Origin: Paramacrobiotus metropolitanus
Taxonomy: Eukaryota > Tardigrada > Eutardigrada > Parachela > Macrobiotidae
Assembly (NCBI RefSeq): GCF_019649055.1
Contig: NW_026570237.1
Location: 310,001-374,000 of the forward strand
Direction of reading: 5' to 3'
DNA: 64,000 nt
Within the stretch, counting starts at the first letter, position 1. The number at the start of each line of letters is the position of its first letter. This document shows, one piece after another, positions 1-64,000 of the stretch. The notes under the pieces are model-generated. The model worked only from the letters and a program-made list of their open reading frames with translations. It ran no database searches and was not told the DNA's origin. Position numbers and translations under genes: made by a program.

Positions 1-862
1 GTAAAAATTTAATATAAAACTAATTACGAATAACTCCACTCACTGCATTGCATAGTATGTGATAATATGCAAACTTTTAAATGCTGTCTGGCCACGCCCT
101 CTTGACCATGGCAGATGAAAATATTTTTTGACCATACTACGATAGTATACTACCATTTTACAAAATATGAAATTTTTCTGAATTTGGAGGACCCCTATGT
201 GCCCTGGTAAGACAGTTCATCCAGTTCCGTTAAATCCACAAGATTTGCAACTGATATGCAATGTTTTTGTTGCCACGTTTGCCAAAACGAAAGGGGATTA
301 AGTCGCATGATAATATATACCGACATAGTTATGTTAGCCTTTTTTTCCTTATTCGTTGCGCTCTTCCGCTTGAAACTGTTATACATTCAGTCAGTTATTT
401 TGCAATATAGTGCAGGAACAAACTGAATTGAGGTCAGTGGCTGGAATTAGTTTACCCGCGTCGCCAAATGTTTACCGTATGCCCAGCCAAGCGTTGTGGC
501 ACAATTGCGGCAACTTGGGAATTGAATGCTGAAGAATGCCGACGCGCCGAATATTGTCCACAAGGACAAAGCCGCTCACTTGGTTGCTGCATGGCATTTA
601 CGCCACACTGGATCCATCAGATGAGTTCTGGCGACAGCTTATCGAGAAATTAGACCGCGTCACACGCACCGGCAACTGGAAACTGTTGCTTAGTATTAGG
701 GTGTGGTATCTAGGTATTGTAACCACGTAGCTGTAGACAAATAGTCTCGAGAGAATTTCCTGGCAAGTTTTTAACTAACAGGCATGGAGCTATTATTACA
801 TTAAAAACATACATCATACTTGTAAGGTAGCTGCCAACCATAAACGCCTGGTGATTGTACAA
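1..862. other. No supported gene
   Basis: Only short open frames with no recognisable domain. One frame around 468-730 keeps Trp-rich stretches (FWRQLIEKLD, GNWKLL) in shifting frames and might be an old coding relic, but I cannot assign it. Confidence 0.5.
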
Positions 863-1052
863 GGGGCAAAAGTAAACGCGTTCCACCGTTCCCCTGTACT
901 GCTGCCGTCACCCGCCTGGAGTGTGACGTTACGGCAATTGATATGGTTAAATCCGGCGCGGTACGTAAGCGCCATGTTAGCCACAACGTCAAACTCCATT
1001 CGGGTGACGGCAGCAGTACAGGGGAACGGTGGAACACGTTTACCTTTGCCCC
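863..1052. mobile_element. Foldback-type MITE with about 70-bp inverted arms
   Basis: The arms at 863-932 and about 984-1052 are inverted copies of each other. Both ends read GGGGCAAA(A/G)GTAAACG inward, and both contain TTCCACCGTTCCCCTGTACT. I count only a handful of mismatches in about 70 bp, with a short spacer between. The flanks read GTACAA on the left and GTATAA on the right, a possible imperfect 6-bp target duplication. There is no coding capacity, so this is a non-autonomous foldback DNA element whose superfamily I cannot name. Confidence 0.7.
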
Positions 1053-2555
1053 GTATAAAAAATTTAGTCACTCGTCTGGTTTTTATAATCTGCTGCGTTC
1101 ATCAAGAGGCCTGTACTTCCGCTAAGACACTTCCCAGTCCCAGACAACCATAGCCGAACGTCTATCTCAGTTAGCCAAGCCAGCCAGGTATAGGCAAATT
1201 ACGGGCGGAAAGATGCAGACGTGAGCTATTCCGAAATATTTGTCAAGATCAAGAAAATGCCCGTAAATCACTGGTATGAAAAAACAGGAACTAGCTGCCA
1301 TGGTTGACCTATTAGGACAGTTTGGACTGCCTACACTTTTTATTACTCTCTATGCTGCAGATCTCCACCATGAGCAGCAGGTTCTCCTTCCTGACGGTTC
1401 GGAAAAGGGAGGTAGGCCCCAAACTTTCACAATGACTAAAGACGTGCCCAGCTAAACAAAACACCCATATTTAGCTTCATGGTTTTTCCAAAAGCCGGTG
1501 CAACTTTTTTGAAACGTGCTTGGATACTTTGGTGGGAATTAGTGACTGCTGGGGAGGATATGAAGATTAGCATCGCGGCAGTGACACTTCCACGCGTTTT
1601 TCTGGCTTAAAGACGCTCCCATAGTCGAAAACATGGAATTAAAAGCGCAGCAGAACTGGAAGCAATTAGACAGTTTTTGACGTGCTAATAACAGCAAACA
1701 GTGACAAATTTAAAAAGGCTGCACCACTTGCCCGTCCTTGCCAAACTCCCTTAATTAAAATTGGTTAAGATAAGGACGACCTTTTAAACATGCGAAATTT
1801 ATCCAAACGCATACGGTTTGTGGACCATACTGCTTACGGAGAGATAAAATAACAATAGTTGGAGATTGCCGATACAACTTTACAAAAAAACCGTGCAGTT
1901 TTTCCTGGATTGAAATGGACGATAAATCTTTCTGACATTTTGAACCGGCCAGAAACGCCGCGAAGTAGTGCAGCAGCTTCTGATGTCTTCATTGGGTGAA
2001 AAATTGTGGCGGCACAGGAGTTGGCTGTCCTTGCGAAGGGCTGGCCATTAAAGGAAGCCCACCGCTCTTTCATAGTCTTAAAACTTTACGCAAACGCGTC
2101 GGGCAAGCGCCTACGGGAAAAACAAAGTTTTCCCCGCGAAATCGCGGAAACTGATATTCTGACACGTTAACACAATTGCGAATATGAAGATCCTTTTGGT
2201 GCTGTGAACCTCAAACTATTCGCTTCCAAATACTCCTAGAAATGAACTACACAGACACGTCGTACATCTGGCGTTAACCGGCTTAAATAGAAGTATAGAG
2301 AAGAACACTTAAGTATTACATTATTGTACAGACATCATAGTCACATTAAATACTGTCATAACAATTGGTTAGTGCGATAGATAAAAATTTTTAGGTATCC
2401 TTAATATCCGAAACGCTTAAAATATACCGTGTTTTTGTCCGTTATGACAGCCGGAATAACGGTTTTTGCTGTTATTGCACTGCAGCAGCCTTTGTTTTAA
2501 AAAGCCGCCGGTTCTGCCCTATATCACTGGGATGCGTTGCCCCATCGGGTATAGC
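1053..2555. other. No supported gene
   Basis: Read on both strands. Frames are short and broken and I see no domain, RNA gene or repeat family here. Confidence 0.5.
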
Positions 2556-3125
2556 CTGCGCCCGGCTTCCGTTCCACTGGAACTTCGCCGTATACGTACT
2601 AATAAAATGCATGGCCCATTACACAATGCATTTTGAACTTGATCTGGCCAGGAGCTTTGCTCAACGGCACCGATGGGTGTGTACCGTACATACACAACAT
2701 TATCAGCAGCGGCGCTTTGTCGCTTGCACGCAGCTGCACCTAGGCCAAGCTTCAGTAAAACTCTGACCGAATCTCTTTGATCAACGCCTCTGGTCGAGAT
2801 ACAATAATGCGCTGACTAACTGCAGAAAGCGAGGGAATGAGTTTGAAACAGACATGCAACCCATACTCTTACACAGGCAGCAGTGAGCTTGAGCGCCTAG
2901 CGGATCCAACTTACGCCCGGCCCTTGTTTCACCAGAACGGCGCCGAATACTAAAATATACATTCGGCAGCTGCATACTGCATTATACCTTCATGCCGGTT
3001 TGGCTCGTTTGACTGCAAGCACAACCACACCTGCGGCGGCTGCCATTACTCAGCCGGACGCGCACCGCCCCAGCGAGCACTACCTACGCCCGGCTTTCGT
3101 TCCACTGGAACGGCGCTTTATACGT
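2556..3125. repeat. Three dispersed copies of a ~35-bp repeat
   Basis: Near-copies of a unit with the core CGCCCGGC..CGTTCCACTGGAAC followed by a CGGCGC-like segment and TATACG lie at about 2559-2595, 2916-2953 (the most diverged, with CACCAGAAC) and 3089-3123. All are in the same orientation. The unit contains the near-palindrome GTTCCACTGGAAC. Spacing is irregular, so this is not a simple tandem array. Function unknown. Confidence 0.5.
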
Positions 3126-6100
3126 GTATGCCCTCCAAGCCCTCTGTGACTGCACGGCAGCAGAAAGCTGTCTGTCTCTATTTCTTTTTTTCTACAGCGC
3201 AGCAGGAGGCCAGCACGCTGGCCTCATTTCATTTCAGCGAGTCTGTCTCTCTTTTGTTCTCTATTCGCACAAACGTAGACCGAATGCACTTCCTCGTTCA
3301 CACGGAAGCGCATCTCGCGCCCGCCCCGCAATTAATCTTTCATGCAAAGGCGTATGGGAACCCTTGCCACCCTAACCGTCTTCTGTTCAACATCATCTGC
3401 CTTCGCCTGTCTTGTGCTTTAATATATGGTGCAAACAATCCTTGATTGTGAGCATTTTCGTATACATGACAGCATGGAATACCTGTGCAGTAAAGTATCA
3501 TTTTCAGATCTTCTGAAAGAAATTCCTTTTCCACTTGTTCTCTACATTTATCATCGCAATGATTTTCAGTATTCTCAGCATCAAAAATTATTACGGTGGC
3601 GTCATGTTTTATGTCATAGGAAAAGGACAAAATTATAAATGCATCTAATCACACAGTGCTCTGATTATGGTTAACCACCTATCTACTTCGTTTGTCCGAA
3701 GCGTAAGCTTCCTCTTGTTAAATTCTAATACATAATAAATTACAGCATACCTTTGTTTACTTCTTCTTAAAAGCGCCCCAATAATTTCAGGCAGTTGACA
3801 TAACCGTTGCCAAGTTGTCGAAGGGCTTGCCTGCTCGCGCTTGTATATACAGATAGTGCGTACCAGAAACACAGGGCATGAACGCAACGATTAAGAAATT
3901 TCTAACAGATTACGTTGCTGCACTATGACAGAATACCCCGTTGTGCTAAACACGTGTGTGCAGTATTTCCATCAATATGCACGAATAAGTCATAAAATGG
4001 GGTGAATTTCGCATTTTATAAGGTTATTATCTGTTGTGAAGTAGCGCGGCCCACCCCCTTTATGGTTAGTATATACGAAATACATGACTGCATATAGCCT
4101 ATACCCGGCTTACGCAGATAGGAATACACAGCAGCATGGCTTGGCACGTGTCGCTATGCACCTCTGTTCGGGCAGAAATGTCAGAGAGTTGATGGTTACT
4201 GCCAGCATTCATGTGCGCTTGCACCAGCTAAGGCTGTAGTCAAGGCATGTCCACTCAAAATTAGCGCTCATTATTGTAAACAGAAGCGGAGATGACTGTT
4301 ACGGTGCTGCCAGAGTGCGGATGTTTCCCACCCCATATCAGAGCCAATACTGAAGAAAACCGGTGCGAATGTTTGCTACCATGACCAGAAATAAAGCTAG
4401 AGAAAAGCATTTATGTTACAACAATGCAGCTGGGTTGAATCACGGCCACTTTACGCCCTTTGGCCGCAGATAAAGGTAATTGCTTTATTATTGCCGCATT
4501 TGCGCTGATTAAGTTGCTCACGTCCATCAGGGATATCGTTCAAAGCTGCCACATTTGTTACGGTCATATTGCAAATGTTCAAATGCGCATTCGTACGCCT
4601 ACCAACGCTAAATGCGTCCTAGGCTGGTTGCGGAAAAGATAATTCTTGTCGGAAAAGATTCCGAAACTGGAGCTGTAATGCACGGTGGTGTAGTTTAAAA
4701 TAATGGTTTTGTTGTCACTGAAATGCAGTTCTGTAGCAAAACCAGATTCCCCCCACCCAGCCCAGCACTTAGCTACAGGGTTACAGAAGAAGATAATGGA
4801 TCTAATATGTAAAAAATGCAGGTGTTAACGGGTGAAAAGCGACCTGGGCTGTAGATGGGCTTTTATTTTTACCACCGGGCATTGTTTTTAATGGAATTGC
4901 TGCCTTCCGACGCAGACAGTGTAAATGTATAAGAAATGTAAAAATTAGTTTTGACTAAGCTCCCAGTCACTCTCATACCAGTAAAAGCGAGGTATCGGCT
5001 ATGTTGACTTCTTGTATACGGTGTTAAAAAACGATTGCATCTTGATTTTGATATTTCAGCTTGCTCGTAAACGCCGGTGTCTGTTTTATAAATCCAGGTT
5101 AGTTTACTACTGTCCAAATGCAGTTCTTTTGATCATATTCTTCTTCATCAAGTGTCCACAAACGGTTGAACGAAGGAATGACTCACAATACCCTGAAGGT
5201 GCGAATTAGCTTTATGTGTGTCAAATCAAACTGTCATTTCTCTCTCACCTGCTGCCATATGCTGTCATTATGATAGCTTGACTGACCGTGTGGTTTGTGT
5301 GGTTGGTTGAACTAAAAGAAGGGTTTGTTGGTTTGATGCAAGGTGTGGTTTTTTGAAACAACTGGGTAACGTTATCTGACAATGCTGCAATTATTTCGTC
5401 AGAATATGTTTTAAAATATATTTCGACTTAGACGGGTCTTAAGGTTCAAGAAAAGGCCATTAGACGTCGGCATAATGAGCACCCGGTAACTTTTGTTTCC
5501 TTTAAGGAACAGTTTATTACCTAAAGGTATGAGAATTCGCTTATGTCATCACGTTATTCCGGAAAAAAACCCTGCTTTTAGCCTAAAGTGCCAAGTATTT
5601 GCGTGGACTAAGGTGCCTGCTAACGGTTAAATTCAACTAGATAATATAACGTCTGTGAGTTAATAAAAGCGCTTGTTAATATGATTAGTGTCTGAACATA
5701 ATAACATGAATTTGGCAACTACTTTTAAATTTTTACATTGATCTTTGCTGTTCGTCGAGTTGCACTATGCAGAATAGCTTGAGTTTTTAGTTTCAAGCAA
5801 AATCATTACGAAATGCAGAGAATGTTTATATTGCAGCCACTTACTTTTTCAAAGTTCTTAGTAAAACTGTTATGTAATGCTGATAAAAAATATTTGCCCG
5901 AAATACCGATAATTTGTCAGGTTTGCAGCCCGCATTCAATACTTGCAAGGAATTCATTTTGAAATCCCGAAACACGTATACTACTTTCCATGTAATTTTT
6001 TTTTGCGCGCCCTAGATAGATTTTCCTTGAACTATCCACACAGTAACGAATCAACTAAGTTGTTAGATTTTGCTTCGCAAAATTTTAGTCAGTCATTCAA

Positions 6101-6212
6101 GGCGGGGGCCGCAATCTGTACATTCGAAATTATCTACTCCATATCCAGAAGCGGATGCACTATTTTGAACCGAATCTCTTCCATCTTTCAGCACTCGGTT
6201 TCGCGCTCCAGA
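3126..6212. other. No supported gene
   Basis: About 3 kb without a recognisable coding region. The open frames of 60-105 residues (for example 3124-3445 and 4869-5209) overlap on both strands and show no domain. The stretch around 5400-5940 is AT-rich with no long frame. Confidence 0.5.
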
Positions 6213-7171
6213 TCAATGTTGCGTGTATTTGCCGCATCGAGAATAATGCAGTTGGCAGAAGCGGCGTTTTTTCTGCCCGCATTTAATCCGCCTGGCCTCC
6301 AAATGGCTGAGCAGTGTTTTCACGGTGATGTTAGCTTCGGTAGGATTTATCCGTTTGGCCCTGGCAATGGCTTTCCGTATCTCCTCCACAATAAATCCGT
6401 ATTCCTAAACTCATGACACCACAAAAGCCCGAATACCTTCGTCGAAAAAGTTTTCATCATAAACCGACACAAACGGAGTTGCTTCTGCTCCGCCACCTGC
6501 TATTACTGCACTTCTCGTTCTCATCACCACCAGGTTTCTCATGTCGGGGACGGAGAGTGAGACAGGAAAGCTCCTTATAACGGTCACGCACAATTTCGAT
6601 AAGGCAAGTAGTGATATACAAGCAGTTGGGGGCATCCTGTGTGTGAACGTGCCATGGCACATCGTCCGGGGTCTACTGACTGACATGCAGACCGCAATAA
6701 ACACATTCCACCCCGTCCCCTTTACCCGTATAGACAAATCCCGACCGGGCCAAATCCAGAGGTGTTTGCAGCAGCGGGGAAGGCCAATTTTTAAAAGATC
6801 TCAGCCTCTCATAAAGTTGCGAATTTGCAAAATCAAGAGGGCTGGCCACTGTCAATATTTGGCTTGCTTTGTCGTTGGGATCGGGCTTTTCCTTTTCCTT
6901 GAAACGTTTTGGTATCTCAGCGCACCAGGGTGTGCACCGAAGATGATAATCAAGAGGATCTTCTTTGCCAGCCAGTGTTACATCTATCCGCTTGCAGAAC
7001 AAACAAAAAATACGCCTCGCTAATATTCACGGGCCGAAATCCCAGCTTTCCGAGTTGCTTTATCTAATGGGGCGGAAAATTGTCTGAGCAAATTAAACGA
7101 TACAGTCCATCATTACTTTCCGTATCGACACCGGCTTCGAAGCTCTCGTATAACTGTGTGGCAGCAGACAT
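6213..7171 (-). pseudogene. Inhibitor-of-apoptosis-like pseudogene (two BIR domains)
   Basis: Reading the minus strand from an ATG at 7171 there are two degenerate baculoviral-IAP-repeat (BIR) zinc domains. BIR1 (about 7060-6880) shows CLFC followed by EDPLDYH and PWC, the expected Cys-Cys-His-Cys ligands. BIR2 (about 6790-6620) shows RLRSFKNWP, LARSGFVYTGKGD and CVYC, then TPDDVPWHVH and a Cys. A TAG at 6673-6675 sits where BIR domains usually carry Trp, so a TGG to TAG change is likely. Another stop at 7064-7066 and at least one frameshift break BIR1. A downstream helical stretch (about 6400-6250, containing EEIRKAI and LLSHL) could be a UBA-like remnant, and I see no RING finger. BIR proteins bind caspases or mitotic partners; this copy looks dead. 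It could descend from a host gene or a DNA-virus-like element. Confidence 0.62.
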
Positions 7172-10100
7172 TTTGCGTTCACGAAATTAGTGATTTTCTG
7201 GCTTGCCAGCCGACTACTGCAATGTCCTTTTATACAGCGCATAGACACACACACACACTGCTGCTGGTTTTTATTCTGACCTACAATATACTAGGCGGGA
7301 AAGAGAGGTTTAGTAGGCAGCAGTCAAAGTTTGCTGACTGACCGCCTCCTCTTTTTCTCGCGTGAGCATTCGCTGACGATGATATCATTGCCATCTGCTA
7401 CCATTCTATGAGTCATGGCACTGGCACATAAAAGCTAAAGCCAGCCAGAGTTTAAATCTGTTTGTTGGCAGAATCAGTTGGCAGTTTATCCTCTTCTCCA
7501 CCACGGCTCGGAGTTTATCCAACAACGTGGAAATTTTCACGAAGAAAAATGCCGTCGACACGGAATATGCTCGACTTGTTAAGAACAGCCCTTTTATTTT
7601 GATTGTAAGTACCAGCTAAGTATATATAAGCGTACTGTATGCACATTAATTCACTTGCTAGATTCAGCCAGACGTGCTTTGTTCTTGCTCCTGCTATTAC
7701 GTAGCATTGTATTCCCCTTTATTTGTACAATAAAGCGTTATCTCCTCGCCATTGTCTGTTGCTGAGTCATTTATTTGTAATTATTACAAACTCAGAGTGA
7801 TCTGAAGCAGTATAAGTTTTACCGCAACTAGTATTTGCTCCACCCTTCTACATATAATGTATACTGAAATGACTGTGCTGTACCCAATAAAAAACCTAAC
7901 CAGGAAAAATCTTGTTACATTTTAACGGCTTATCAAGTCGACATGCTGGATCAGACTGAAAGAAAGCAAGTAACGTAAGATTCTACGCCAAAATAATTCA
8001 TGTGTACAGTGCGCTGACCTAGTATATAGTAACTGAGCCTGATGGCAGAGACACCAGGACAAAGATCCACTGAAATCAGCAAGATAAAGAGTTCAACAAA
8101 CGACTATCTGAAGTTTCAGAGAAACGGCTGTCATTGAGCGCGGATGCGGTCTACGAGTCCTGGCTTTGTTCCACATCCTAGACTATGACGCAAAGCAAAG
8201 GCTTGAAATAAGGAGAAAAAATAATAATACACACAAAAATGTGTGCTTACGTGATTACTTGATTTCTAGCTAGCAAAATTTGCGATAGCGGCATAGTTCA
8301 TATGAGACGCGATGCGTCGTTAGGAAAGGTTGCGCAGCGCACAAAAACGTGTTCGGCGTAAAATATTTGCCTCTCTTAGGCAGAAATTTGAGGGTGTGCT
8401 AAAAACAGAACGTTCATAAAACTGAACTTGCATGGCGTGTCGCTGAATCCCATGAGTCTTTGTTGCTTTGCTCTTGCCCACCTTTTTTGTTGTCGACTCA
8501 AAGACACAGAAGTTGAGGTCTGCTTATGCAATAAACTAGTGAACGAAGATAGACTGTACTGGTTATTATTTAGAGTGCGAAAACATATGGATGACAAAAT
8601 TCCGCATTTGACGGACACGGAACTTATTTACGGTTTCGTTCTGGAAACCAAGGAACGATACCTGGTGCATTGATCTCCACGATTCCACGACACAAGAGAA
8701 TCAGAAGCTACGACGCGTCTACAAGAGGCATATGGAAAAGAAAATTTAATAGACTACCGGAAAGCGAACGCCAGCAGGCTTGACGACGACAGTTCACGCC
8801 CAACCGATGCAGATAAGGCTGTCCAGTACAACGAGACCATCTGTTCGTTCAAGGTATCCATTCCATCACTTCTAGTTTGGCTTATCTCAGGATTCGCAAG
8901 AGTTTGTTTTAACAGAAATCATCGACCCGGGCATCGTCAGTTCCGGGAGCTTCTGTTCCCCGTATTCGTATTCCCTAAGTACAGAGTACGGGGGCGCGGT
9001 GATGTATCGTTCGCCGACTTACCGCTCGCAGAGATAACGGAATCTTTGTAACTCGATGCGCATCGGTAAATCCAATTGATGGTCCGGAAATGGCAGTTTT
9101 AATTGGTACCATCCATATGCAGAACTGTTTTGGGAAATGCATAGCTTTGTCGCGGCTTCCCCCGACGCCCTAAAGAAGCTCAAACCTGGTATTTGCCCAC
9201 AACTCTGCGCCGTTATGCCGGGCATCTGCATAGCCGCCGCAGAGCGCTTAAGTGGAGAAACTGCTGACGGCCAATTATTTTCTTTGGTATCAACATTTTC
9301 CGCGAAAGGTGATCCCAGATTTCCAATGATATCTTGTACATTGTCCTAGAGTGGAATACCAAGCGAAAATATAACTACAACCTAACATAATTCGTGGTTG
9401 TGTAAGGTATCTAAAAAGACTCTTATCGTGTTGTACGAAATCTGTACCCCCTTCGGCGATTTTTTTTGCGCATTGCTAACGGCTTTCTGTTTGTACGGCC
9501 CTTGTATTTCAACCTAGACGCCCCCATCTGTGGGGCAAACTGACTTTAGCAGTGCGGAATATTTTGGAGTTTTAAATCGAAGCGAAGTGGGTGATTTATT
9601 ATCTTACATTTTTGTTCGTTAAGACATAACCAAATAATTTCAGCTGTGACGTAGTGTATCTGCGCTTGAACTTCTTGTATCTTTATGGCTATTGCCTAAT
9701 AAAATGTTGATACCAATTAACACAACAGCAACGCTTCGTTGGCAGACGCGCGTCTCGGGTCTTAGCAATGTGGAAGTGGATCTGTTTGATTACCATCAAG
9801 AGAATGAGATTTGTCAACACTCAGTGGTGTCGACTACGGAGACTGAGATTTATACGACCCCTGAGACTACGGCAAGCAAAGAAAATAATAACGAAAACCG
9901 AAGTCCAAGTATTCCGATGAGTTAGATAAAACAAAATGCAAATGGTCGGCGCGTTTGTACTCGAACCCACAACACTGAGATTCCGCTCGATCAGCGTACC
10001 TGCGCCAAAGGAGATAATCCGACAATCCAAAAACATGTGGTGCTTCACAGTGGCTTTGGCCAGGAAAAAGAATTCCGACTCTACGAGCGGTACCAGGTTT

Positions 10101-10189
10101 TTTGTAAACTCATAAAACTTTTTGAAGCAACAAAGGATACAATACAATTATATGCAATTATACAATACAATTATATGCAAAACCGCTGC
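7172..10189. other. No supported gene; scattered promoter-like and tRNA-like motifs
   Basis: About 3 kb with only short frames. A TATATAAG at about 7621 and an AATAAA at about 7728 sit about 105 bp apart, as in a small LTR, but I found no partner copy. Frames at 8428-8673, 9137-9349 and 9692-9925 have no recognisable domain. Confidence 0.45.
9940..10018 (-). pseudogene. tRNA-like relic or SINE head
   Basis: The minus strand carries TGGCGCAGG, fitting a Pol III A box, and about 45 bases later GGGTTCGAGTAC, fitting a B box. The D-arm can form (GCGC with ACGC, one mismatch), but the anticodon and acceptor stems do not pair properly. It is best read as a decayed tRNA or the tRNA-derived head of a SINE, not a working tRNA gene. 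Confidence 0.25.
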
Positions 10190-10480
10190 CCGACGGAATT
10201 TTGATGTCGAACGCAGACAATGAATTCATTTATGTCGGTCAAAGACCTCTTCTAGTCGGCTCAAAGTTTCGACTCAAATTTTCCCAATAACTAAAATTTC
10301 ATCAAGATAAGTTAGACATGTTGTCCACTTCAGACCAGCCAGAATACTGCCTGCCAGTCTTTGGAATTCCGGAGGCTGTGGCAAAAGCCTTGTGGAATAC
10401 AGGTAAAATGATATAGGCCACTTGGCTTTGCAAACGCCGTTTTTCTTTTGAGCTATTTTCGGGCCGGATTTTTCAGCAGT
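10190..10480 (-). pseudogene. Ty3/gypsy reverse transcriptase fragment
   Basis: On the minus strand, in shifting frames, the segment reads GLYHFTCIP, then FQRLAGSILAGLKW, TCLTYLDEILVIGK and LSRLEEVFDRHK. This matches the RT segment running from the substrate-binding motif to the catalytic Y-x-D-D box of Ty3/gypsy elements. The second catalytic Asp has become Glu (YLDE), and there are several frameshifts and stops. Dead fragment. Confidence 0.6.
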
Positions 10481-11240
10481 TATTCTTTGCTGTTACGATT
10501 TACCGTACCCAGGGCGCCGGATGTCCAGCCTGGCTGGATACCCGCGCACGATACCGCAGGGCTGTGTCATGTCCAGCTGATCAGACCAGCCTTGACTTTG
10601 ATCTAGGCAAACCTTCCAGGTTTCTCCTTCCCAGCAGAAACATTCGGTAGCTACGCAGTCCAACACAAAGTTAGACGCTATACAATACACAGGCCGTTTC
10701 CTTTTGTGCTTTTCCTATCCAGACCACTAATTCGATCCTTCTGCATCATTTGAGACTTCTGGGCAACACCAACACATAATTACTTCGTGCGTGGATTCTG
10801 ACTGCGAAGTTTCTTGCTTGACCAATCATCAGTAACATCTCGGTGAAGACATGGAAAGTCAGTAGTGTCCCTGGTTCAGATTCTTAACTGATTGAGAAGA
10901 GTCAAGTGCTTAGATGGAAGCCGTAAAAATTTCTTTCTGAACCAGTATTTCTTACCTCTTTCTAGGTTCTGTGATGTTTTCAAGGCAATTGATATTATGC
11001 ATGGGTTAGAAGGCTCGACATAAAATGAAGACCACAGAGACGGAATCAACCGAAAAATAACTTTTGAACATCGTTTGTAATACCCAAACGGTAGCCTGCC
11101 ATGCGTTAATTTGCAGTGGCTATACCTACAGATTTGTTTATCATAATTTATACTTTACTTTGTTCATAATTTATTTACTACATGAGTGTTCCTTCCTTTA
11201 CTCCGACAGTATGCCTACCTTTTCAAATTTCGTTGGATAA
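10481..11240. other. Unassigned sequence between two retroelement fragments
   Basis: No long frame. A minus-strand frame at 10,493-10,690 is open but unrecognised. The segment separates an integrase fragment (5' in the minus sense) from the RT fragment (3'). Confidence 0.4.
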
Positions 11241-11660
11241 GAATCGGCTACTATGTCGAAAAACCATCCATTGCCCTGAGTCCGGATCGGTCAATCAAAT
11301 CCGTAGAATATTTTCGGGCTGTTTTTTCTTTGAACGTTGGTTTTTTGTGAAGAAGCACTAAATGTCCAACGTTATAGATGATGTCTTGCTTTGATTGATT
11401 GTTATAGATCAACGATTGATCTAAAGCCGGGTAGTCTTTTCACTTGATAGATTGGCGTATCGATTACGAAAGTCCAACACATATGGTCCAGGTTTAATGG
11501 AGGAAAAGGTTACAGTGTAGTAGTTTCACGCCCGAAGATGACGAAAAATGGGAATATTGACTGATAAGAATGGTCGACGAATTATGGATGTACACCGTGC
11601 AGAGTAAATCAAATCCCAAACCTTATCATTTCGTAAAATATACCTGGAGATAATTTCTGG
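11241..11660 (-). pseudogene. Retrotransposon integrase C-terminal fragment
   Basis: Minus-strand translation in changing frames shows HNSSTILISQYSHF, then FVIFGRETTTL, then about 170 bp later YNVGHLVLLHKKP. This is the usual series at the end of a retroelement integrase: the Tyr/His-Asn-Ser helix region, the P-F-x-x-x-F/Y-G-R-E box, and the small C-terminal domain with its V-G-H/D-x-V-L-L strand. Frames are broken by stops. It belongs to a different copy from the elements at 20.8 and 32.5 kb. Confidence 0.5.
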
Positions 11661-11735
11661 AATAGATCGATTCTGGCGCTTTACCGGCGCGCTACCAAAG
11701 CACACAAAAGTTTAAACGTACAGCTGAGGTAGAAA

Positions 11736-11832
11736 TACTCATTGCCTCTTCCGGATGCTTAGTGCCATGTCCGTGGTCATCGGGAATACTGATTGCACCT
11801 TCCGGATTCTCAGTGCCATGCCCCTAGACTTC
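11736..11832 (-). repeat. Two tandem copies of a ~50-bp unit, probably once coding
   Basis: Two adjacent units share CTTCCGGAT..T.AGTGCCATG. Read on the minus strand both give similar peptides with the core GHGT..PE.A.SI, so the duplication preserved frame. It lies just upstream, in the minus sense, of the integrase fragment. Function unknown. Confidence 0.4.
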
Positions 11833-12411
11833 TGTTTCGACAACCTGCTTTCTATCTTTGTCTAAAATATACTTGTGAGCGCCCCGAGAACCTCGGCGGC
11901 GTACATGTCTGACATCTGCTAGGTCTACCACTGGAAATTCTTTGTCTGTTCTGAAATCGGCCTGATCTGCAGCGAGGTCGGGTGGATCAACCGGAATTCA
12001 CTTTTAAACGCGAAGTGATTAGAAAAATCCTTCCGCTTTATGATATACTCGTAACACGCCAACTAGGGGACAACAAAAAAATAAGTATGCAAAATAAAAA
12101 AGAACAGAACAAACGATTTACTTCAACAGTCGCATAACCCTTGTTACGCAATTACCAGAATATTGGAACGGAAGCCTGAAAATAAACTCAAATGCATGGT
12201 CTTTTAACGTAAATTTATTTGTTCCATATGTTTTTTCACTCGAAAGAATACCCACTAGAGTCTGTGTATATTACATTCAGGTATACAACGCACAGGTGAT
12301 CTATTTCCAGATGTTTTAAAATCAGATTATCTAAATGTAACAGATGATCAAATTAAAACAGTAATTCATGTCAATTAACTTTTTAAAATGATAATCTACA
12401 AAAACAGCCAT
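11833..12411. other. No supported gene
   Basis: No open frame of note on either strand and no repeat recognised. Confidence 0.45.
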
Positions 12412-13540
12412 TTATTTCGAGTAACACATTTTAAAATAGGCGATCTTACACAAACAGATGTACAAATGCATACAGTAAAAATGCACTACCGTAGGGTATC
12501 GTGACATCCACCAATGATACATGGTATTCCTTTCAATGTAAAAATGATATCTCGCCCACGGATGGAAACGGACTGGATCATCCTGCAAATGCAGAGAAGG
12601 CGGATTATAAATTATCACTTTTTCACAGAGCTGCCCCTAGAAATTTGTGTAGCAAGGTGATTTTGAGCCACTGTTTGGTTGTACGTGCATTCTGTGGATT
12701 CAATTATAAAGCTACCACCTAAGAAGCGACTTACGAGAAAAGGAGTTCCAATCGTAAATTTAACCACCTGATCTGGCTTCATAGGATTTTGGCAAACGCC
12801 GCAAAACGCCTCTAAAATCCGGTATCTCCTGGTTAAGCATGTAGAGGGAGAAGGAACTTTCGGACGTTTTTTTATTTTTAGCTCAATTTGCGAGATATTT
12901 TCTCCCTTGAGGAAAACCAGGTGGTACAAAATCGACATCATAATGCACTCGTTCATCCCTGTACAGGCACCTTAAGAACTTTGATTTCACATCAACCTTG
13001 TTTTCACTGTATCTGCAATTTGGATCCGTCCCGAGCATAAATCCGTGTATGATGTGCTGAAGAGCATAGTCATTCAACTTCGTTCTGCCAACTGGATCCA
13101 CGTACATCAAAATATCACCGTCCCTCATTGAAACAGTAGCGTGTACTTGATGGAAAAGTATCTGCGAAGCTTTGGCGCCGATACAGAAACTGTTCGACAA
13201 AAAATGGTTGAACGTTTCCACAAAATATGCGCTTCCCCTAACACACCAAATCATTTCATTGCAATATGATGGGCGATTTCGATAAAATCCGTATTAACAA
13301 ACTTCTCTCTCTTTAGAAATTTGTCGTGATGCTTGGTAATACTGAATAAGGGCATAGGGTCTTCAGCGCGGTATTGCGCTAAGTACGTATGGCAAAAATC
13401 GTGCCTTAAAGGTATGGGTACACCATCAAGTTCGGGTGGGGCAAATTTGCGGTTTTCTTCATTGTAGAGCTGATAGTTCAAACCGCTAGCCGCGACGCAT
13501 GCATCAATCGTCTTATGACTGACAGCATGGTGGTCGTCTG
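12412..13540 (-). pseudogene. Unassigned gene remnants, possible Polinton structural gene
   Basis: Three minus-strand frames follow one another: about 13,540-13,251 (residues include LDGVPIPLRHDF and YLAQYRAEDP), 13,254-12,883 (MYVDPVGRTKLNDYALQHI, VDFVPPGFPQG) and 12,956-12,615 (VKFTIGTPFLVSRFLGGSF). They look protein-like and contiguous, with one shift between each pair, suggesting a single broken gene of about 300 residues. Position and strand match the PolB pseudogene at 16.9-19.1 kb, so a capsid-type gene of the same Polinton-like element is plausible. That is inference from context only; I do not recognise the fold. Confidence 0.3.
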
Positions 13541-13594
13541 GAATCCGAAAAAACCACGAGATAGTTACAAACGTCTAAATGAACAGATAATCTA

Positions 13595-14350
13595 TCTGCA
13601 GGTCGATCGCACCAAGTGTGGGCAGTTGAGTAAAATAATTTGAAAAATAATTCTGTAATCGATTTTGTTGTTCATTTTTATCTTTATTAGTGCAACTTTT
13701 TAGTGCGGATCCAGTGATGTCAAAACTGAAATCTGTTGATGCGCCCGGAACGAGTAGGGCGTGGCTTAATAAGAGAGGGTAGGGGCCAGTTTTTTAAAGG
13801 TTATAACCGCCCCTCTCAAAAATTCAGTAGTTGGTTTTTTCTGTGAAATTTTTTGTAAACTATTGAGTGCCTTTAAAGGTATTGGTTAAGGGTTTGCAAA
13901 AGATTCTAGCGCGCACAGTGCCCGTAGCGGGCTTGAAACAAGGAGTGTCTCTCATAGACTTCCATGTTAAAAGCTACCATCCGAAGAATGTGGTTGCCTA
14001 GAGCGCGGAACAAGTTGGGCCAGACGTTATTGACTTAAAGGAAGTGAGAAAAGGGCCACTAGGAAACCACATTATTCTTTGACAATTCTCACGCGCCCAG
14101 AATTTTTAAAAAAATTGTTGACTGGACATGAATATTTCTTATTAAGCAGTGCGATTTTTGGAGGAAAATTGAAAGTAAAAATTCCGCTTCCGCTCCCTGG
14201 GTTTTAACTTCTACCGCAGAAATATAACTAAAAAAGTTGCTCAAGAACAAGACCTATCACACAAAAATAAGAAAAAGATTTTTGGAATCAATGGTAGCAA
14301 TTGGGAATATTTTGTTACTGCCCACACTTGGTGCGATCGACCTGTAGTTT
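13595..14350. mobile_element. Non-autonomous DNA transposon (MITE-like), 756 bp
   Basis: Perfect 28-bp inverted repeats lie at 13,599-13,626 and 14,317-14,344, each reading inward CAGGTCGATCGCACCAAGTG and then TGGGCAGT. AGATAATCTA occurs immediately outside on both sides (13,585-13,594 and 14,351-14,360), consistent with a 9-10-bp target duplication as made by Mutator-like elements. There is no coding capacity inside. It sits between remnants of the Polinton-like region and so postdates it. Confidence 0.75.
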
Positions 14351-14655
14351 AGATAATCTAGTGCTTCTAATTTTCAAATGCATTAGGTTATCTATTTTTT
14401 AGAGAATCTGTTATCTGTATTGGATAATTTAATAGAAAATAATTATACGCATTTGAGCGACAATTCACTTGTGCGTTAGTTTACTCAGGCTGATTAACAT
14501 TGATTCTGCAGCAAAACCATGAGAAACTAGAAAAGACTTTGTACGGATAGCCTAAGGTCAATAGAAAGTTAAGCGTTAGAAATATCTTACCGAAACCAAT
14601 TTTGCCGGAATGGACGTATGTTTCCGTGCCATTAAAAGGACCGTATTAAACGAGA

Positions 14656-15090
14656 AACGTGGGTGACCGTTCCCGGCAATATGGACCATCAAGGTTTATG
14701 ATAGATCAACTTGTATATCTCGGTCTAGCTTCGCTTGCATGTCCGACTAGCACAGAACCGTTTACCACTGCATTTCTTTCGAAGGTTCTCATGATACGAT
14801 TTGCTTCGCAGTACGATGTCAAAATCCTCCGTTTGAAGAGCATACTGGCAGCAATTCAAAGTGAAATGATTGAGGCACATTTGTTCCTTGAGATTCATAG
14901 TAGCCACCGTGCCATTCTTCTGATCCACAAAACTTAGACAAGATCCTAGGGCCCGATAATCGTCTGGGTCAGATACATACCCGATATCCTGAATAATGTT
15001 AACCGGAATCCCCGAAGAGTTTAATCCCCACCCTTGAACAACGGTTTCCATCCTGTAATCTGAAAATAAGAATCGTCGCAAAAACAATAA
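14656..15090 (-). pseudogene. Unassigned ORF remnant (Polinton-like context)
   Basis: Minus-strand frame of about 120 residues with segments such as VVQGWGLNSSGIPVNIIQDIG and VSDPDDYRALGSC. I do not recognise the family. It lies on the same strand between other broken ORFs upstream of the MITE, and could belong to the Polinton-like element or be a host exon relic. Confidence 0.3.
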
Positions 15091-15406
15091 CTTAATAGCA
15101 CGTCACACAATTTTTGCGCTTATACGAAGGCCATTTCATAAAAAGTGGCAATCGAAAAGCCGTTTTTTACTGCAATTCTCTCCTTCATAATCTCCATAAA
15201 ATGTTTTTCTCTAGTCTTTATGCTTTACAGGTACTGTATTTTCACAAGTTTAAGTAACATGGTGGGGGCGCGGCGTTCACGTTCACGATTTCAGGTGAAC
15301 GTTCACGTGACAACACAGCTGAAGGAGTTTCTCCAAATTCTGGACTCATTTCACGCTGCCTTTTCCGCACTGTTGCTGGGGAAGATTTGTCAACATGCTG
15401 GGTGTG

Positions 15407-15640
15407 CTATAAGCCGCCATTGAACATCATCCTTGTAGGAAAATCGACAACCGTGTCATTCTTCCGATTTAACTGCGCAACCAATTTCAAACTTTGAGAA
15501 TCAGTGTGAGCGAATGAATACTGGGTCTTAAGGAATTGGTTCTGCTCTTTCGTCATGTCACGCACAAAATGATTAAGCTTCTTCACACTGACAAATTTTC
15601 CGGCAGGGTAAAAATTGCCATTCAAAAACAAACGAGTTCC
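15407..15640 (-). pseudogene. ORF remnant, possible minor-capsid (penton-like) protein
   Basis: Minus-strand frame of 74 residues: FYPAGKFVSVKKLNHFV, then an alternating polar/hydrophobic stretch ending DFPTRMMFNGGL. Polinton minor capsid proteins often show a Y-(P/S)-x-G start, a following helix, then strands ending in a Leu-Gly-Phe-type turn, and this loosely fits. Length is far too short for a whole gene and the call is tentative. Confidence 0.25.
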
Positions 15641-15733
15641 AGGATAAAGGACTATATTACCTTTATCGTCTCTTTTAGGAGAAGTTTTCTCATGTTAAAT
15701 CATAGGTTTTTCGAATTCTGAACTCTTATCTGA

Positions 15734-16230
15734 CTAAACATCAACGTTCACGTCTGAAAAGACCGCTAATCTTTCCGCTGTGTTATTAAGTGGACCAAAT
15801 GTACGGGATGAAGTTTCTCTATCCGCACCCTGTTTGCTCTCATTCTGCTCCTCAACCATCGAGTTCTCCGCAACAGAATTAACCAAAAACCGCTCACCAT
15901 TTTCTTGATTGCAATCAAATAACATCGCCGATTCTTCAAGTCCTGCGTCTGAATTGCCACTGTGGTGACTGTGGTCTTGTGCCACATCACTCTGCATAAT
16001 GATTTCGGGATTAGTTCGGATATTGCGATCAACTGCGTGAGGATCGACTTCTGCGATAATATGATGCGTTTCCAGGGTTTCAGACTCGTTAGAGGAATGC
16101 AAGGGACCGAAATAAAAGAAACTTCCAATTCTGGAAAATTTATCGACGGTTCCGTTTCGCTATCACTGCTCGATGACGAACTCTCTTCTCGCTAGAGTTT
16201 CGAAGGACGCTTACGAAGTTTCGGAGGCAT
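15734..16230 (-). pseudogene. Broken acidic ORF starting MPPKLRKRPS
   Basis: From an ATG at about 16,230 on the minus strand a basic start (MPPKLRKRPS) is followed by a stop, then an SSSSSDSETE acidic run. Two alternative frames (16,128-15,766 and 16,102-15,734) overlap, the latter being Glu/Asp/Asn-rich. A single broken acidic protein fits. No domain recognised. Confidence 0.3.
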
Positions 16231-16894
16231 GATCGCAAAAATATCACGCAAAATCAAAAACCACAACAAAAAAGTTCACTGCTCTGATGAAATAAAAAGC
16301 TCAATACTGCCGTGTCTTTGAATAAATAACCACAACAAATCTGCACTGTTACCGCTCTCTACACACACTGACTAACATAACTGTCTAACACGAAGGTTAA
16401 CCATACGCCACGAATTCCACTGCGATAATTACAAATTTGACTTTCCTGAAAACTAAAGGTAATTTCCGCATGTTTGAACCACTTTAGGGCGCAAGTCGTC
16501 CATTAAAAGAAATGGTATACTGAGTTTCATAAAAAAAATTTTCAGCTGGGTTCTCCATTATTAATCCGTCCGTCGCAGAAAAAAACGTTAAAACATGTCC
16601 CAACAGCGATTTTTCATTTTGCTCAGTGTAGGCCAATGACGGACATCCTGAAAAAAATTTATTTCTTCTGCTGTCCAGAAGCAGAGATTGTCAGTGAGAT
16701 TTAATATGAGATTGTCAGTGCAGATGTTCATAGTCGCTGGTCTAAAGTGCGGACTGTGTGCGCATCTGATTGCCACTCTTTACAGCATCAATTTATTTTA
16801 AGCATATAAACAAGTCCACAGCAATGCTGCCATGACAAACAACATCGGGTTAAATCGATTAGTTACAGCATTTATGTAAGCGAATAAAACACGG
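16231..16894. other. No supported gene
   Basis: Short frames only. In the minus sense this is where the last part of the DNA polymerase, including its Y-x-DTDS palm motif, should lie, but I could not find it. The gene is therefore truncated here. Confidence 0.4.
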
Positions 16895-19145
16895 CTAATT
16901 TTCGTTGGTTACCAGCCGCCTGCATAAGGTGTTCAACATTAACTGGATAGTAAACGACGTGGGGTATGGTTTTTTAACGCGGCAGGGATCGACAACCACA
17001 TTTTTTTTTGCTTTCAGGGACTTTATGTGAGCTTGCTTTTCAGCGTATGTTGTACAGATTTTTGGATAGCCACTGATGGAAGCTTTCTCGCAAATAAAGT
17101 TGCTAATATACTGGGAAAATAAATCAGCTTTATTGTCACAATGCCAGACTTCATGCACCGCTGTGATTTTGGTGCCTAGTGCTCTGGCTAGTTTAAGTTC
17201 CGGGGTGGTGTACACCGTCCGGGTGGTGTACACCCCAGTAAAAGTTCTCTCGTTCTTCGTGCGCGCGCAGTTGCAATGCTGGTTTTTTTTTCCGCACATT
17301 GCCAACACAGCACAAACAAGCACCTATGAATAATTCTCTGAGGAAGCCACGGTAAAGCCAGGTTGTTTGGTGGAATCATAGAAACCTTTGGTTTTCCGAA
17401 GTAGTCATCCAGATCGAGGAAATGCTCATAAAGTTTTTTGGCTAAACTCATAGGTTATTACTGCTGCTTACAAACCGCCGAATAAAGCGAGTTTTCATTC
17501 AGATACAAAATTTACTGCCCATTTAGAGTATCGGGTATCATTGACTTGCCGAAGGCATCAGTACGGCCGCCGAACAAAACATCACGGATGTTCATTAGTT
17601 TGATGTGGGCAAACCCTTCAAGCCGCTCTTCTACCATTCAATGGCGCTTGTGGCAAAAAATTTTCCATTGGCAGCTTCAGATGCAGCGGTACGTGCACTC
17701 CCGTTTTTCAAGAAGTTTTTGTTAATGTATGTATGTTGAATGGAGCAACCGCCGCGTGCAACTGCATCGCTGATGGAACAAGCAGAGCAAATAAAATAGC
17801 AAATTTCATTTATTTTGCGGCATAATTTCACGCTTATTTAACATTTACCCATGAAAATAACAGCCGTAATATTCGAACACCTCGTCTGACGATTCGCAAA
17901 AGCCGTCTACGCGGTAGCGACCAGTACGGTTTTCTCCTAACGGAAGGTTTCTAGCGTGACGGATGAGAATGTTCTCGCTTGTAGCAACAAACTGCAACCA
18001 TTCCAAACTTTCGTAAGAGTAAGTCCGATTGGTTTGCAGGTCACTTTAGGTAAATGCTGAATGGAGTCTCTGGGCATATACCAAGCGCGATTCGCAGTGT
18101 CCACATAACTTGGCAATGAAACCGATTCAACTAAGGAATTATATTTACCACAAAGTGATTTCATGCTTGCACAAAATCTCTGGCACGCTTCGCGCAAAAG
18201 TTGACAGTCGGTATCACAGTAATGCAGAATTTCAACGGTAAATTTCCAAGTGATATTCTGCTTCAGCTCGACGTCATACCACTGTTTGAATATCTTATAA
18301 TTTTTTGCTTTCATCTGCGCTGTAAGAAAGTATTGTTCACATGGGATGCTGCCGGCGTAATTCATATTTTCCTGCCTAGCAAAAAGAAATGGGAAGCATC
18401 CTTTTACGCCTTCGAAACCAAAGGCGGCGGGCGTATCGGCAAGGCCCATAGGAAGGAACGCTAGGGAATCTCTAAGGAAAATGTTAAGCTTGGGAACCTG
18501 TGAATAATGTTAACGTCAGCGACACTTTAAAAATGCTTTTACGCGTGCATTACTTTTATTTGCAAAGATTTTAGTCCTCGCATTAACACCTGTGACCAGG
18601 GTTATTTCTGGTGCAGATACTGCATTATGAAGTTTTCATCCTAGCCCATGAGGTTGTGTAAAATTATAATGTGGTTTATGTGGCGCTTGTGAAAACGCGA
18701 GTTGCAAAATTAAATTCCCTTGTTCCGCCAAAAGAACTTGACGGCCGAACCGCAGTCATCGACTGCCACTCCCGGGACTGGCAAATGATATGCCTGGTTG
18801 ATAGCGTCTTCAAAGTCGCAGTACAAAAAAGGCGATCAGATTAAGGCAGCTTTCTGCGCACATTGACAAAACTCTAACGCTCTTCCGGTACAACTAGCTC
18901 GCAACTTTGGCAATATTATTCACTGCATTGGTGTGGTGCTGCCTTTGGATGCCGTGGTCGATCGACCTGGCTGTAAATGATGTCGCAATCCAAACATTTT
19001 CTTCGCTTCTGGCAGTCGGTAAAATTTTTTGTTTGTTTTTGGCAGAGGGTATTGTCGCTGCCATGATTTTCCAACACTTGATCGAAAGACGTAGATGAAG
19101 ATGATTGGGGGTGGGAGCGTCGATGGGTGTCGTAAAACTCCACAT
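16895..19145 (-). pseudogene. Polinton/Maverick-type protein-primed family B DNA polymerase, pseudogene
   Basis: In order on the minus strand, in shifting frames: a Cys/His cluster near 19,010-18,900 (CLDCD then HQCSE and CQSC); FLYCDFED (ExoI, about 18,830); HNLMG then NFIMQYL (ExoII, about 18,640); FGFEGVKGCFPFLF (about 18,400); KQWYDVEL and ILHYCDTDC; ANRAWYMPRD; GRYRVDGF then YYGCYFHG (about 17,860); FGGRTDAFGKSM (about 17,560); LFVLCWQCAEKK (about 17,300); VYTTPELKLARALG then VHEVWHC (about 17,150); LMLNTL (about 16,930). This order is diagnostic for the protein-primed PolB of Polintons and related viruses, which replicates linear DNA from a terminal protein. Many stops and frameshifts, an internal 18-bp duplication and loss of the C-terminal palm show it is dead. 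Confidence 0.85.
17200..17236. repeat. 18-bp tandem duplication inside the PolB pseudogene
   Basis: The unit CCGGGGTGGTGTACACCGT is followed at once by a near-copy. On the minus strand it duplicates the peptide (T/R)VYTT in frame, just before the PEL of the polymerase's TTPEL motif. A working polymerase would not be expected to tolerate this. Confidence 0.6.
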
Positions 19146-20782
19146 TTTTAGATGTCCGATTGCACTGAGAACAGTTAATCTCGCTCTCAAAAATAACTTC
19201 GGGACATTTGGAAACGCACGCAGATTATAGACAAGATGAATCTTCGTAATCGCTGCCGCGAAGATTGCTGGAAAGAGTTTGACCCTGAAAAGTTCCCAAC
19301 GCATTATCTAAGTTGGGACCGAGCGAACACCCAGATAGCGGAGCAGACATTTGCCTGGCTAGGCAAATACAGGAAACAAGAGGATGAGTCCTGAGTCGTC
19401 CTACTGTGGTGGAGCCGGAATTGGATCATTAGCATGACGTTCCATTCTTAAAGCAACTGCTGGCGCTGGTGACGTTGCATAAACGTTTAGATGGGGCGTG
19501 GTTTCATCGGTGTCATTTTGTAGCACTGATCCATTTCACGAGAGCGTATACGAATATTTAACTCATACGTATACGACGGTTCCACCATTCGTCTCCAATA
19601 TTCGGCTTCAAATTACTCGCAATGCGGTGCAGCGTGGCTTCCGGGTATGAAAAGGATCGATGGACGCATAGTGGGTCGACTTTACAGACCAGGTCATAAT
19701 GTCGCTGGGCTAGCTCCCAGTCATGGCGATGGTGATGTTGCATCTGCATCCAGATGTCCAGTGTAGAGTATCCACCCTTATCGCAGATCGATGTCGTGCT
19801 TGATGGTAACTCCAGCTAGCGTGACATCTGGCACATGAACACATGATGAGAATAAGTAAAAATTAGCCGGTGAACGATAATAATGAAGGCGGAGTAAATA
19901 ATTATACATACTGCACACTCAAATTACCGTTTTAGAAAGACTATAAGGCAAGTATGTTAACGGTACGACGAGGACCGTGACCGACAGAAGCATGGGCATT
20001 GACTTCTAATTCAGTCTCATGATGAATTCAATTATCTGAATTTTAAATAATAATGCGCCAAATTTTGTGACTGACGTAAGCTGTAATTTAACTCCAGCGC
20101 TCTCAGTTTTGAAAAAATATTCTCCTGGAGCATTCGAACGATCCCTGGTCTTATCGTCCAAGTGATTCGCGGGAATATGGTCATTGGCAAGAGGGCTGTT
20201 GGCAAGAGGTGAGTTATTGTTGTTGAAGTTGTCGTTCAATTTTCCGGCACGTACTCTGCAAACGGTGGGTCAGGCGTAGGCGTAAAGTCTGACACGGTAA
20301 ACGTGAATCGCAGATTTTGCATCAACAAGCGTCGTAGAAGTTGTCAAAGTGTCGTTGAAGATATTGAGTTGCGGGACCTTAGAATGAATCTATCGCGAAA
20401 ATAGCAAATAATATAAGAAATTAAATGATGAATTTTATGCACAGGATACGCAATGTTTTTGCTGTACTTACTCCAAATTACAACGGGGACAGCGTATTTT
20501 CGGCTTGGAGTTAAACTAACTGACAGAAACATTATTTTATAAACGTATTGAAGAAAATTCAAAATGAGATAAAGGTTGCCCCGCCACCCAACATTGCTAT
20601 GTTTTGGCACATTTTGTTAGCGGTTATCCGATTGGTGGCATTCGATAATTAAGGGGACGCAATTGTTCAACTTCACACTGAAAAGATGCATTAAAACGGC
20701 ACAGGACAGCGGAAGGACAATATCCAGCAGTTCATGGAATCTCTAAGGCGGAACGCTTGAAATGGTTTGGCGCAATTTATGA
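19146..20782. other. No supported gene
   Basis: The N-terminal end of the polymerase may reach about 19,300 but cannot be followed. Beyond that, frames such as 19,558-19,749 and 20,006-20,239 on the minus strand are short and unrecognised. The latter contains a small in-frame duplication (SPLANSPLAN). Confidence 0.4.
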
Positions 20783-20964
20783 TGTCATGATTGGAACGTA
20801 TGATGATTCGTACATATGCTGACGCATGGTGAATGCTTACGCAACAGTGCATATATAAAGGAAGCCTTAACATGTCCTAACATCTATCTGAGTAAACTAC
20901 CGGCAGTACATGTGTCCGTGTTGTACGCAATACACCAGCACAAATACATATATCCGGCATATCA
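20783..20964 (+). repeat. 5' LTR of the 7.5-kb Ty3/gypsy element
   Basis: Starts TGTCATGAT and ends CATATCA. It contains GCATATATAAAGGAAG, a TATA-type promoter. Compared with the 3' LTR it lacks about 27 bases after AAGGAAG and has scattered substitutions. The sequence just downstream, ATGGTGGCTCC, would be the primer site; I could not match it to a tRNA. Confidence 0.8.
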
Positions 20965-21020
20965 ATGGTGGCTCCAGGCTATGTCTAATTTCGGTGTAGA
21001 CGTGACCTTTTCTAATATTC

Positions 21021-22946
21021 ATGGATGGTAACTCTCATCCAACTGATGCTGATACAACTAACCTTTTATCCGAGGAAGAAGAGGTCGAAGGTGAACCTGC
21101 AACACCGCAACCAGATCACGGCAAATCAACACGATCTAAGACTACGGTACCAACGTCGACCTTTGGACAAGCGGATCAAGCCCTTAAAGAAGCCCCGAAA
21201 GGTGGTAAGCCCAACAAGCCTAAAGTTAATAAGATGCAAGCTAATAGCGATCCTATTCTTTTTTTAAATTCCGATTCTGCTAACAATACTTTTAAAATTT
21301 CTCCGAAAATGAGTTACAAGGTTGCTATCAAAGTTTCGCTTCGGGATGCCGAGAATATGTTTGAGGACATCCAGGTTCTTTTACGAGAAAACCCGCAATG
21401 AACCTATTTAGCAAAGCTACAGAAGCCGGATAAGAGTCGAAGCAGCGGCGAAGCAGAATTAACACAATTTCTTGACAGCAAAATCCTATTAATTTGAATC
21501 AAACAGAATATAACTCATTGTTAAAAAAAGTTCGACGACCTATATTTGCCTACCAACTTTCTTGTCAATGCCCTTTCATTCTGGCAAGCTCACCGAAATT
21601 TTTCTATTCTAACTACAGTTGTAACCGTGATTGTCACACAAAAAGATTTTCCAAAATTTCATGGAGAAAATTATGAAGACGTACGTAATTTTATTATTTA
21701 GTTTGAACGTTTCATTGACGTTTACAGCTGGGCAAAAGAGGTAATTTTAACAAACGTTGGATTGTGCCTTTTGAATAACGCGCTAACATGGTATGATAGC
21801 GAACGAACTAAATGTAATAGAAGCTTTGAGCAACTGCTCCACTTAACCATAGCCTTACACTTAACCATACTATATGGTTAAGTGCGAGCGTATGGTAAGT
21901 GCGGATACCATACAAACGCGTCGTATGGTGATCGACTTTCAAAAGCTCATCTTAACACCGGCCCAATTTACTTGCACCAGATATACACTTTTTGAATGCA
22001 GAAAACAGTTTTGAATGTTAATTTAATTTTTTGAAAATATATCGAATCACGCAGTGCGAGAGAATAAATTAAATCAGAAGGGACCCAGAGTCAGCTATGC
22101 GCCTCCGTTGAGTATTTTGTACACAGCCATCTCGATGGCGGTCGTTCCAGCTACACGATAAGTGATGGCTACGGTATGGTTATGGTGTTTTCTGCTCAAA
22201 GCCTCAAATACATGGTTGGTTTACTCTGAAACCTGTGTTAATCAAAGCTTTCGGAAAAACGGATATTGATTACGAATTGCAGAAAGAAAGTTACAAACAT
22301 CTTACCTTAAGCGATCCAAGAAGTTTCCAGAATAAAGTTTTAACAATTTATGCGGTATGAAACCCTACTGCATTCGAGACTGAAAAATGTAATGAATTAT
22401 TCCGCCAATTACCAGATTGATTAAAAGCTGATTTTATTTCTGATTAAGCCCGTGTATTGATTAGTTTCCTTGCGTCTGAAGAACGAAGCACGAAAGATAC
22501 GATTCAAAGAAAAAGCCGAAGAAGAGAAAAAAAATAGAACTGTTATGGCAGTAACTCACGGTAATAACAAATCTGCTGATGACTTAAGCACGAAATTCGA
22601 GGCACTCACGATGGCTATAAATGGTCTTTCTCAGAATAACCGCTTCAGAGGGAGCTATAGAGGCGGATCACGAGGATCATTACGTGGAAATAGCAACGGA
22701 CCTCGATGCTATAAATGTAACAGGACAGGTCACACTACCCAAAATTGCAGGACTACATGTCAGCTATGCGCGTCACGAGATCATGTTGCTACTTCATGTC
22801 CAACTCGTGGACAGAGTCAGCATTTTAGGAGTCGTAACTTCCGGAGCAAAACAGCTTTCGCGGACGTGGTCGCCCTTTCAAAAATAGCAATTACCGAGGT
22901 CAAACTCCAAACTTTTCATTTCCCTATAACAATGTTAAGGCTTTGA
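21021..22946 (+). pseudogene. gag of the 7.5-kb Ty3/gypsy element (broken)
   Basis: Opens with an ATG at 21,021, 56 bases after the LTR, giving a polar N-terminus that closes at 21,401. The Gag core follows in pieces: FPKFHGENYEDVRNF with an in-frame TAG, then LLNNALTWYDSE at about 21,770-21,810. From 21,840 to about 22,230 the sequence is foreign, including a perfect 12-bp hairpin at 21,858-21,884. Gag resumes near 22,240 and ends with two CCHC zinc knuckles (CYKCNRTGHTTQNC and CQLCASRDHVATSC) near 22,710-22,800. Gag would form the particle and bind RNA; this one is inactive. Confidence 0.8.
21858..21884. repeat. Perfect 12-bp stem, 3-base loop palindrome
   Basis: CACTTAACCATA, loop CTA, then TATGGTTAAGTG. 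Related AACCATA and TATGGTAAGTG pieces surround it between 21,840 and 21,910. It interrupts the gag remnant and may be the trace of a small foldback insertion. Confidence 0.6.
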
Positions 22947-22992
22947 CAATGGAACCCCATGTGAGTCTGGAAAACTAAATGCTGCGGCACAA

Positions 22993-23697
22993 GTGGCTCT
23001 TTTCGTCGCAGATATTCAGCAACTGGTTTATAATATCAACAGTGGTGCATTATCATGTGTAGTTAAAGTTGCTAATGGGCCGGTTTCATCATTATCAGGT
23101 ACAGGGTCATGTGTAACGTTAGTTAATTCAAAATTTATTGAGCGATTTAAGTTGCGTACTGAGCCTTGGACTGGGATTCAGGCAACTTCAGCTTCAGGCA
23201 GTAAACTCATAAAAGCTCTTGTAAAATTAACGTTGTTGTTAAAATTTAACACCACAGTTACTGCAGGCGTAGTTGCAAATTTCCCTTTTGAGTTATTATT
23301 AGGCATGAACTATTTTATTTGCACTCCTTTTGTTATTGATTTTCACAACTGTCTGCTTATAAATACTTGGTTGAATATGGCAACAAGATTTTGTTTGATT
23401 AATTTTCTTCGTTCGTACAGCGCTATGACAAAACCCACAGTTGTGCAAGGTAGAACTGATAACTTTCTCAAAGCAAAAGTAGGTAAGTCCAGGATCAGTG
23501 CAAATTCTTCTGAAAGTAGAATACGACTTGCAAAAAAACCAAACGAGGAGGTTACAAATCGCGCGCGCATAAAGAAGGTTATTGAAAGCCAAATTAAAGT
23601 TACAGAAGGTAAAAAATTAATTCCTAATGACTTAGCAGTGAAAGAGCCAGACGCTTTTTCTGACAGCCATGGTCAGCTGGACCCAAAAATGTGCTAG
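22993..23697 (+). pseudogene. Aspartic protease region of the 7.5-kb element
   Basis: Open frame of 234 codons. The expected catalytic D-T-G-(A/S) appears as GTGSCVTLV near 23,100-23,130, so the catalytic Asp is lost. The later FELLLGMNYF (about 23,290) is the usual strand-Gly-Met-(D/N)-(F/Y) near the end of such proteases. A lysine-rich linker follows. It would mature Gag-Pol; without the Asp it is inactive. Confidence 0.65.
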
Positions 23698-23749
23698 GTT
23701 AATCGCAAAACATTTATTGCTGTTGATAGCTCTATTCAAGAATTTGCGA

Positions 23750-24545
23750 ATACAATACAATTAGGAAATAATCTTAGTTCGGATGAACGTCAAGAATTAC
23801 TGCAATTATTTTTTAAGTATGAACATGTGTTTCCTTCAAAAGAAGAAAAGAGGGACGTGCCAACTGTGTTGAACACGTCATCGATACTTGGGACAGCGAC
23901 CCTAAGCATCGTCCATTAAGGCGATATTCGCCTTGGGAGAAAGAAACGATTGAAAAACATGTCAATGAGTAGTTGGATATGAGTATAATCACACCCTGTA
24001 AAGCTGAATGGTTAGCCAACATCGTACTAGAACCAAAAAAAAACCGGCGATACAAGCCTCGCTGTAGATTACAGAGATCTTAACTCTGTGACAATTAGGG
24101 ATAAGTACCCACTACCAAGAATTGATGACTACATCGACGTATTACGTGGATCCAGGTATTTTTTTCTACTCTAGATATGGTTTGCGGGTATTTACAAGTT
24201 CCTCAAACGGAAGACTCGAAGAAGAAAACAGCTCTTTCTAAGCCAGATAAGATTTACCGCTTTGAGGTTATGCCATTTGGCTTAACCAACGCTCCCGCTA
24301 CCTTTATGCGAATGGTAAATAAAATATTCAAAGGTATAACATACCGATTCGTCATTGTTTATCTAGATGATATAAACGTTTTTAGTAAAACATTTAAGGA
24401 CCATTCACAACATTTAGACGAAGTATTTCAACGGTTAGCAAATGCCGGATTAAAATCGGAACTTTTTAAGCGCTGTTTTGGCAGCGCGGATATTGGGTTT
24501 TTAGGACATATGGTCAACCCATCTGGACTTTGTCCCAACCCGTAG
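23750..24545 (+). pseudogene. Reverse transcriptase of the 7.5-kb element
   Basis: Fragments in order: HVIDTWDSDPKHRPLRRYSP (RT entry), AVDYRDLNSVTIRDKYPLPRID, a degraded first Asp box, then an open stretch from 24,177: FEVMPFGLTNAPATF, the catalytic YLDDINVFSK and GFLGHMV. The YLDD is intact, but several shifts and stops (for example before 24,177 and the TAG at 24,543-24,545) break the gene. Confidence 0.85.
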
Positions 24546-24566
24546 AAAGTTGAAGTCGTAGCCAAA

Positions 24567-25235
24567 GTGAACGCACCTCCAGACAAAAAGTCTCTACGCT
24601 CATTCCTGGGAATGGTTACGTACTATAGAAGATTTATTTCGAATTTGGTAACTATTGCTGCACTTCTACATTTTTTAACAAGAGTCAACGAACCTTTCCT
24701 TTGGACCACTGAGCACGACGAAGCCTTTATTAAAATTAAGCGAAAATTAATTAACAAACCTATACTTGCTCATTTTTATAGAACACTACAGCACGAACAA
24801 GAAACCTACGCCAGTGGAACAGCCATGGGCGCCGCACTCCATCAGATCGAACCTGACGGATCCAAAAAGGTGGTGGCTTATGCCAGCCAATTACTATCAC
24901 GACCAGAAAAGAACTACAGCGCAACAGAACAAGAACTTCTTGCTGTTGTTTGGGCAGTTGAGAAATTCAGACCTTATATCGGTGATCCAAATAAAGAATT
25001 TCGCATAATTACGGATCACAACGCTCTTAAAGGTTTGGCCAACTCAAAGAATGCCACAGGGCGCCATGCACGATGGATTCTTAAATTAAGACCATACAAT
25101 TTTAATATTGGCTACAGACCAGGTAAGCAAAATATCGTAGCAGACTTTTTATCCAGATATCCTTTAATTGTAAATCGGTACCGAAAGGTCAAGAATTTTC
25201 AACACCTTTATTTACCATTACAACTGGCAGTTTAA
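24567..25235 (+). pseudogene. RT connection and RNase H of the 7.5-kb element
   Basis: Open for 222 codons and still well preserved: SFLGMVTYYRRFI at the start (RT thumb), then an RNase H with the first acidic position degraded (YASGTAMGAAL where D-A-S is usual), VAYASQLL, YSATEQELLAVVWAVEKF, TDHNALKGL and FNIGYRPGKQNIVADFLSR. It removes RNA from the hybrid. The loss of the first catalytic Asp makes activity unlikely. Confidence 0.85.
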
Positions 25236-25375
25236 TTGATTTTCGGAATAAAGATCCTTTTGTTCAAAAATTTTGTCAATAATAATACTAATTCTCCGCA
25301 GTTCAAGTATCGACAGAAAACATTTATGATCATAGCTAATTTGTTATATCAAATAGTGTACCGAAATGAAAAATA

Positions 25376-26438
25376 GTGTTCTTGTTAACAATTCTAAAAG
25401 ATTTGCAAAAAGAAATTTTGACGAACGCACATGATAACTCTGGACATTTTGGCCAGAAAAAGACTCTCGCAAATTTAAATAATAAATATTATTGGCCAGG
25501 TATGATGGAATCAGTAATAAAAAACGTTAATAATTGTATATCGAGTAATGTAAGAAAGATACCTAAAGTTGGAAAGACAGGATTTCTACAAACAATTTCA
25601 GTACATGGACCTTTTCATACAATTGCCATAGATAACCAAGGAATTTTCCCAACATCTTCAAAAGGTAACAACTATTTAATTGTCGCAATAGATTGTTTAT
25701 CTTAGTTTGTGGAAACAAAAGCTGTTAGAGCTTCCAACGCAAAAATGCAGCGACATTTCTTTTATAAATTATAATACTCCGACATGGTGCACCTGTTATT
25801 CTAGTACCAGAAAGAGGAACGCATTTTCTAAATGAAATTATTCGAAATGTTCCAACTCTGAATAATGTTCAACATAAATTTACGACGCTGTATCATCCTC
25901 AGTGTAACGGAATGGTTGAAGGAGTCAATCAAACACCTGCAAGAAGATTATGCCATTACGTTACTAAGCTTAAAGATTGGGACAAATTTGTACCATACGT
26001 TACATTTACGTATAATAATTCAAAGAGTTGTATCACTAAATATATTCATTTCGAATTAGTGTATGGACAAAATGTTGTAACACCGTTCGATTTAAATTAA
26101 AACCCTAACGATAACAAAACCGAAAATTTAACAACTTATGCCGATAAAGTCAAAACATTTTAAATGATGCACGCGAAATTTCAAAAACTCGATGCAATGC
26201 ATCTTTCGACATCAAAGCGCCCTTGAATAATGAAAAGCGACGAGAAATAACCTTTAAAGAAAACGATCTAGTTTACAGATGGATTGTTCCAAAGTCTATA
26301 AATAATACAGGCCAGACTGTGAAAACAGATGGAGAGTTGACTACGAAACTACTCGGTCACTGGGATGGGCCTTACAGAATAAAAAAACAGACAAGCTCTG
26401 TAAATTACGAGATCAAAAAGAGAAATGGTCGCAAATGA
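25376..26438 (+). pseudogene. Integrase of the 7.5-kb element
   Basis: The zinc-binding region reads HDNSGHFGQKK, YYWPGM and NNCISSNVRK (the second Cys is lost). The core follows: the first acidic site in IAIDNQGIFP, IVAIDCLS, a stop, then RGTHFLNE where an Asp is expected and HPQCNGMVEGVNQ with the Glu. A separate frame from 26,223 carries the C-terminal domain (LLGHWDGPYRIKK, VNYEIKK). Several stops and frameshifts. It would join element DNA to the host chromosome; inactive. Confidence 0.8.
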
Positions 26439-26995
26439 CGCGACATTGTGCATGTCTCACAGTTGAAACATTGGTCGGATAATAACGACGAAATTGCCAA
26501 TATTCAACTATCGGTCGATGGTGATGTTACTAATAATATCAAAATTAACGACTCACCCCGTTATAATTTCCAAGCAAAAAAGCCTTTGAAGGAAGTCATG
26601 CTTCCATAATTCCACCGCTCTAACAAATCATGACGATAACATTTAACCACATGCATCAACTTCTTGTATAAAGTTAACAACATCGTGTTACCTTACAGCT
26701 TGTGCATGAGCCCAATCTATAAGAACAAAAAGAAAGGAAAGCAAAAAGATGAATATAAAATAATGCTTTCAAGAAGAACGAAAATTATTAAAATAAGCGA
26801 TGCCAGAAAAGAGCTGTCTGCAAAATGCTTTAAGAACTGTCAGCTGTATAAAAGAAATAAAAGAAAGTAATAAAGAGGCTTATGGAGACATGGATTATTG
26901 GAAAAATGAATACCAAAATCAATGGCACTGCATTTGATACGTTTTATTTATACTAGTGTGCATCCAAATTATTTCGCTAAAAACTCATTTACTCG
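26439..26995. other. 3' part of the 7.5-kb element, no assignable gene
   Basis: A Lys-rich frame at 26,664-26,870 has no domain. Otherwise AT-rich sequence downstream of integrase. Confidence 0.45.
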
Positions 26996-26999
26996 TTTA

Positions 27000-27442
27000 T
27001 TACTGTGGTGCCAAGTGAATTCCGCACTTTTTCGTACAGCATGCTAGACAAGCGCTGTATGGACGGCTTTAGTGTTCAGTAGGTTCACTGCCTACAGGCT
27101 TATGAACTGGCTGAACAAGCAATTTCAAATAGTTCATTTTCAGTAGAACGTGCGGGTACGACAAAGCTGTTCGAGTTAGATAATACGTAATACAGTTCGC
27201 AACATCGCATGTTTTGTAAACATAAATTGTAAAAATAAATTTTGGATTAGACTCAAGTCTATAAATCTCGATGAAGAACCGTTTTGAAGCAAGAACGATT
27301 TTTCAAGAGTGAGCAACGCTTGGCCCTTTGCTACTGGCAGCCTGACGCTGTTCAGCGCGTTCAGCGAATGCTGAACCCCGCATACAGCTCTAGAGCCTCA
27401 CGCTTTACGAATTGGTGCGGAATTTACTTGGCACTACAGTAA
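27000..27442. mobile_element. MITE, 443 bp, inserted in the 7.5-kb element
   Basis: Inverted ends of about 28 bp with two differences: both read inward TTACTGT(A/G)GTGCCAAGT and then (A/G)AATTCCGCAC. TTTA flanks both sides (26,996-26,999 and 27,443-27,446), a 4-bp target duplication. There is no coding capacity. Superfamily not assigned. Confidence 0.75.
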
Positions 27443-27446
27443 TTTA

Positions 27447-28057
27447 TCTATCAACAATATTCTACAATACTAACATTAACAAAATTTATTTGATTGTTTA
27501 CTATTGCCCAGAACTTCTCTTAAAATGCCGGAAACCCACACGAAAATGATGCAACCGGAAGAACATTACATCATGGATACATCTACACCCTCTCCGTATG
27601 CAGACACCACGCATTCGTAGCACTGCTAGATTACACAGCCGTCCATCCGATGAAGCCGATGATCAAGTGCCATCACATTCTGCAATCACACTTAACACAC
27701 CACCACCACCGACCGGCTACACATCGATTTAAACATACATCAATTTCAACAAAGAATCTACGATTCGTGAAACTGAGAAAGGACGGAAAGAGGGCATTCG
27801 AAAAAGCCTTCAGAAAGCAAGCGAAATACGGATGCTGATACCGCGAGAAATATTCAACATTACTGTGTCAAGATCATACCGATATCTTCTCATTTAAATT
27901 TACTGTTAATTATTAAAAGATTCATCTGCCTTATGTTTTATGTTTTGTGCGTGCACTTGCTTGCATGTATGAAAAATTTGAAATGGTTTCATCTATTGCG
28001 ACTTGTAACTTTCCTGAATTTGTGATCTATTTTACGTGCTTCTACGAGCATCTTTTT
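27447..28057 (+). other. 3' tail of the 7.5-kb element with short broken frames
   Basis: A frame beginning MPETHTKMMQPEE near 27,525 stops at 27,618. Another at 27,650-27,838 is His-rich then basic. They could be remnants of a third ORF. There is no envelope-like signal peptide or membrane anchor. Confidence 0.35.
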
Positions 28058-28067
28058 AAAAGGGAAG
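28058..28067 (+). promoter_or_regulatory. Polypurine tract (plus-strand primer)
   Basis: AAAAGGGAAG directly abuts the TGTCATGA start of the 3' LTR, the expected place and composition for the second-strand primer of a plus-strand LTR element. Confidence 0.75.
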
Positions 28068-28277
28068 TGTCATGATCTGTATGTATGATGATACATACAT
28101 ATGCTTACGCATGGTAAATGCTTACGCAACAGTGCATATATAAAGGAAGCGCTCTGCGCAGCGCTCCTCTGAGTTAGCCTTAACATCTCGTAACATCTAT
28201 CTGAATAAACTACCGGCAGTGCATGTGTTCGTGTTGTACGCAATACCGCAACACCAATACGTATATCCGGTATATCA
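28068..28277 (+). repeat. 3' LTR of the 7.5-kb Ty3/gypsy element
   Basis: TGTCATGATC to TATATCA, 210 bp. It matches the 5' LTR over its whole length but keeps a GC-rich insert (containing CTCTGCGCAGCGCTCC) that the 5' copy lacks. TATATAAAGGAAG is conserved. The sequence after it includes ATGGTGG, as seen after the 5' LTR. Confidence 0.8.
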
Positions 28278-28799
28278 AAGATTATGGTGGTAACTGCTTG
28301 TTGGGCCTGCGAGTGTGTGATCTGGTAAGAGAGTGCAAAAATTTATTTGTAAATTCCCAAATTAGCGTCTGCAATCGTATCTGGCCAAAAAGAACATCGT
28401 AACAGTCGTCGCTCTACTATTTCCAACAATTCTGTTGACAAACTTCAGCATGGTGTACTGGCTCAGAACTTTGAAACCGAAACACGGCATCAGTTTCTCA
28501 AATATGAGAACTTTTTTTCGAGTTACTCCCAGTTCTGAATTCGTGGAACTCCGTCACCGGTGCACATCTCAGGGTTTATCAATGAATTCGATTGCCTTCA
28601 TACAGTTTTACCAAGTAAACAGTGTTAGTGTCTTTCTACTCGCAGACGCTGTTTGCGACCGAGCTGACCTAAATGTCCGACTCTATAACCTGGGTATAAA
28701 GCATCGTTTGATAGCGTTTAAGAGGTGAGTACGCCCCCGCAATACTTTTATTACAGCCTTACCTACAGGAAATAATTATAGAACGTTTTGCTTTTCAAG
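28278..28799. other. Unassigned
   Basis: A plus-strand frame of 97 codons at 28,435-28,728 shows no recognisable domain. Confidence 0.4.
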
Positions 28800-29335
28800 A
28801 CTTTAAGTCACAGCATTGAAACTTTTTTTTTTCGTCATTCCATCGGTTTGCGTGGAATGCTTCTTAGCTACATTTGGAAATGGCAAACTTAAAGATACTG
28901 CTGGTGTTTCCAGATTCCGCTCTCGCGCCCTGTGTTGTATGGGGTACAAATCTTCAGCTACTTCCAGAATGTCTTCTGGTGTCTTTTTGCCCATGATGCG
29001 TAACTGCATCGCTATTTGTTTGTCTCTCATACCTTTTAATATGAAATATCCTATTTCTGTTTGGTCCATATTTGCGTCCGCGTGTTTGCATAAGTCCATG
29101 ATGCAAAAGTAATACGTCCGAAAGTCCTCATCGCTTCCTTGCTGCCTCAATGTTAGCATATCGATGGCTTGCTCTGGTGTACCGACCTTTCCGAAAGTTT
29201 CAAGAAATTCTGTTTCTACTAAATCCCATTCAGGTGCAGCATTTGCTGGTCGATTTTTGACCCATTTTTGGGCGGTACCAGCTAAAACTTCGGGTAACCT
29301 TCTTTCGTGGTGTCATCCCATGCATATGACTCGGC
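28800..29335 (-). pseudogene. Gag core fragment of a third LTR-retrotransposon family
   Basis: Minus strand from about 29,290: LAGTAQKWVKN, then EWDLVETEFLETFG, then the open frame MLTLRQQGSDEDFRTYYF, LCKHADANMDQTEI and FILKGMRDK. This is the Ty3/gypsy Gag core order (Leu-x-Gly-x-Ala-x-x-Trp, the W-x(5)-E-F-L-x-x-F helix, the LRQ box, the L-x-G-(M/L) box). It differs from the Gags at 21 kb and 45 kb. No LTRs or pol found nearby, so it is a fragment. Confidence 0.72.
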
Positions 29336-30840
29336 GCATCTATGGGTAACCTTTCGTAACCGGCATCAATGGAGGGTTAATCTGGTAAGAATCTAGTCCA
29401 GTGCCAGGCTGAAGTTTTCTTTCGGAGAACTAATTGATAACCAAATCTTCTTGTCTGAGTCTGCCATGCTTTGAATTCTTCTTTTCTCGCCACTAATCTA
29501 TTCAGGCTTTGTGTCTTTCTTCTTCTTCCTCCTTCAGTAGGTTACTTACGTAGGTAGATTCTTCTGTCTTTTTTCAAAAGGCAGTGTCTGGAACTTCTTC
29601 CATTGTCAACTCTTCACTAAATGCTTGTTATTCACAAATTTCGCGCACTATGACAATTAACTGTCAATTTGAGATTATAAGGCAAGGACTGGTCTGTTCG
29701 TTTATTATAAATAATTTCCTAAAACTAAGACAAGTAAAGACTTTGCTGGAAGTTTAAAGCACTGCAAATTTGCTCCGAGTGCTACATAATGTTGATATTG
29801 GAAAGATGTTTCCGGTACTTAGAAATTCCATTTATTGCAGACCAGGCAATTTAAGACCAGAGCACTACGCTTTTGAACGATGTAATTTTAAAAACTGCCT
29901 AAGAATTTGTTAAAAATTATTTTTCCGACCAGTTGGACAAAATTCAAAGGATTGATTTTCGTTAATACTAAACGGCTTGCTGTGCTCCCCTGATTTGCGC
30001 CACCGACTAAAATGACGCTACGATCACCAGCGTTAGCGTTTACGCATCAGTTGAAAAGCGTGCTCGTTAATAATTTGCCACGGTGATAAGTCAACTGCTG
30101 TTAATTTTTCTCCAGTTGACAATGGCTTTGAAGACCGAATACTTTAAAGGCACTTTTCTGATTGAAGATCTTTTGATTAGTGCAATTTAATATTTTTTTT
30201 ATTAAAATTTTCCGGCGAAGATTTATAGGTCTTCTTTTTACTACATTTCTGGCGTTAATAATATCATATAATAAACATTACCATACTAACATCAGATGGT
30301 GACCATTAAAATAATTCAAATATTTCACACTTAACAACGGGCTCAATTTACGACTAACTATATGATGCTGTGCTGTTACGGATCAGGCAACAACGATAGC
30401 AAAATACCTGTGTCGTAGGCGACTGTCTGTATTGAGAGTGACCTATGGTCAGTAGGACCACTTAACAAATACCTGTGTCGCAAGTGGGCTTTTTTCCAAA
30501 ATTTTTCCTATTTCTCCCCGGGGATAATCAAATTTTTCTTTATATTTCGAGCAATGTGTTCATAGGTACAAAATTTCAACCAATACAATACAAAATTCCT
30601 AGTGTGCCGTTAATTATCAAATTCTCATTAATAATGCCAGATAATTAAAACGATTGAAAGGTCACACCTACAGGTTCATCCTTCACGACAATTTGTCACA
30701 ACATAGGTGTGACGAGTTCTTTTACTTGTGTGTGGCCTACAGTGTGTTGTGTGAATGAGCCCTAATGAAAGGTCAACGATGACCAGTACCTATGTGATTA
30801 CAAACGAACCAAACAACAACTTCCTTAGTGATACAGATAC
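29336..30840. other. No supported gene
   Basis: No recognisable coding region. A short direct repeat AATACCTGTGTCG occurs at about 30,404 and 30,467. The 5' limit of the following LINE cannot be fixed; some of this stretch may belong to it. Confidence 0.4.
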
Positions 30841-32480
30841 CGGTTGTGGTACAGATGTCCAGCAGGACAGCGTGTAAGTGGACAGTTCCGATGCGATTTG
30901 CAAAAATTTACCACAAATGCATCGTTGGTGGTCCCGAATGGCACCCAGGTGTGTTTGGCACAACCACCCACCATCGATAACAAACGACCACAATGGGGTC
31001 CTTGTCAAATTTCCCAGACAAAAACGTAATGAACCTAAAATTCCTAAAAAGCGCTGGTCAATTACTGATGAAAAATGTTTACAGTTTCGTAATGCGTTAT
31101 ACGAAACCAAGTGGTTAAGCATGTTACAGAATCAAGATCCGAATGATCAGGTGGTATTGATTGAGAAAACGATTCTCGATATAGCCAACAAGTTCTTTCA
31201 GCTTAAAGTGACCAGGTGCAGGGCGTCTGAATCTGAGTATCCTTTTAACATCCGCAACGTAATAAGAAAACGAAACTATGCGTTTGAGCGTCTTAAACGT
31301 GAGCAGGATATATTAAGAAAGGAACGATTGCGTCATGAGTGGTTGAAAAGGTCTCGTGTAGCTGAGAAGGTGATAAAAGCTTATTACCGCACACAAACAT
31401 TGAAAATTGCGTCTGCATCTCGGTGCGGCAGCAAGAAATTCTGGTCGTTTGTAAAGGCCACGGTCGATCGTCCCAATATGCCTACTTTAAAACGGTTTAA
31501 TGGCCTCTATGCTGTAAGTGATGCTGAGAAAGCCGAGTGCTTAAATGAACAGTATGCCAGTGTGTATAATCAGTGTCCAGCTCATTGCAAAACACTTAAT
31601 TCTAACATAGCACCGGTGGCGAACAAATGTACATTCATTAATGAAACTGACATTTGGGATGTGTTAAAAACTGTAAATTGCAGAAAATCCAGTGGGCCAT
31701 ATGACCTTTCGTTAAACCTAATAAAAGCTTGTGGTGCCTCCCTGATCGTACCGCTAAAAATTCTGTTTAATAACTGTATAACAAACAGCAAATTCCCTAC
31801 GTCCTGGAAGACGTTTTTCGTGACCCCGGTTGCAAAGCAGGCTGCTGATCAGACCAATCCTGCAAACTGGCGTCCAATAGCGATGTTACATCCTTTGTCG
31901 AAAATTTTTGAAAAATGCATTTGTAAAATTTTGTTAGCTCAAATCGGTGATTTCACGTATAGACAGTTTGGATATCGCGAGGAGCGCTCAACTGAGTTGC
32001 TGTTAATATTGTTTTGTCAAAAGTTAGCGGATGCAAGAGCTCGCGGTAAACGTGTCGATGTCGTGCTGCTAGACTGCAGTAAAGCTTTCGATAAAGTTGA
32101 CCACTCGATTTTGCTCGAAAAATTATGTACATTAAATGTAACATCAGACATTGTAAATCTTCTCAGTAGCTACCTATCTAATCGGTTGCAGTCGGTTGTT
32201 ATCAATAATGTAAAGTCGGTTTTCTTACCGGCTACAAGCGGAGTTCCCCAGGGTTCACGTATCGGTCCTACTGCCTTTATCAGTATGCTTAATGACTTGC
32301 CGGCTGTTTGTAGCCAAGGTAGTGATATGATGATATTTGCTGATGACGTGATGGTATGTAAAATTATTGAGCCAGTTGCAGATGAGATAGCGTTTCAGAA
32401 GGATCTTGATGCTGTTACGGAATGGGCGCGAAATCATAATTTGATTTTCAATGCGGCAAAATCAGTTTGCATTAAGTTCT
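30841..32480 (+). pseudogene. LINE ORF2, 5' part (reverse transcriptase), interrupted by insertion
   Basis: The frame from 30,878 opens with what looks like the end of the AP-endonuclease domain (SITNDHNGVLVKF). A basic helical linker follows, then RT motifs: NPANWRPIAMLHPLSKIFE, QFGYREERSTELL, VVLLDCSKAFDKVDHSIL (box A Asp), SGVPQGSRIGPTAF (box B) and MIFADDVMV (box C, FADD). This fits a CR1/jockey-like non-LTR element, whose RT copies its RNA at a nicked target. Most of the endonuclease is absent or unreadable upstream, so the copy looks 5'-truncated, as is common for LINEs. At 32,480 the frame is cut by the LTR of the 17.1-kb element and resumes in the same frame at 49,603. Confidence 0.85.
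32477..32480. repeat. Target-site duplication, left copy (TTCT)
   Basis: TTCT precedes the left LTR and recurs at 49,599-49,602 directly after the right LTR. A 4-bp duplication is usual for part of the Ty3/gypsy group. Confidence 0.8.
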
Positions 32481-32836
32481 TCTAATGCTAGATCCAGCAG
32501 TGATCCAGATACGGAGACCTAAACGGAATAGATCCCGTGGAGTGAGCTATGCGATAAGTATAGCGAACTACGCGGAATCGCGAAACGTCGCACCGCTAAT
32601 AGCTGACTTTTAATTAATTGAAAAATTCCGACAACAGAAAATCAATAATGATCGGCGCAGCTCGATCGTAAAGCGTGGAGCCCATTCAACAGTGTAACAA
32701 CACTGCAGCACGCTATGCCGCGCCCACTAACACAACTCAAGCCAATCAAAGAGTCACAACACAGACACGTAATCCTAAGGCGTAGCGCCACAGGCGTAGC
32801 GCCACTGACGTGAACGCTAGTGATCCCGGTCTCACA
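32481..32836 (-). repeat. 3' LTR of the 17.1-kb Ty3/gypsy element
   Basis: In element sense it starts TGTGAGACCGG and ends CTAGCATTAGA. It is 356 bp, identical as far as I can read to the right LTR except for small indels, mainly GT dinucleotides around 32,690-32,715 and one A in a run. It contains a tandem GGCGTAGCGCCAC pair. No AGGTCA motif is present. Confidence 0.9.
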
Positions 32837-33114
32837 TGCCTCTGGGGGGATGCCGAGCTCCTGTGAGGCTGGACACACTCCCGAATCCACGAGAGAACGA
32901 CGGTCGCCGGTGTCTGTGCGTGCTCAAAAACATCAAATTCTCTTAATCCATTTTATCACATCATTTCCGTAAAGGCACAATTCCATTTAATACAATGTGA
33001 ATAAAGAGATCCAACTATAAAAATATATCAAATCATTAGGAACAGATCAACAGTAACAACAGATCAACAAAGTTTTAATCAAATGTAGACTAGGATCCTC
33101 CATTTCTGACTCGT

Positions 33115-33600
33115 AAAGGTCACAGGTCCTGTCCACCGTTTTCCGCACTTTGGCCCATTCCGCTCCGTTGAGCAATTTCGCGCATCCGTAATGCGACTTT
33201 CATCACAATCCGCTTGAGAATCAGGTGCGTATCAAGTACGACTTAGGAATACTGCTTCGCTCTTTGGAATATGGTGCGTATCATTCGTACGACTTCAAAA
33301 TGAGATCCAATAAAGGTCATGGAGGGACGTCAATGAAGACAAGCGTAGTTCGCTTCCTCCCTAATAAAGGTCATCCTTTGTTGAGATGATCCGTTGAGAT
33401 GTGCGACTCGTTTTGGGTTAATGGTCCCAAAGGTCATGCGACTTGAATTCCGATACGGTGACTCTGTTGGGCAATTGATGATCCCAAAGGTCATCCCACT
33501 CGTCAAAACTTCTGTTAAAGGTCATGGAGGAACTTAGCCGATTTTCTGCGGCTTCAAGCACTTCTTTGCTTGCCTCCCTGGTAAAATTTGCAGTTTGACC
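33115..33600 (-). repeat. 3' UTR cluster of AAAGGTCA motifs
   Basis: Plus-strand AAAGGTCA at 33,115, about 33,311, 33,366, 33,429, 33,486 and 33,517, plus one TGACCTTT near 33,595. Six of the seven point the same way, opposite to the majority orientation in the coding region. Several are followed by TGGAGG or TCC..T, so short flanking blocks are shared too. Confidence 0.8.
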
Positions 33601-33644
33601 TTTCCGTCACACATCCAACTTCAATATGCCTCGAGCGGCCAGAG

Positions 33645-33900
33645 TGCCGGCAAGTTTACCGTAGCATCTCTGATGGGGCCGGCTAGTTACCGCATCGAGT
33701 TTACCCCATGAAATTTCCACCTTAAATCTTTTACTCTTGTTCGCCGCTTGTGGCTAACATCCATTACTACGAGAAATCCGGCTTGGTTACCGTAGTTTTT
33801 CTCGTTTTAATTTGAACACTGAATCGCTTAAAAAGAGTGCCGGCACAGTTTACCGTAACAACTCTAATGAGGCCGGCTAATTGCCGCATTAAGTTAACCT
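33645..33900 (-). repeat. Two copies of a GCCGGC/TTTACCGTA module
   Basis: At about 33,648-33,705 and 33,839-33,898. Each has GCCGGCA, then GTTTACCGTA, an ACTCT or ATCTCT, then GGCCGGCTA and TTACCGCAT or TTGCCGCAT. A diverged relative (GTTTTACCGTAACGG, then GCCGGCTGACTGCCGTAG) lies in the 5' leader near 48,763-48,830. CCGCTTGTGG is also shared (33,744; 48,905; 49,113). Such sharing between the two ends could serve RNA pairing or packaging. Confidence 0.6.
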
Positions 33901-33902
33901 CA

Positions 33903-34658
33903 TCAGTATTCCACCTGTTGTCTTTCTCTCAAATCCAAAGGAAGCTTCGGTGCGTATGCGTGTATTGAAGGTTCACCTGGAGGCGTAAGCCGTAAACCAT
34001 CTGGTCCAGTCTCGTCCAAGTTTGGACCCAATGACGGTAGAATGCCTCTCGGTCGCCTTCCTCCTCTGTGTGGCGAATTACGATGAGGGCGCTGCGCTCC
34101 AAGTTGCTGCGGTGTTCTCATACGTGGCGCTCCGATATCCGACAGTGACAAGCCTCCCGTCTCCGGAAAAGGCGGTAATATTGGAGATGACCTTTGTGAT
34201 CGTGGTGGAGTTCCGCTAAATCCACCATGTCCCATAAATCGACTCGGTGTGGTCTGTTGCGGTGGCGGCATCAGCATTCTTGCCGGTCCCATTATCACCT
34301 GCGACGGTCCCGCCGGTGGGGTATACGATCCTGGATACGGTTGATAAGGGGCGCTCGTTGCTTGTCCCGAATACTGGGTTCCGGCAGGTGAGCCGTGGTG
34401 CACCCAGTTAACCGTGTCCTGATAATTCGTCTGCTGTCCTGGATCGTGGTACACGTAATACCCCTGTCCGCCGTAGTAACCTCCTTGGGTTGTTCCAGAT
34501 TCGTTCTGAGCCGTTCCCGCTGATGACGTGGATCCTTCACCATATGAGGTGTCATAACCGTATTCACCTTCCATTCTTATAGGTGTTGATGCTTTTAGTG
34601 GGTTTCCAATACTTTCCGAGTCTGAATTATCCGAATTTTGTCGTTCCAATCTGTCCAT
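33903..34658 (-). CDS. ORF3: Tyr/Gly/Pro/Gln-rich low-complexity protein
   Basis: 251 codons from an ATG at 34,658. An acidic Ser/Asp-rich start (SDNSDSESIG) leads into Tyr-Gly-Gly repeats (GGYYGGQGYYVYHDPGQQ), then Pro-rich segments (PYQPYPGSYTPP, MPPPQQTTP) and an Arg-rich C-terminal third (HRGGRRPRG). There is no signal peptide, membrane helix or cysteine pattern, so it is not an envelope. Composition is prion-like, of the kind that phase-separates or binds RNA, and PPPQ could act as a budding-type motif; these are inferences. It sits 126 bp after Pol ends, in a different frame, so it would need its own message or reinitiation. Confidence 0.6.
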   Translation of the reverse strand: MDRLERQNSDNSDSESIGNPLKASTPIRMEGEYGYDTSYGEGSTSSAGTAQNESGTTQGGYYGGQGYYVYHDPGQQTNYQDTVNWVHHGSPAGTQYSGQATSAPYQPYPGSYTPPAGPSQVIMGPARMLMPPPQQTTPSRFMGHGGFSGTPPRSQRSSPILPPFPETGGLSLSDIGAPRMRTPQQLGAQRPHRNSPHRGGRRPRGILPSLGPNLDETGPDGLRLTPPGEPSIHAYAPKLPLDLRERQQVEY

Positions 34659-34784
34659 TAACTGTGCTTACCTTCTATAAAACGAAACAATAAAGGTTAA
34701 CTTTTTGCACAGTGGTGACCTTTCTTTTTTCCTTTTCAACTCCTATTTTTAATTTATTGTGACCCCTTATTTATGTCTATGTGG

Positions 34785-37700
34785 TTATTTGTTCTCTCGT
34801 CCTTTAGTTATCCGATCAAGAAGTTCTTTCTCGGCTGCATCCTCAGGTTCGCCCTTTTGGGTCAATAAGTCCGTAGGGGTCGGTTTCTTTTTCTTCTGTT
34901 TGACTTTCCGCTCGTTAATTGCTTTCGCTATATCACGGCCCAATTGTTCAGCTTTTGATTTGACCGCTTCTATCTCCTCTTCTCTCTTTTTTATGAGGTC
35001 ATTCTCATAACCGGTAACAGTGCGTGGTTCGAAAAGATTCGGGTCACGCTCTGACGTCTCAGCGTCCGTACGCTGTTTCGAAAGGTCATCCTTATCTCCG
35101 GTAGCAGTGCGTGGTTCGAAAAAGGATTGTTGCAAGTCCTTTTTGGAGGTACGCTCTGGTACTTTGGAGGTCGGTTCGTTGTCTTGTTCCAGTGACCTTT
35201 CCGCCAAATTACCAGCCTCCGCGTTCAACTTAATTGTGACTGCAGTTTCAAAGTCTTTGTCCTCTTTCCGCTTCCTTCCTTTCTTCTTCTTCGTTTTATC
35301 TCCGTTTAACCCATTCGTTTGACCTTCTCCCATTTCGGGTAGCAGAGGTGGTTCGAAAAATGGCTTCTGTTGTGTGACTGAGTCATTTTTCGGACTCCGC
35401 TCTGATTCGTCTTCTTTTCCGTTAGCTTTATCCGTTTCGGGTAGCACAGGTGGTTCGAAAAAAGGTTTTTCCGAATCTTTTTGAGTACACTCTGTTGCCT
35501 TTTCCTCATCTGGTAATGGAGGGTGCCATGGTTTCAACCGGTCGATCGAAACCACCTTCAAGTCTGCTTCCTTCTTCGGGTTCTGCTCAATGACCTCGGC
35601 TTCGTTTGGTCGCGGGAAACTGAGAATTTTCCACACTTTATCGTATTTCGACTTAAAGTCCGATTGGTTTTCTTTTTTTCCTTGTTTCGTATCCTTTGGT
35701 AGCCGTATCAATACGAAATCTCCCACTTTAAAGTTCGGCTCAGACTTCTTCTTGTTGTAAATCTCCGCGTTCTTCTCATAAGCGTCTTTAATATTACACC
35801 GTGCCACTTCTTCTGCAAAGGTCAAGTTCTTTTTCATGGTCTCTACCCATTCATCTGGAGTTCCGTAATCATCGGGTATATTCGTTTTTGTAACCACATC
35901 TTCCGGCATTGTCATTTCTCTGCCGTGTAGCATATAGTATGCTGAATATCCCGTTGTGGCGTGTACGACTCTGTTCATCGCCGAAATAACATATGGGAGA
36001 TACTTGTTAAACTTTCGCTCATTTCCCGCTTTTAGGTATTGCGCCAAGCCATCAGCAATCGTCTGCATCTGTCTCTCCACTTGGCCTTGACCTTCTGGGT
36101 GATACGCCGTTCCAAATGTGTGTTTAATTTTAAACACATTGGTGACCTTTGCCAATACTTCAGCTGTAAAGTGTCGTCCGCGATCCGTATGCAGGATGTG
36201 CGGTGCTCCGTTTACCAATATCACGTGCTTCACGAATACTTTAGCGAATTCTTTAGCCGTTGCTGTTTTCATCGGTACCGCGATCACGTATTTCGTCAGT
36301 TGGTCGATAAATACCGCTATGTACTTGTATCCACGTTTCTTGGTCGGTAACAAAGGTCCTTTCAAGTCAGCATATACTCGGAAGAACGGATGTCCCACTT
36401 TAATCTCTTGCAGCTTTCCAGGTGGACATTTCCTCGGTGTTTTACGGAACTGACATCCTTGACAGGCGAGTATGTAATTCTTCACGTCTGTACTCATCCT
36501 GTCCCAGTAATATCGGAGTCTTATTGCTGACAATGTTTTCTCGAATCCCAAATGTCCCGCTGCTTTCTCGTCGTGCAATGCGTGGATTATTGCTCTTCGC
36601 ATGGACAACGGAACAACATATGACCTTTCAAGTTTTCCATTTTTATCCTTTACTCGGTATAATATACCATTCCATAACTGGTAATGCACTTCGAATTTCG
36701 ATCTTGTTTCCGCGTCTGGTAGATGTTCCAATTCATCTATAATCATTGCCAGATGAGGATCCTTCAATTGTTTGTTTCGCAATTGTAGATTGGAGTCATC
36801 CTCCTCTTCTTCGTCACCTTGCAGGTTAACGATGCGCACTGTTGCTGTACTGAGTTCGTTCCAATCTCTGATGACCTTGCATCGCGGTAGCGGTTTGTAC
36901 CTCTTTTTCGCCTGTTTTGGGAATCTCAGCAACTTAATCGGACACTCGTTCAACGCTTGTGTAACTTTGTCCGTTTCCCAAAGGTCATCTCCTTTCTCCG
37001 CTGCTTTATCAAGTCCAGTGACCTTACCATTATGAACTTCGGCTTCTACTTCAAGTCCGGTGACCTTTAAGTCACTAACGGTGGGCAACCAACTTTTTAC
37101 CCGATTCACATTAGCTTCTATTTCAGCCGACTCATTCGCCGTAGCTGAAGTGACCTTTAATCGTTTCTCCCTCTGTTCCACCATCTGCAGGAACAGCTGT
37201 CCAACTTCAATTGCTGGTTCCTTCGTATCAAACTCCTTCTTGTAATCCTCGAAATTCGGAATCTCGTCAAATTCTTCTTCGTGACACGTTGGCCCTTCGA
37301 TCGGTGCTCTCGATAACGCGTCCGCATTGTCACAGTACTTTCCCGGTTTATATTCAATTTTGAACTGGTGACCTTGCAACGCCATTGCCCATCTTGTCAA
37401 ACGCGGGTTCATTCCAACTTTGTTCGTCTCTGACCTTAGCAGATTGGTCAGCGCCTGATGATCCGTCCTTACGGTGAACTCTGCGTAATCAATGTACGGC
37501 TTGAATTTCCTGACAGCGAACACAACTGCCAGACATTCCCATTCCGTTACACCGTAATTTTTCTCCGCTCCATGTAAGACACGACTGGCGTACGCGATCG
37601 GATGTCCATCTTGTGACAGTACGGCTCCGATTCCTTCTTTGCTCGCGTCGCATACAATGACGGTCGGTTTCGCGGGGTCAAACTTTGCCAGTACTGGACC

Positions 37701-39119
37701 TTCACACAACAACTTCTTCAAACTATTGAACTCTTCTTCATGTACTGCCGTCCAGTCCTTTTTCACGTGCTTATCTTGTCTCAGCAGTTCATATAAGTGG
37801 GAAGTCTTCTGTGCGTATCCCATTATGAATTTGCGATAATAGTTCGCCAGTCCAAGGAATGACCTTAATTGTCTTTCAGTCTGAGGCCGTTTGAATTCGG
37901 AGACCGCGGTGACCTTTTCCGGGTCCATACGTATTCCGTCTTCGCTGAGTATATGACCCAGAAATCCCATTTGTCTCATTCCAAATTCGCACTTGGTTGG
38001 TTTAATCGTGAATCCCGCTTCAACCAGACTCATTAAGACATTTCGCAGATTCTGCATGAAGATCGCCCAAGTCTTTCCGGCGAAGATTACGTCGTCAATG
38101 TACCCGAAAACGCAACCCTTTCTTTTCGCTTTCGAGAGAACTTTATCCATACACAATTGAAACGTTGCTGGTCCGTTGCATACGCCAAATGGCATTCTTT
38201 TAAATCGGTACATTCCATCTTGTGTTACAAAGGTCGTCTTGTTGATTGACGCTGGGTCCATTGGTATCTGCCAGAATCCACTTTGTAAATCCATTTTTCC
38301 GTAATATTTGTTGCCTGCGCATGCATCGAGCAACTCATCCGGATTTGGTAACGGGTAATTATTCTTCCTCGTTAGCTTGTTAAGCATGATGTAATTGACG
38401 CAAAATCTTGTTCCCATTGTTCCATCACCGTTTTTCTTTACTGCCAGCACGACTGGGAAACTCCACTCGGCGTCTGACGGCTCGATTACATCTTGTGCCA
38501 ACATCTCTTCGATATGCTTCGTTATAAACTCGCGGCCTGTCCAACTCGTTCTGGCCGGGTTACATTTTACTGGTTTCGCATCTCCCGTATCAATTACGTG
38601 GGTGACCCGTTTCACATCTCCATACGGTTTCTTTGATGTGGGTAAGACTTTCCAGAATTCCCAAAACGCGTTGTACACGTCGTTTTTCTGCTCTTGGGTA
38701 AGGTCAGGTCCCAATTTCAGGTTTTCGATTATCTTTTTAAGTTCAGCTTTCGTTGTCTCATCCACCTCAGGGTCTTCGAGTACGTTCTTTACTGTCCCTG
38801 CGTTGACCTTTACATTCTCCATGTGTTCGTACGGCTCAACGTAGCCGAGAAGCTGATTTTTCTTCACGATTCGGTATTTGCTACTGTGATTTGCGATAAC
38901 GATTTCGAAGTATTTTCCCCTGTGGTCCGTCACTCCTGCCAACGGTTGCACTTCAGTTTCCACTTGTGGGACCGGTGTAAACATCAGCTTGTTTTGAGCC
39001 GGTGCATATTTTCCCATCTTGACCTTTACACGTGTGCAGTTTGACGGTTTCAATTTGATTCGCTGATCGCTGTAAACTTTGATCACGTCCTTCGACATTC
39101 TAGCTTTTTCCACTTTCAA
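34785..39119 (-). CDS. Pol: RT, RNase H, integrase with repetitive C-terminal tail
   Basis: 1,444 open codons; the first ATG is at about 39,098. RT: KMDLQSGFWQIPMD (box A), FKRMPFGVCNGPATF (box B), YIDD near residue 340, GFLGHIL and LANYYRKFI. RNase H: CDASKEGIGAVL near residue 490, YGVTEWECLAVVFA, RTDHQALTNL. Integrase: zinc ligands HALHDEKAAGH and CQGCQ near 846-886; catalytic Asp in YADLKGP (about 916), HTDRGRHF (about 978) and Glu in GQGQVERQ (about 1016). All catalytic residues are present. Residues about 1,200-1,444 form a charged tail with repeats (PFFEPPVLPE, PFFEPPLLPE, SFFEPRTATG, LFEPRTVTG). Codons of the AAAGGTCA motif give ERSP, KVT, DDLW and similar peptides. Likely made as a Gag-Pol fusion and cleaved by the element's protease. 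The RT core has few motifs, as expected if protein constraint limits them. Confidence 0.93.
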   Translation of the reverse strand: MKVEKARMSKDVIKVYSDQRIKLKPSNCTRVKVKMGKYAPAQNKLMFTPVPQVETEVQPLAGVTDHRGKYFEIVIANHSSKYRIVKKNQLLGYVEPYEHMENVKVNAGTVKNVLEDPEVDETTKAELKKIIENLKLGPDLTQEQKNDVYNAFWEFWKVLPTSKKPYGDVKRVTHVIDTGDAKPVKCNPARTSWTGREFITKHIEEMLAQDVIEPSDAEWSFPVVLAVKKNGDGTMGTRFCVNYIMLNKLTRKNNYPLPNPDELLDACAGNKYYGKMDLQSGFWQIPMDPASINKTTFVTQDGMYRFKRMPFGVCNGPATFQLCMDKVLSKAKRKGCVFGYIDDVIFAGKTWAIFMQNLRNVLMSLVEAGFTIKPTKCEFGMRQMGFLGHILSEDGIRMDPEKVTAVSEFKRPQTERQLRSFLGLANYYRKFIMGYAQKTSHLYELLRQDKHVKKDWTAVHEEEFNSLKKLLCEGPVLAKFDPAKPTVIVCDASKEGIGAVLSQDGHPIAYASRVLHGAEKNYGVTEWECLAVVFAVRKFKPYIDYAEFTVRTDHQALTNLLRSETNKVGMNPRLTRWAMALQGHQFKIEYKPGKYCDNADALSRAPIEGPTCHEEEFDEIPNFEDYKKEFDTKEPAIEVGQLFLQMVEQREKRLKVTSATANESAEIEANVNRVKSWLPTVSDLKVTGLEVEAEVHNGKVTGLDKAAEKGDDLWETDKVTQALNECPIKLLRFPKQAKKRYKPLPRCKVIRDWNELSTATVRIVNLQGDEEEEDDSNLQLRNKQLKDPHLAMIIDELEHLPDAETRSKFEVHYQLWNGILYRVKDKNGKLERSYVVPLSMRRAIIHALHDEKAAGHLGFEKTLSAIRLRYYWDRMSTDVKNYILACQGCQFRKTPRKCPPGKLQEIKVGHPFFRVYADLKGPLLPTKKRGYKYIAVFIDQLTKYVIAVPMKTATAKEFAKVFVKHVILVNGAPHILHTDRGRHFTAEVLAKVTNVFKIKHTFGTAYHPEGQGQVERQMQTIADGLAQYLKAGNERKFNKYLPYVISAMNRVVHATTGYSAYYMLHGREMTMPEDVVTKTNIPDDYGTPDEWVETMKKNLTFAEEVARCNIKDAYEKNAEIYNKKKSEPNFKVGDFVLIRLPKDTKQGKKENQSDFKSKYDKVWKILSFPRPNEAEVIEQNPKKEADLKVVSIDRLKPWHPPLPDEEKATECTQKDSEKPFFEPPVLPETDKANGKEDESERSPKNDSVTQQKPFFEPPLLPEMGEGQTNGLNGDKTKKKKGRKRKEDKDFETAVTIKLNAEAGNLAERSLEQDNEPTSKVPERTSKKDLQQSFFEPRTATGDKDDLSKQRTDAETSERDPNLFEPRTVTGYENDLIKKREEEIEAVKSKAEQLGRDIAKAINERKVKQKKKKPTPTDLLTQKGEPEDAAEKELLDRITKGRENK

Positions 39120-39207
39120 TCTTCTGACTTTAATATCCTTTTCGTTTCCTCATCTACTTCGTCATCTTCATCCAAGTCCATTAAATCCTCTTGCTCCGAA
39201 AGGTCAC

Positions 39208-40760
39208 TTACACCTGAATCTTCCGAAGTTGTTGAGTTATCGCTTGAACTCGTCCACTCGGAGTCGGAGTTACTGCTCTCATATTCTTGTGCAGTGGCTT
39301 GACCTTTGTCATGCCTTTTTCGAGTGGACGCTCATCAACTCCTTCATCTTCTGATGAAAGGTCACTTTCGTTTTCTCGCGAATCGCTAAGTTTTTTCGCT
39401 TTCGAATTTTTGAGCAGGGGTTTGTCCCCTTCTTTGCCTTTCGCCCGTTTCGTGCGGCTACTCGGGTGACTCGCTACTCGAATTCTCGTTGGTGACCTTT
39501 CTGATTGGTCGGAGTTTGACCTTTCTTCGTCCGATTTTGACTTTTCCAGTTCATTTATTTCTTCGCGGCTCGTTAATGGCTTTTCGGTCAACTCGACCGG
39601 CGGACATTCCTCACCGTTATCGAGTGACCTTTCCCCGTTTTTTGCCTCAGTTACTGGGTTTTGTTGTTCGTTCGATATCCTTTCAACTTCCTCTTTAAAC
39701 CTTTTCCACATTTCACCTCTGTCCGTTAACATCTGTGCAATGTCGAAAGCCGACTTTGAACTTTCTTCTGTTTCATTCGATTGTCCTTCGGCTATCTCTT
39801 GAACTGGTTCCTCTTTCTCTGCTTCTTTGGCAGTCCCTTTATTGGCTTCATCCTGTTGAACTGTTTCGTAACCTTTAGGTCGTTTAGGACCAACGAAAAT
39901 GCAGTTTGCCATCAGTTCTTCGGTGACCCATTCATCATTCGGAATCGTTTCATACATGCACCACGTATCACCACCTCGTTCTGGGTAGTCCACTCCATCT
40001 GGATCTGGTGCAAAGGTCACCTTTTTCTTTTGCATTAATCCCGGTAATCTTCTTTTCCGGGTTACCTGTAATTCTCGCATCTCTTTTACATCAAATCTGG
40101 GGATTTCCTCTTCAAATTTATTCCAATATTTTTCGAATGTTTTTTCGTTTCCCTCTTTCAACGCATTATAGTACACTTCAAGTGATTCGTAGACAGGTGT
40201 ACCAAGTCCTGCCGGGAAGATGATCGTTCTCCCTTCACCTTTATACATGTGGTTCACACGGAAGTCCCAGAAAAGGTCAACTCTCGCTTCTTCCCACATT
40301 TCTCCTTCTTCGGTCATCTCTTCTATCTCTCGTTCAAATCTCCTTTCTGTTGCTACCGGATCGAGAGGATCTTGGATTCCTTTCTCGACACGTTGCAACC
40401 AATGGTTTAGCCATCTGCCTCTTCCAATTATAAAACTTTCCACGCATGACAACCACGTTCGATATCTATTCCAATGATACCGTTCGATGTGTGGTTTCCA
40501 CATTTCGTTTGTCCGCATGATGCTTTTCGCTTTCTTTTGGGCATGACCTTTAAGGTCTGCTAATGCGGCATTACATCTTGGCCATTCTGAAGGGTCATCT
40601 TGAGAGGCATTTTCACAACACTCCGCGCATTCCCATTGTGGTTGCACTCTGCACGGATCCTCAAAGTAACCGTGGTGACAACTCCCGGCTCGTTCTTCTG
40701 GAGTTAATGTCCTTTGACTCGCTTCAGGTTTAACCTGTTCCTGTACTGTGGTATCTTCCT
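39208..40760 (-). CDS. Accessory region between protease and RT, with Cys/His-rich N-terminal module
   Basis: Open frame 40,647-39,208 (479 codons), extended upstream in the same frame to about 40,760 without stops. It begins with a Cys/His cluster (SCHHGYFEDPC, then WECAECC and WPRC) that could bind zinc. A Trp-rich helical domain follows (MWKPHIERYHWNRYRTW, RGRWLNHWLQRVEKG, WEEARVDLFWDFRVN), then VTFAPDPDG, then a long Glu/Lys/Ser-rich tail. I do not recognise the fold. The last part probably changes frame near 39,290: an adjacent frame there reads an acidic Ser/Asp run toward Pol. Ty3/gypsy elements normally have protease next to RT, so this 2-kb block is unusual. Confidence 0.6.
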
Positions 40761-41123
40761 CACATTCGATTGAGTCACGCTTTTATCCTCAGAGGATATT
40801 TCAATGACCTCTGGTTCTCTTTCTGTTCGGTGACCTTTCAATTGTTCGAGTGCCTTGTCGCGGATTTCGCTTGTAAACATCTGTTCCTCTTCAGCTATTC
40901 GTTTCAAAACTCGTAACCTTTCACTCTTTTTATCCTTCCCCACTTTAGCCGTCTTTATTTCCAGTGCCTCTGGTACTGGGATAGGCTTTGCCCACTCCAT
41001 GTCTGGCACAAGAGATTGTTTCGCTGCAACTGCCGCTTCTTTCTGTGTGGCAATTATCTCTTCAATCGTTGGTGACCTTTCGGTAGCAGGTCGTGGTTCG
41101 AAAAGGGTTCCTTTGAGAGTCAC
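40704..41123 (-). CDS. Accessory segment with ERSP, FEPR and PVPEA repeats (part 2)
   Basis: Frame of 139 codons: LFEPRPATERSP, then a KPIPVPEALEIK module, then helical Lys/Glu-rich sequence. In the preceding frame the same repeat types continue, so the two are probably one reading frame broken by a single-base slip near 41,125. No enzyme domain. It lies between protease and the Cys/His-rich region. Confidence 0.5.
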   Translation of the reverse strand: MTLKGTLFEPRPATERSPTIEEIIATQKEAAVAAKQSLVPDMEWAKPIPVPEALEIKTAKVGKDKKSERLRVLKRIAEEEQMFTSEIRDKALEQLKGHRTEREPEVIEISSEDKSVTQSNVRKIPQYRNRLNLKRVKGH

Positions 41124-41129
41124 GTTCTG

Positions 41130-41489
41130 TTACTTCCTCTTGGCTTTATCTGGTAGCCTTTCATTTTGGGTAGCAGATCGTGGTTCGAAAAGGTTCGAAT
41201 TACGCTCTCGTTCCAAGTTCTCAGTTGCTGGTGACCTTTCGTCTTCCTTTCCCAGTGCCTCTGGTACTGGGATAACTTTTCCGACTTTTCCATTTTCATT
41301 TTTCGTTTCCAGTGCCTCTGGTACTGGGATAATTTCTTCCTGCTGCACTTTTGTCATTCCCGGTGCCTCTGGTACTGGGATGACCTTTTCTCTTCCCTTC
41401 TGTGCCAGCAAGGTCCGATTTAATGTCTTTTCGATCTCCTGCTGAATCATTTGCAACTGCTCAAATGGTGACAATTCTTTTCGCGTCAT
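41130..41489 (-). CDS. Accessory segment with PVPEA repeats (part 1)
   Basis: 119 codons with three copies of (V/I)IPVPEA(P/L) spaced 17-20 residues, then NLFEPRSATQ. It overlaps the end of the protease frame by 29 bases, and the protease frame itself carries one more PVPEAPG just before the overlap. The repeated peptide may be an interaction or cleavage module. Confidence 0.5.
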   Translation of the reverse strand: MTRKELSPFEQLQMIQQEIEKTLNRTLLAQKGREKVIPVPEAPGMTKVQQEEIIPVPEALETKNENGKVGKVIPVPEALGKEDERSPATENLERERNSNLFEPRSATQNERLPDKAKRK

Positions 41490-42063
41490 CTTTTTTCTTT
41501 TCGTTTCCCGGTGCCTCTGGTACTGGGATTAGCGTTTTATTAACCATTTGAGCATTTCCCGTCTGTTTTACAAGTTCGGTGACCTTTCCGACTTGAACTT
41601 TGGCGACTGGTTTTGGGTCGTCTTCTTTCTCTTCTTCACCTTCGTTATCCATTAGTACGAATTTCTTTTCCAAGAAGTCAAATCCCAATAACACTTGTAC
41701 GTCGTCACACTTCGGTCGGACGTAGAATGAATGTTCGCTTGTCTTCTTTCTTAAGGTCACTGGCGCTACACAGTAGTGCGTCACCAGGAATCCTGACGTT
41801 CCGCTAATTCCATTTATTTTCACCAATCTGTCAGGTGGCAATGGGAGCATGTGGAGTCCATTCTTCTCGCAAAACGGTTTGCTGATCAGCGACGTCTCAG
41901 CGCCGGTGTCCAACATTGCGTTGACCTTTATGTCTCCCACTTTCACTTCGTGTGTGTACGCTTCAATTCTCTTGGGCAGTTTTCCATTTTGAATCTTCAA
42001 AGTGTGAATCTTACATTTCACAGGAATGAGCGATACTGGTCCCGGATCCATATCGGGAAGCAC
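41461..42063 (-). CDS. Retroviral-type aspartic protease
   Basis: About 200 codons. VNAMLDTGAETSLIS (catalytic D-T-G) at about residues 52-66, then LVKINGISGTSGFL (flap region), then VQVLLGFDFLEK as the closing LLG-x-D-F strand, and a Glu/Asp/Lys-rich tail with LIPVPEAPG. Acts as a dimer to mature the Gag-Pol polyprotein. No ATG is needed if it is translated as part of Gag-Pol. It is about 2.4 kb upstream of the RT frame instead of adjacent to it. Confidence 0.85.
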   Translation of the reverse strand: MLPDMDPGPVSLIPVKCKIHTLKIQNGKLPKRIEAYTHEVKVGDIKVNAMLDTGAETSLISKPFCEKNGLHMLPLPPDRLVKINGISGTSGFLVTHYCVAPVTLRKKTSEHSFYVRPKCDDVQVLLGFDFLEKKFVLMDNEGEEEKEDDPKPVAKVQVGKVTELVKQTGNAQMVNKTLIPVPEAPGNEKKKDDAKRIVTI

Positions 42064-42191
42064 TTGTCCTTTGCTGGAGTGCTATGACCTTTCAATATCT
42101 CGCTCAACTTATCAATCCTATGTGGGACGTTAGTCCGAACATCGTAATATTTTCGCGGCTTTGTCTTTTTTGTTGCTTCTCTGGAGCCATT

Positions 42192-42455
42192 TTACCACTG
42201 GTGACCTTTTCGCACATTCCGCACTTGCTCATTTGCTTTTGTGCTGTGCACGTGACCTTTAGTCACTTCATTTATCGTCTGATGGATTAGTTCCTCTTTA
42301 CGGTTTTCATTTCGCTTATCTTGCATCTTCTCAATAACTTTGCTTGTTATTTGGTCAGCTTGTTTCAGTTCATCTGCTTCGCTGTCTTTCATCTCATCTG
42401 GTGACCTTTCATATGTAACCATATCATATCCCTTTTCGGTCATCCATTGCATCAC
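42192..42455 (-). CDS. Gag-Pol linker segment, Lys/Glu-rich
   Basis: 87 codons, opening at an overlap GTGATG with the end of the preceding frame. Contains YERSPDEM and TKGHVHSTK, both encoded by the AAAGGTCA motif. No domain. Probably part of one long polyprotein. Confidence 0.4.
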   Translation of the reverse strand: MMQWMTEKGYDMVTYERSPDEMKDSEADELKQADQITSKVIEKMQDKRNENRKEELIHQTINEVTKGHVHSTKANEQVRNVRKGHQW

Positions 42456-42988
42456 TTTGCAGATACTTCATTGTTCGTTTTCGTTGGGTCAATTTGCGAA
42501 GACATCCCGTCTGTTCGGGCTGGTGACTTGTCATTGGCATCCTTTTGCAGTGCTTGTGATAAGTCCCGTGACCTTTCAACTGCGCTACTCTGTTGCGTTT
42601 GCGCTATCTCATTTGACCGTCCTTTTTGTTCATTTTGCGCTAAGTCCTGTGACCTTTCGTTGCGCTTCATGACAAATCCGCCACCTGTCAGCTTTTGTAT
42701 GGGGACTTTTTCTCCATAATTCGGCGGTTTATCCTGTGGTGGAGCATTACGTGAATGATTCCAGTCAGCGAATGTCTTCTTATATTCCTCTGGATTGAAT
42801 ACTGGGACTGGGTTCGGTGACCCTTGCGCTGGTTTCCCGGTAACCAACTCTTCTAGTCGCTTTCTTTCACATTGCGTTCGCAACTGTTGCATGTCCCAGT
42901 AGTCCTCTTGTGACATTTTCGCTTTCTGCTTTGCCTTCGGCGTTACGGGTATCCACATCCCGTGATTGCCATTCGGTCTGTAGGCCAC
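42452..42988 (-). CDS. Gag-Pol linker segment with MWIPVTPK
   Basis: 178 codons. Begins GMWIPVTPKAKQKAK, a diverged relative of the Trp-Met-Pro repeats further upstream, followed by a Gln/Arg/Glu helix (YWDMQQLRTQCERKRLEEL) and a polar stretch with RSQDLAQ and RSRDLSQ near-repeats. No known domain. Confidence 0.4.
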   Translation of the reverse strand: MAYRPNGNHGMWIPVTPKAKQKAKMSQEDYWDMQQLRTQCERKRLEELVTGKPAQGSPNPVPVFNPEEYKKTFADWNHSRNAPPQDKPPNYGEKVPIQKLTGGGFVMKRNERSQDLAQNEQKGRSNEIAQTQQSSAVERSRDLSQALQKDANDKSPARTDGMSSQIDPTKTNNEVSAK

Positions 42989-43433
42989 TTTTTTGCCACT
43001 TTTCCTTCTGTTGCAGCGTTATTGCATCTACAAGTGAGTCATCGGAGTTCTGTTGTGCCAATTCGCCATTCTTTTGCTGCGCTGTTCGCAGTGTCAAGTC
43101 TGTTTCTTGACCTTTTAACACGACGCTGTCGCCGTGACCTTTCGCATTCGCACTCGCTCCTTGACCTTTAACTTGGACTTTTCCAACAGAAGGTGACCTT
43201 TCATCTTTACTAATGACGGTGATATTCTGCTTAATCCATTCTTGCCTTATTCGCTTCTCTTCTTCGTCTTCTGAACAATTCCAAAACTTTGGCTTTGGTT
43301 CCCCGTAACAATCGCACCTTGGCTCATTCGCCTTGTCGTTTTCTGCCAAAATTTTTCGGGATTTTGCGTGCTGTTCATTTTCCTCTTGCGCAGTATCGTT
43401 CTGCGGTGGTGATTTGGTCGTTCGACTTGCCAT
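42867..43433 (-). CDS. Gag-Pol linker segment, polar, Cys-poor
   Basis: 188 codons, overlapping both neighbours. CDCYGEPKPKFWNC in the first third is a possible small Cys cluster. The rest is Gln/Lys/Asp-rich with KGQGASANAKGHGD and DERSPSVGKV, which come from the AAAGGTCA motif. The real protein probably switches to the next frame near 42,960. Confidence 0.4.
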   Translation of the reverse strand: MASRTTKSPPQNDTAQEENEQHAKSRKILAENDKANEPRCDCYGEPKPKFWNCSEDEEEKRIRQEWIKQNITVISKDERSPSVGKVQVKGQGASANAKGHGDSVVLKGQETDLTLRTAQQKNGELAQQNSDDSLVDAITLQQKEKWQKSGLQTEWQSRDVDTRNAEGKAESENVTRGLLGHATVANAM

Positions 43434-43899
43434 TTATCTGTTTCCGGAACCATTCGTGGTGCATTTCCACTTCTTCTGCGGTATCGGTTTGCGGTTTCTT
43501 TTGATTTAACAGCGCTTGTCGAGTCTTGGCATTACGTAATGCACGACGTTCAGCTAACACTTTCTCGCTGCAATACGGTGACCTTTCATTTTGCTGCACT
43601 TTTTGCAGTGTCGCGCTACCGTCACGACAATTCCCACTCGCAGTACCATTCTGCGGTGACCTTTGGTCCCGTTGCACGTTTCCACTCGCAGTACCATTCT
43701 GCGGTGACCTTTGGTTCTGTGACGGTATCCCCATAACCGTTCCATTTCCTTTTTGTGATGACGGCATCCATATAGCCGTTTCTCTTTGCTGTGGCGGCAT
43801 CCATCTAGCCGTTTCTTGTGGTTGCGGCATCCATATAGCCGGTCCATTTTGCTTTTTCGCTGACGGCATCCATATAGCCGTTGCAGTGGTCACGTTCAC
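43375..43899 (-). CDS. Gag-Pol linker with tandem Trp-Met-Pro repeats
   Basis: 174 codons. The first 50 residues contain four repeats of about 12 residues: AIWMPSAKKQNGP, AIWMPQPQET, ARWMPPQQRET, AIWMPSSQKGN. Two NQRSPQNGTASGN-like repeats follow, each encoded over an AAAGGTCA(C) site. Repeats with a fixed Trp suggest a multivalent binding surface, but no family is recognised. Confidence 0.5.
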   Translation of the reverse strand: MNVTTATAIWMPSAKKQNGPAIWMPQPQETARWMPPQQRETAIWMPSSQKGNGTVMGIPSQNQRSPQNGTASGNVQRDQRSPQNGTASGNCRDGSATLQKVQQNERSPYCSEKVLAERRALRNAKTRQALLNQKKPQTDTAEEVEMHHEWFRKQINGKSNDQITTAERYCARGK

Positions 43900-43979
43900 T
43901 GCAGTACTATTCTGCAGTGGTGACCTTTCCCTTTTATCCGGTGGTTTAGGGTCGGGTCGATCAGTAGGCTCACCGGTGC

Positions 43980-44633
43980 CTACTGATCTTGCCCGTTTCC
44001 CTGAACCGGCGCCCCACCTTGTTGTACGCCTTGCACATTTGCTTGTTGTTGTCCGATATTATTTGCCGGGTTAGGATTCTGTCCGCCACCGTTATTATAT
44101 TGGCCGCCACCCTGTTGGTAGTTTCCTTGGCCGCCGCCATTGTTCTGGCCTCCTCTGAAGTTTCCGCGGCCGAAGCCTCTGTTTCTTCCTCTGAAGCCGC
44201 CGCGGCCGAAGCCTCCACGGCCGAAGCCGCCATTCTGGCCACCGCCATTTCCATTTCCGTAGTTCCCGTTTCCATTCCCTTGTTGGTTTTGGAAGTTTGC
44301 CTTATGTTGGTACCATTGGGTGATGAGGTCATATCCGTTTGCGACCGCTGGGCGCCAGCCACCTATAGCTCGGAGGCGTTGCCACTCGTTAAAGGCAAAC
44401 AGATTCGGGTTCTGTTCTGGTGGTGTATTGGCGAACTTGCACCCCTGTGTCTGATGGTTGCCGTACATACAGTACTGGCACATCTGCACGTTGTTCGCCA
44501 CCCATCCATCAATCATCTGGAACTTGAACTCTGTTCGTGATCCTTGATTCTGCTGTTGATTCCTCTGAAGTTTCCTTGACCTTGACCTCGTCCCTGGTTC
44601 TGGAAGTTCCCTGACCTCCATTCCAGTTTCCAT
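43980..44633 (-). CDS. Gag nucleocapsid: CCHC zinc knuckle and Gly/Arg/Asn-rich tail
   Basis: 217 codons. Around residues 50-66 there is CQYCMYGNHQTQGC, a C-x2-C-x4-H-x4-C zinc knuckle that binds RNA. After a Trp-containing stretch the tail is FGRGGFGRGGFRGRNRGFGRG, an RGG-type RNA-binding run, followed by Asn/Gly/Gln-rich sequence. The upstream 125 bases overlap the previous frame, and a one-base shift near 44,590 would fuse them. A single knuckle plus RGG tail is a less common nucleocapsid layout. Confidence 0.75.
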   Translation of the reverse strand: METGMEVRELPEPGTRSRSRKLQRNQQQNQGSRTEFKFQMIDGWVANNVQMCQYCMYGNHQTQGCKFANTPPEQNPNLFAFNEWQRLRAIGGWRPAVANGYDLITQWYQHKANFQNQQGNGNGNYGNGNGGGQNGGFGRGGFGRGGFRGRNRGFGRGNFRGGQNNGGGQGNYQQGGGQYNNGGGQNPNPANNIGQQQANVQGVQQGGAPVQGNGQDQ

Positions 44634-45279
44634 TTCCGTATCCGTTTCCGCCGAAGTTTCCGTTACCCCCTCCTTGTTGTGGTAACCCCATATTCGGAGG
44701 CATATTCTGAGGTGGCGGCTGGGCTACATTCTGGGGAGCCACATTCTGGGCTACTGGCCTCACCTGGGCCGCTGCCTGTATCGCTGCCACCATTGCGTAT
44801 GTTAACGGTTGCCCGGTCTGACTGTCGATAAAGGTCACTTCCTTTGTGACCTCTTGGGCCGGCGCCTCTCTACGGTACTCGACTGGCTGTTGGACTGGTG
44901 CAGCCGCCATCCTCTGTTGCGGTACATTTTCAACTTGGCCTTGGCGGATGGTCACGTATTCCTGATTACGTTGACCTTTAGGCGCCTTATATTTATCTTC
45001 TCCCGCTGACCAGTGACGGAAGAAATCTTTGATTTCGGTTGGAGTCCTGCACTGTTGCGTGCGTAGTGCCTTATAAAGGTCACCATCCACTCTACATCCT
45101 TCGATCAGGAATCCGACTGCCTGCTTTTCAGTTATGATCTTCTTCGCCTTGTATTTCATAATCGCTTGATAAAACTGATCAAGCGATTCCTTTCCGAGGT
45201 CAAATTTCCTTGCCATGGCTTCTCGTAAGCCAAGAACTTCCTCGTCACGGTCTCCATATTCATCTTTAAACTTGGCCAT
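44509..45279 (-). CDS. Gag core, C-terminal half
   Basis: 256 codons. EWMAKFKDEYG, LREAMARKFDLGKESLDQFY, FLIEGC and IKDFFRHW are the second half of a Ty3/gypsy-type Gag core, which assembles the particle. A Gln/Pro/Gly-rich linker follows. The first half is in the preceding frame (ending near AKTWFEGER). The frames join at GAGAGAGAAATC near 45,345, where a one-base slip is enough. Confidence 0.75.
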   Translation of the reverse strand: MAKFKDEYGDRDEEVLGLREAMARKFDLGKESLDQFYQAIMKYKAKKIITEKQAVGFLIEGCRVDGDLYKALRTQQCRTPTEIKDFFRHWSAGEDKYKAPKGQRNQEYVTIRQGQVENVPQQRMAAAPVQQPVEYRREAPAQEVTKEVTFIDSQTGQPLTYAMVAAIQAAAQVRPVAQNVAPQNVAQPPPQNMPPNMGLPQQGGGNGNFGGNGYGNGNWNGGQGTSRTRDEVKVKETSEESTAESRITNRVQVPDD

Positions 45280-46351
45280 CCATTCTGTAATGGTGTATTC
45301 CGTTTCTTCTTGGAGTGCGATTTCTCTCTCCTTCGAACCAGGTCTTCGCCGGTCCTTTGACTGCGCTGGCTATTTCAATCAAAATCTGATCGTCAGTGAG
45401 ATGATATGTCCGTTGGGTGTCTTTGACCAATTGTGTCCACCCATTCACTGCGTCGCGACTTCCATCAAAGGTCACTAGGTTTGTCTTGCGCCCCATCGAT
45501 TGGAGTGCGTTCACTAATCTCTGTGTCGCATCATTGTCTTCTGCCGTACTGGAGTCACTATCGTCATCGTCCTTATTTCGCTTCGCTTTTCCGTAGCGGG
45601 ACTTCCTTGGGCGTTCTTGCCGGCTAGACGGTCTATCCTGTTTCCTTTCATCAATGAAGATTTTCGTTTCAATATGTGGATGAAATTGGGTGGGATCACC
45701 ACGATTCGAATGGGAATAAGTTTCCGATGGTGGCTCCTTGTCATCCTTGACCTTTTCCCCGTCCTTTTCGTTTTTGACACTTCCTCTGCCAGTACCGGTT
45801 CGTAGCGGCATATCAAAGTGGAAGCTTTTGCCCGTGCCCGTTTCGTGCGCCTTGCTGTAACTGGGCGGGGGCGACTCCACTGTTGAAGTCCTGACTCCAT
45901 ATTGCAGAAGCTGTTCATCTTTGTGCTTATTGGACATAACAAGCGCCTTATTCTCATCCTCAAGGCGACGGACTTTCAACTGGACTTCCTCTTTCTCCGT
46001 TTTCAAGTTCTGATTCTCCTCCTTGACCTTTAACATATGTTGGTGGAGTTGGAAAGTCTTCTCCTGAATGACCTTTTCAGTGTCATTCTCCACCTTTTTA
46101 ATGTGTTCCGCCAACTGGGTCACATCCCTTTCCAGCTTCGTGTATTCCTCGACTGCTGCTTTCAGTTGGTTTTTCGTCTGGGTGACCTCATCTTCTCTTG
46201 TCATCACCGTTTGGGTCATATCAATCAGCTCCGTGTTGAGCTTGATAATCTCCTGCGTCTTCTGGTGGACTGATTGTTGCCACTCCTTATCTTTCAATTC
46301 AAGTACCGTGACCTTTTCATCCAGGAGGTGTGCCTCGTGTTCCCACCTCAT
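45266..46351 (-). CDS. Gag middle: coiled coil, linker and Gag-core N-terminal half
   Basis: 361 codons. The first 150 residues continue a coiled coil (LELKDKEWQQSVHQKTQEIIKL...). Then come a Ser/Lys/Asp-rich linker and the start of the Gag core: TNLVTFDGSRDAVNGW, ILIEIASAVKGPAKTWFE. The start overlaps the stop of the preceding frame as ATGA, but the coiled coil reads through if one base is added to an A run at 46,380-46,383, so a frameshift in one long Gag is more likely than two genes. Confidence 0.65.
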   Translation of the reverse strand: MRWEHEAHLLDEKVTVLELKDKEWQQSVHQKTQEIIKLNTELIDMTQTVMTREDEVTQTKNQLKAAVEEYTKLERDVTQLAEHIKKVENDTEKVIQEKTFQLHQHMLKVKEENQNLKTEKEEVQLKVRRLEDENKALVMSNKHKDEQLLQYGVRTSTVESPPPSYSKAHETGTGKSFHFDMPLRTGTGRGSVKNEKDGEKVKDDKEPPSETYSHSNRGDPTQFHPHIETKIFIDERKQDRPSSRQERPRKSRYGKAKRNKDDDDSDSSTAEDNDATQRLVNALQSMGRKTNLVTFDGSRDAVNGWTQLVKDTQRTYHLTDDQILIEIASAVKGPAKTWFEGERNRTPRRNGIHHYRMDGQV

Positions 46352-47811
46352 GCCTTGCTCGGCAATTGTCTTAGCAGTCTTTTCAACTCGGTATTCTCTT
46401 CGGTGACCTTTTGAACATCTTCTTTCAACGACTTGTTCTCTTCCATCACCTGCTTAATTTCGTTCTTCAACCGCACACCTTCAGTGGCTGTAAGCTCCCT
46501 CAGGTCCTTAGCCACTTTGACAGCGTCGTCGGCTCTCCTCTGATGATCCTGTGATTCTTTTTGAAGGGTTCCGATGTTCTCGTCCCGTAACTTCAATTCG
46601 TTTCTCAGCTTAAACACCTCATTGGTGTTTGTCAACAATCGTTGAGTAGCGTCGACGAGTTTGGCCGCGTATTCATCTCGCTTGGCTTCCGCTTCGGTGA
46701 CCTTAAGTTTCAGTGAGTCACATTCGTCCTTCAATTCCGCTAAGTGCCGTGACCTTTCGGCTGATTCCTCTGACATGCTCTCGTTGAGGTCACTGACTGC
46801 AAGATGACCTTCCATTTCTCTGTCATCCACCATTTTCAAGTACTCTTCAGCGAGTTCTTTTTGACGCTCGTATTTGATCTTCCATTCGTCCGCTGCACTT
46901 TCCAAATCCACCTGTTGTTGTTCCAGCTCATAAATACGAGCATCCAGAGATCCTATCCGATTTTGATATTCCTGTTTCTTCTTCGTCACTAGGCCTTCCT
47001 TGGCTTCGAGTTCTTCTTCCAACTCCTTCACGCGTCTCTTGAGAGTTGACGTGGGGCTGTTCGGTGATGGCGGTCTAACATTGATGACCTTTCCAGTTTG
47101 TGTCCTTTCAATAAGGTGCTCGGGTATGTCCTTAAACGGTGTCATCCCTTCAGCACGGTCAGCTTCTTTCATCGCGGTCTGGAAGGACATATTCATTGTC
47201 GCTTCATCATCCGTGAAGTATGACTCGTTCGATTCGTCTGAGACCATCGGAGTTGCCCAAAGGTCATCACCGACAGTCTTATCGTGCAGTGAAAGGTCAT
47301 CCAATCCCAGTTCAGCCAATTCCATTTCTGTGACCTTTGTCCTGTCAGCTTCCGACTGAACCAGGTTTACATTTTTATCCTGTTCAGTAGTTCCGATAGT
47401 GGTAGCATCCGACTGTGATGCTCCAACTAGTTCCACTCCTTTCCCTGTGGGTATTTCCTCCCCGGTGACCTTTTTCTGGTTCATCGGATCACTTCCCGCC
47501 GTAGACGCGGGAGTGTGCTTCTGGTCGTCGCTTGAACTTTCCTGATTGGCGACCGCCTCGAGCGCCTTCTGATAAGTGCTATCAGAGCCTCGTGAATCCT
47601 TCTTCTCGAATGCCTTGGGCGCTCGAGTGTTCCGCTCATGTCCAACTGGACGTGAGTACGGGTACAGATCCTTTTTGTACGGATTTGGTGCGCTTTGCTG
47701 TGAGCTGCGGGAGCTTTTGCTTCCCTGACTGCTGTTGGATGTCGGTTCCTCTTGGTCTTTGTCCATGTTGATCGGATAACTTGGACGCTCCTGCCAATTG
47801 TTCTCACACAC
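46348..47811 (-). CDS. Gag N-terminal extension: disordered head and long coiled coil
   Basis: 487 codons. The Ser/Asn/Lys-rich head (SSQGSKSSRSSQQS) and acidic middle give way at about residue 260 to an uninterrupted heptad coiled coil of about 220 residues (LKRRVKELEEELEAKEGL ... LRNELKLRDENIGTLQKE). Together with the next frame the coil exceeds 350 residues, far longer than in usual Ty3/gypsy Gag. Motif-derived peptides KVTEMEL, DDLSLHD and DDLWATP occur. ATG at 47,766 or an upstream near-cognate start. Function inferred as particle architecture or anchoring. Confidence 0.65.
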   Translation of the reverse strand: MCENNWQERPSYPINMDKDQEEPTSNSSQGSKSSRSSQQSAPNPYKKDLYPYSRPVGHERNTRAPKAFEKKDSRGSDSTYQKALEAVANQESSSDDQKHTPASTAGSDPMNQKKVTGEEIPTGKGVELVGASQSDATTIGTTEQDKNVNLVQSEADRTKVTEMELAELGLDDLSLHDKTVGDDLWATPMVSDESNESYFTDDEATMNMSFQTAMKEADRAEGMTPFKDIPEHLIERTQTGKVINVRPPSPNSPTSTLKRRVKELEEELEAKEGLVTKKKQEYQNRIGSLDARIYELEQQQVDLESAADEWKIKYERQKELAEEYLKMVDDREMEGHLAVSDLNESMSEESAERSRHLAELKDECDSLKLKVTEAEAKRDEYAAKLVDATQRLLTNTNEVFKLRNELKLRDENIGTLQKESQDHQRRADDAVKVAKDLRELTATEGVRLKNEIKQVMEENKSLKEDVQKVTEENTELKRLLRQLPSKA

Positions 47812-47883
47812 ACGTTATTGTATGGTTTATTCAAGTATCCTAAGGGTCACTCTGTACCTCCGAAATTTTTCTAAGTCCTTATT

Positions 47884-48358
47884 AAAGGTCACTTTTCGAC
47901 TGAAAAATTTCGACCAAGTCCCGTTTTAAAGGTCACTTTTTCGATAAAAAGTTCGAGAGATTTGCCCTAAAAGGTCACTTTCGGACAGAACTTCGAAACC
48001 GTTCTTACAGTTCAGAACACGTTAACGATTGAATTCCTACAGCTGCTGATATCGCTGTACTACCAATCAACTCGATTCAGCTTTATGAAAGGTCACTGTT
48101 GATCACTTTCAGATCATAAAGATCACTAAAATGGGTCAATTTGATCAATTCCAACTTTTTGGTAAAGGTCACTTTTCAAAGTCAAAAGTCAACTTCTGGT
48201 CTCAAAGGTCACTTTCCGACTCAACTCAGCTCAAAAGATCACTTTCCAGCTCAATTTGCAAGTTAAAGGTCAATTTCCAGCTCAATTCTATCAAAGGTCA
48301 CTTTCTAGCTCGGTTTTGATCAAAGGTCACTTTTCCTTTGTCTGAACTTAAAAGGTCA
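47884..48358 (-). repeat. 5' leader array: ten copies of AAAGGTCAC
   Basis: Plus-strand AAAGGTCA at 47,884; 47,928; 47,970; 48,088; 48,164; 48,204; 48,265; 48,293; 48,322; 48,351. Most extend to AAAGGTCACTTT(T/C), which is nearly its own complement about the GTCAC/GTGAC core. All ten point the same way, giving GTGACCTTT in the element's sense RNA. Spacing varies from 27 to 118 bp. The array lies between primer site and Gag start and carries no long frame, so it is probably regulatory or structural. Confidence 0.9.
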
Positions 48359-49227
48359 CTTTCCGTCTCACTTATCTCATCTCAAATCAAATTTCCCATT
48401 ATCGCTCAAGTTCAACGGAAAATCCCCATTCGGGTTGTTTACCTCGTTCCGATTGGTCTGCTAGCTCAAAATGTTCAGTTCAAATTTCAGCCAATCACAG
48501 TTCAGATAACTGACCAATCATGTTAATCCGTTTAAAATTTTTATCTGCCTGACGTCACGGTCAACGGCCAGACATGCGCGCCGCGTGCAAAACTCCGCCT
48601 ACTTCTACGCTCAGCTCAGTACGGGCCAATGAAAAATGAGAATTTTACCATCTAACCAATCCCGTAATTAATAACGGGTTTTCTACCTGTTTCCTCGTCC
48701 GTTCCACGAGAATCGATCCAGATGATCCAGATTCTTCTTCCACTGTCCGTTCCCGCGCTGCCGCCGGTTTTACCGTAACGGTTGTGCCGCACGCTTTCGG
48801 TGAGTTACTGTGCCGGCTGACTGCCGTAGCAACAGTAGTGGCGCTCTACTCCAGTTTGGAGGAGTCTGATCTGTCTTTTCCCGTGCACCCCTTTTGGCGC
48901 TTCGCCGCTTGTGGCCCACGGCTTAGGCTTCGCTGAAGCCTTGCCGAGTAACGGTGACACCAGTGCAGGTCTTCGCTGAAGACTCCGCACCGAGGAACAC
49001 CGCCGACTGAACTCTTTGACTCTTGCACAGCTAAGGAAACAGTACGGTTCTTCGCTGAAGATCCCGTACCGAAAACCGAAGCTGGAAAATCCACGTCAGA
49101 TGAGGCAGTTCACCGCTTGTGGTGTGCGCTTTGCTGTGAGTACAGACCTGTGCCTTACTGGTCGGGTTCCACGTCAATAACAGGCCAACTTTGCCTGACA
49201 CAAATCAAATCAGAGAACCGCTGTCGG
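48359..49227 (-). other. 5' leader upstream of the motif array
   Basis: About 870 bp between primer site and array with no coding frame. It holds three short hairpins with CTTCGCTGAAG and two CCGCTTGTGG copies shared with the 3' UTR. A packaging or dimerisation role is possible. Confidence 0.6.
48926..49046. repeat. Three CTTCGCTGAAG mini-hairpins
   Basis: CTTC and GAAG pair around a GCT loop at about 48,929, 48,969 and 49,051. Each is followed by a (G)CC or (A)CC-ending stem extension. Regular use of the same hairpin near the primer site suggests an RNA-level role in the leader. Confidence 0.5.
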
Positions 49228-49238
49228 CTCTGCTACCA
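49228..49238 (-). promoter_or_regulatory. Primer-binding site for initiator tRNA-Met
   Basis: Directly after the 5' LTR the sense strand reads TGGTAGCAGAG, complementary over 11 bases to the known 3' end of eukaryotic initiator tRNA-Met (CTCTGCTACCA). It fixes the LTR boundary and the element's direction. Confidence 0.85.
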
Positions 49239-49598
49239 TCTAATGCTAGATCCAGCAGTGATCCAGATACGGAGACCTAAACGGAATAGATCCCGTGGAG
49301 TGAGCTATGCGATAAGTATAGCGAACTACGCGGAATCGCGAAACGTCGCACCGCTAATAGCTGACTTTTAATTAATTGAAAAATTCCGACAACAGAAAAT
49401 CAATAATGATCGGCGCAGCTCGATCGTAAAGCGTGGAGCCCATTCAACAGTGTGTAACACTGTGCAGCACGTGCTATGCCGCGCCCACTAACACAACTCA
49501 AGCCAATCAAAAGAGTCACAACACAGACACGTAATCCTAAGGCGTAGCGCCACAGGCGTAGCGCCACTGACGTGAACGCTAGTGATCCCGGTCTCACA
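49239..49598 (-). repeat. 5' LTR of the 17.1-kb Ty3/gypsy element
   Basis: 360 bp, TGTGAGACCGG to CTAGCATTAGA in element sense. Nearly identical to the left copy, the extra bases being mostly GT dinucleotides near 49,453-49,475. It has no AGGTCA motif. It should carry the promoter, but no clear TATA box is visible. Confidence 0.9.
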
Positions 49599-49602
49599 TT
49601 CT
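49599..49602. repeat. Target-site duplication, right copy (TTCT)
   Basis: Matches 32,477-32,480. Removing one copy and the element gives a LINE frame that runs on without a stop or shift. Confidence 0.8.
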
Positions 49603-50366
49603 CATCCAGCGTGAAATTGTCTCAGCCTTATCAGGTTAACGGGGAGGGTGTCCCGAATGTTAATTCCGCCAAATACTTGGGCATTTATTTAGATCGTAGC
49701 CTAAAGTGGAAGCTACAGTCCGAGAATGTGTCTGGTAGGATGCTGCAGCGGTTGAGGTATCTTAGCACATTGTTTCGTGCTCGCGACGTGTCGGCTCGTT
49801 GTGTATTGTATACCAGTCTTGTTCTATCTGTCTCTGATTACTGTGCGTCCGTAACGTTTCCTACACAGAAAGGGCTAATCGATAACATAGAAAACGTGCA
49901 AGAAAGATTTGTCAAATCGTTGCATCTTAAAAGTGACAAAAATAACTATACTGGCAGGCTAAAAGAGCTTCAGTGGGAGCCGATTGTACTTCGAAATTTA
50001 AAGCGTAGCCTTCAGCTGACGTACAAATTCATGTACAGCTTAGTTCCCTATGGGGACCAGGTTTTTCGCTAAGATACTGCTTTGTGTTCTGGTGTTTCAG
50101 GTGCTACCCGTCATCGACAAAGGATGATCAAACACCCTTGCCCGATTGTTGCCACTGGATCAAACTTCTGCGGTCACAAACTGCCTCCGTCGGACAGATC
50201 GTTTGCTTATCGGATGGCGAGAATTTGGAATGACTTGCAGATTCCAGCAGAAGCATATCAGAGTCTTGGTAAATTTACAGAAGTTTTGAATTGCGTTGAC
50301 TGGAAATCCGTTGTGTCCTTAAAAAAGTTTTACCGCCCTAAACATGTGTCCCTGTTGGAAATGTGA
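49603..50366 (+). pseudogene. LINE ORF2, 3' part
   Basis: Continues the RT frame after the inserted element: NSAKYLGIYLDRSLKWK is the conserved post-catalytic RT segment (Y-L-G-x-x-L-D). A helical C-terminal domain follows (LVLSVSDYCASV, QERFVKSLHLK, LQLTYKFMYSL). A TAA at 50,070-50,072 interrupts it; the same frame then continues to 50,366 (PPSDRSFAYRMARIWNDL), so a nonsense mutation is likely. The LINE was therefore probably inactive through this stop as well as by the insertion. Confidence 0.85.
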
Positions 50367-50512
50367 ATACTTGTAAAATTGTTAGTCTGCTGCTGTTCTA
50401 CGCTTATTCTTTTGTTTCTGATGTCGTGTCTGCTGCCCCGGATTGGGTCTAAACCCAGATTGTGTGCGGACGTTAAATCATTAAACTTAACTTAAACTTA
50501 AACTTAAACAAT
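50367..50512 (+). repeat. LINE 3' UTR ending in a (TTAAAC)-type simple repeat
   Basis: After the stop come about 115 bp of untranslated sequence and then a run of TTAAACTTAACTTAAACTTAAAC units near 50,485-50,512. Short tandem repeats at the 3' end are typical of CR1- and jockey-like LINEs and mark the likely element end. Confidence 0.65.
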
Positions 50513-52322
50513 TTTCAAAAAACTACCTACCCGAAGCTTCGAGACTAAGTGACGTCACGTGAGACGAGGTATCATAATTTTTATATTATTTTAATGATAT
50601 TCATCCTGGATACGATTGAAATCCAGGTGCCCGGCGCCCGGGTATCCGTCCAAACATGGATATGCGTTCGATTTGTCCAAATCTACTGTTTTTTCCTGGA
50701 AGTGGACGACTCCGGGGAAGGAGTACGTGTCCGTTAATAATTGGTGTTCTGAGAAGGACGAAAAAGCACCATGGTCTGTTTTCGTGGCGTTTGTACTGGT
50801 CCACGGATTTCCGCAAACAATTTTGCTTTAATTTGATATCTGGAAACATGCTTAACCAATGCGTGAGTATATGTCATAATGCGAATTCCGAATGTGATAC
50901 CGCATTGGCACCTGAACATATTTTGGATTATAAATATTAGGTGGATCTCCAAGTGCGTAGTAAAAGTACAGAGAACGTTGGAAGGAAGTTAGTTTAATTC
51001 TAATGCTATTTTGATCACCGACGAGTTGGATGTCTAACTGAGCAGCTAAGGAAAATCGAAGTGGGTCCATAGTTTTAACATGTGATTGCTGGTACTTCGT
51101 TCGGGAAAGGAAGGTGTTGCAGTATGAACTGACTGTTGATCCAAACTTCAGAATATTTGGGAGCATAAAATCGACCAGTGTACTCAGGTCATAATTCCGC
51201 GGAAATAATCGATTCCCATTAGTTTTATCTATTCGGTCCTTTTTTTCGTTCCGATGCGCCTCCGATTTCATCCACCTTTCCCGAAGTAGTTTCTGCTAAA
51301 GTACCCGGGGGCAAAACCTGCGTTATCAGTTTTATTATTCTTTTGGTAAACCACAAATATTTAAAAAAAATAATACATATGCTCCGTTTAAAGCGTTACG
51401 TGATTATAAAGTATAAATAAATTTAACACTTTTGTGGTACTGTTTTTGTGCAAAAACGTGAGCAAGTAACAGTCCATATCAGAAGTATGTTGTGGAGGTA
51501 CTTATTCCATTTCTCAGAACATCGAGTAATGGGATCAAATGCTTCGAAATTTGAGATAGGAAGAAAGTCGCAACAGGCAACAGTGAGGTTACTGGATAAA
51601 ATGTGGGGACAACAAACAAAATTAGTGGATTTCCAAAATGCATTATTAATGCAATAACAGAACATTAATGATATTGAGAGTGTCAGAATAATTCTCAAAC
51701 TAAATTTGTCAAACGCGGTATGTTGAGTAATGCGTAAACCACGCGTTAACAAAACGGTCATTGTATGCGTATTTGAGCCATGATATTCGAGAAAACGCGG
51801 TTTATGTAGAAAAATCCTTACAGAGGGAACTGCTTAAAATTGAAACTCACATTTATATTCACAAACGATCAAAACAGGTGTTGGTATCACGGCAGTTGGA
51901 ATTGTACTGAGACCATTTCTGCCGTGCCATGACTGACCGTATAAATCAATACGTGCTGACTAGCTCCAATACTACGGAAGGAAATGATGAAATAATCTTT
52001 GGACGGGTAATGAGCTAGTAGCAGAATTGCAAAAGCAATTCAAAGGCTTCTCCAAAATCGGACGGTGGCGACAACAACGACGGGCGTTTCAGCTAAAGTC
52101 CGATGGATTCGTAGAGTATGAACCGTTAGTCGATTTTAAAAGATTCGGGACAGAAGCATATACTCTTTCGGACACTGGGATAGCGGTAACCGGGCGTAAT
52201 AAGAGGTTATCTAGCAATTCAGCATGACCAATAAAATAAATAAATCGCAATGATGTCGTCACGCTACGAAGCGCGTCAGGACCTCCTCATTATCAATCCG
52301 TTCGGCCTTCAGGTCGAATGAA
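50513..52322. other. No supported gene
   Basis: Frames up to 139 codons on the minus strand at 50,852-51,271 and shorter ones elsewhere have no recognised domain. Confidence 0.4.
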
Positions 52323-52949
52323 TCATCCACGGCGCAGACGCCGAGTTTGACGGTGAACGTACCCTACTTCGCAGAGGGCTTTCTGCTCGAAACCACGGGC
52401 GGGCGCGAGGCGGTCGTTCTTCAGTGTGCTCACCACAACCCGTCCTTCAGCGGTGATGGTGGTCGCGCGCCGCACTCTACTACCGCACTCGTCGATCCGG
52501 TTCTGCACGAGCAGTGGATCCGTAATAGCTTCATGTCGGCTCCTTTCAGTACATCCCCGCGATTGTTCCAGTCGGCTCCGCATATCTCCGGAACCTGGGT
52601 GCACAGTGGGCTTTACCTGACTTCCATCGGGGAACAGTTTGTTGCAGATCTCAAAACGGTCACGCAGTAAGGTCACAGCGAGATCCAGGTCGGAAATGCG
52701 TAGCTTATACAGGTCGTCGACATACAGGAAACCGTGCATGGTCAGTTCGTCCACCGCCTTCTTAGATAGTCGTAATTCGCGGCACCAGTCCAACATCCGG
52801 TGGCTCATGCGCAAATTGCGCAATTCGGCATCCGTCGCGGTAGCATTATTAGCGGGCGAAGTGTTATCTCCAGGCGCGCGTGCACTTATCTGACTGCTCT
52901 TTTCCAGTTCCGCTCGTTCCTTGTGGGCATTGTGCAGTTTAGTAGCCAT
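52323..52949 (-). CDS. Hypothetical protein with SAM-like helical segment
   Basis: 208 codons from an ATG at 52,949. The open frame runs a further 66 bases upstream to a TAA, so an earlier exon is possible. A coiled N-terminus (HNAHKERAELEK) precedes WCRELRLSKKAVDELTMHGF and VDDLYKLRISDLDLAVTLL, which resembles a SAM or SAM-like five-helix bundle (helix, Gly-Phe turn, D-L-x-x-L-x-x-x-D-L). The C-terminal third is basic and unassigned. GC is higher here than in neighbouring sequence, as in the 61-63 kb gene. Could be a host gene or an exon of one. Confidence 0.4.
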   Translation of the reverse strand: MATKLHNAHKERAELEKSSQISARAPGDNTSPANNATATDAELRNLRMSHRMLDWCRELRLSKKAVDELTMHGFLYVDDLYKLRISDLDLAVTLLRDRFEICNKLFPDGSQVKPTVHPGSGDMRSRLEQSRGCTERSRHEAITDPLLVQNRIDECGSRVRRATTITAEGRVVVSTLKNDRLAPARGFEQKALCEVGYVHRQTRRLRRG

Positions 52950-53872
52950 AGCATCATGATTATCACTGATATCAACTTCACCCAGTTCCCGTAGCTGTTG
53001 TTGGATGGTGTCCAAGCGTTAGCGTTTAATAGCATCGAGTGGTGTTATTGACATGGTTACAGAGCGTGATAAGTGGTGATATAACGCGGTGACGATTGAT
53101 TATCGCAGCGGTGAATAACTTTCTAATGCAGGACTTAATTAGCGTAGCAGTAATTTCAGATTTAAGAAATTCACAGCAATAGCAAACTTGTGATGACCAC
53201 TGGCAGCGTTTGCACCGTTTATATGTGCGCCGGTTGATAACGGGTGCAGTGCAGCCAGTGGTCAGCCGTACACTGTGAGTGGCCAGCTCCGCGCTCTGCA
53301 ATAACCAGATTCCAATGCTCGGAATCTTCCACGTTACATGAGTGACTTCATACACTGGTCGTGGCATAGATACGTTGAAGTGCCGATCGATACACTCCAT
53401 CCAAGGAGTCCCGGCCGGTTGCGTCATCTTCCCTATTGCCATTCACATCATTTGGAACGATACAGTCCAATTATTGCTTTTTCTTATACATCATTCTGTC
53501 TTTCTTTACATACCTTTCTTGTGATTTTCCAGCCGCTTAACCAGCCGCGATATCGATCGTTTCAGCATACTATCACAGCCATCAAATTCATTACTTTTCC
53601 AACAACGACTAAATTTCCTTATTTAACACGTTTGCTCAGTTATCCAGTTCTGTCGTTGAGAAATTTTATTTCTCTTTCCATCTATAAATTGCCTACTACG
53701 CACAACATCGCTTATAAAAATTGCGACACTGAATAAGGACCTTCACTAGCAGTGTTCCCATGCTTATCCTAATTATGAATCATTCACAAAACACTTCATT
53801 CGACCTTACCGCTGCTCATTTGTGTCATAAAGCGGCACAGTGTCGACATGATGTCAACGATTTGGCGTAGCA
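52950..53872. other. No supported gene
   Basis: Overlapping frames on both strands around 53,026-53,736 have no domain. Confidence 0.4.
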
Positions 53873-54124
53873 ATGCACTCGGAAGTGCGATACTTACGCC
53901 TTACCTACGATGTGGATGATTTACCGATTTCCAAAGAAAAAGGAATACATTATGGCGCGTGTGGACTCCACTCGTTGGAAAATCAGCAGTGCAATGAACA
54001 AGCAATTTTTTCAACATGTTTTGCCTGCAGTTTTGAAGACGACTACATTAACTTAACTGGCGTTCCCAAAAAGCGGAAGCAAGAAGCTAAAAAATCCGTG
54101 GAGAAACTACCGAAACAACGCTAG
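53873..54124 (+). CDS. Small unassigned ORF with basic tail
   Basis: 83 codons. GIHYGACGLHSLENQQCNEQAIF with spaced cysteines, then an acidic turn and a Lys-rich end (VPKKRKQEAKKS) that would suit a nuclear localisation signal. No family recognised; it may be chance or an exon. Confidence 0.25.
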   Translation: MHSEVRYLRLTYDVDDLPISKEKGIHYGACGLHSLENQQCNEQAIFSTCFACSFEDDYINLTGVPKKRKQEAKKSVEKLPKQR

Positions 54125-56264
54125 CACCAACAGTCAGGTGAGCAAATACCGGCAGGGGCGAACAGCACCATTCCCAAAATGATTATTGATGAAACGGCCA
54201 AACGAACGAGCGAAAAATGCTCCACTTAGGAAGATGCAATACCTTTGAACTTTCACCGTGTGGACGATAGCTACCATTAAACTTATATCCACCAACTTGT
54301 CATTCTTTTTCCTGTTGTAACGTAACTTTCCTTTTATACTGGTAATGGAAGTCCCGTGAAATTGTCTATTGCATTCACCGGACGGTTTTTGCAAACTTTT
54401 TCGTCTGCTTTACTATTCTTGCAAAAGACTTCCGAAAGTTTCTTAAGTTCCCTTCACCTTGAACACAGTGGACTGTGAGTAGTTGTCCACTACACAGAAT
54501 AGCTTCCGAGCAAAATGCTTGATTTAACAGTAGAGATAGTTGCAATTCTAGGGGATTTGGACACCGCCGCACGGATCAACACCGCGCGAGGAAGAGGTCA
54601 CTGAAGACTTTCGTCCTGTCGCGATCACTTTTGTTGCGAGTTGGTTAAGTACCAATTGAGACTGCAATAAAAAGATAAACCATTGAAAACAAAAGATATT
54701 ACGTGTTCAAGTTTTGTATTGCCGTTGTCGTGAATTTAGTTTACCTTTGCAAATGGTACAAGTCAGTTGGAGTAACGTACAGTATTTCAGAATCTATTTC
54801 AAAAAGATTTCGCCGGCTAAATACTAGCAGTGTCGGGCCTGTAACATTCCGATAAAACCTGTGGGTTTGCGGAAATTCCATGAGCGGTTGATTATTCAAA
54901 CATCAGAGAACTGGCGACTTAGGGATCACTGAGAAAGCCGGGAAATCGAGACGGCTGATATCGACAACGGTGGCAAAAGGCTGGGAATCGATAGAATTAA
55001 AATTTTGTTAGCGGTTCTAACATTCGAATTGCTGACATAAAAATTGTTATATGACCCATTTATTTTGACATCTCGTGTCCATATCGCAATTCGTAAAGAT
55101 CTTGACGGAATATCGGGTATGGTGCTGCGGAAACGAGCGGTAGGCGGCCGCGTTATCAGAAGGCGCATTTTGAAGGCACTTACAGTAGTTGCGGAATATT
55201 CCTACCATGCAGAGCAAACAAATACCGTGTTTTCATGGTTCCAGCAGTACGACCGGGTTATTCGTTGCCATTTATGTAAAGCAATTTCGCGGACACTGGA
55301 CAGTATTAACGGTAGTGCGCCCAGGATGAAAAAGGTGAACCCGGCATTGGTGCCCCGGGCGCAGGTGAGACTGTTATTACAACTTAAATTAGTACAGTTT
55401 ATAAGTACCGTACGTACGCTATATCTATAAATAATATGTCCGCATATGTATTCTTTTGCCCTTTTGAATCCTTCTGTTACACTTACATCAGATCCTCTTT
55501 CTATTTGTACGGAATCTCACCAGCAGATCGATTTATAACCGGCTTGCTGCTGTGCTACTCTGTAGCTAATGTCATCTGGCTCAAAATTTATACCATCTGG
55601 CTCTTCAGCTTTTGGAAATCGGCCAAGTTGAAAAGTTCGTCTTCGCTATATACCATCTCCTCTCTGCGCACCAGCTGCGAAATTCACCATTTAATTGCTC
55701 TGCTCCAGCTCTAGTGGTACGTTATAAAATATATGCACGCACCAGTCCAGCATACCGCTCCACGTTTGCATATAGCCGCGAACGTATTACGATGAGCCGA
55801 CATTGCTGTTCTTTGCGCTTACCGCGCTCGAAAACGTTGTTGAAAGTGGGCCTGGTCTTGATCTGGTTTGGGGAAACTCATAATATAAATACTTCTGGTC
55901 GAGAGAAGTGGTCGTCCTACTGGTCTTCGGAGACAAGGCGCTCTGACTCGACTGAGTGTATGGATAATAGCGCCGGTATTAATACAATGTTTCCAGGTGA
56001 GACGCTTGATCGGAATATTATGAATCGTCGTAGTCGGCATTTGTTCTTGTAAGCTTTTGCAACGAATCCGTAATCACTACAGCCTGAGGGTTAATCATTG
56101 CCGGGTTGCATGTCTGATGCTGCACTACGCCAATATCGCCCACACAGAACTGCGCTGGTACATTATCATATGAACCTGCTATCGACTGAACGTTTCGCAA
56201 AAATAAATGTATGAAAATAAAACATGATACCTACTAATACTGCTGTGATATCGTTCCAAAATGG
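54125..56264. other. No supported gene
   Basis: Best frame is plus-strand 55,044-55,430 (128 codons) with AEYSYHAEQTNTVFSWFQQYD and two Cys as CHLC; unassigned. Others are shorter and overlap. Confidence 0.35.
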
Positions 56265-56611
56265 CGAATTGACACCCGTTGACAGCTGTTGACATACCGT
56301 AGTCACTGCCGTGACAGCCCGTGACAAGCCCGGATTTTTCGGCTCCTGCCGTTGGCGTTCCGTTGACAACCGTTGACAGCTGTTGACATACCGTAGTCAC
56401 TGCCGTGACAACCCGTGACAAGCCCAGATTTTTTAGCTCTTGCCGCCGGCGTTCCGTTGACACCCGTTGACAGCTGTTGACATAACGTAGTCACTGCCGT
56501 GACAACCCGTGACAACCCGTGACAAGCCTTGACTTTTGGCTGCTGCCGTCGGCGCCCCGTTGACGCCCGTTGACAGCTGTTGACATTCCGTAGTCACTGC
56601 CGCGACAATAG
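56265..56611. repeat. Minisatellite, 94-bp unit, about 3.7 copies
   Basis: GACAGCTGTTGACAT starts at 56,281, 56,375, 56,469 and 56,572. The first two steps are exactly 94 bp; the last is 103 because of an extra ~10-bp CGTGACAACC subunit. The unit is itself built from GTTGACA and CGTGACA sub-repeats around GTAGTCACTGCCG. Copies differ at a few sites. Confidence 0.9.
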
Positions 56612-57128
56612 TGATTTAAGAGAACAGTCATGTAAATAGAAGTACTTCAATGTTTGGGACTCGGCGTTACAGGTGCTGCACTTATAATTATTGGCTCCAT
56701 TCCGGTGTGGGGCAAGGATGAGGTACTCACACAGGACGAAGCGCGGGTAATTTTCACACTACGTCGAAGTGAACGCGACGATAAAGTTGTCATCGGTAAT
56801 CTGGAATCAGTCCATGCTATGATCATGAAAATAACTCTATAATATATTACCGTTAAGTGAAATTAGACTTGGATATTAAAGGAAATACAAGCTTACGCTT
56901 TGACTTAACAAGCTAAAATTTCAACGGCGGAAATGATCGGAACGTTGATGAGGTAATCCAAAAGTTAATTGCAATCTGTATACAGTTGACGGGAAGACTA
57001 CCGCGTTTCAGAAATGCCACGTCTGAACTGAAACCGTGTATTTCGTCTCCGCTGGCTATGTGAACAACCCTTAGTGTGTTCACATGTTTTCGTAATTAGT
57101 TGACAAGCTCCTTATTCATATTTTCCTT
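56612..57128. other. No supported gene
   Basis: A plus-strand frame at 56,654-56,842 (62 codons) follows the minisatellite with no recognised domain. Confidence 0.4.
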
Positions 57129-57400
57129 TTATTTCTTGCGATATTCTCGGCAGAAGTTTCTGATAAACGCTTTCCGCTGCGACTTGCTTAATAAATCGTA
57201 GCCAAATTCTTGTCGATCAGGATATGCTATTATCTTCCCAAAGCTTTTTGGGCAGTCAACCAAATGCGGGAACTGACCTTTTTGTTTCTTCTCACCGAAT
57301 GTCTGCGCCCAGCTATCCAAAGATGTCTCTAAATAGGATGATGTCGCTAAACAGGATAAAGTTTAACGGGACTCTAAATTTAATATTACACTCCGGCACA
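57129..57400 (-). pseudogene. Second Polinton-like PolB fragment
   Basis: Minus-strand, with one frame change: VPLNFILFSDIILF, then LDSWAQTFGEKKQKGQFPHL, YPDRQEFGYDLLSKSQR and FIRNFCREY. This matches the family B segment around ExoIII and the G-x-FPH-L-F-N box seen intact at about 18,400, but the sequence differs clearly from that copy. It comes from another, unrelated element. No other polymerase motifs found alongside. Confidence 0.5.
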
Positions 57401-58346
57401 TCCATTTGAATAATTGCGCTTCCATTCGAAATAAATTTAATTCAGGATGTGGCACGGTACCTAACAACCGGTGAAAGTTATCAGCACCATAACGACCCAT
57501 CGCACCGGTCAAACAATTTCTGGCAGTCACTGCGAGTTAATACCCAATTCATGATAAAAAAATACGGAGTACTGCGGTCCAGTCACCGTTTTATCATGTT
57601 ATAGCATGAACGTTTTACTCCCAATTTGTTCGGTTATAGCACAGCCGTTTCAGGCTTTGGAAGGAATGGAGAAAAACAGTGGTAAGATTCGTTGTTGCCA
57701 ATCGAATTGACAGGTTGGTTAAATTCTATAGAAATGACGATAAATTTTGCTTTTTATTGCCGCAAGGACGCAACAGCGGATTCCGGACGTTTCGGTTGGC
57801 TTTTGAATCATTCGCGTAAATTATTCAGTTTCCGCTCGGAGGGTTCAAAGCAGATATTATTCCTCATCTTCAACGCTAGCAGAAATACTGTTGAGAGACG
57901 TTCAAACACGAGAATGCCAGGAAAATTTTGATTGGAAAGCTGGAGCACAGCCAGATTCGGACGATGTGCAAAGTAATGTACATAAACAGCCATTAAATAT
58001 TCACGAGCAACATGAGCTTGCGCTCTCTGAAAACGCCCTGCGATATTTGAGCTGCCGGCTTAATCTTGTCCTCGGAGCCTCGAAAAGTCAAGCTGCCAGT
58101 ATTTCATTCGGCTCAAAAGCAGCCGCGCAATGGCAGCTCCTGTCACAACACAGGATTTAACGGATAGTAAACTTTGGCATCCGTGCTTTTAGTAGATACC
58201 TGATATTTCAAGCGCTTTACCGGAAACGGTTCAAACTCTACATAAGTCAACTTCGTTAGTTTCGTAACTGTTTAGCCGGTAAGTACACTCCTGAAATCAC
58301 TCTAGCAGAATGTGCGTTCACAAAAGCTACAAAATACATTTTCGTC
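57401..58346. other. No supported gene
   Basis: Two overlapping plus-strand frames (57,692-57,931 and 57,891-58,160) might be one broken gene; no domain seen. Confidence 0.35.
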
Positions 58347-58673
58347 ATGGCAGTACGAAAGAAGCTGAACTACTTTGTTGCATGTTATTCCGTGGCGAAG
58401 CCTCAAGGGCATTGCATTCAACGCATAACTCCATATAAACTGCAGCTATTGCACAAACGATTAGAAAAAATAGCCAGGAACAAAGCTCTGGTTTCTGCTA
58501 CCAACGACAGAGGCCGTTCTGTTACCAACGTCAGAGGGCCTCCATCCTTGGGAACAGAAACCAGAGCTTTGTTCCTCTTGCCAGCAGAAGCCTTCATGGA
58601 ACAGGAATTTGTAATTTACTTAGCCACCGCTTCAACTTTAAAGGAGTGTGGTAAGATTACCAAATTATCGTAG
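58347..58673 (+). CDS. Unassigned ORF containing a long hairpin
   Basis: 108 codons from ATG, basic first half (KLQLLHKRLEKIARNK). Its middle is a perfect 22-bp inverted repeat, so the coding appearance may be incidental to a foldback insertion. No family recognised. Confidence 0.25.
   Translation: MAVRKKLNYFVACYSVAKPQGHCIQRITPYKLQLLHKRLEKIARNKALVSATNDRGRSVTNVRGPPSLGTETRALFLLPAEAFMEQEFVIYLATASTLKECGKITKLS
58476..58576. repeat. Perfect 22-bp inverted repeat with 57-base loop
   Basis: AGGAACAAAGCTCTGGTTTC+TG at 58,476-58,497 and its exact complement at 58,555-58,576. The loop contains two near copies of ACCAACG(A/T)CAGAGG. It could be a tiny foldback element or the stem of a structured RNA. 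Confidence 0.75.
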
Positions 58674-60563
58674 TAAGTGTAGACTCTTCTAACGCTTTTG
58701 CTTTAGAGGGAGTACAAGGATTAAGCGCATTATAACTCTTGTATCCTCATCGCTTTTTCGGTTTGCTAAAGCCTTCGCCAACAAAACCGTTTTTCAGTTC
58801 TTTATCTTATGTCCGGTTAGAATTCCAGTTTTTCGTTTTATTCGAAACGAAACAATTTTTGGACTCCTCCGGGACCAGCCCGATATCAAAATTCGAAAGC
58901 CAGATTTTAAAAGAAGGAAGGCGTGCTAGTCCTAACTGTGGCTGGCTAAAGCAGTCACACAGTCATCTCGAATCTCATGTGAGAATTAAGATTGCTACTG
59001 CTCACATAACTTTACGGGTTACAATTCCAGATCGTGCAAGATCTGATAACAAATCATTGTGTGATCAGTTGGTTATAACAGATCCGAAAACGTAATTTTT
59101 TGGCTGGAAAGGAAATCGGAAATGACATCCAGCTATCAATAGGGAATTCCGTTAAAATCCACTACCCCTGACGGCCAAAAGCAAGGGGGAATGCCATTAG
59201 ACGTAACCATCTTTACCGATAGTAAAGTTTTTAATGTTCACATCTATTAACAGCTGTATTCAAAAGCTGGTGTGGAGTAGTGCACGCACATGTAGTGTCA
59301 AGAACGTCCCGCGCTGAAGTGTTCATAACGATCACACATATACCCATGTGGAGTGCGAGCGTTAGGGGTAGCACCATGCAAATCACGTACGATTAAAGGG
59401 AACTCTGGCAGGGAGATTTCAAAAGGAGAATATCAAGTCAATCCATGCGCCGACCGGTTGCAATTACTTTCTGAATTTTATTTGTGAACTGAGCTCACTC
59501 CTCATCCCAAAACTAGTATAGAAACTCGGCGTTGATTGTGGCGAAGCTTTTGGTCAACGATGCTTTCTTAAAGTACCGATTTCCCTCAAAGATCCGGTCG
59601 GACAACTAAATGCAATTTGTGTACGACATTAGGAAGGAGATAGATAACACGGCTACTGGACATAGAGCACATGGCTTCAGCGTCTTGCTGACCACAGGCA
59701 CAAGACCGATCGAAAAGACTCCACGGGGGTGCCTTTACAGACGCAACATAAGGTCTTTAAAGAAGCAGTTCCGAATTGAAAACTTACGTACCCATGTATA
59801 GAGTACACGTAAATGTTGAATTGGAAGTAAATACTAATTTTATGAAAATTATATATACATAAATTAATTATAAATAGGATATAAAATCTATCTATCTATA
59901 TTCGATACTTTTGTTAAAATATATATTTATGAAAATTATATATAGCTATTCCTAGATATGCATATGCCGGTAATTCGGTATACAATATCTATATAGGCAA
60001 GTAGCTCCACAACGCTGTACTCTATGTAAGTACGCTCATGTTCGCACATTAATATTCATTATTCGATGATCTTCTGCTGCGTAGAATCTTAGCATAGTAT
60101 CAGTTGTATCTGCATAAGCCTTCGGTATCGCATTGGGACAATTCGCTGCCACATGCCGTCTACGAATTCCAAATATCTGCACTAATGAGTAAGATGACGA
60201 CGTGATCTTCGGCTTTACAACCTTTGCGTACAGGTTCGTTGAAATATTAACAGAATCGGCGGAAGTAATGTGACCAGTGGATTTATAAAAAAAACTTGGT
60301 CAGAAATGCTATCTCCTTTTACTTTCATACGTGCGCTACTTTTATACACCCATCAGAACAAAACCCTTCGCTGCGCATTAACGTCTTCGAAATTTATCGA
60401 TTCAAGCACAAGTCAAGAAGCAAGCGCAACATGCGAATGTACAGAGTAAAAGCGTTAAAAAAACCGGCTAAACAAACTCATTAAATACAACAGCGTAGCA
60501 ATGTAGTCACGCTTGCGTTGTAGTTCTGTAAATGCGAATCGCTACGGGGTCTCGCCGGATTAG
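58674..60563. other. No supported gene
   Basis: A frame at 58,739-59,095 is unassigned. 59,820-59,960 is very AT-rich with two copies of AAAATTATATATA, possibly a small satellite. Confidence 0.4.
60486..60512. repeat. Direct-repeat partner, copy 1
   Basis: ACAGCGTAGCAATGTAGTCA then CGCTT. A close copy (ACAGCGTAGCAACGTAGTCA, with TGGTCACGCTT) lies at about 63,754 and a partial one (ACAGCGCAGCAAC) at 63,677. The two flank the gene at 61-63 kb. Confidence 0.5.
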
Positions 60564-60812
60564 TATAAAAACCCCGGCCTCCGGATCCTCATTCTGACAT
60601 GATCCATTGTTATGGACCAATGGTCCAGGATCATTGTCCAGATTCTTGTGAAATCATGCACCTGCGCTTTCCTGGGAGGTCACAAAACCCTTATCATTGC
60701 ATATCTAAGAAAGGCTCTGAACAAAAATGCTCTTTTTTTGTGGTTGCTTGGGAGGTTATGATGAGCAATGATTACGGAAATTTCCAGCACACCAGCAAAA
60801 CTCAATAATAAA
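60564..60812 (+). CDS. Possible tiny gene: TATA box, 69-codon ORF, poly(A) signal
   Basis: TATAAAAA at 60,564-60,571, a TCATTC initiator-like site near 60,588, and ATG at 60,599 opening 69 codons with several cysteines (HCPDSCE, YHCISKKG, EQKCSF). The stop at 60,806-60,808 overlaps AATAAA at 60,807-60,812. There is no signal peptide. The start also lies in a GGACCAATGGTCC palindrome and an ATGATCC/GGATCAT stem. The compact arrangement suggests a short transcript, coding or not. Confidence 0.35.
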
Positions 60813-61051
60813 AATTACCACCAGATTACTAGTGTCAAAACAACATCTTGATCGTCGCTAAAATACTAAAAAATTACGAAAGCGTTATGAATAGTCGATT
60901 GGCTGTGTCAGTAAGACAACTCGGTTAAAAAAGCGTTAAAGAATTCCGCTCTAATGAAAACACGCAAAGCCCCAACGGCAGCAGCTGAAAGCGGCACGAT
61001 CCCCACAAACCGCAGCAGGCTGTGTCCGGGGTTGCAGCGGTATCAGGCTGT

Positions 61052-62887
61052 TCAACCAAAATACGATGCATCCGTATCCCGCTGTAGCTGAACGAGAAAC
61101 TGCCGACTAATACGCGACAGGTGTGCCAGCCGTAAGTCCTCCAGGCCGTCCACGCACCACTTTTTCCCGCGGTAATGCGCCGATGGACGCGGATCAGCCG
61201 ACTGCAGCGCGCACAACACCTGTGAACGAGCAAAACCAACCAAACAGAAGTCACGGAAACGAGGGCATCGATAACCGTGAGTAAAGAAACATCAGTACAA
61301 TCACGCTTACCAAGGTGATGACTTTCTTCAGATTGAACGAGTTCTCGAGTTGAGCCCGGAACAACAGCTTTCGTATTTCCTGCTCATTCGCCACCGGCAG
61401 CGCGGCGTCCTGTGCATCCCACAACGCGCAGCGCAAGTTCCGACCAGTCGGCAGCCGCACCGAAGGAATGCTGATCCCCACACAAACCATGCGGTTTTTG
61501 CGCTCACCGTACTCGCGGTAAAACCAGCCGCATAGCACACGCAGAACGCAATTGGTCATTTGAACCGCATCGCATGGCAAGCGGCCGCACGCGGCGATAA
61601 ATTCCTCCAACTGATAGCGATAAGTGGTACGTTCTTCGGTCGCTGCCGGAACAGACTGATGCAGGGCACAATCACCGCTGTCCGGCAAATCGCCGGTTCC
61701 GTCCATCTGCAGCTCCAGAGTGAAGCGACTCCAGTGCACACGCCGCAAGCGGATGCCGGTGCGGTGCCGTGCCACATAGCGGATCATATCGCAGAGCATC
61801 AGCAGGTCCGAAGTATTCAGCGCCGAAGGGCCACGCCGATAGCAGGAGTGCACCACAACGTCCTGCGTGCCCGGCTGTAAGCGCTTGAAAACGCTGGCCA
61901 TACGCAAGAAATTCCCGCCGTCAACGTTGGAGTCAGCGAAGTCTCCGATCCGCAGACGGCCGCGCAGTGCGGGCGTGTCCATTAGCCGGTTCCACGCTTT
62001 GCACACCGCCCGCAGCTGCGTCTGCGTCACCGTTCCCACGTGCGAAAACACCTCCTGCCAGACTTTCATCGGCAGCGCCGTCTCTTCGTTAACTTCGTCC
62101 GACAACGTCGACATCCGCAGCAGTTCCGCTTGGAAATTGGCGAAGGACGCCTGCGGACCGCACAAAGGACATATCTACAAGCACAGCTGATTTAACGCCG
62201 GAAAGAATCTTTTACCAGGGCTCGCCCGTAACGGGGATCCGACATTCCAACTATTTCCCGGGTCTCCAGCGGGTAGATGTACCCCAAACGGCCATTCACA
62301 AGCTCCACGACATCGACTGTACAGGGACAGGAAACGTTACGCAGAGCAGGATCATTCAATCGTCGGATGAGCTCCTCGGCTTCGTCACTGGACACCACGG
62401 GAAATGCGTTGCCCAGCGACACCGTACCCTTGAAGAAGGTCCCCGGCTGAATGTGGCGGTCCAGTTCGAGTGCTCTCCGCAGTGGCCAACGGATGCGTTG
62501 GCAGGGGACGATGTCGGTGCATCGCAGTCCGTCGTCCTTGCGTCGCCAATGGATTATGGCGCCTCCGAACACGTCCACCGCCTCACAGCGTCCTAAACTG
62601 ACCGCTTCGGCCGGCAACCAAACCAACGGACCCTGCGGCGTTTCCGGCACGAGAACTTCCACGGGAAATTTAGAAAATTCCGGGTGAGTATTGGGAAGCG
62701 CCTGAGCTCGGCTAGCCACGATGGGCAAGAAGAGTCGGTCGAAGGGAACGTGTTCACGCCGTCGGTTGGGATAGAGCAGATCGACAAAGAGGCCGTCGTC
62801 CGCCACGTCCACGACTCGGCCGTACCGCTTCATCCCATCGTCGCCCAGAACGTCCACGCTGTTGGCGTAGTGCACTAGACTGAGCAT
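61052..62887 (-). CDS. F-box-like protein, three exons (tardigrade-type family)
   Basis: Exon 1 62,887-62,216 opens with ATG: SVDVLGDDGMKRYGRVVDV and GLFVDLLYPNRRREHVPF form a Tudor/SH3-like beta module. Exon 1 ends CTG before GTAAAAG. The acceptor is TTGTAG (exon 2 from 62,174) or CCGCAG (from 62,150); both keep frame. Exon 2, to 61,311, contains an F-box: LPMKVWQEVFSHV, LRAVCKAWNRLMDTP. It ends TTG before GTAAGC; the intron of 91 bp ends CACAG and exon 3 (61,219-61,052) adds VLCALQSADPRPSAHYRGKK and LEDLRLAHLSRISRQFLVQL. All junctions are phase 0. F-box proteins recruit substrates to SCF ubiquitin ligases. I recall similar beta-module plus F-box proteins as an expanded tardigrade family; that is memory, not a search result. 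No stop or shift interrupts the spliced frame, so it looks functional. Confidence 0.75.
62216..62216 (-). other. Exon 1 donor site of the F-box-like gene
   Basis: Last exon base before GTAAAAGATTC. Without splicing the frame would hit a TAA at 62,192-62,194, and splicing removes it. Confidence 0.6.
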
Positions 62888-64000
62888 CGTGGATCGCTGA
62901 TGCTGAGCCGTAAATGTCTAAAGCCCTCAGAGTGCGCAGCGCAGAACTTGGGTCACGAAAACGTCCTTGTTCGAACAACTGCAATGCAGACAGAAAAATC
63001 TAAACGAAAGCAGAATTCATTATCCAATAAAGTAAAGAATAAATAATAATATAAATTTACCGTGTAGGTAAAGAAGAGCACTGTAAGTCAGCCTGTGATT
63101 TACGGCAGCTCTAAATCAAAGAATATTCCAAATCAGAAGATTACCTTTACATCATTCCACTGCGCTCAGATTCCAATAGTTAACCAAGATGGCTTCGACA
63201 GTGTCTTTATAATGAAATTAACTTTTATTAAGATATAGGAGCACTAGCTGCTGCATTGGCTAATGGCTATATCTGAGTGGATGGGGGAAGGCACTCGACC
63301 CGGAGGATGTGCGCACAAGCCCATCCCAAATTGAAGTTACGGTTATACCGAGCCGAAGAAACATCGCAGTGCAGTGGCCCCGGCGCACGCGGTAGATCCG
63401 CTAGGCGGAGAGTGCAGTGCAGCAGCACACGTACGTACAAGAGAGGCGAAATCAGCATGTGTGTGTGGTCATACCGATACGCATACGCAAGTATAGCGTA
63501 GCTACCACGCAGGCGTGCGTGCCTCTCACATATGCATCTTTGCTGTGATTTTGTTATCAATGAAATGAATTGATCCAGAAATTGATCCAGTTGATAAATT
63601 TATCCAACCTCTAGTGCTACGCGGTTTCTTCAAGCAATTGTTGTACATTCTGTATTATAAATACTTTACCCTATACAACAGCGCAGCAACTTGTAACCGT
63701 AGTGTGTAATCATTGTTGTTGAACACAAAGAAAACCAATTAATAAAGATGAAAACAGCGTAGCAACGTAGTCAGTGGTCACGCTTATAATCCCAGAGTAC
63801 TTCAAGCTGCAGCAGCTGCAGAACATCTACTGTATAACTATGTAAAGGAAACAAAACCAACCACTACAATGCATAAAAATATACAAAATAAAACAAAGCA
63901 GCGAGACCAAAATTTGGCATACCCTAATCATACACGGGCGATGGCCTGTCAATAAAACATCACGGGTGATTTTTTAACTGTGCATCATAATATCACCAAC
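62888..64000. other. Upstream of the F-box-like gene; no supported gene
   Basis: AT-rich sequence to about 63,260, then a GC-rich stretch (63,280-63,530) with overlapping frames and no domain. An AATAAAG occurs near 63,740. The promoter of the minus-strand gene should lie in 62,890-63,200; a CTGAGCAT start context is present but no clear TATA box. Confidence 0.4.
63750..63785. repeat. Direct-repeat partner, copy 2
   Basis: Copy of the short sequence at 60,486, with TGGTCA added before CGCTT. See the finding on the pair. Confidence 0.5.

Follow-up and report, generated by a model that had tools for sequence, protein, structure and literature searches.

A long LTR retrotransposon of the tardigrade Paramacrobiotus metropolitanus carries the octamer AAAGGTCA 74 times in its internal region of 16.4 kb, and comparison of its genomic copies shows strong selection on this word as DNA, independent of protein coding. 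Judged from sequence, the most likely reader of the octamer is a nuclear receptor of the host, of the NR4A class. The element lies in a window of 64,000 nucleotides (GCF_019649055.1, contig NW_026570237.1, positions 310,001-374,000 of the forward strand), to which all coordinates below refer.

Structure of the Element

Two LTRs of 357 bp (32481-32837) and 361 bp (49239-49599), which are 97.8% identical, bracket the internal region. The profile matches place the coding strand of the element on the minus strand, and in element sense the former is the 3' LTR and the latter the 5' LTR. Adjoining the 5' LTR, TGGTAGCAGAGC (49227-49238) reads as a primer-binding site, which we take to be similar to the 3' end of initiator tRNA-Met. 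The leader (47812-49238) contains 10 octamers in a single orientation, TGACCTTT in the sense direction, several of them spaced about 28-44 bp. It is followed by the gag region (42452-47811), which in the window copy is broken up into several overlapping open frames and has one CCHC knuckle at about 44439-44480, by an aspartyl protease frame (41461-42063; PF13975, E 5.6e-9, and PF13650, E 5.7e-9), by a 479-aa frame without a match in Pfam (39208-40647) and by the pol frame (34785-39119; PF00078, PF17917, PF17919, PF17921, PF00665). Thus ordered, the protease lies upstream, and reverse transcriptase (228-391), RNase H (456-582) and integrase with zinc domain and core (836-1008) share one frame; homologues include K02A2.6-like proteins. 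The LTR pair and this domain order argue for placing the element among the Ty3/gypsy (Metaviridae-type) LTR retrotransposons.

Downstream of pol, 33903-34658 (minus strand) encodes the N-terminal remnant of an accessory ORF that is 1389 aa long elsewhere (across 248 aa it is 95.6% identical to L033:5438-9607). Longer copies contain three accessory ORFs, partly broken, between pol and the 3' LTR; the window copy lacks the remainder of this ORF and the two others, and its alignment to other copies breaks at about 33925. The 3' non-coding region (32838-33902) holds 7 octamers, 6 of them TGACCTTT in sense. The insertion appears to split a reverse-transcriptase frame, presumably of non-LTR type (30878-32485, plus strand; PF00078, E 2e-28), which seems from a reading of the flank by eye to continue beyond 49600.

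Octamer Density

The initial annotation of this DNA had estimated about 95 AGGTCA hexamers and about 74 octamers in 32837-49238, and exact counting gives 96 (34 plus, 62 minus) and 74 (28 plus, 46 minus). The array occupies 32838-49238 in both orientations with a mean spacing of 209 bp. The whole window holds 117 hexamers and 80 octamers, leaving 21 and 6 outside the element, where about 17 hexamers had been given for the remaining 47 kb. The chance levels had been put at about 8 hexamers and about 0.5 octamers; 300 first-order resamples gave means of 7.3 (maximum 16) and 0.92 (maximum 4), and a second-order Markov estimate for the octamer is 1.39. Three of the outside octamers (30657, 30768, 31702) adjoin the left end of the element. 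Two others (21003, 25184) lie in the second Ty3/gypsy remnant of the window (about 20.5-28.3 kb), which had been described as essentially free of the word, as had the LTRs; for the latter this is correct, with no octamer in 30 LTRs (10.7 kb) of loci L001-L030, the window's two included.

Within the element, 10 of the 74 octamers fall in the leader and 64 in the body and 3' region; 55 lie within 34785-47811, a stretch of mostly open frames. A pure insulator of the gypsy kind leaves the sites in the coding body unexplained. No regular spacing was found (CV 0.95 vs 0.98 under random placement). No single-base variant exceeds 6 copies in the window element (TAAGGTCA, 6 vs 0.6 expected). The octamer is never followed by G (0/74) and C is favoured next in the element family; the avoidance of G is weaker genome-wide.

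Two further comparisons, which the initial annotation had named as possible refutations, left the claim of saturation standing. Synonymous-codon shuffles of the pol frame, which contains 11 octamers, gave means of 0.39 in sense and 0.12 in antisense, against 8 and 3 observed. In addition, eight other long copies (pieces) from the same genome have similar densities, 2.8-7.4 octamers per kb. Saturation is a property of the element family, with about 75 sites per element.

Selection on the Octamer

Among eight copies, the octamer was intact at all eight bases in 508 of 557 aligned site comparisons, which are not independent because the copies are mosaics, each set against one window. Other 8-mers were retained at 48.5-70.3% per copy. 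These retention figures, like the footprint and synonymous analyses, come from alignments of at least 300 columns. The difference widens with divergence: in segments of 80-90% identity 127 of 140 octamers were kept against 43.6% of other 8-mers, and below 80% identity 37 of 53 against 16.2%. The footprint is exactly eight columns wide, with identities of 97.5-98.6% inside and 84.5-96.2% across 30 flanking columns, and all eight positions are constrained about equally. In a comparison of single 8-mers over alignments of at least 150 columns (octamer total 508/559), five of the 75 other 8-mers with at least 6 sites were kept as well as the octamer or better; one of the five, AGGTCATC, overlaps the octamer and the other four overlap mutually in GTACCAGAGGC.

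Repeats of K-V-T, E-R-S or K-G-H might in principle have produced the word as a by-product of protein coding or codon usage, and some arrays do resemble formerly coding repeats. The octamers, however, occupy both strands and all three sense frames, and the eight in the 479-aa frame alone use every sense frame and two antisense frames; they also fill the non-coding leader and 3' region. Moreover, synonymous changes within octamers amount to 6/716 against 125.6 expected from codon-matched positions, a count that leaves out non-synonymous third positions as well as any codon altered at base one or two, and in which the copies' many broken frames stay unmended. This synonymous freezing is decisive and, with frame usage and codon shuffles, rules out the protein explanation, to which we assign practically no probability.

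Orientation is non-random in the non-coding parts, which would not be expected of a simple cloud of binding sites. The leaders of nine copies contain 10-14 octamers each and none in the opposite orientation (0:10 to 0:14), and for the 3' region, measured in seven copies besides that of the window, the ratio is 6:1 or 6:0. The one-orientation arrays of the leader may stem from short tandem duplication. Segregation (sense AAAGGTCA:TGACCTTT 0:10 in the leader, 1:6 in the 3' region and 43:12 in coding sequence) would also suit RNA-RNA pairing, in which coding AAAGGUCA would pair with UGACCUUU of the leader and 3' region and thereby fold or dimerise the long genomic RNA for packaging or reverse transcription. 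The near-equal constraint on all positions fits this, and variants tolerated by G-U pairing show a small tilt (12 vs 4.4 expected; other transitions 4 vs 3.7). Yet 12 coding sites have the orientation of the leader and are kept in 81 of 93 comparisons, and the coding bias may be expected anyway because TGACCTTT would give a stop in one frame. Furthermore, the commonest lost form, AAAAGTCA (9 cells, perhaps one event), disrupts pairing, and pairing inside the octamer does not explain why G is avoided after it. Pairing therefore seems improbable to us.

Candidate Readers of the Octamer

Receptor classes differ in the bases they accept 5' of the half-site. FTZ-F1/SF-1 favour C at the first position of the octamer, ERR tolerates any base there, ROR/E75 favour T at the second position, and HNF4/RXR/COUP require a second half-site; a JASPAR matrix of NR4A2 is AAGGTCAC. 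Close pairs of AAAGGTCA occur 3559 times genome-wide against 46 in the reversed control, but only 97 times with a first base other than A (control 147) and 26 times with a second base other than A (control 105). Both 5' A are needed for the genome-wide pair excess. This requirement argues against FTZ-F1/SF-1, ERR and E75/ROR, which had been proposed when the word was first taken for an extended nuclear-receptor half-site, and fits the monomer site of NR4A; a receptor-type site as such is supported. The NR4A class was absent from the earlier candidates. The element word, with both its 5' A, is exactly the NBRE, which the consulted sections of one study give as the monomer site of NR4A receptors (PMC4777543), the class of Nur77, Nurr1 and HR38.

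The host has an NR4A gene (L069), the exons of which spell a DNA-binding domain and A-box that agree with NGFI-B (PDB 1cit; E 1e-51) at 77 of 87 residues; the best match outside NR4A has E 4.1e-33. Host zf-C4 matches number 63, counted exon by exon, of which 18 were read, leaving room for a different host factor of the same specificity. Among the receptor classes considered, only NR4A is known to have the octamer as its named monomer site, and with the requirement for 5' AA this makes another host factor very unlikely. The word is stricter than is expected of a transcription-factor site, which counts against NR4A. A receptor captured by the element itself was considered and rejected, since there was no zf-C4 domain in the Pfam-scanned ORFs and no nuclear-receptor-like cysteine pattern in frames of at least 150 residues.

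The main rival is a reader encoded by the element, which might act in anti-silencing or, through the octamer, mark the element's DNA to be packaged, imported into the nucleus or integrated. A small winged-helix (linker-histone-like) ORF and a C2C2/SR-rich ORF, among the three, some broken, between pol and the 3' LTR of longer copies, would be the candidates. A putative DNA-binding protein is encoded by the element and likewise by a sister family, an observation that weighs against NR4A. The winged-helix of the sister family scores above the Pfam linker-histone cut-off (24.9 vs 22.4 bits), but the three versions scanned from the window family fall below it (15.6, 15.7 and 14.8), and we know of no octamer specificity of linker-histone domains. 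A search with the winged-helix ORF found no relatives at E 0.001 and no useful PDB match, the second accessory protein searched had 13 matches, all from P. metropolitanus, and the predicted structure of accessory protein P0121 has a mean pLDDT of 47.1 and a pTM of 0.23. The exactness of the word recalls VANC21, whose binding is reported to drop drastically on single-base changes of its motif (PMC5735166). Under an element-encoded binder, identity of the octamer with a known host-factor site would be a coincidence. We consider such a binder possible but rather unlikely.

Related Families and Genome-Wide Pattern

A sister family is represented by a piece of 2.5 kb (L072) with 9 octamers against 0.17 expected, a density similar to that of the window family, although its accessory proteins are only 28-41% identical. 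By an eye count, the aligned parts of the two families hold 7 and 5 sites, of which only one coincides. A word common to diverged families suggests that the specificity of its reader stayed fixed while the elements diverged, which again weighs against an element-encoded binder; VANC targets differ between related families in the sections seen (PMC5735166). Two other Ty3 families of the same host (L070, L071) contain no octamer in 9.9 kb each, which agrees with an element-encoded binder and counts against NR4A. L070 is enriched in AACCGACC (13 vs 1.23 expected) and L071 has no comparably enriched word.

Octamers number 42562 genome-wide against 15522 in the reversed control. Much of the stock of perfect sites may thus be in these elements, as would suit a titration sponge that soaks up the receptor and disarms an NR4A-dependent host response without use for the element's own expression. 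A single new copy, however, would add only about 75 of the 42562 sites and so gain little private benefit. In addition, a single cluster accounts for 24 of the 100 plus-strand octamers listed for C1 (its first 832 kb), and the remaining 76 occur at about twice the control rate; the excess is therefore not wholly within elements. A sponge appears as improbable as pairing of RNA.

Proposed Role of the Octamer

We give about an even chance to recruitment of the host NR4A receptor along the whole element, keeping it accessible and transcribed. Distributed over leader, coding sequence and 3' region without a fixed orientation, the roughly 74 sites of a copy would load NR4A and co-activators, and the loaded receptor would hold the chromatin of the element open against silencing and make its transcription follow the activity of NR4A. 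In the leader, the dense array of one orientation could act as an enhancer beside the 5' LTR. More tentatively, the whole body of a retrotransposon lineage, coding sequence included, may have been rewritten as an NR4A platform, with positions turning over between families. Each stretch of this overlay code of exact sites would then recruit NR4A, evading silencing or responding to NR4A signals. If NR4A is the reader, monomer binding is expected to AAAGGTCAC and much more weakly to CAAGGTCAC, ATAGGTCAC and AAAGGTCAG.

In our judgement, coding-embedded words of a binding type are rarely seen frozen this cleanly at synonymous positions. Nature provides sites by the dozen in each element, numerous young copies and, as controls, word-free families. 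The system gives direct access to the ways in which animal transposable elements may withstand silencing and to the behaviour of a nuclear receptor given about 75 perfect sites in a row. It bears on whether a host receptor drives tardigrade transposons.

Comparison with Known Systems

VANDAL elements are DNA transposons. In the sections covered, the Arabidopsis motif of VANC21 (YAGTATTAY) is repeated within the element and tolerates no single-base changes, and the likeness lies in a short exact motif present many times per element, often in short tandem arrays (PMC5735166). According to the same sections, VANDAL binding is in non-coding parts and coding probes lack the motif, which varies from one related family to the next and has as its reader an element-encoded protein with DUF1985/DUF287 (PMC5735166). 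In the tardigrade, by contrast, sites run through coding sequence (55 of 74 in 34785-47811), and the same octamer, equal to a host receptor site, is found in two diverged families, one represented by the L072 piece. No DUF1985/DUF287 match was found by Pfam in the element ORFs scanned.

Ogre is a giant LTR retrotransposon with additional ORFs. Plant elements with aORFs, Retand and rotifer elements share the long internal region or extra ORFs, and the sections consulted do not mention a dispersed octamer (PMC7264820, PMC11963269, PMC5408684). Among the matches listed, we found nothing relevant on octamers dispersed in retrotransposons or linking tardigrade receptors with retrotransposons, and we do not claim their absence from print.

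The Su(Hw) insulator of Drosophila gypsy consists of about a dozen arrayed sites for a host factor and is confined to the leader. The 10 leader octamers of the tardigrade element resemble it as a host-factor-type array in a Ty3/gypsy leader, but most of its sites, 64 of 74, are found in the body and 3' region, and the words are unrelated. NBREs are usually single or few and are located at enhancers, whereas the tardigrade element has 74 in 16.4 kb, most of them in coding sequence. In the word itself the agreement with the NBRE is close: the octamer is identical (PMC4777543), the 5' AA is needed and C is favoured next, as in the JASPAR matrix of NR4A2.

Octamer Abundance, Coding Context and Orientation

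The internal region of the giant Ty3/gypsy-type retrotransposon (32837-49238) contains 74 copies of AAAGGTCA and 96 of AGGTCA by exact count on both strands, which confirms the saturation described in the initial annotation (about 74 octamers and 95 hexamers). The expected number of octamers in this region is 1.39 and the maximum among 300 resamples was 4. The rest of the window has 6 octamers and 21 hexamers (both strands); three of these six octamers (30657, 30768 and 31702) lie beyond the left end of the element, at most about 1.9 kb away.

A coding origin of the octamer was rejected. In seven open frames tested it occurs in each of the three sense frames and in two antisense ones, and the codon-preserving control proposed in the initial annotation (synonymous-codon shuffles, 1000 per frame) gave counts far below those observed on average. 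The pol frame has 8 sense octamers vs a shuffle mean of 0.39 (maximum 3), the 1389-aa frame of L033, a longer copy of the same family, 11 vs 1.15 (maximum 6) and the frame at 46348-47811 5 vs 0.46 (maximum 4); the weakest case is the frame at 33903-34658, with 1 octamer vs 0.02 (maximum 1). The non-coding leader and 3' region are filled as well. The octamer observation is real, has no coding explanation and shows that an exact binding word of host type is under strong selection.

Orientation of the octamers is the least explained feature. Read in the RNA sense, the leader contains only TGACCTTT, the form in the other orientation (10-14 per copy in nine copies), and this form makes up 6 of the 6 or 7 octamers in the 3' region (eight copies); within coding sequence the window element has 12 TGACCTTT vs 43 AAAGGTCA. 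Since the leader sites belong to a loose repeat with units of some 28-44 bp, their one-sidedness is possibly due to local duplication, and codon cost may cause the one-sidedness in coding sequence. Orientation bias is also the feature that best fits a rival explanation, in which octamers of opposite orientation pair within the element RNA.

Retention of the Octamer Among Copies

The window was aligned piecewise to eight other long copies. All eight bases were kept in 508 of 557 aligned octamer comparisons, which are not independent trials because the copies share history. Per copy, retention was 89-96%; other 8-mers reached 48.5-70.3%, and those matched to the octamer in composition 46-70%. 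This contrast widens with divergence: segments above 95% identity kept 110 of 118 octamers (other 8-mers 77.8%) and segments below 80% kept 37 of 53 (other 8-mers 16.2%). Identity was 97.5-98.6% over exactly the eight octamer columns vs 84.5-96.2% in 30 flanking columns. Within the octamer, 716 comparisons of synonymous third positions gave 6 changes, where 125.6 were expected from matched codons, and 47 of the 74 window sites were kept in every copy aligned at that place. Counting the motif in other genomic copies, a check proposed in the initial annotation, showed it in all eight (64-79 octamers each in the aligned parts), and in the reverse comparison starting from these octamers 82-96% were retained. 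Five of 75 8-mers with at least 6 sites each were retained as well as or better than the octamer; each of these five has 6-11 sites, one shares bases with the octamer and the other four are overlapping parts of a single string. The effect in these alignments is so large and sharp that chance has little room.

Variants of the word that differ by one base are uncommon in the window element: the most frequent is TAAGGTCA (6 copies), and two of these six places are the octamer elsewhere, one in eight copies and the other in five of eight. The octamer is followed by G at none of the 74 window sites, vs a background of 29% and 18% for G after CA on the two strands, and by C at 44; among 317 distinct 18-mers from the other copies, 2 have G after the octamer. 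Genome-wide, AAAGGTCAG occurs 4042 times (control 2427) and AAAGGTCAC 19414 times (control 3461), and the avoidance of G is weaker across the genome than in the element. AAAGGTCAG is present within sister-family stretches on contig C1; it also forms a satellite-like array of eight at about 91 bp (G000:C1:2537724-2538368), unlike the element sites. Close pairs of AAAGGTCA number 3559 genome-wide vs 46 for the reversed-word control. This excess is gone with a non-A first base (BAAGGTCA, 97 vs 147; B stands for three letters) or second base (ABAGGTCA, 26 vs 105), and therefore both 5' A are part of the word.

Element Structure and Related Families

Between the LTRs (32481-32837 and 49239-49599, 97.8% identical), the minus strand carries a leader, a gag region with broken frames and one CCHC knuckle, a protease and a 479-aa frame. 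It also carries pol, a frame of 1444 aa that spans RT, RNase H and integrase, and the beginning of an accessory frame. The element is inserted within another reverse-transcriptase frame. The best protein match of the window is from Paramacrobiotus metropolitanus (95% over 86% of the pol query). In the 169.8-Mb assembly (533 contigs), where the window is G000:C17:310001-374000, at least 31 pol matches, counting that of the window, cover most of the query at 88% identity or more (best 32 of 2547 candidates scored), and there are at least 40 LTR matches (best 40 of 268 candidates scored). LTR pairs are 98.9-100% identical in nine of ten compared, four of them 100%, the exception being the window's; the insertions of this family are therefore recent, as read from LTR identity. 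Segments of other copies show 72-99% identity to the window in a mosaic pattern, pointing to recombination between lineages. When 32838-49238 was compared with loci L031-L050, the copy on C60 had 99.3% identity in 44838-46397 and 89.0% in 46338-47896.

Some copies are longer, up to about 24 kb in the case of C261:40194-64311, whose accessory region has 22 octamers in 7.4 kb. L033 has accessory frames of 1389, 162 and 921 aa, which other copies carry whole or partly. The arrays at L031:1504-3061 and L043:4755-6425 are dense, with 19 and 23 octamers over some 1.6 kb and diverged spacers; they apparently grew out of a repeat at what was once the C-terminal end of the 1389-aa ORF.

A 2.5-kb piece of the sister family has 9 octamers (expectation 0.17), the most enriched 8-mer there. 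Its accessory proteins are 28-41% identical to those of the window's family, and an eye count over the aligned protein parts found 7 sites in L033, 5 in the sister-family locus L072 and one coinciding pair. Between these two families, in the parts aligned, the word and its density were kept and the sites turned over. On C1, two pair clusters, one from 2163976 and the other from 2484351, extend into matches of the sister-family protein P0132 (2178376-2180496 and 2499089-2500819). A 17-kb octamer cluster at G000:C1:202657-219706, with arrays spaced 18-24 bp and spacers of another kind, overlaps none among the matches listed for pol or P0132 and is perhaps a third family. The octamer is absent in 9.9 kb each of two other Ty3 families, so it is not common to all Ty3 elements of the genome. 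One is represented by L071, of the P0002 class (pol 46% identical to that of the window element), the other by L070, whose class shares about 70% identity with P0002. L070 (G000:C37:458500-468400) has AACCGACC 13 times vs 1.23 expected, which may be its own, weaker word.

Elsewhere in the window, direct repeats at 20783-20965 and 28068-28278 (77.7% alike) may be the LTR pair of the older Ty3/gypsy remnant. A repeat at 56269-56608 has an offset of about 94 bp and copies 85-94% alike, and a 304-aa open frame at 61251-62165 (minus strand) has an F-box domain (PF00646, E 1.5e-6).

Candidate Readers of the Octamer

AAAGGTCA is the NBRE, the site bound by monomers of NR4A nuclear receptors (PMC4777543). 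A zf-C4 search of P. metropolitanus gave 63 matches, exon by exon, of which 18 were read. A predicted gene at C45:296809-297642 and the following exon, its three exons joined by reading, encodes the A-box RTDSLKGRRGRLP as well as an NR4A DNA-binding domain; the product is identical to NGFI-B in 1cit at 77 of 87 residues (E 1e-51), and its best non-NR4A match is RXR (4.1e-33). NR4A genes have been described as immediate-early genes, inducible also by cellular stress (PMC7901948). Octamers across the whole body speak for a role of the element DNA as a whole more than for a promoter alone; this role might concern the state of the chromatin, or nuclear import of the cDNA with a nuclear protein as carrier. 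A receptor bound at about 5 sites per kb would keep the element open over its full length, and the leader array adjoining the 5' LTR would drive transcription with the receptor bound.

We give NR4A about an even chance of being the reader, because a protein encoded by the element itself is a live rival as binder. Longer copies encode two candidates. The first is a linker-histone-like winged-helix ORF between pol and the 3' LTR (L033:4710-5198, L072:1159-1629, L045:5816-6262 and L036:4930-5376), whose sister-family version exceeds the Pfam linker-histone cut-off (24.9 bits) and whose three versions in the window's family fall short of it. The second is a C2C2/SR-rich protein (L033:1646-4411 and P0121-P0133), some database copies of which are labelled as host-like proteins (fray2-like kinase, RNA-binding protein 25-like, trichohyalin-like, caldesmon-like) and are probably misnamed transposon ORFs. 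Self-recognition of this sort exists in VANDAL elements with their VANC proteins (PMC5735166).
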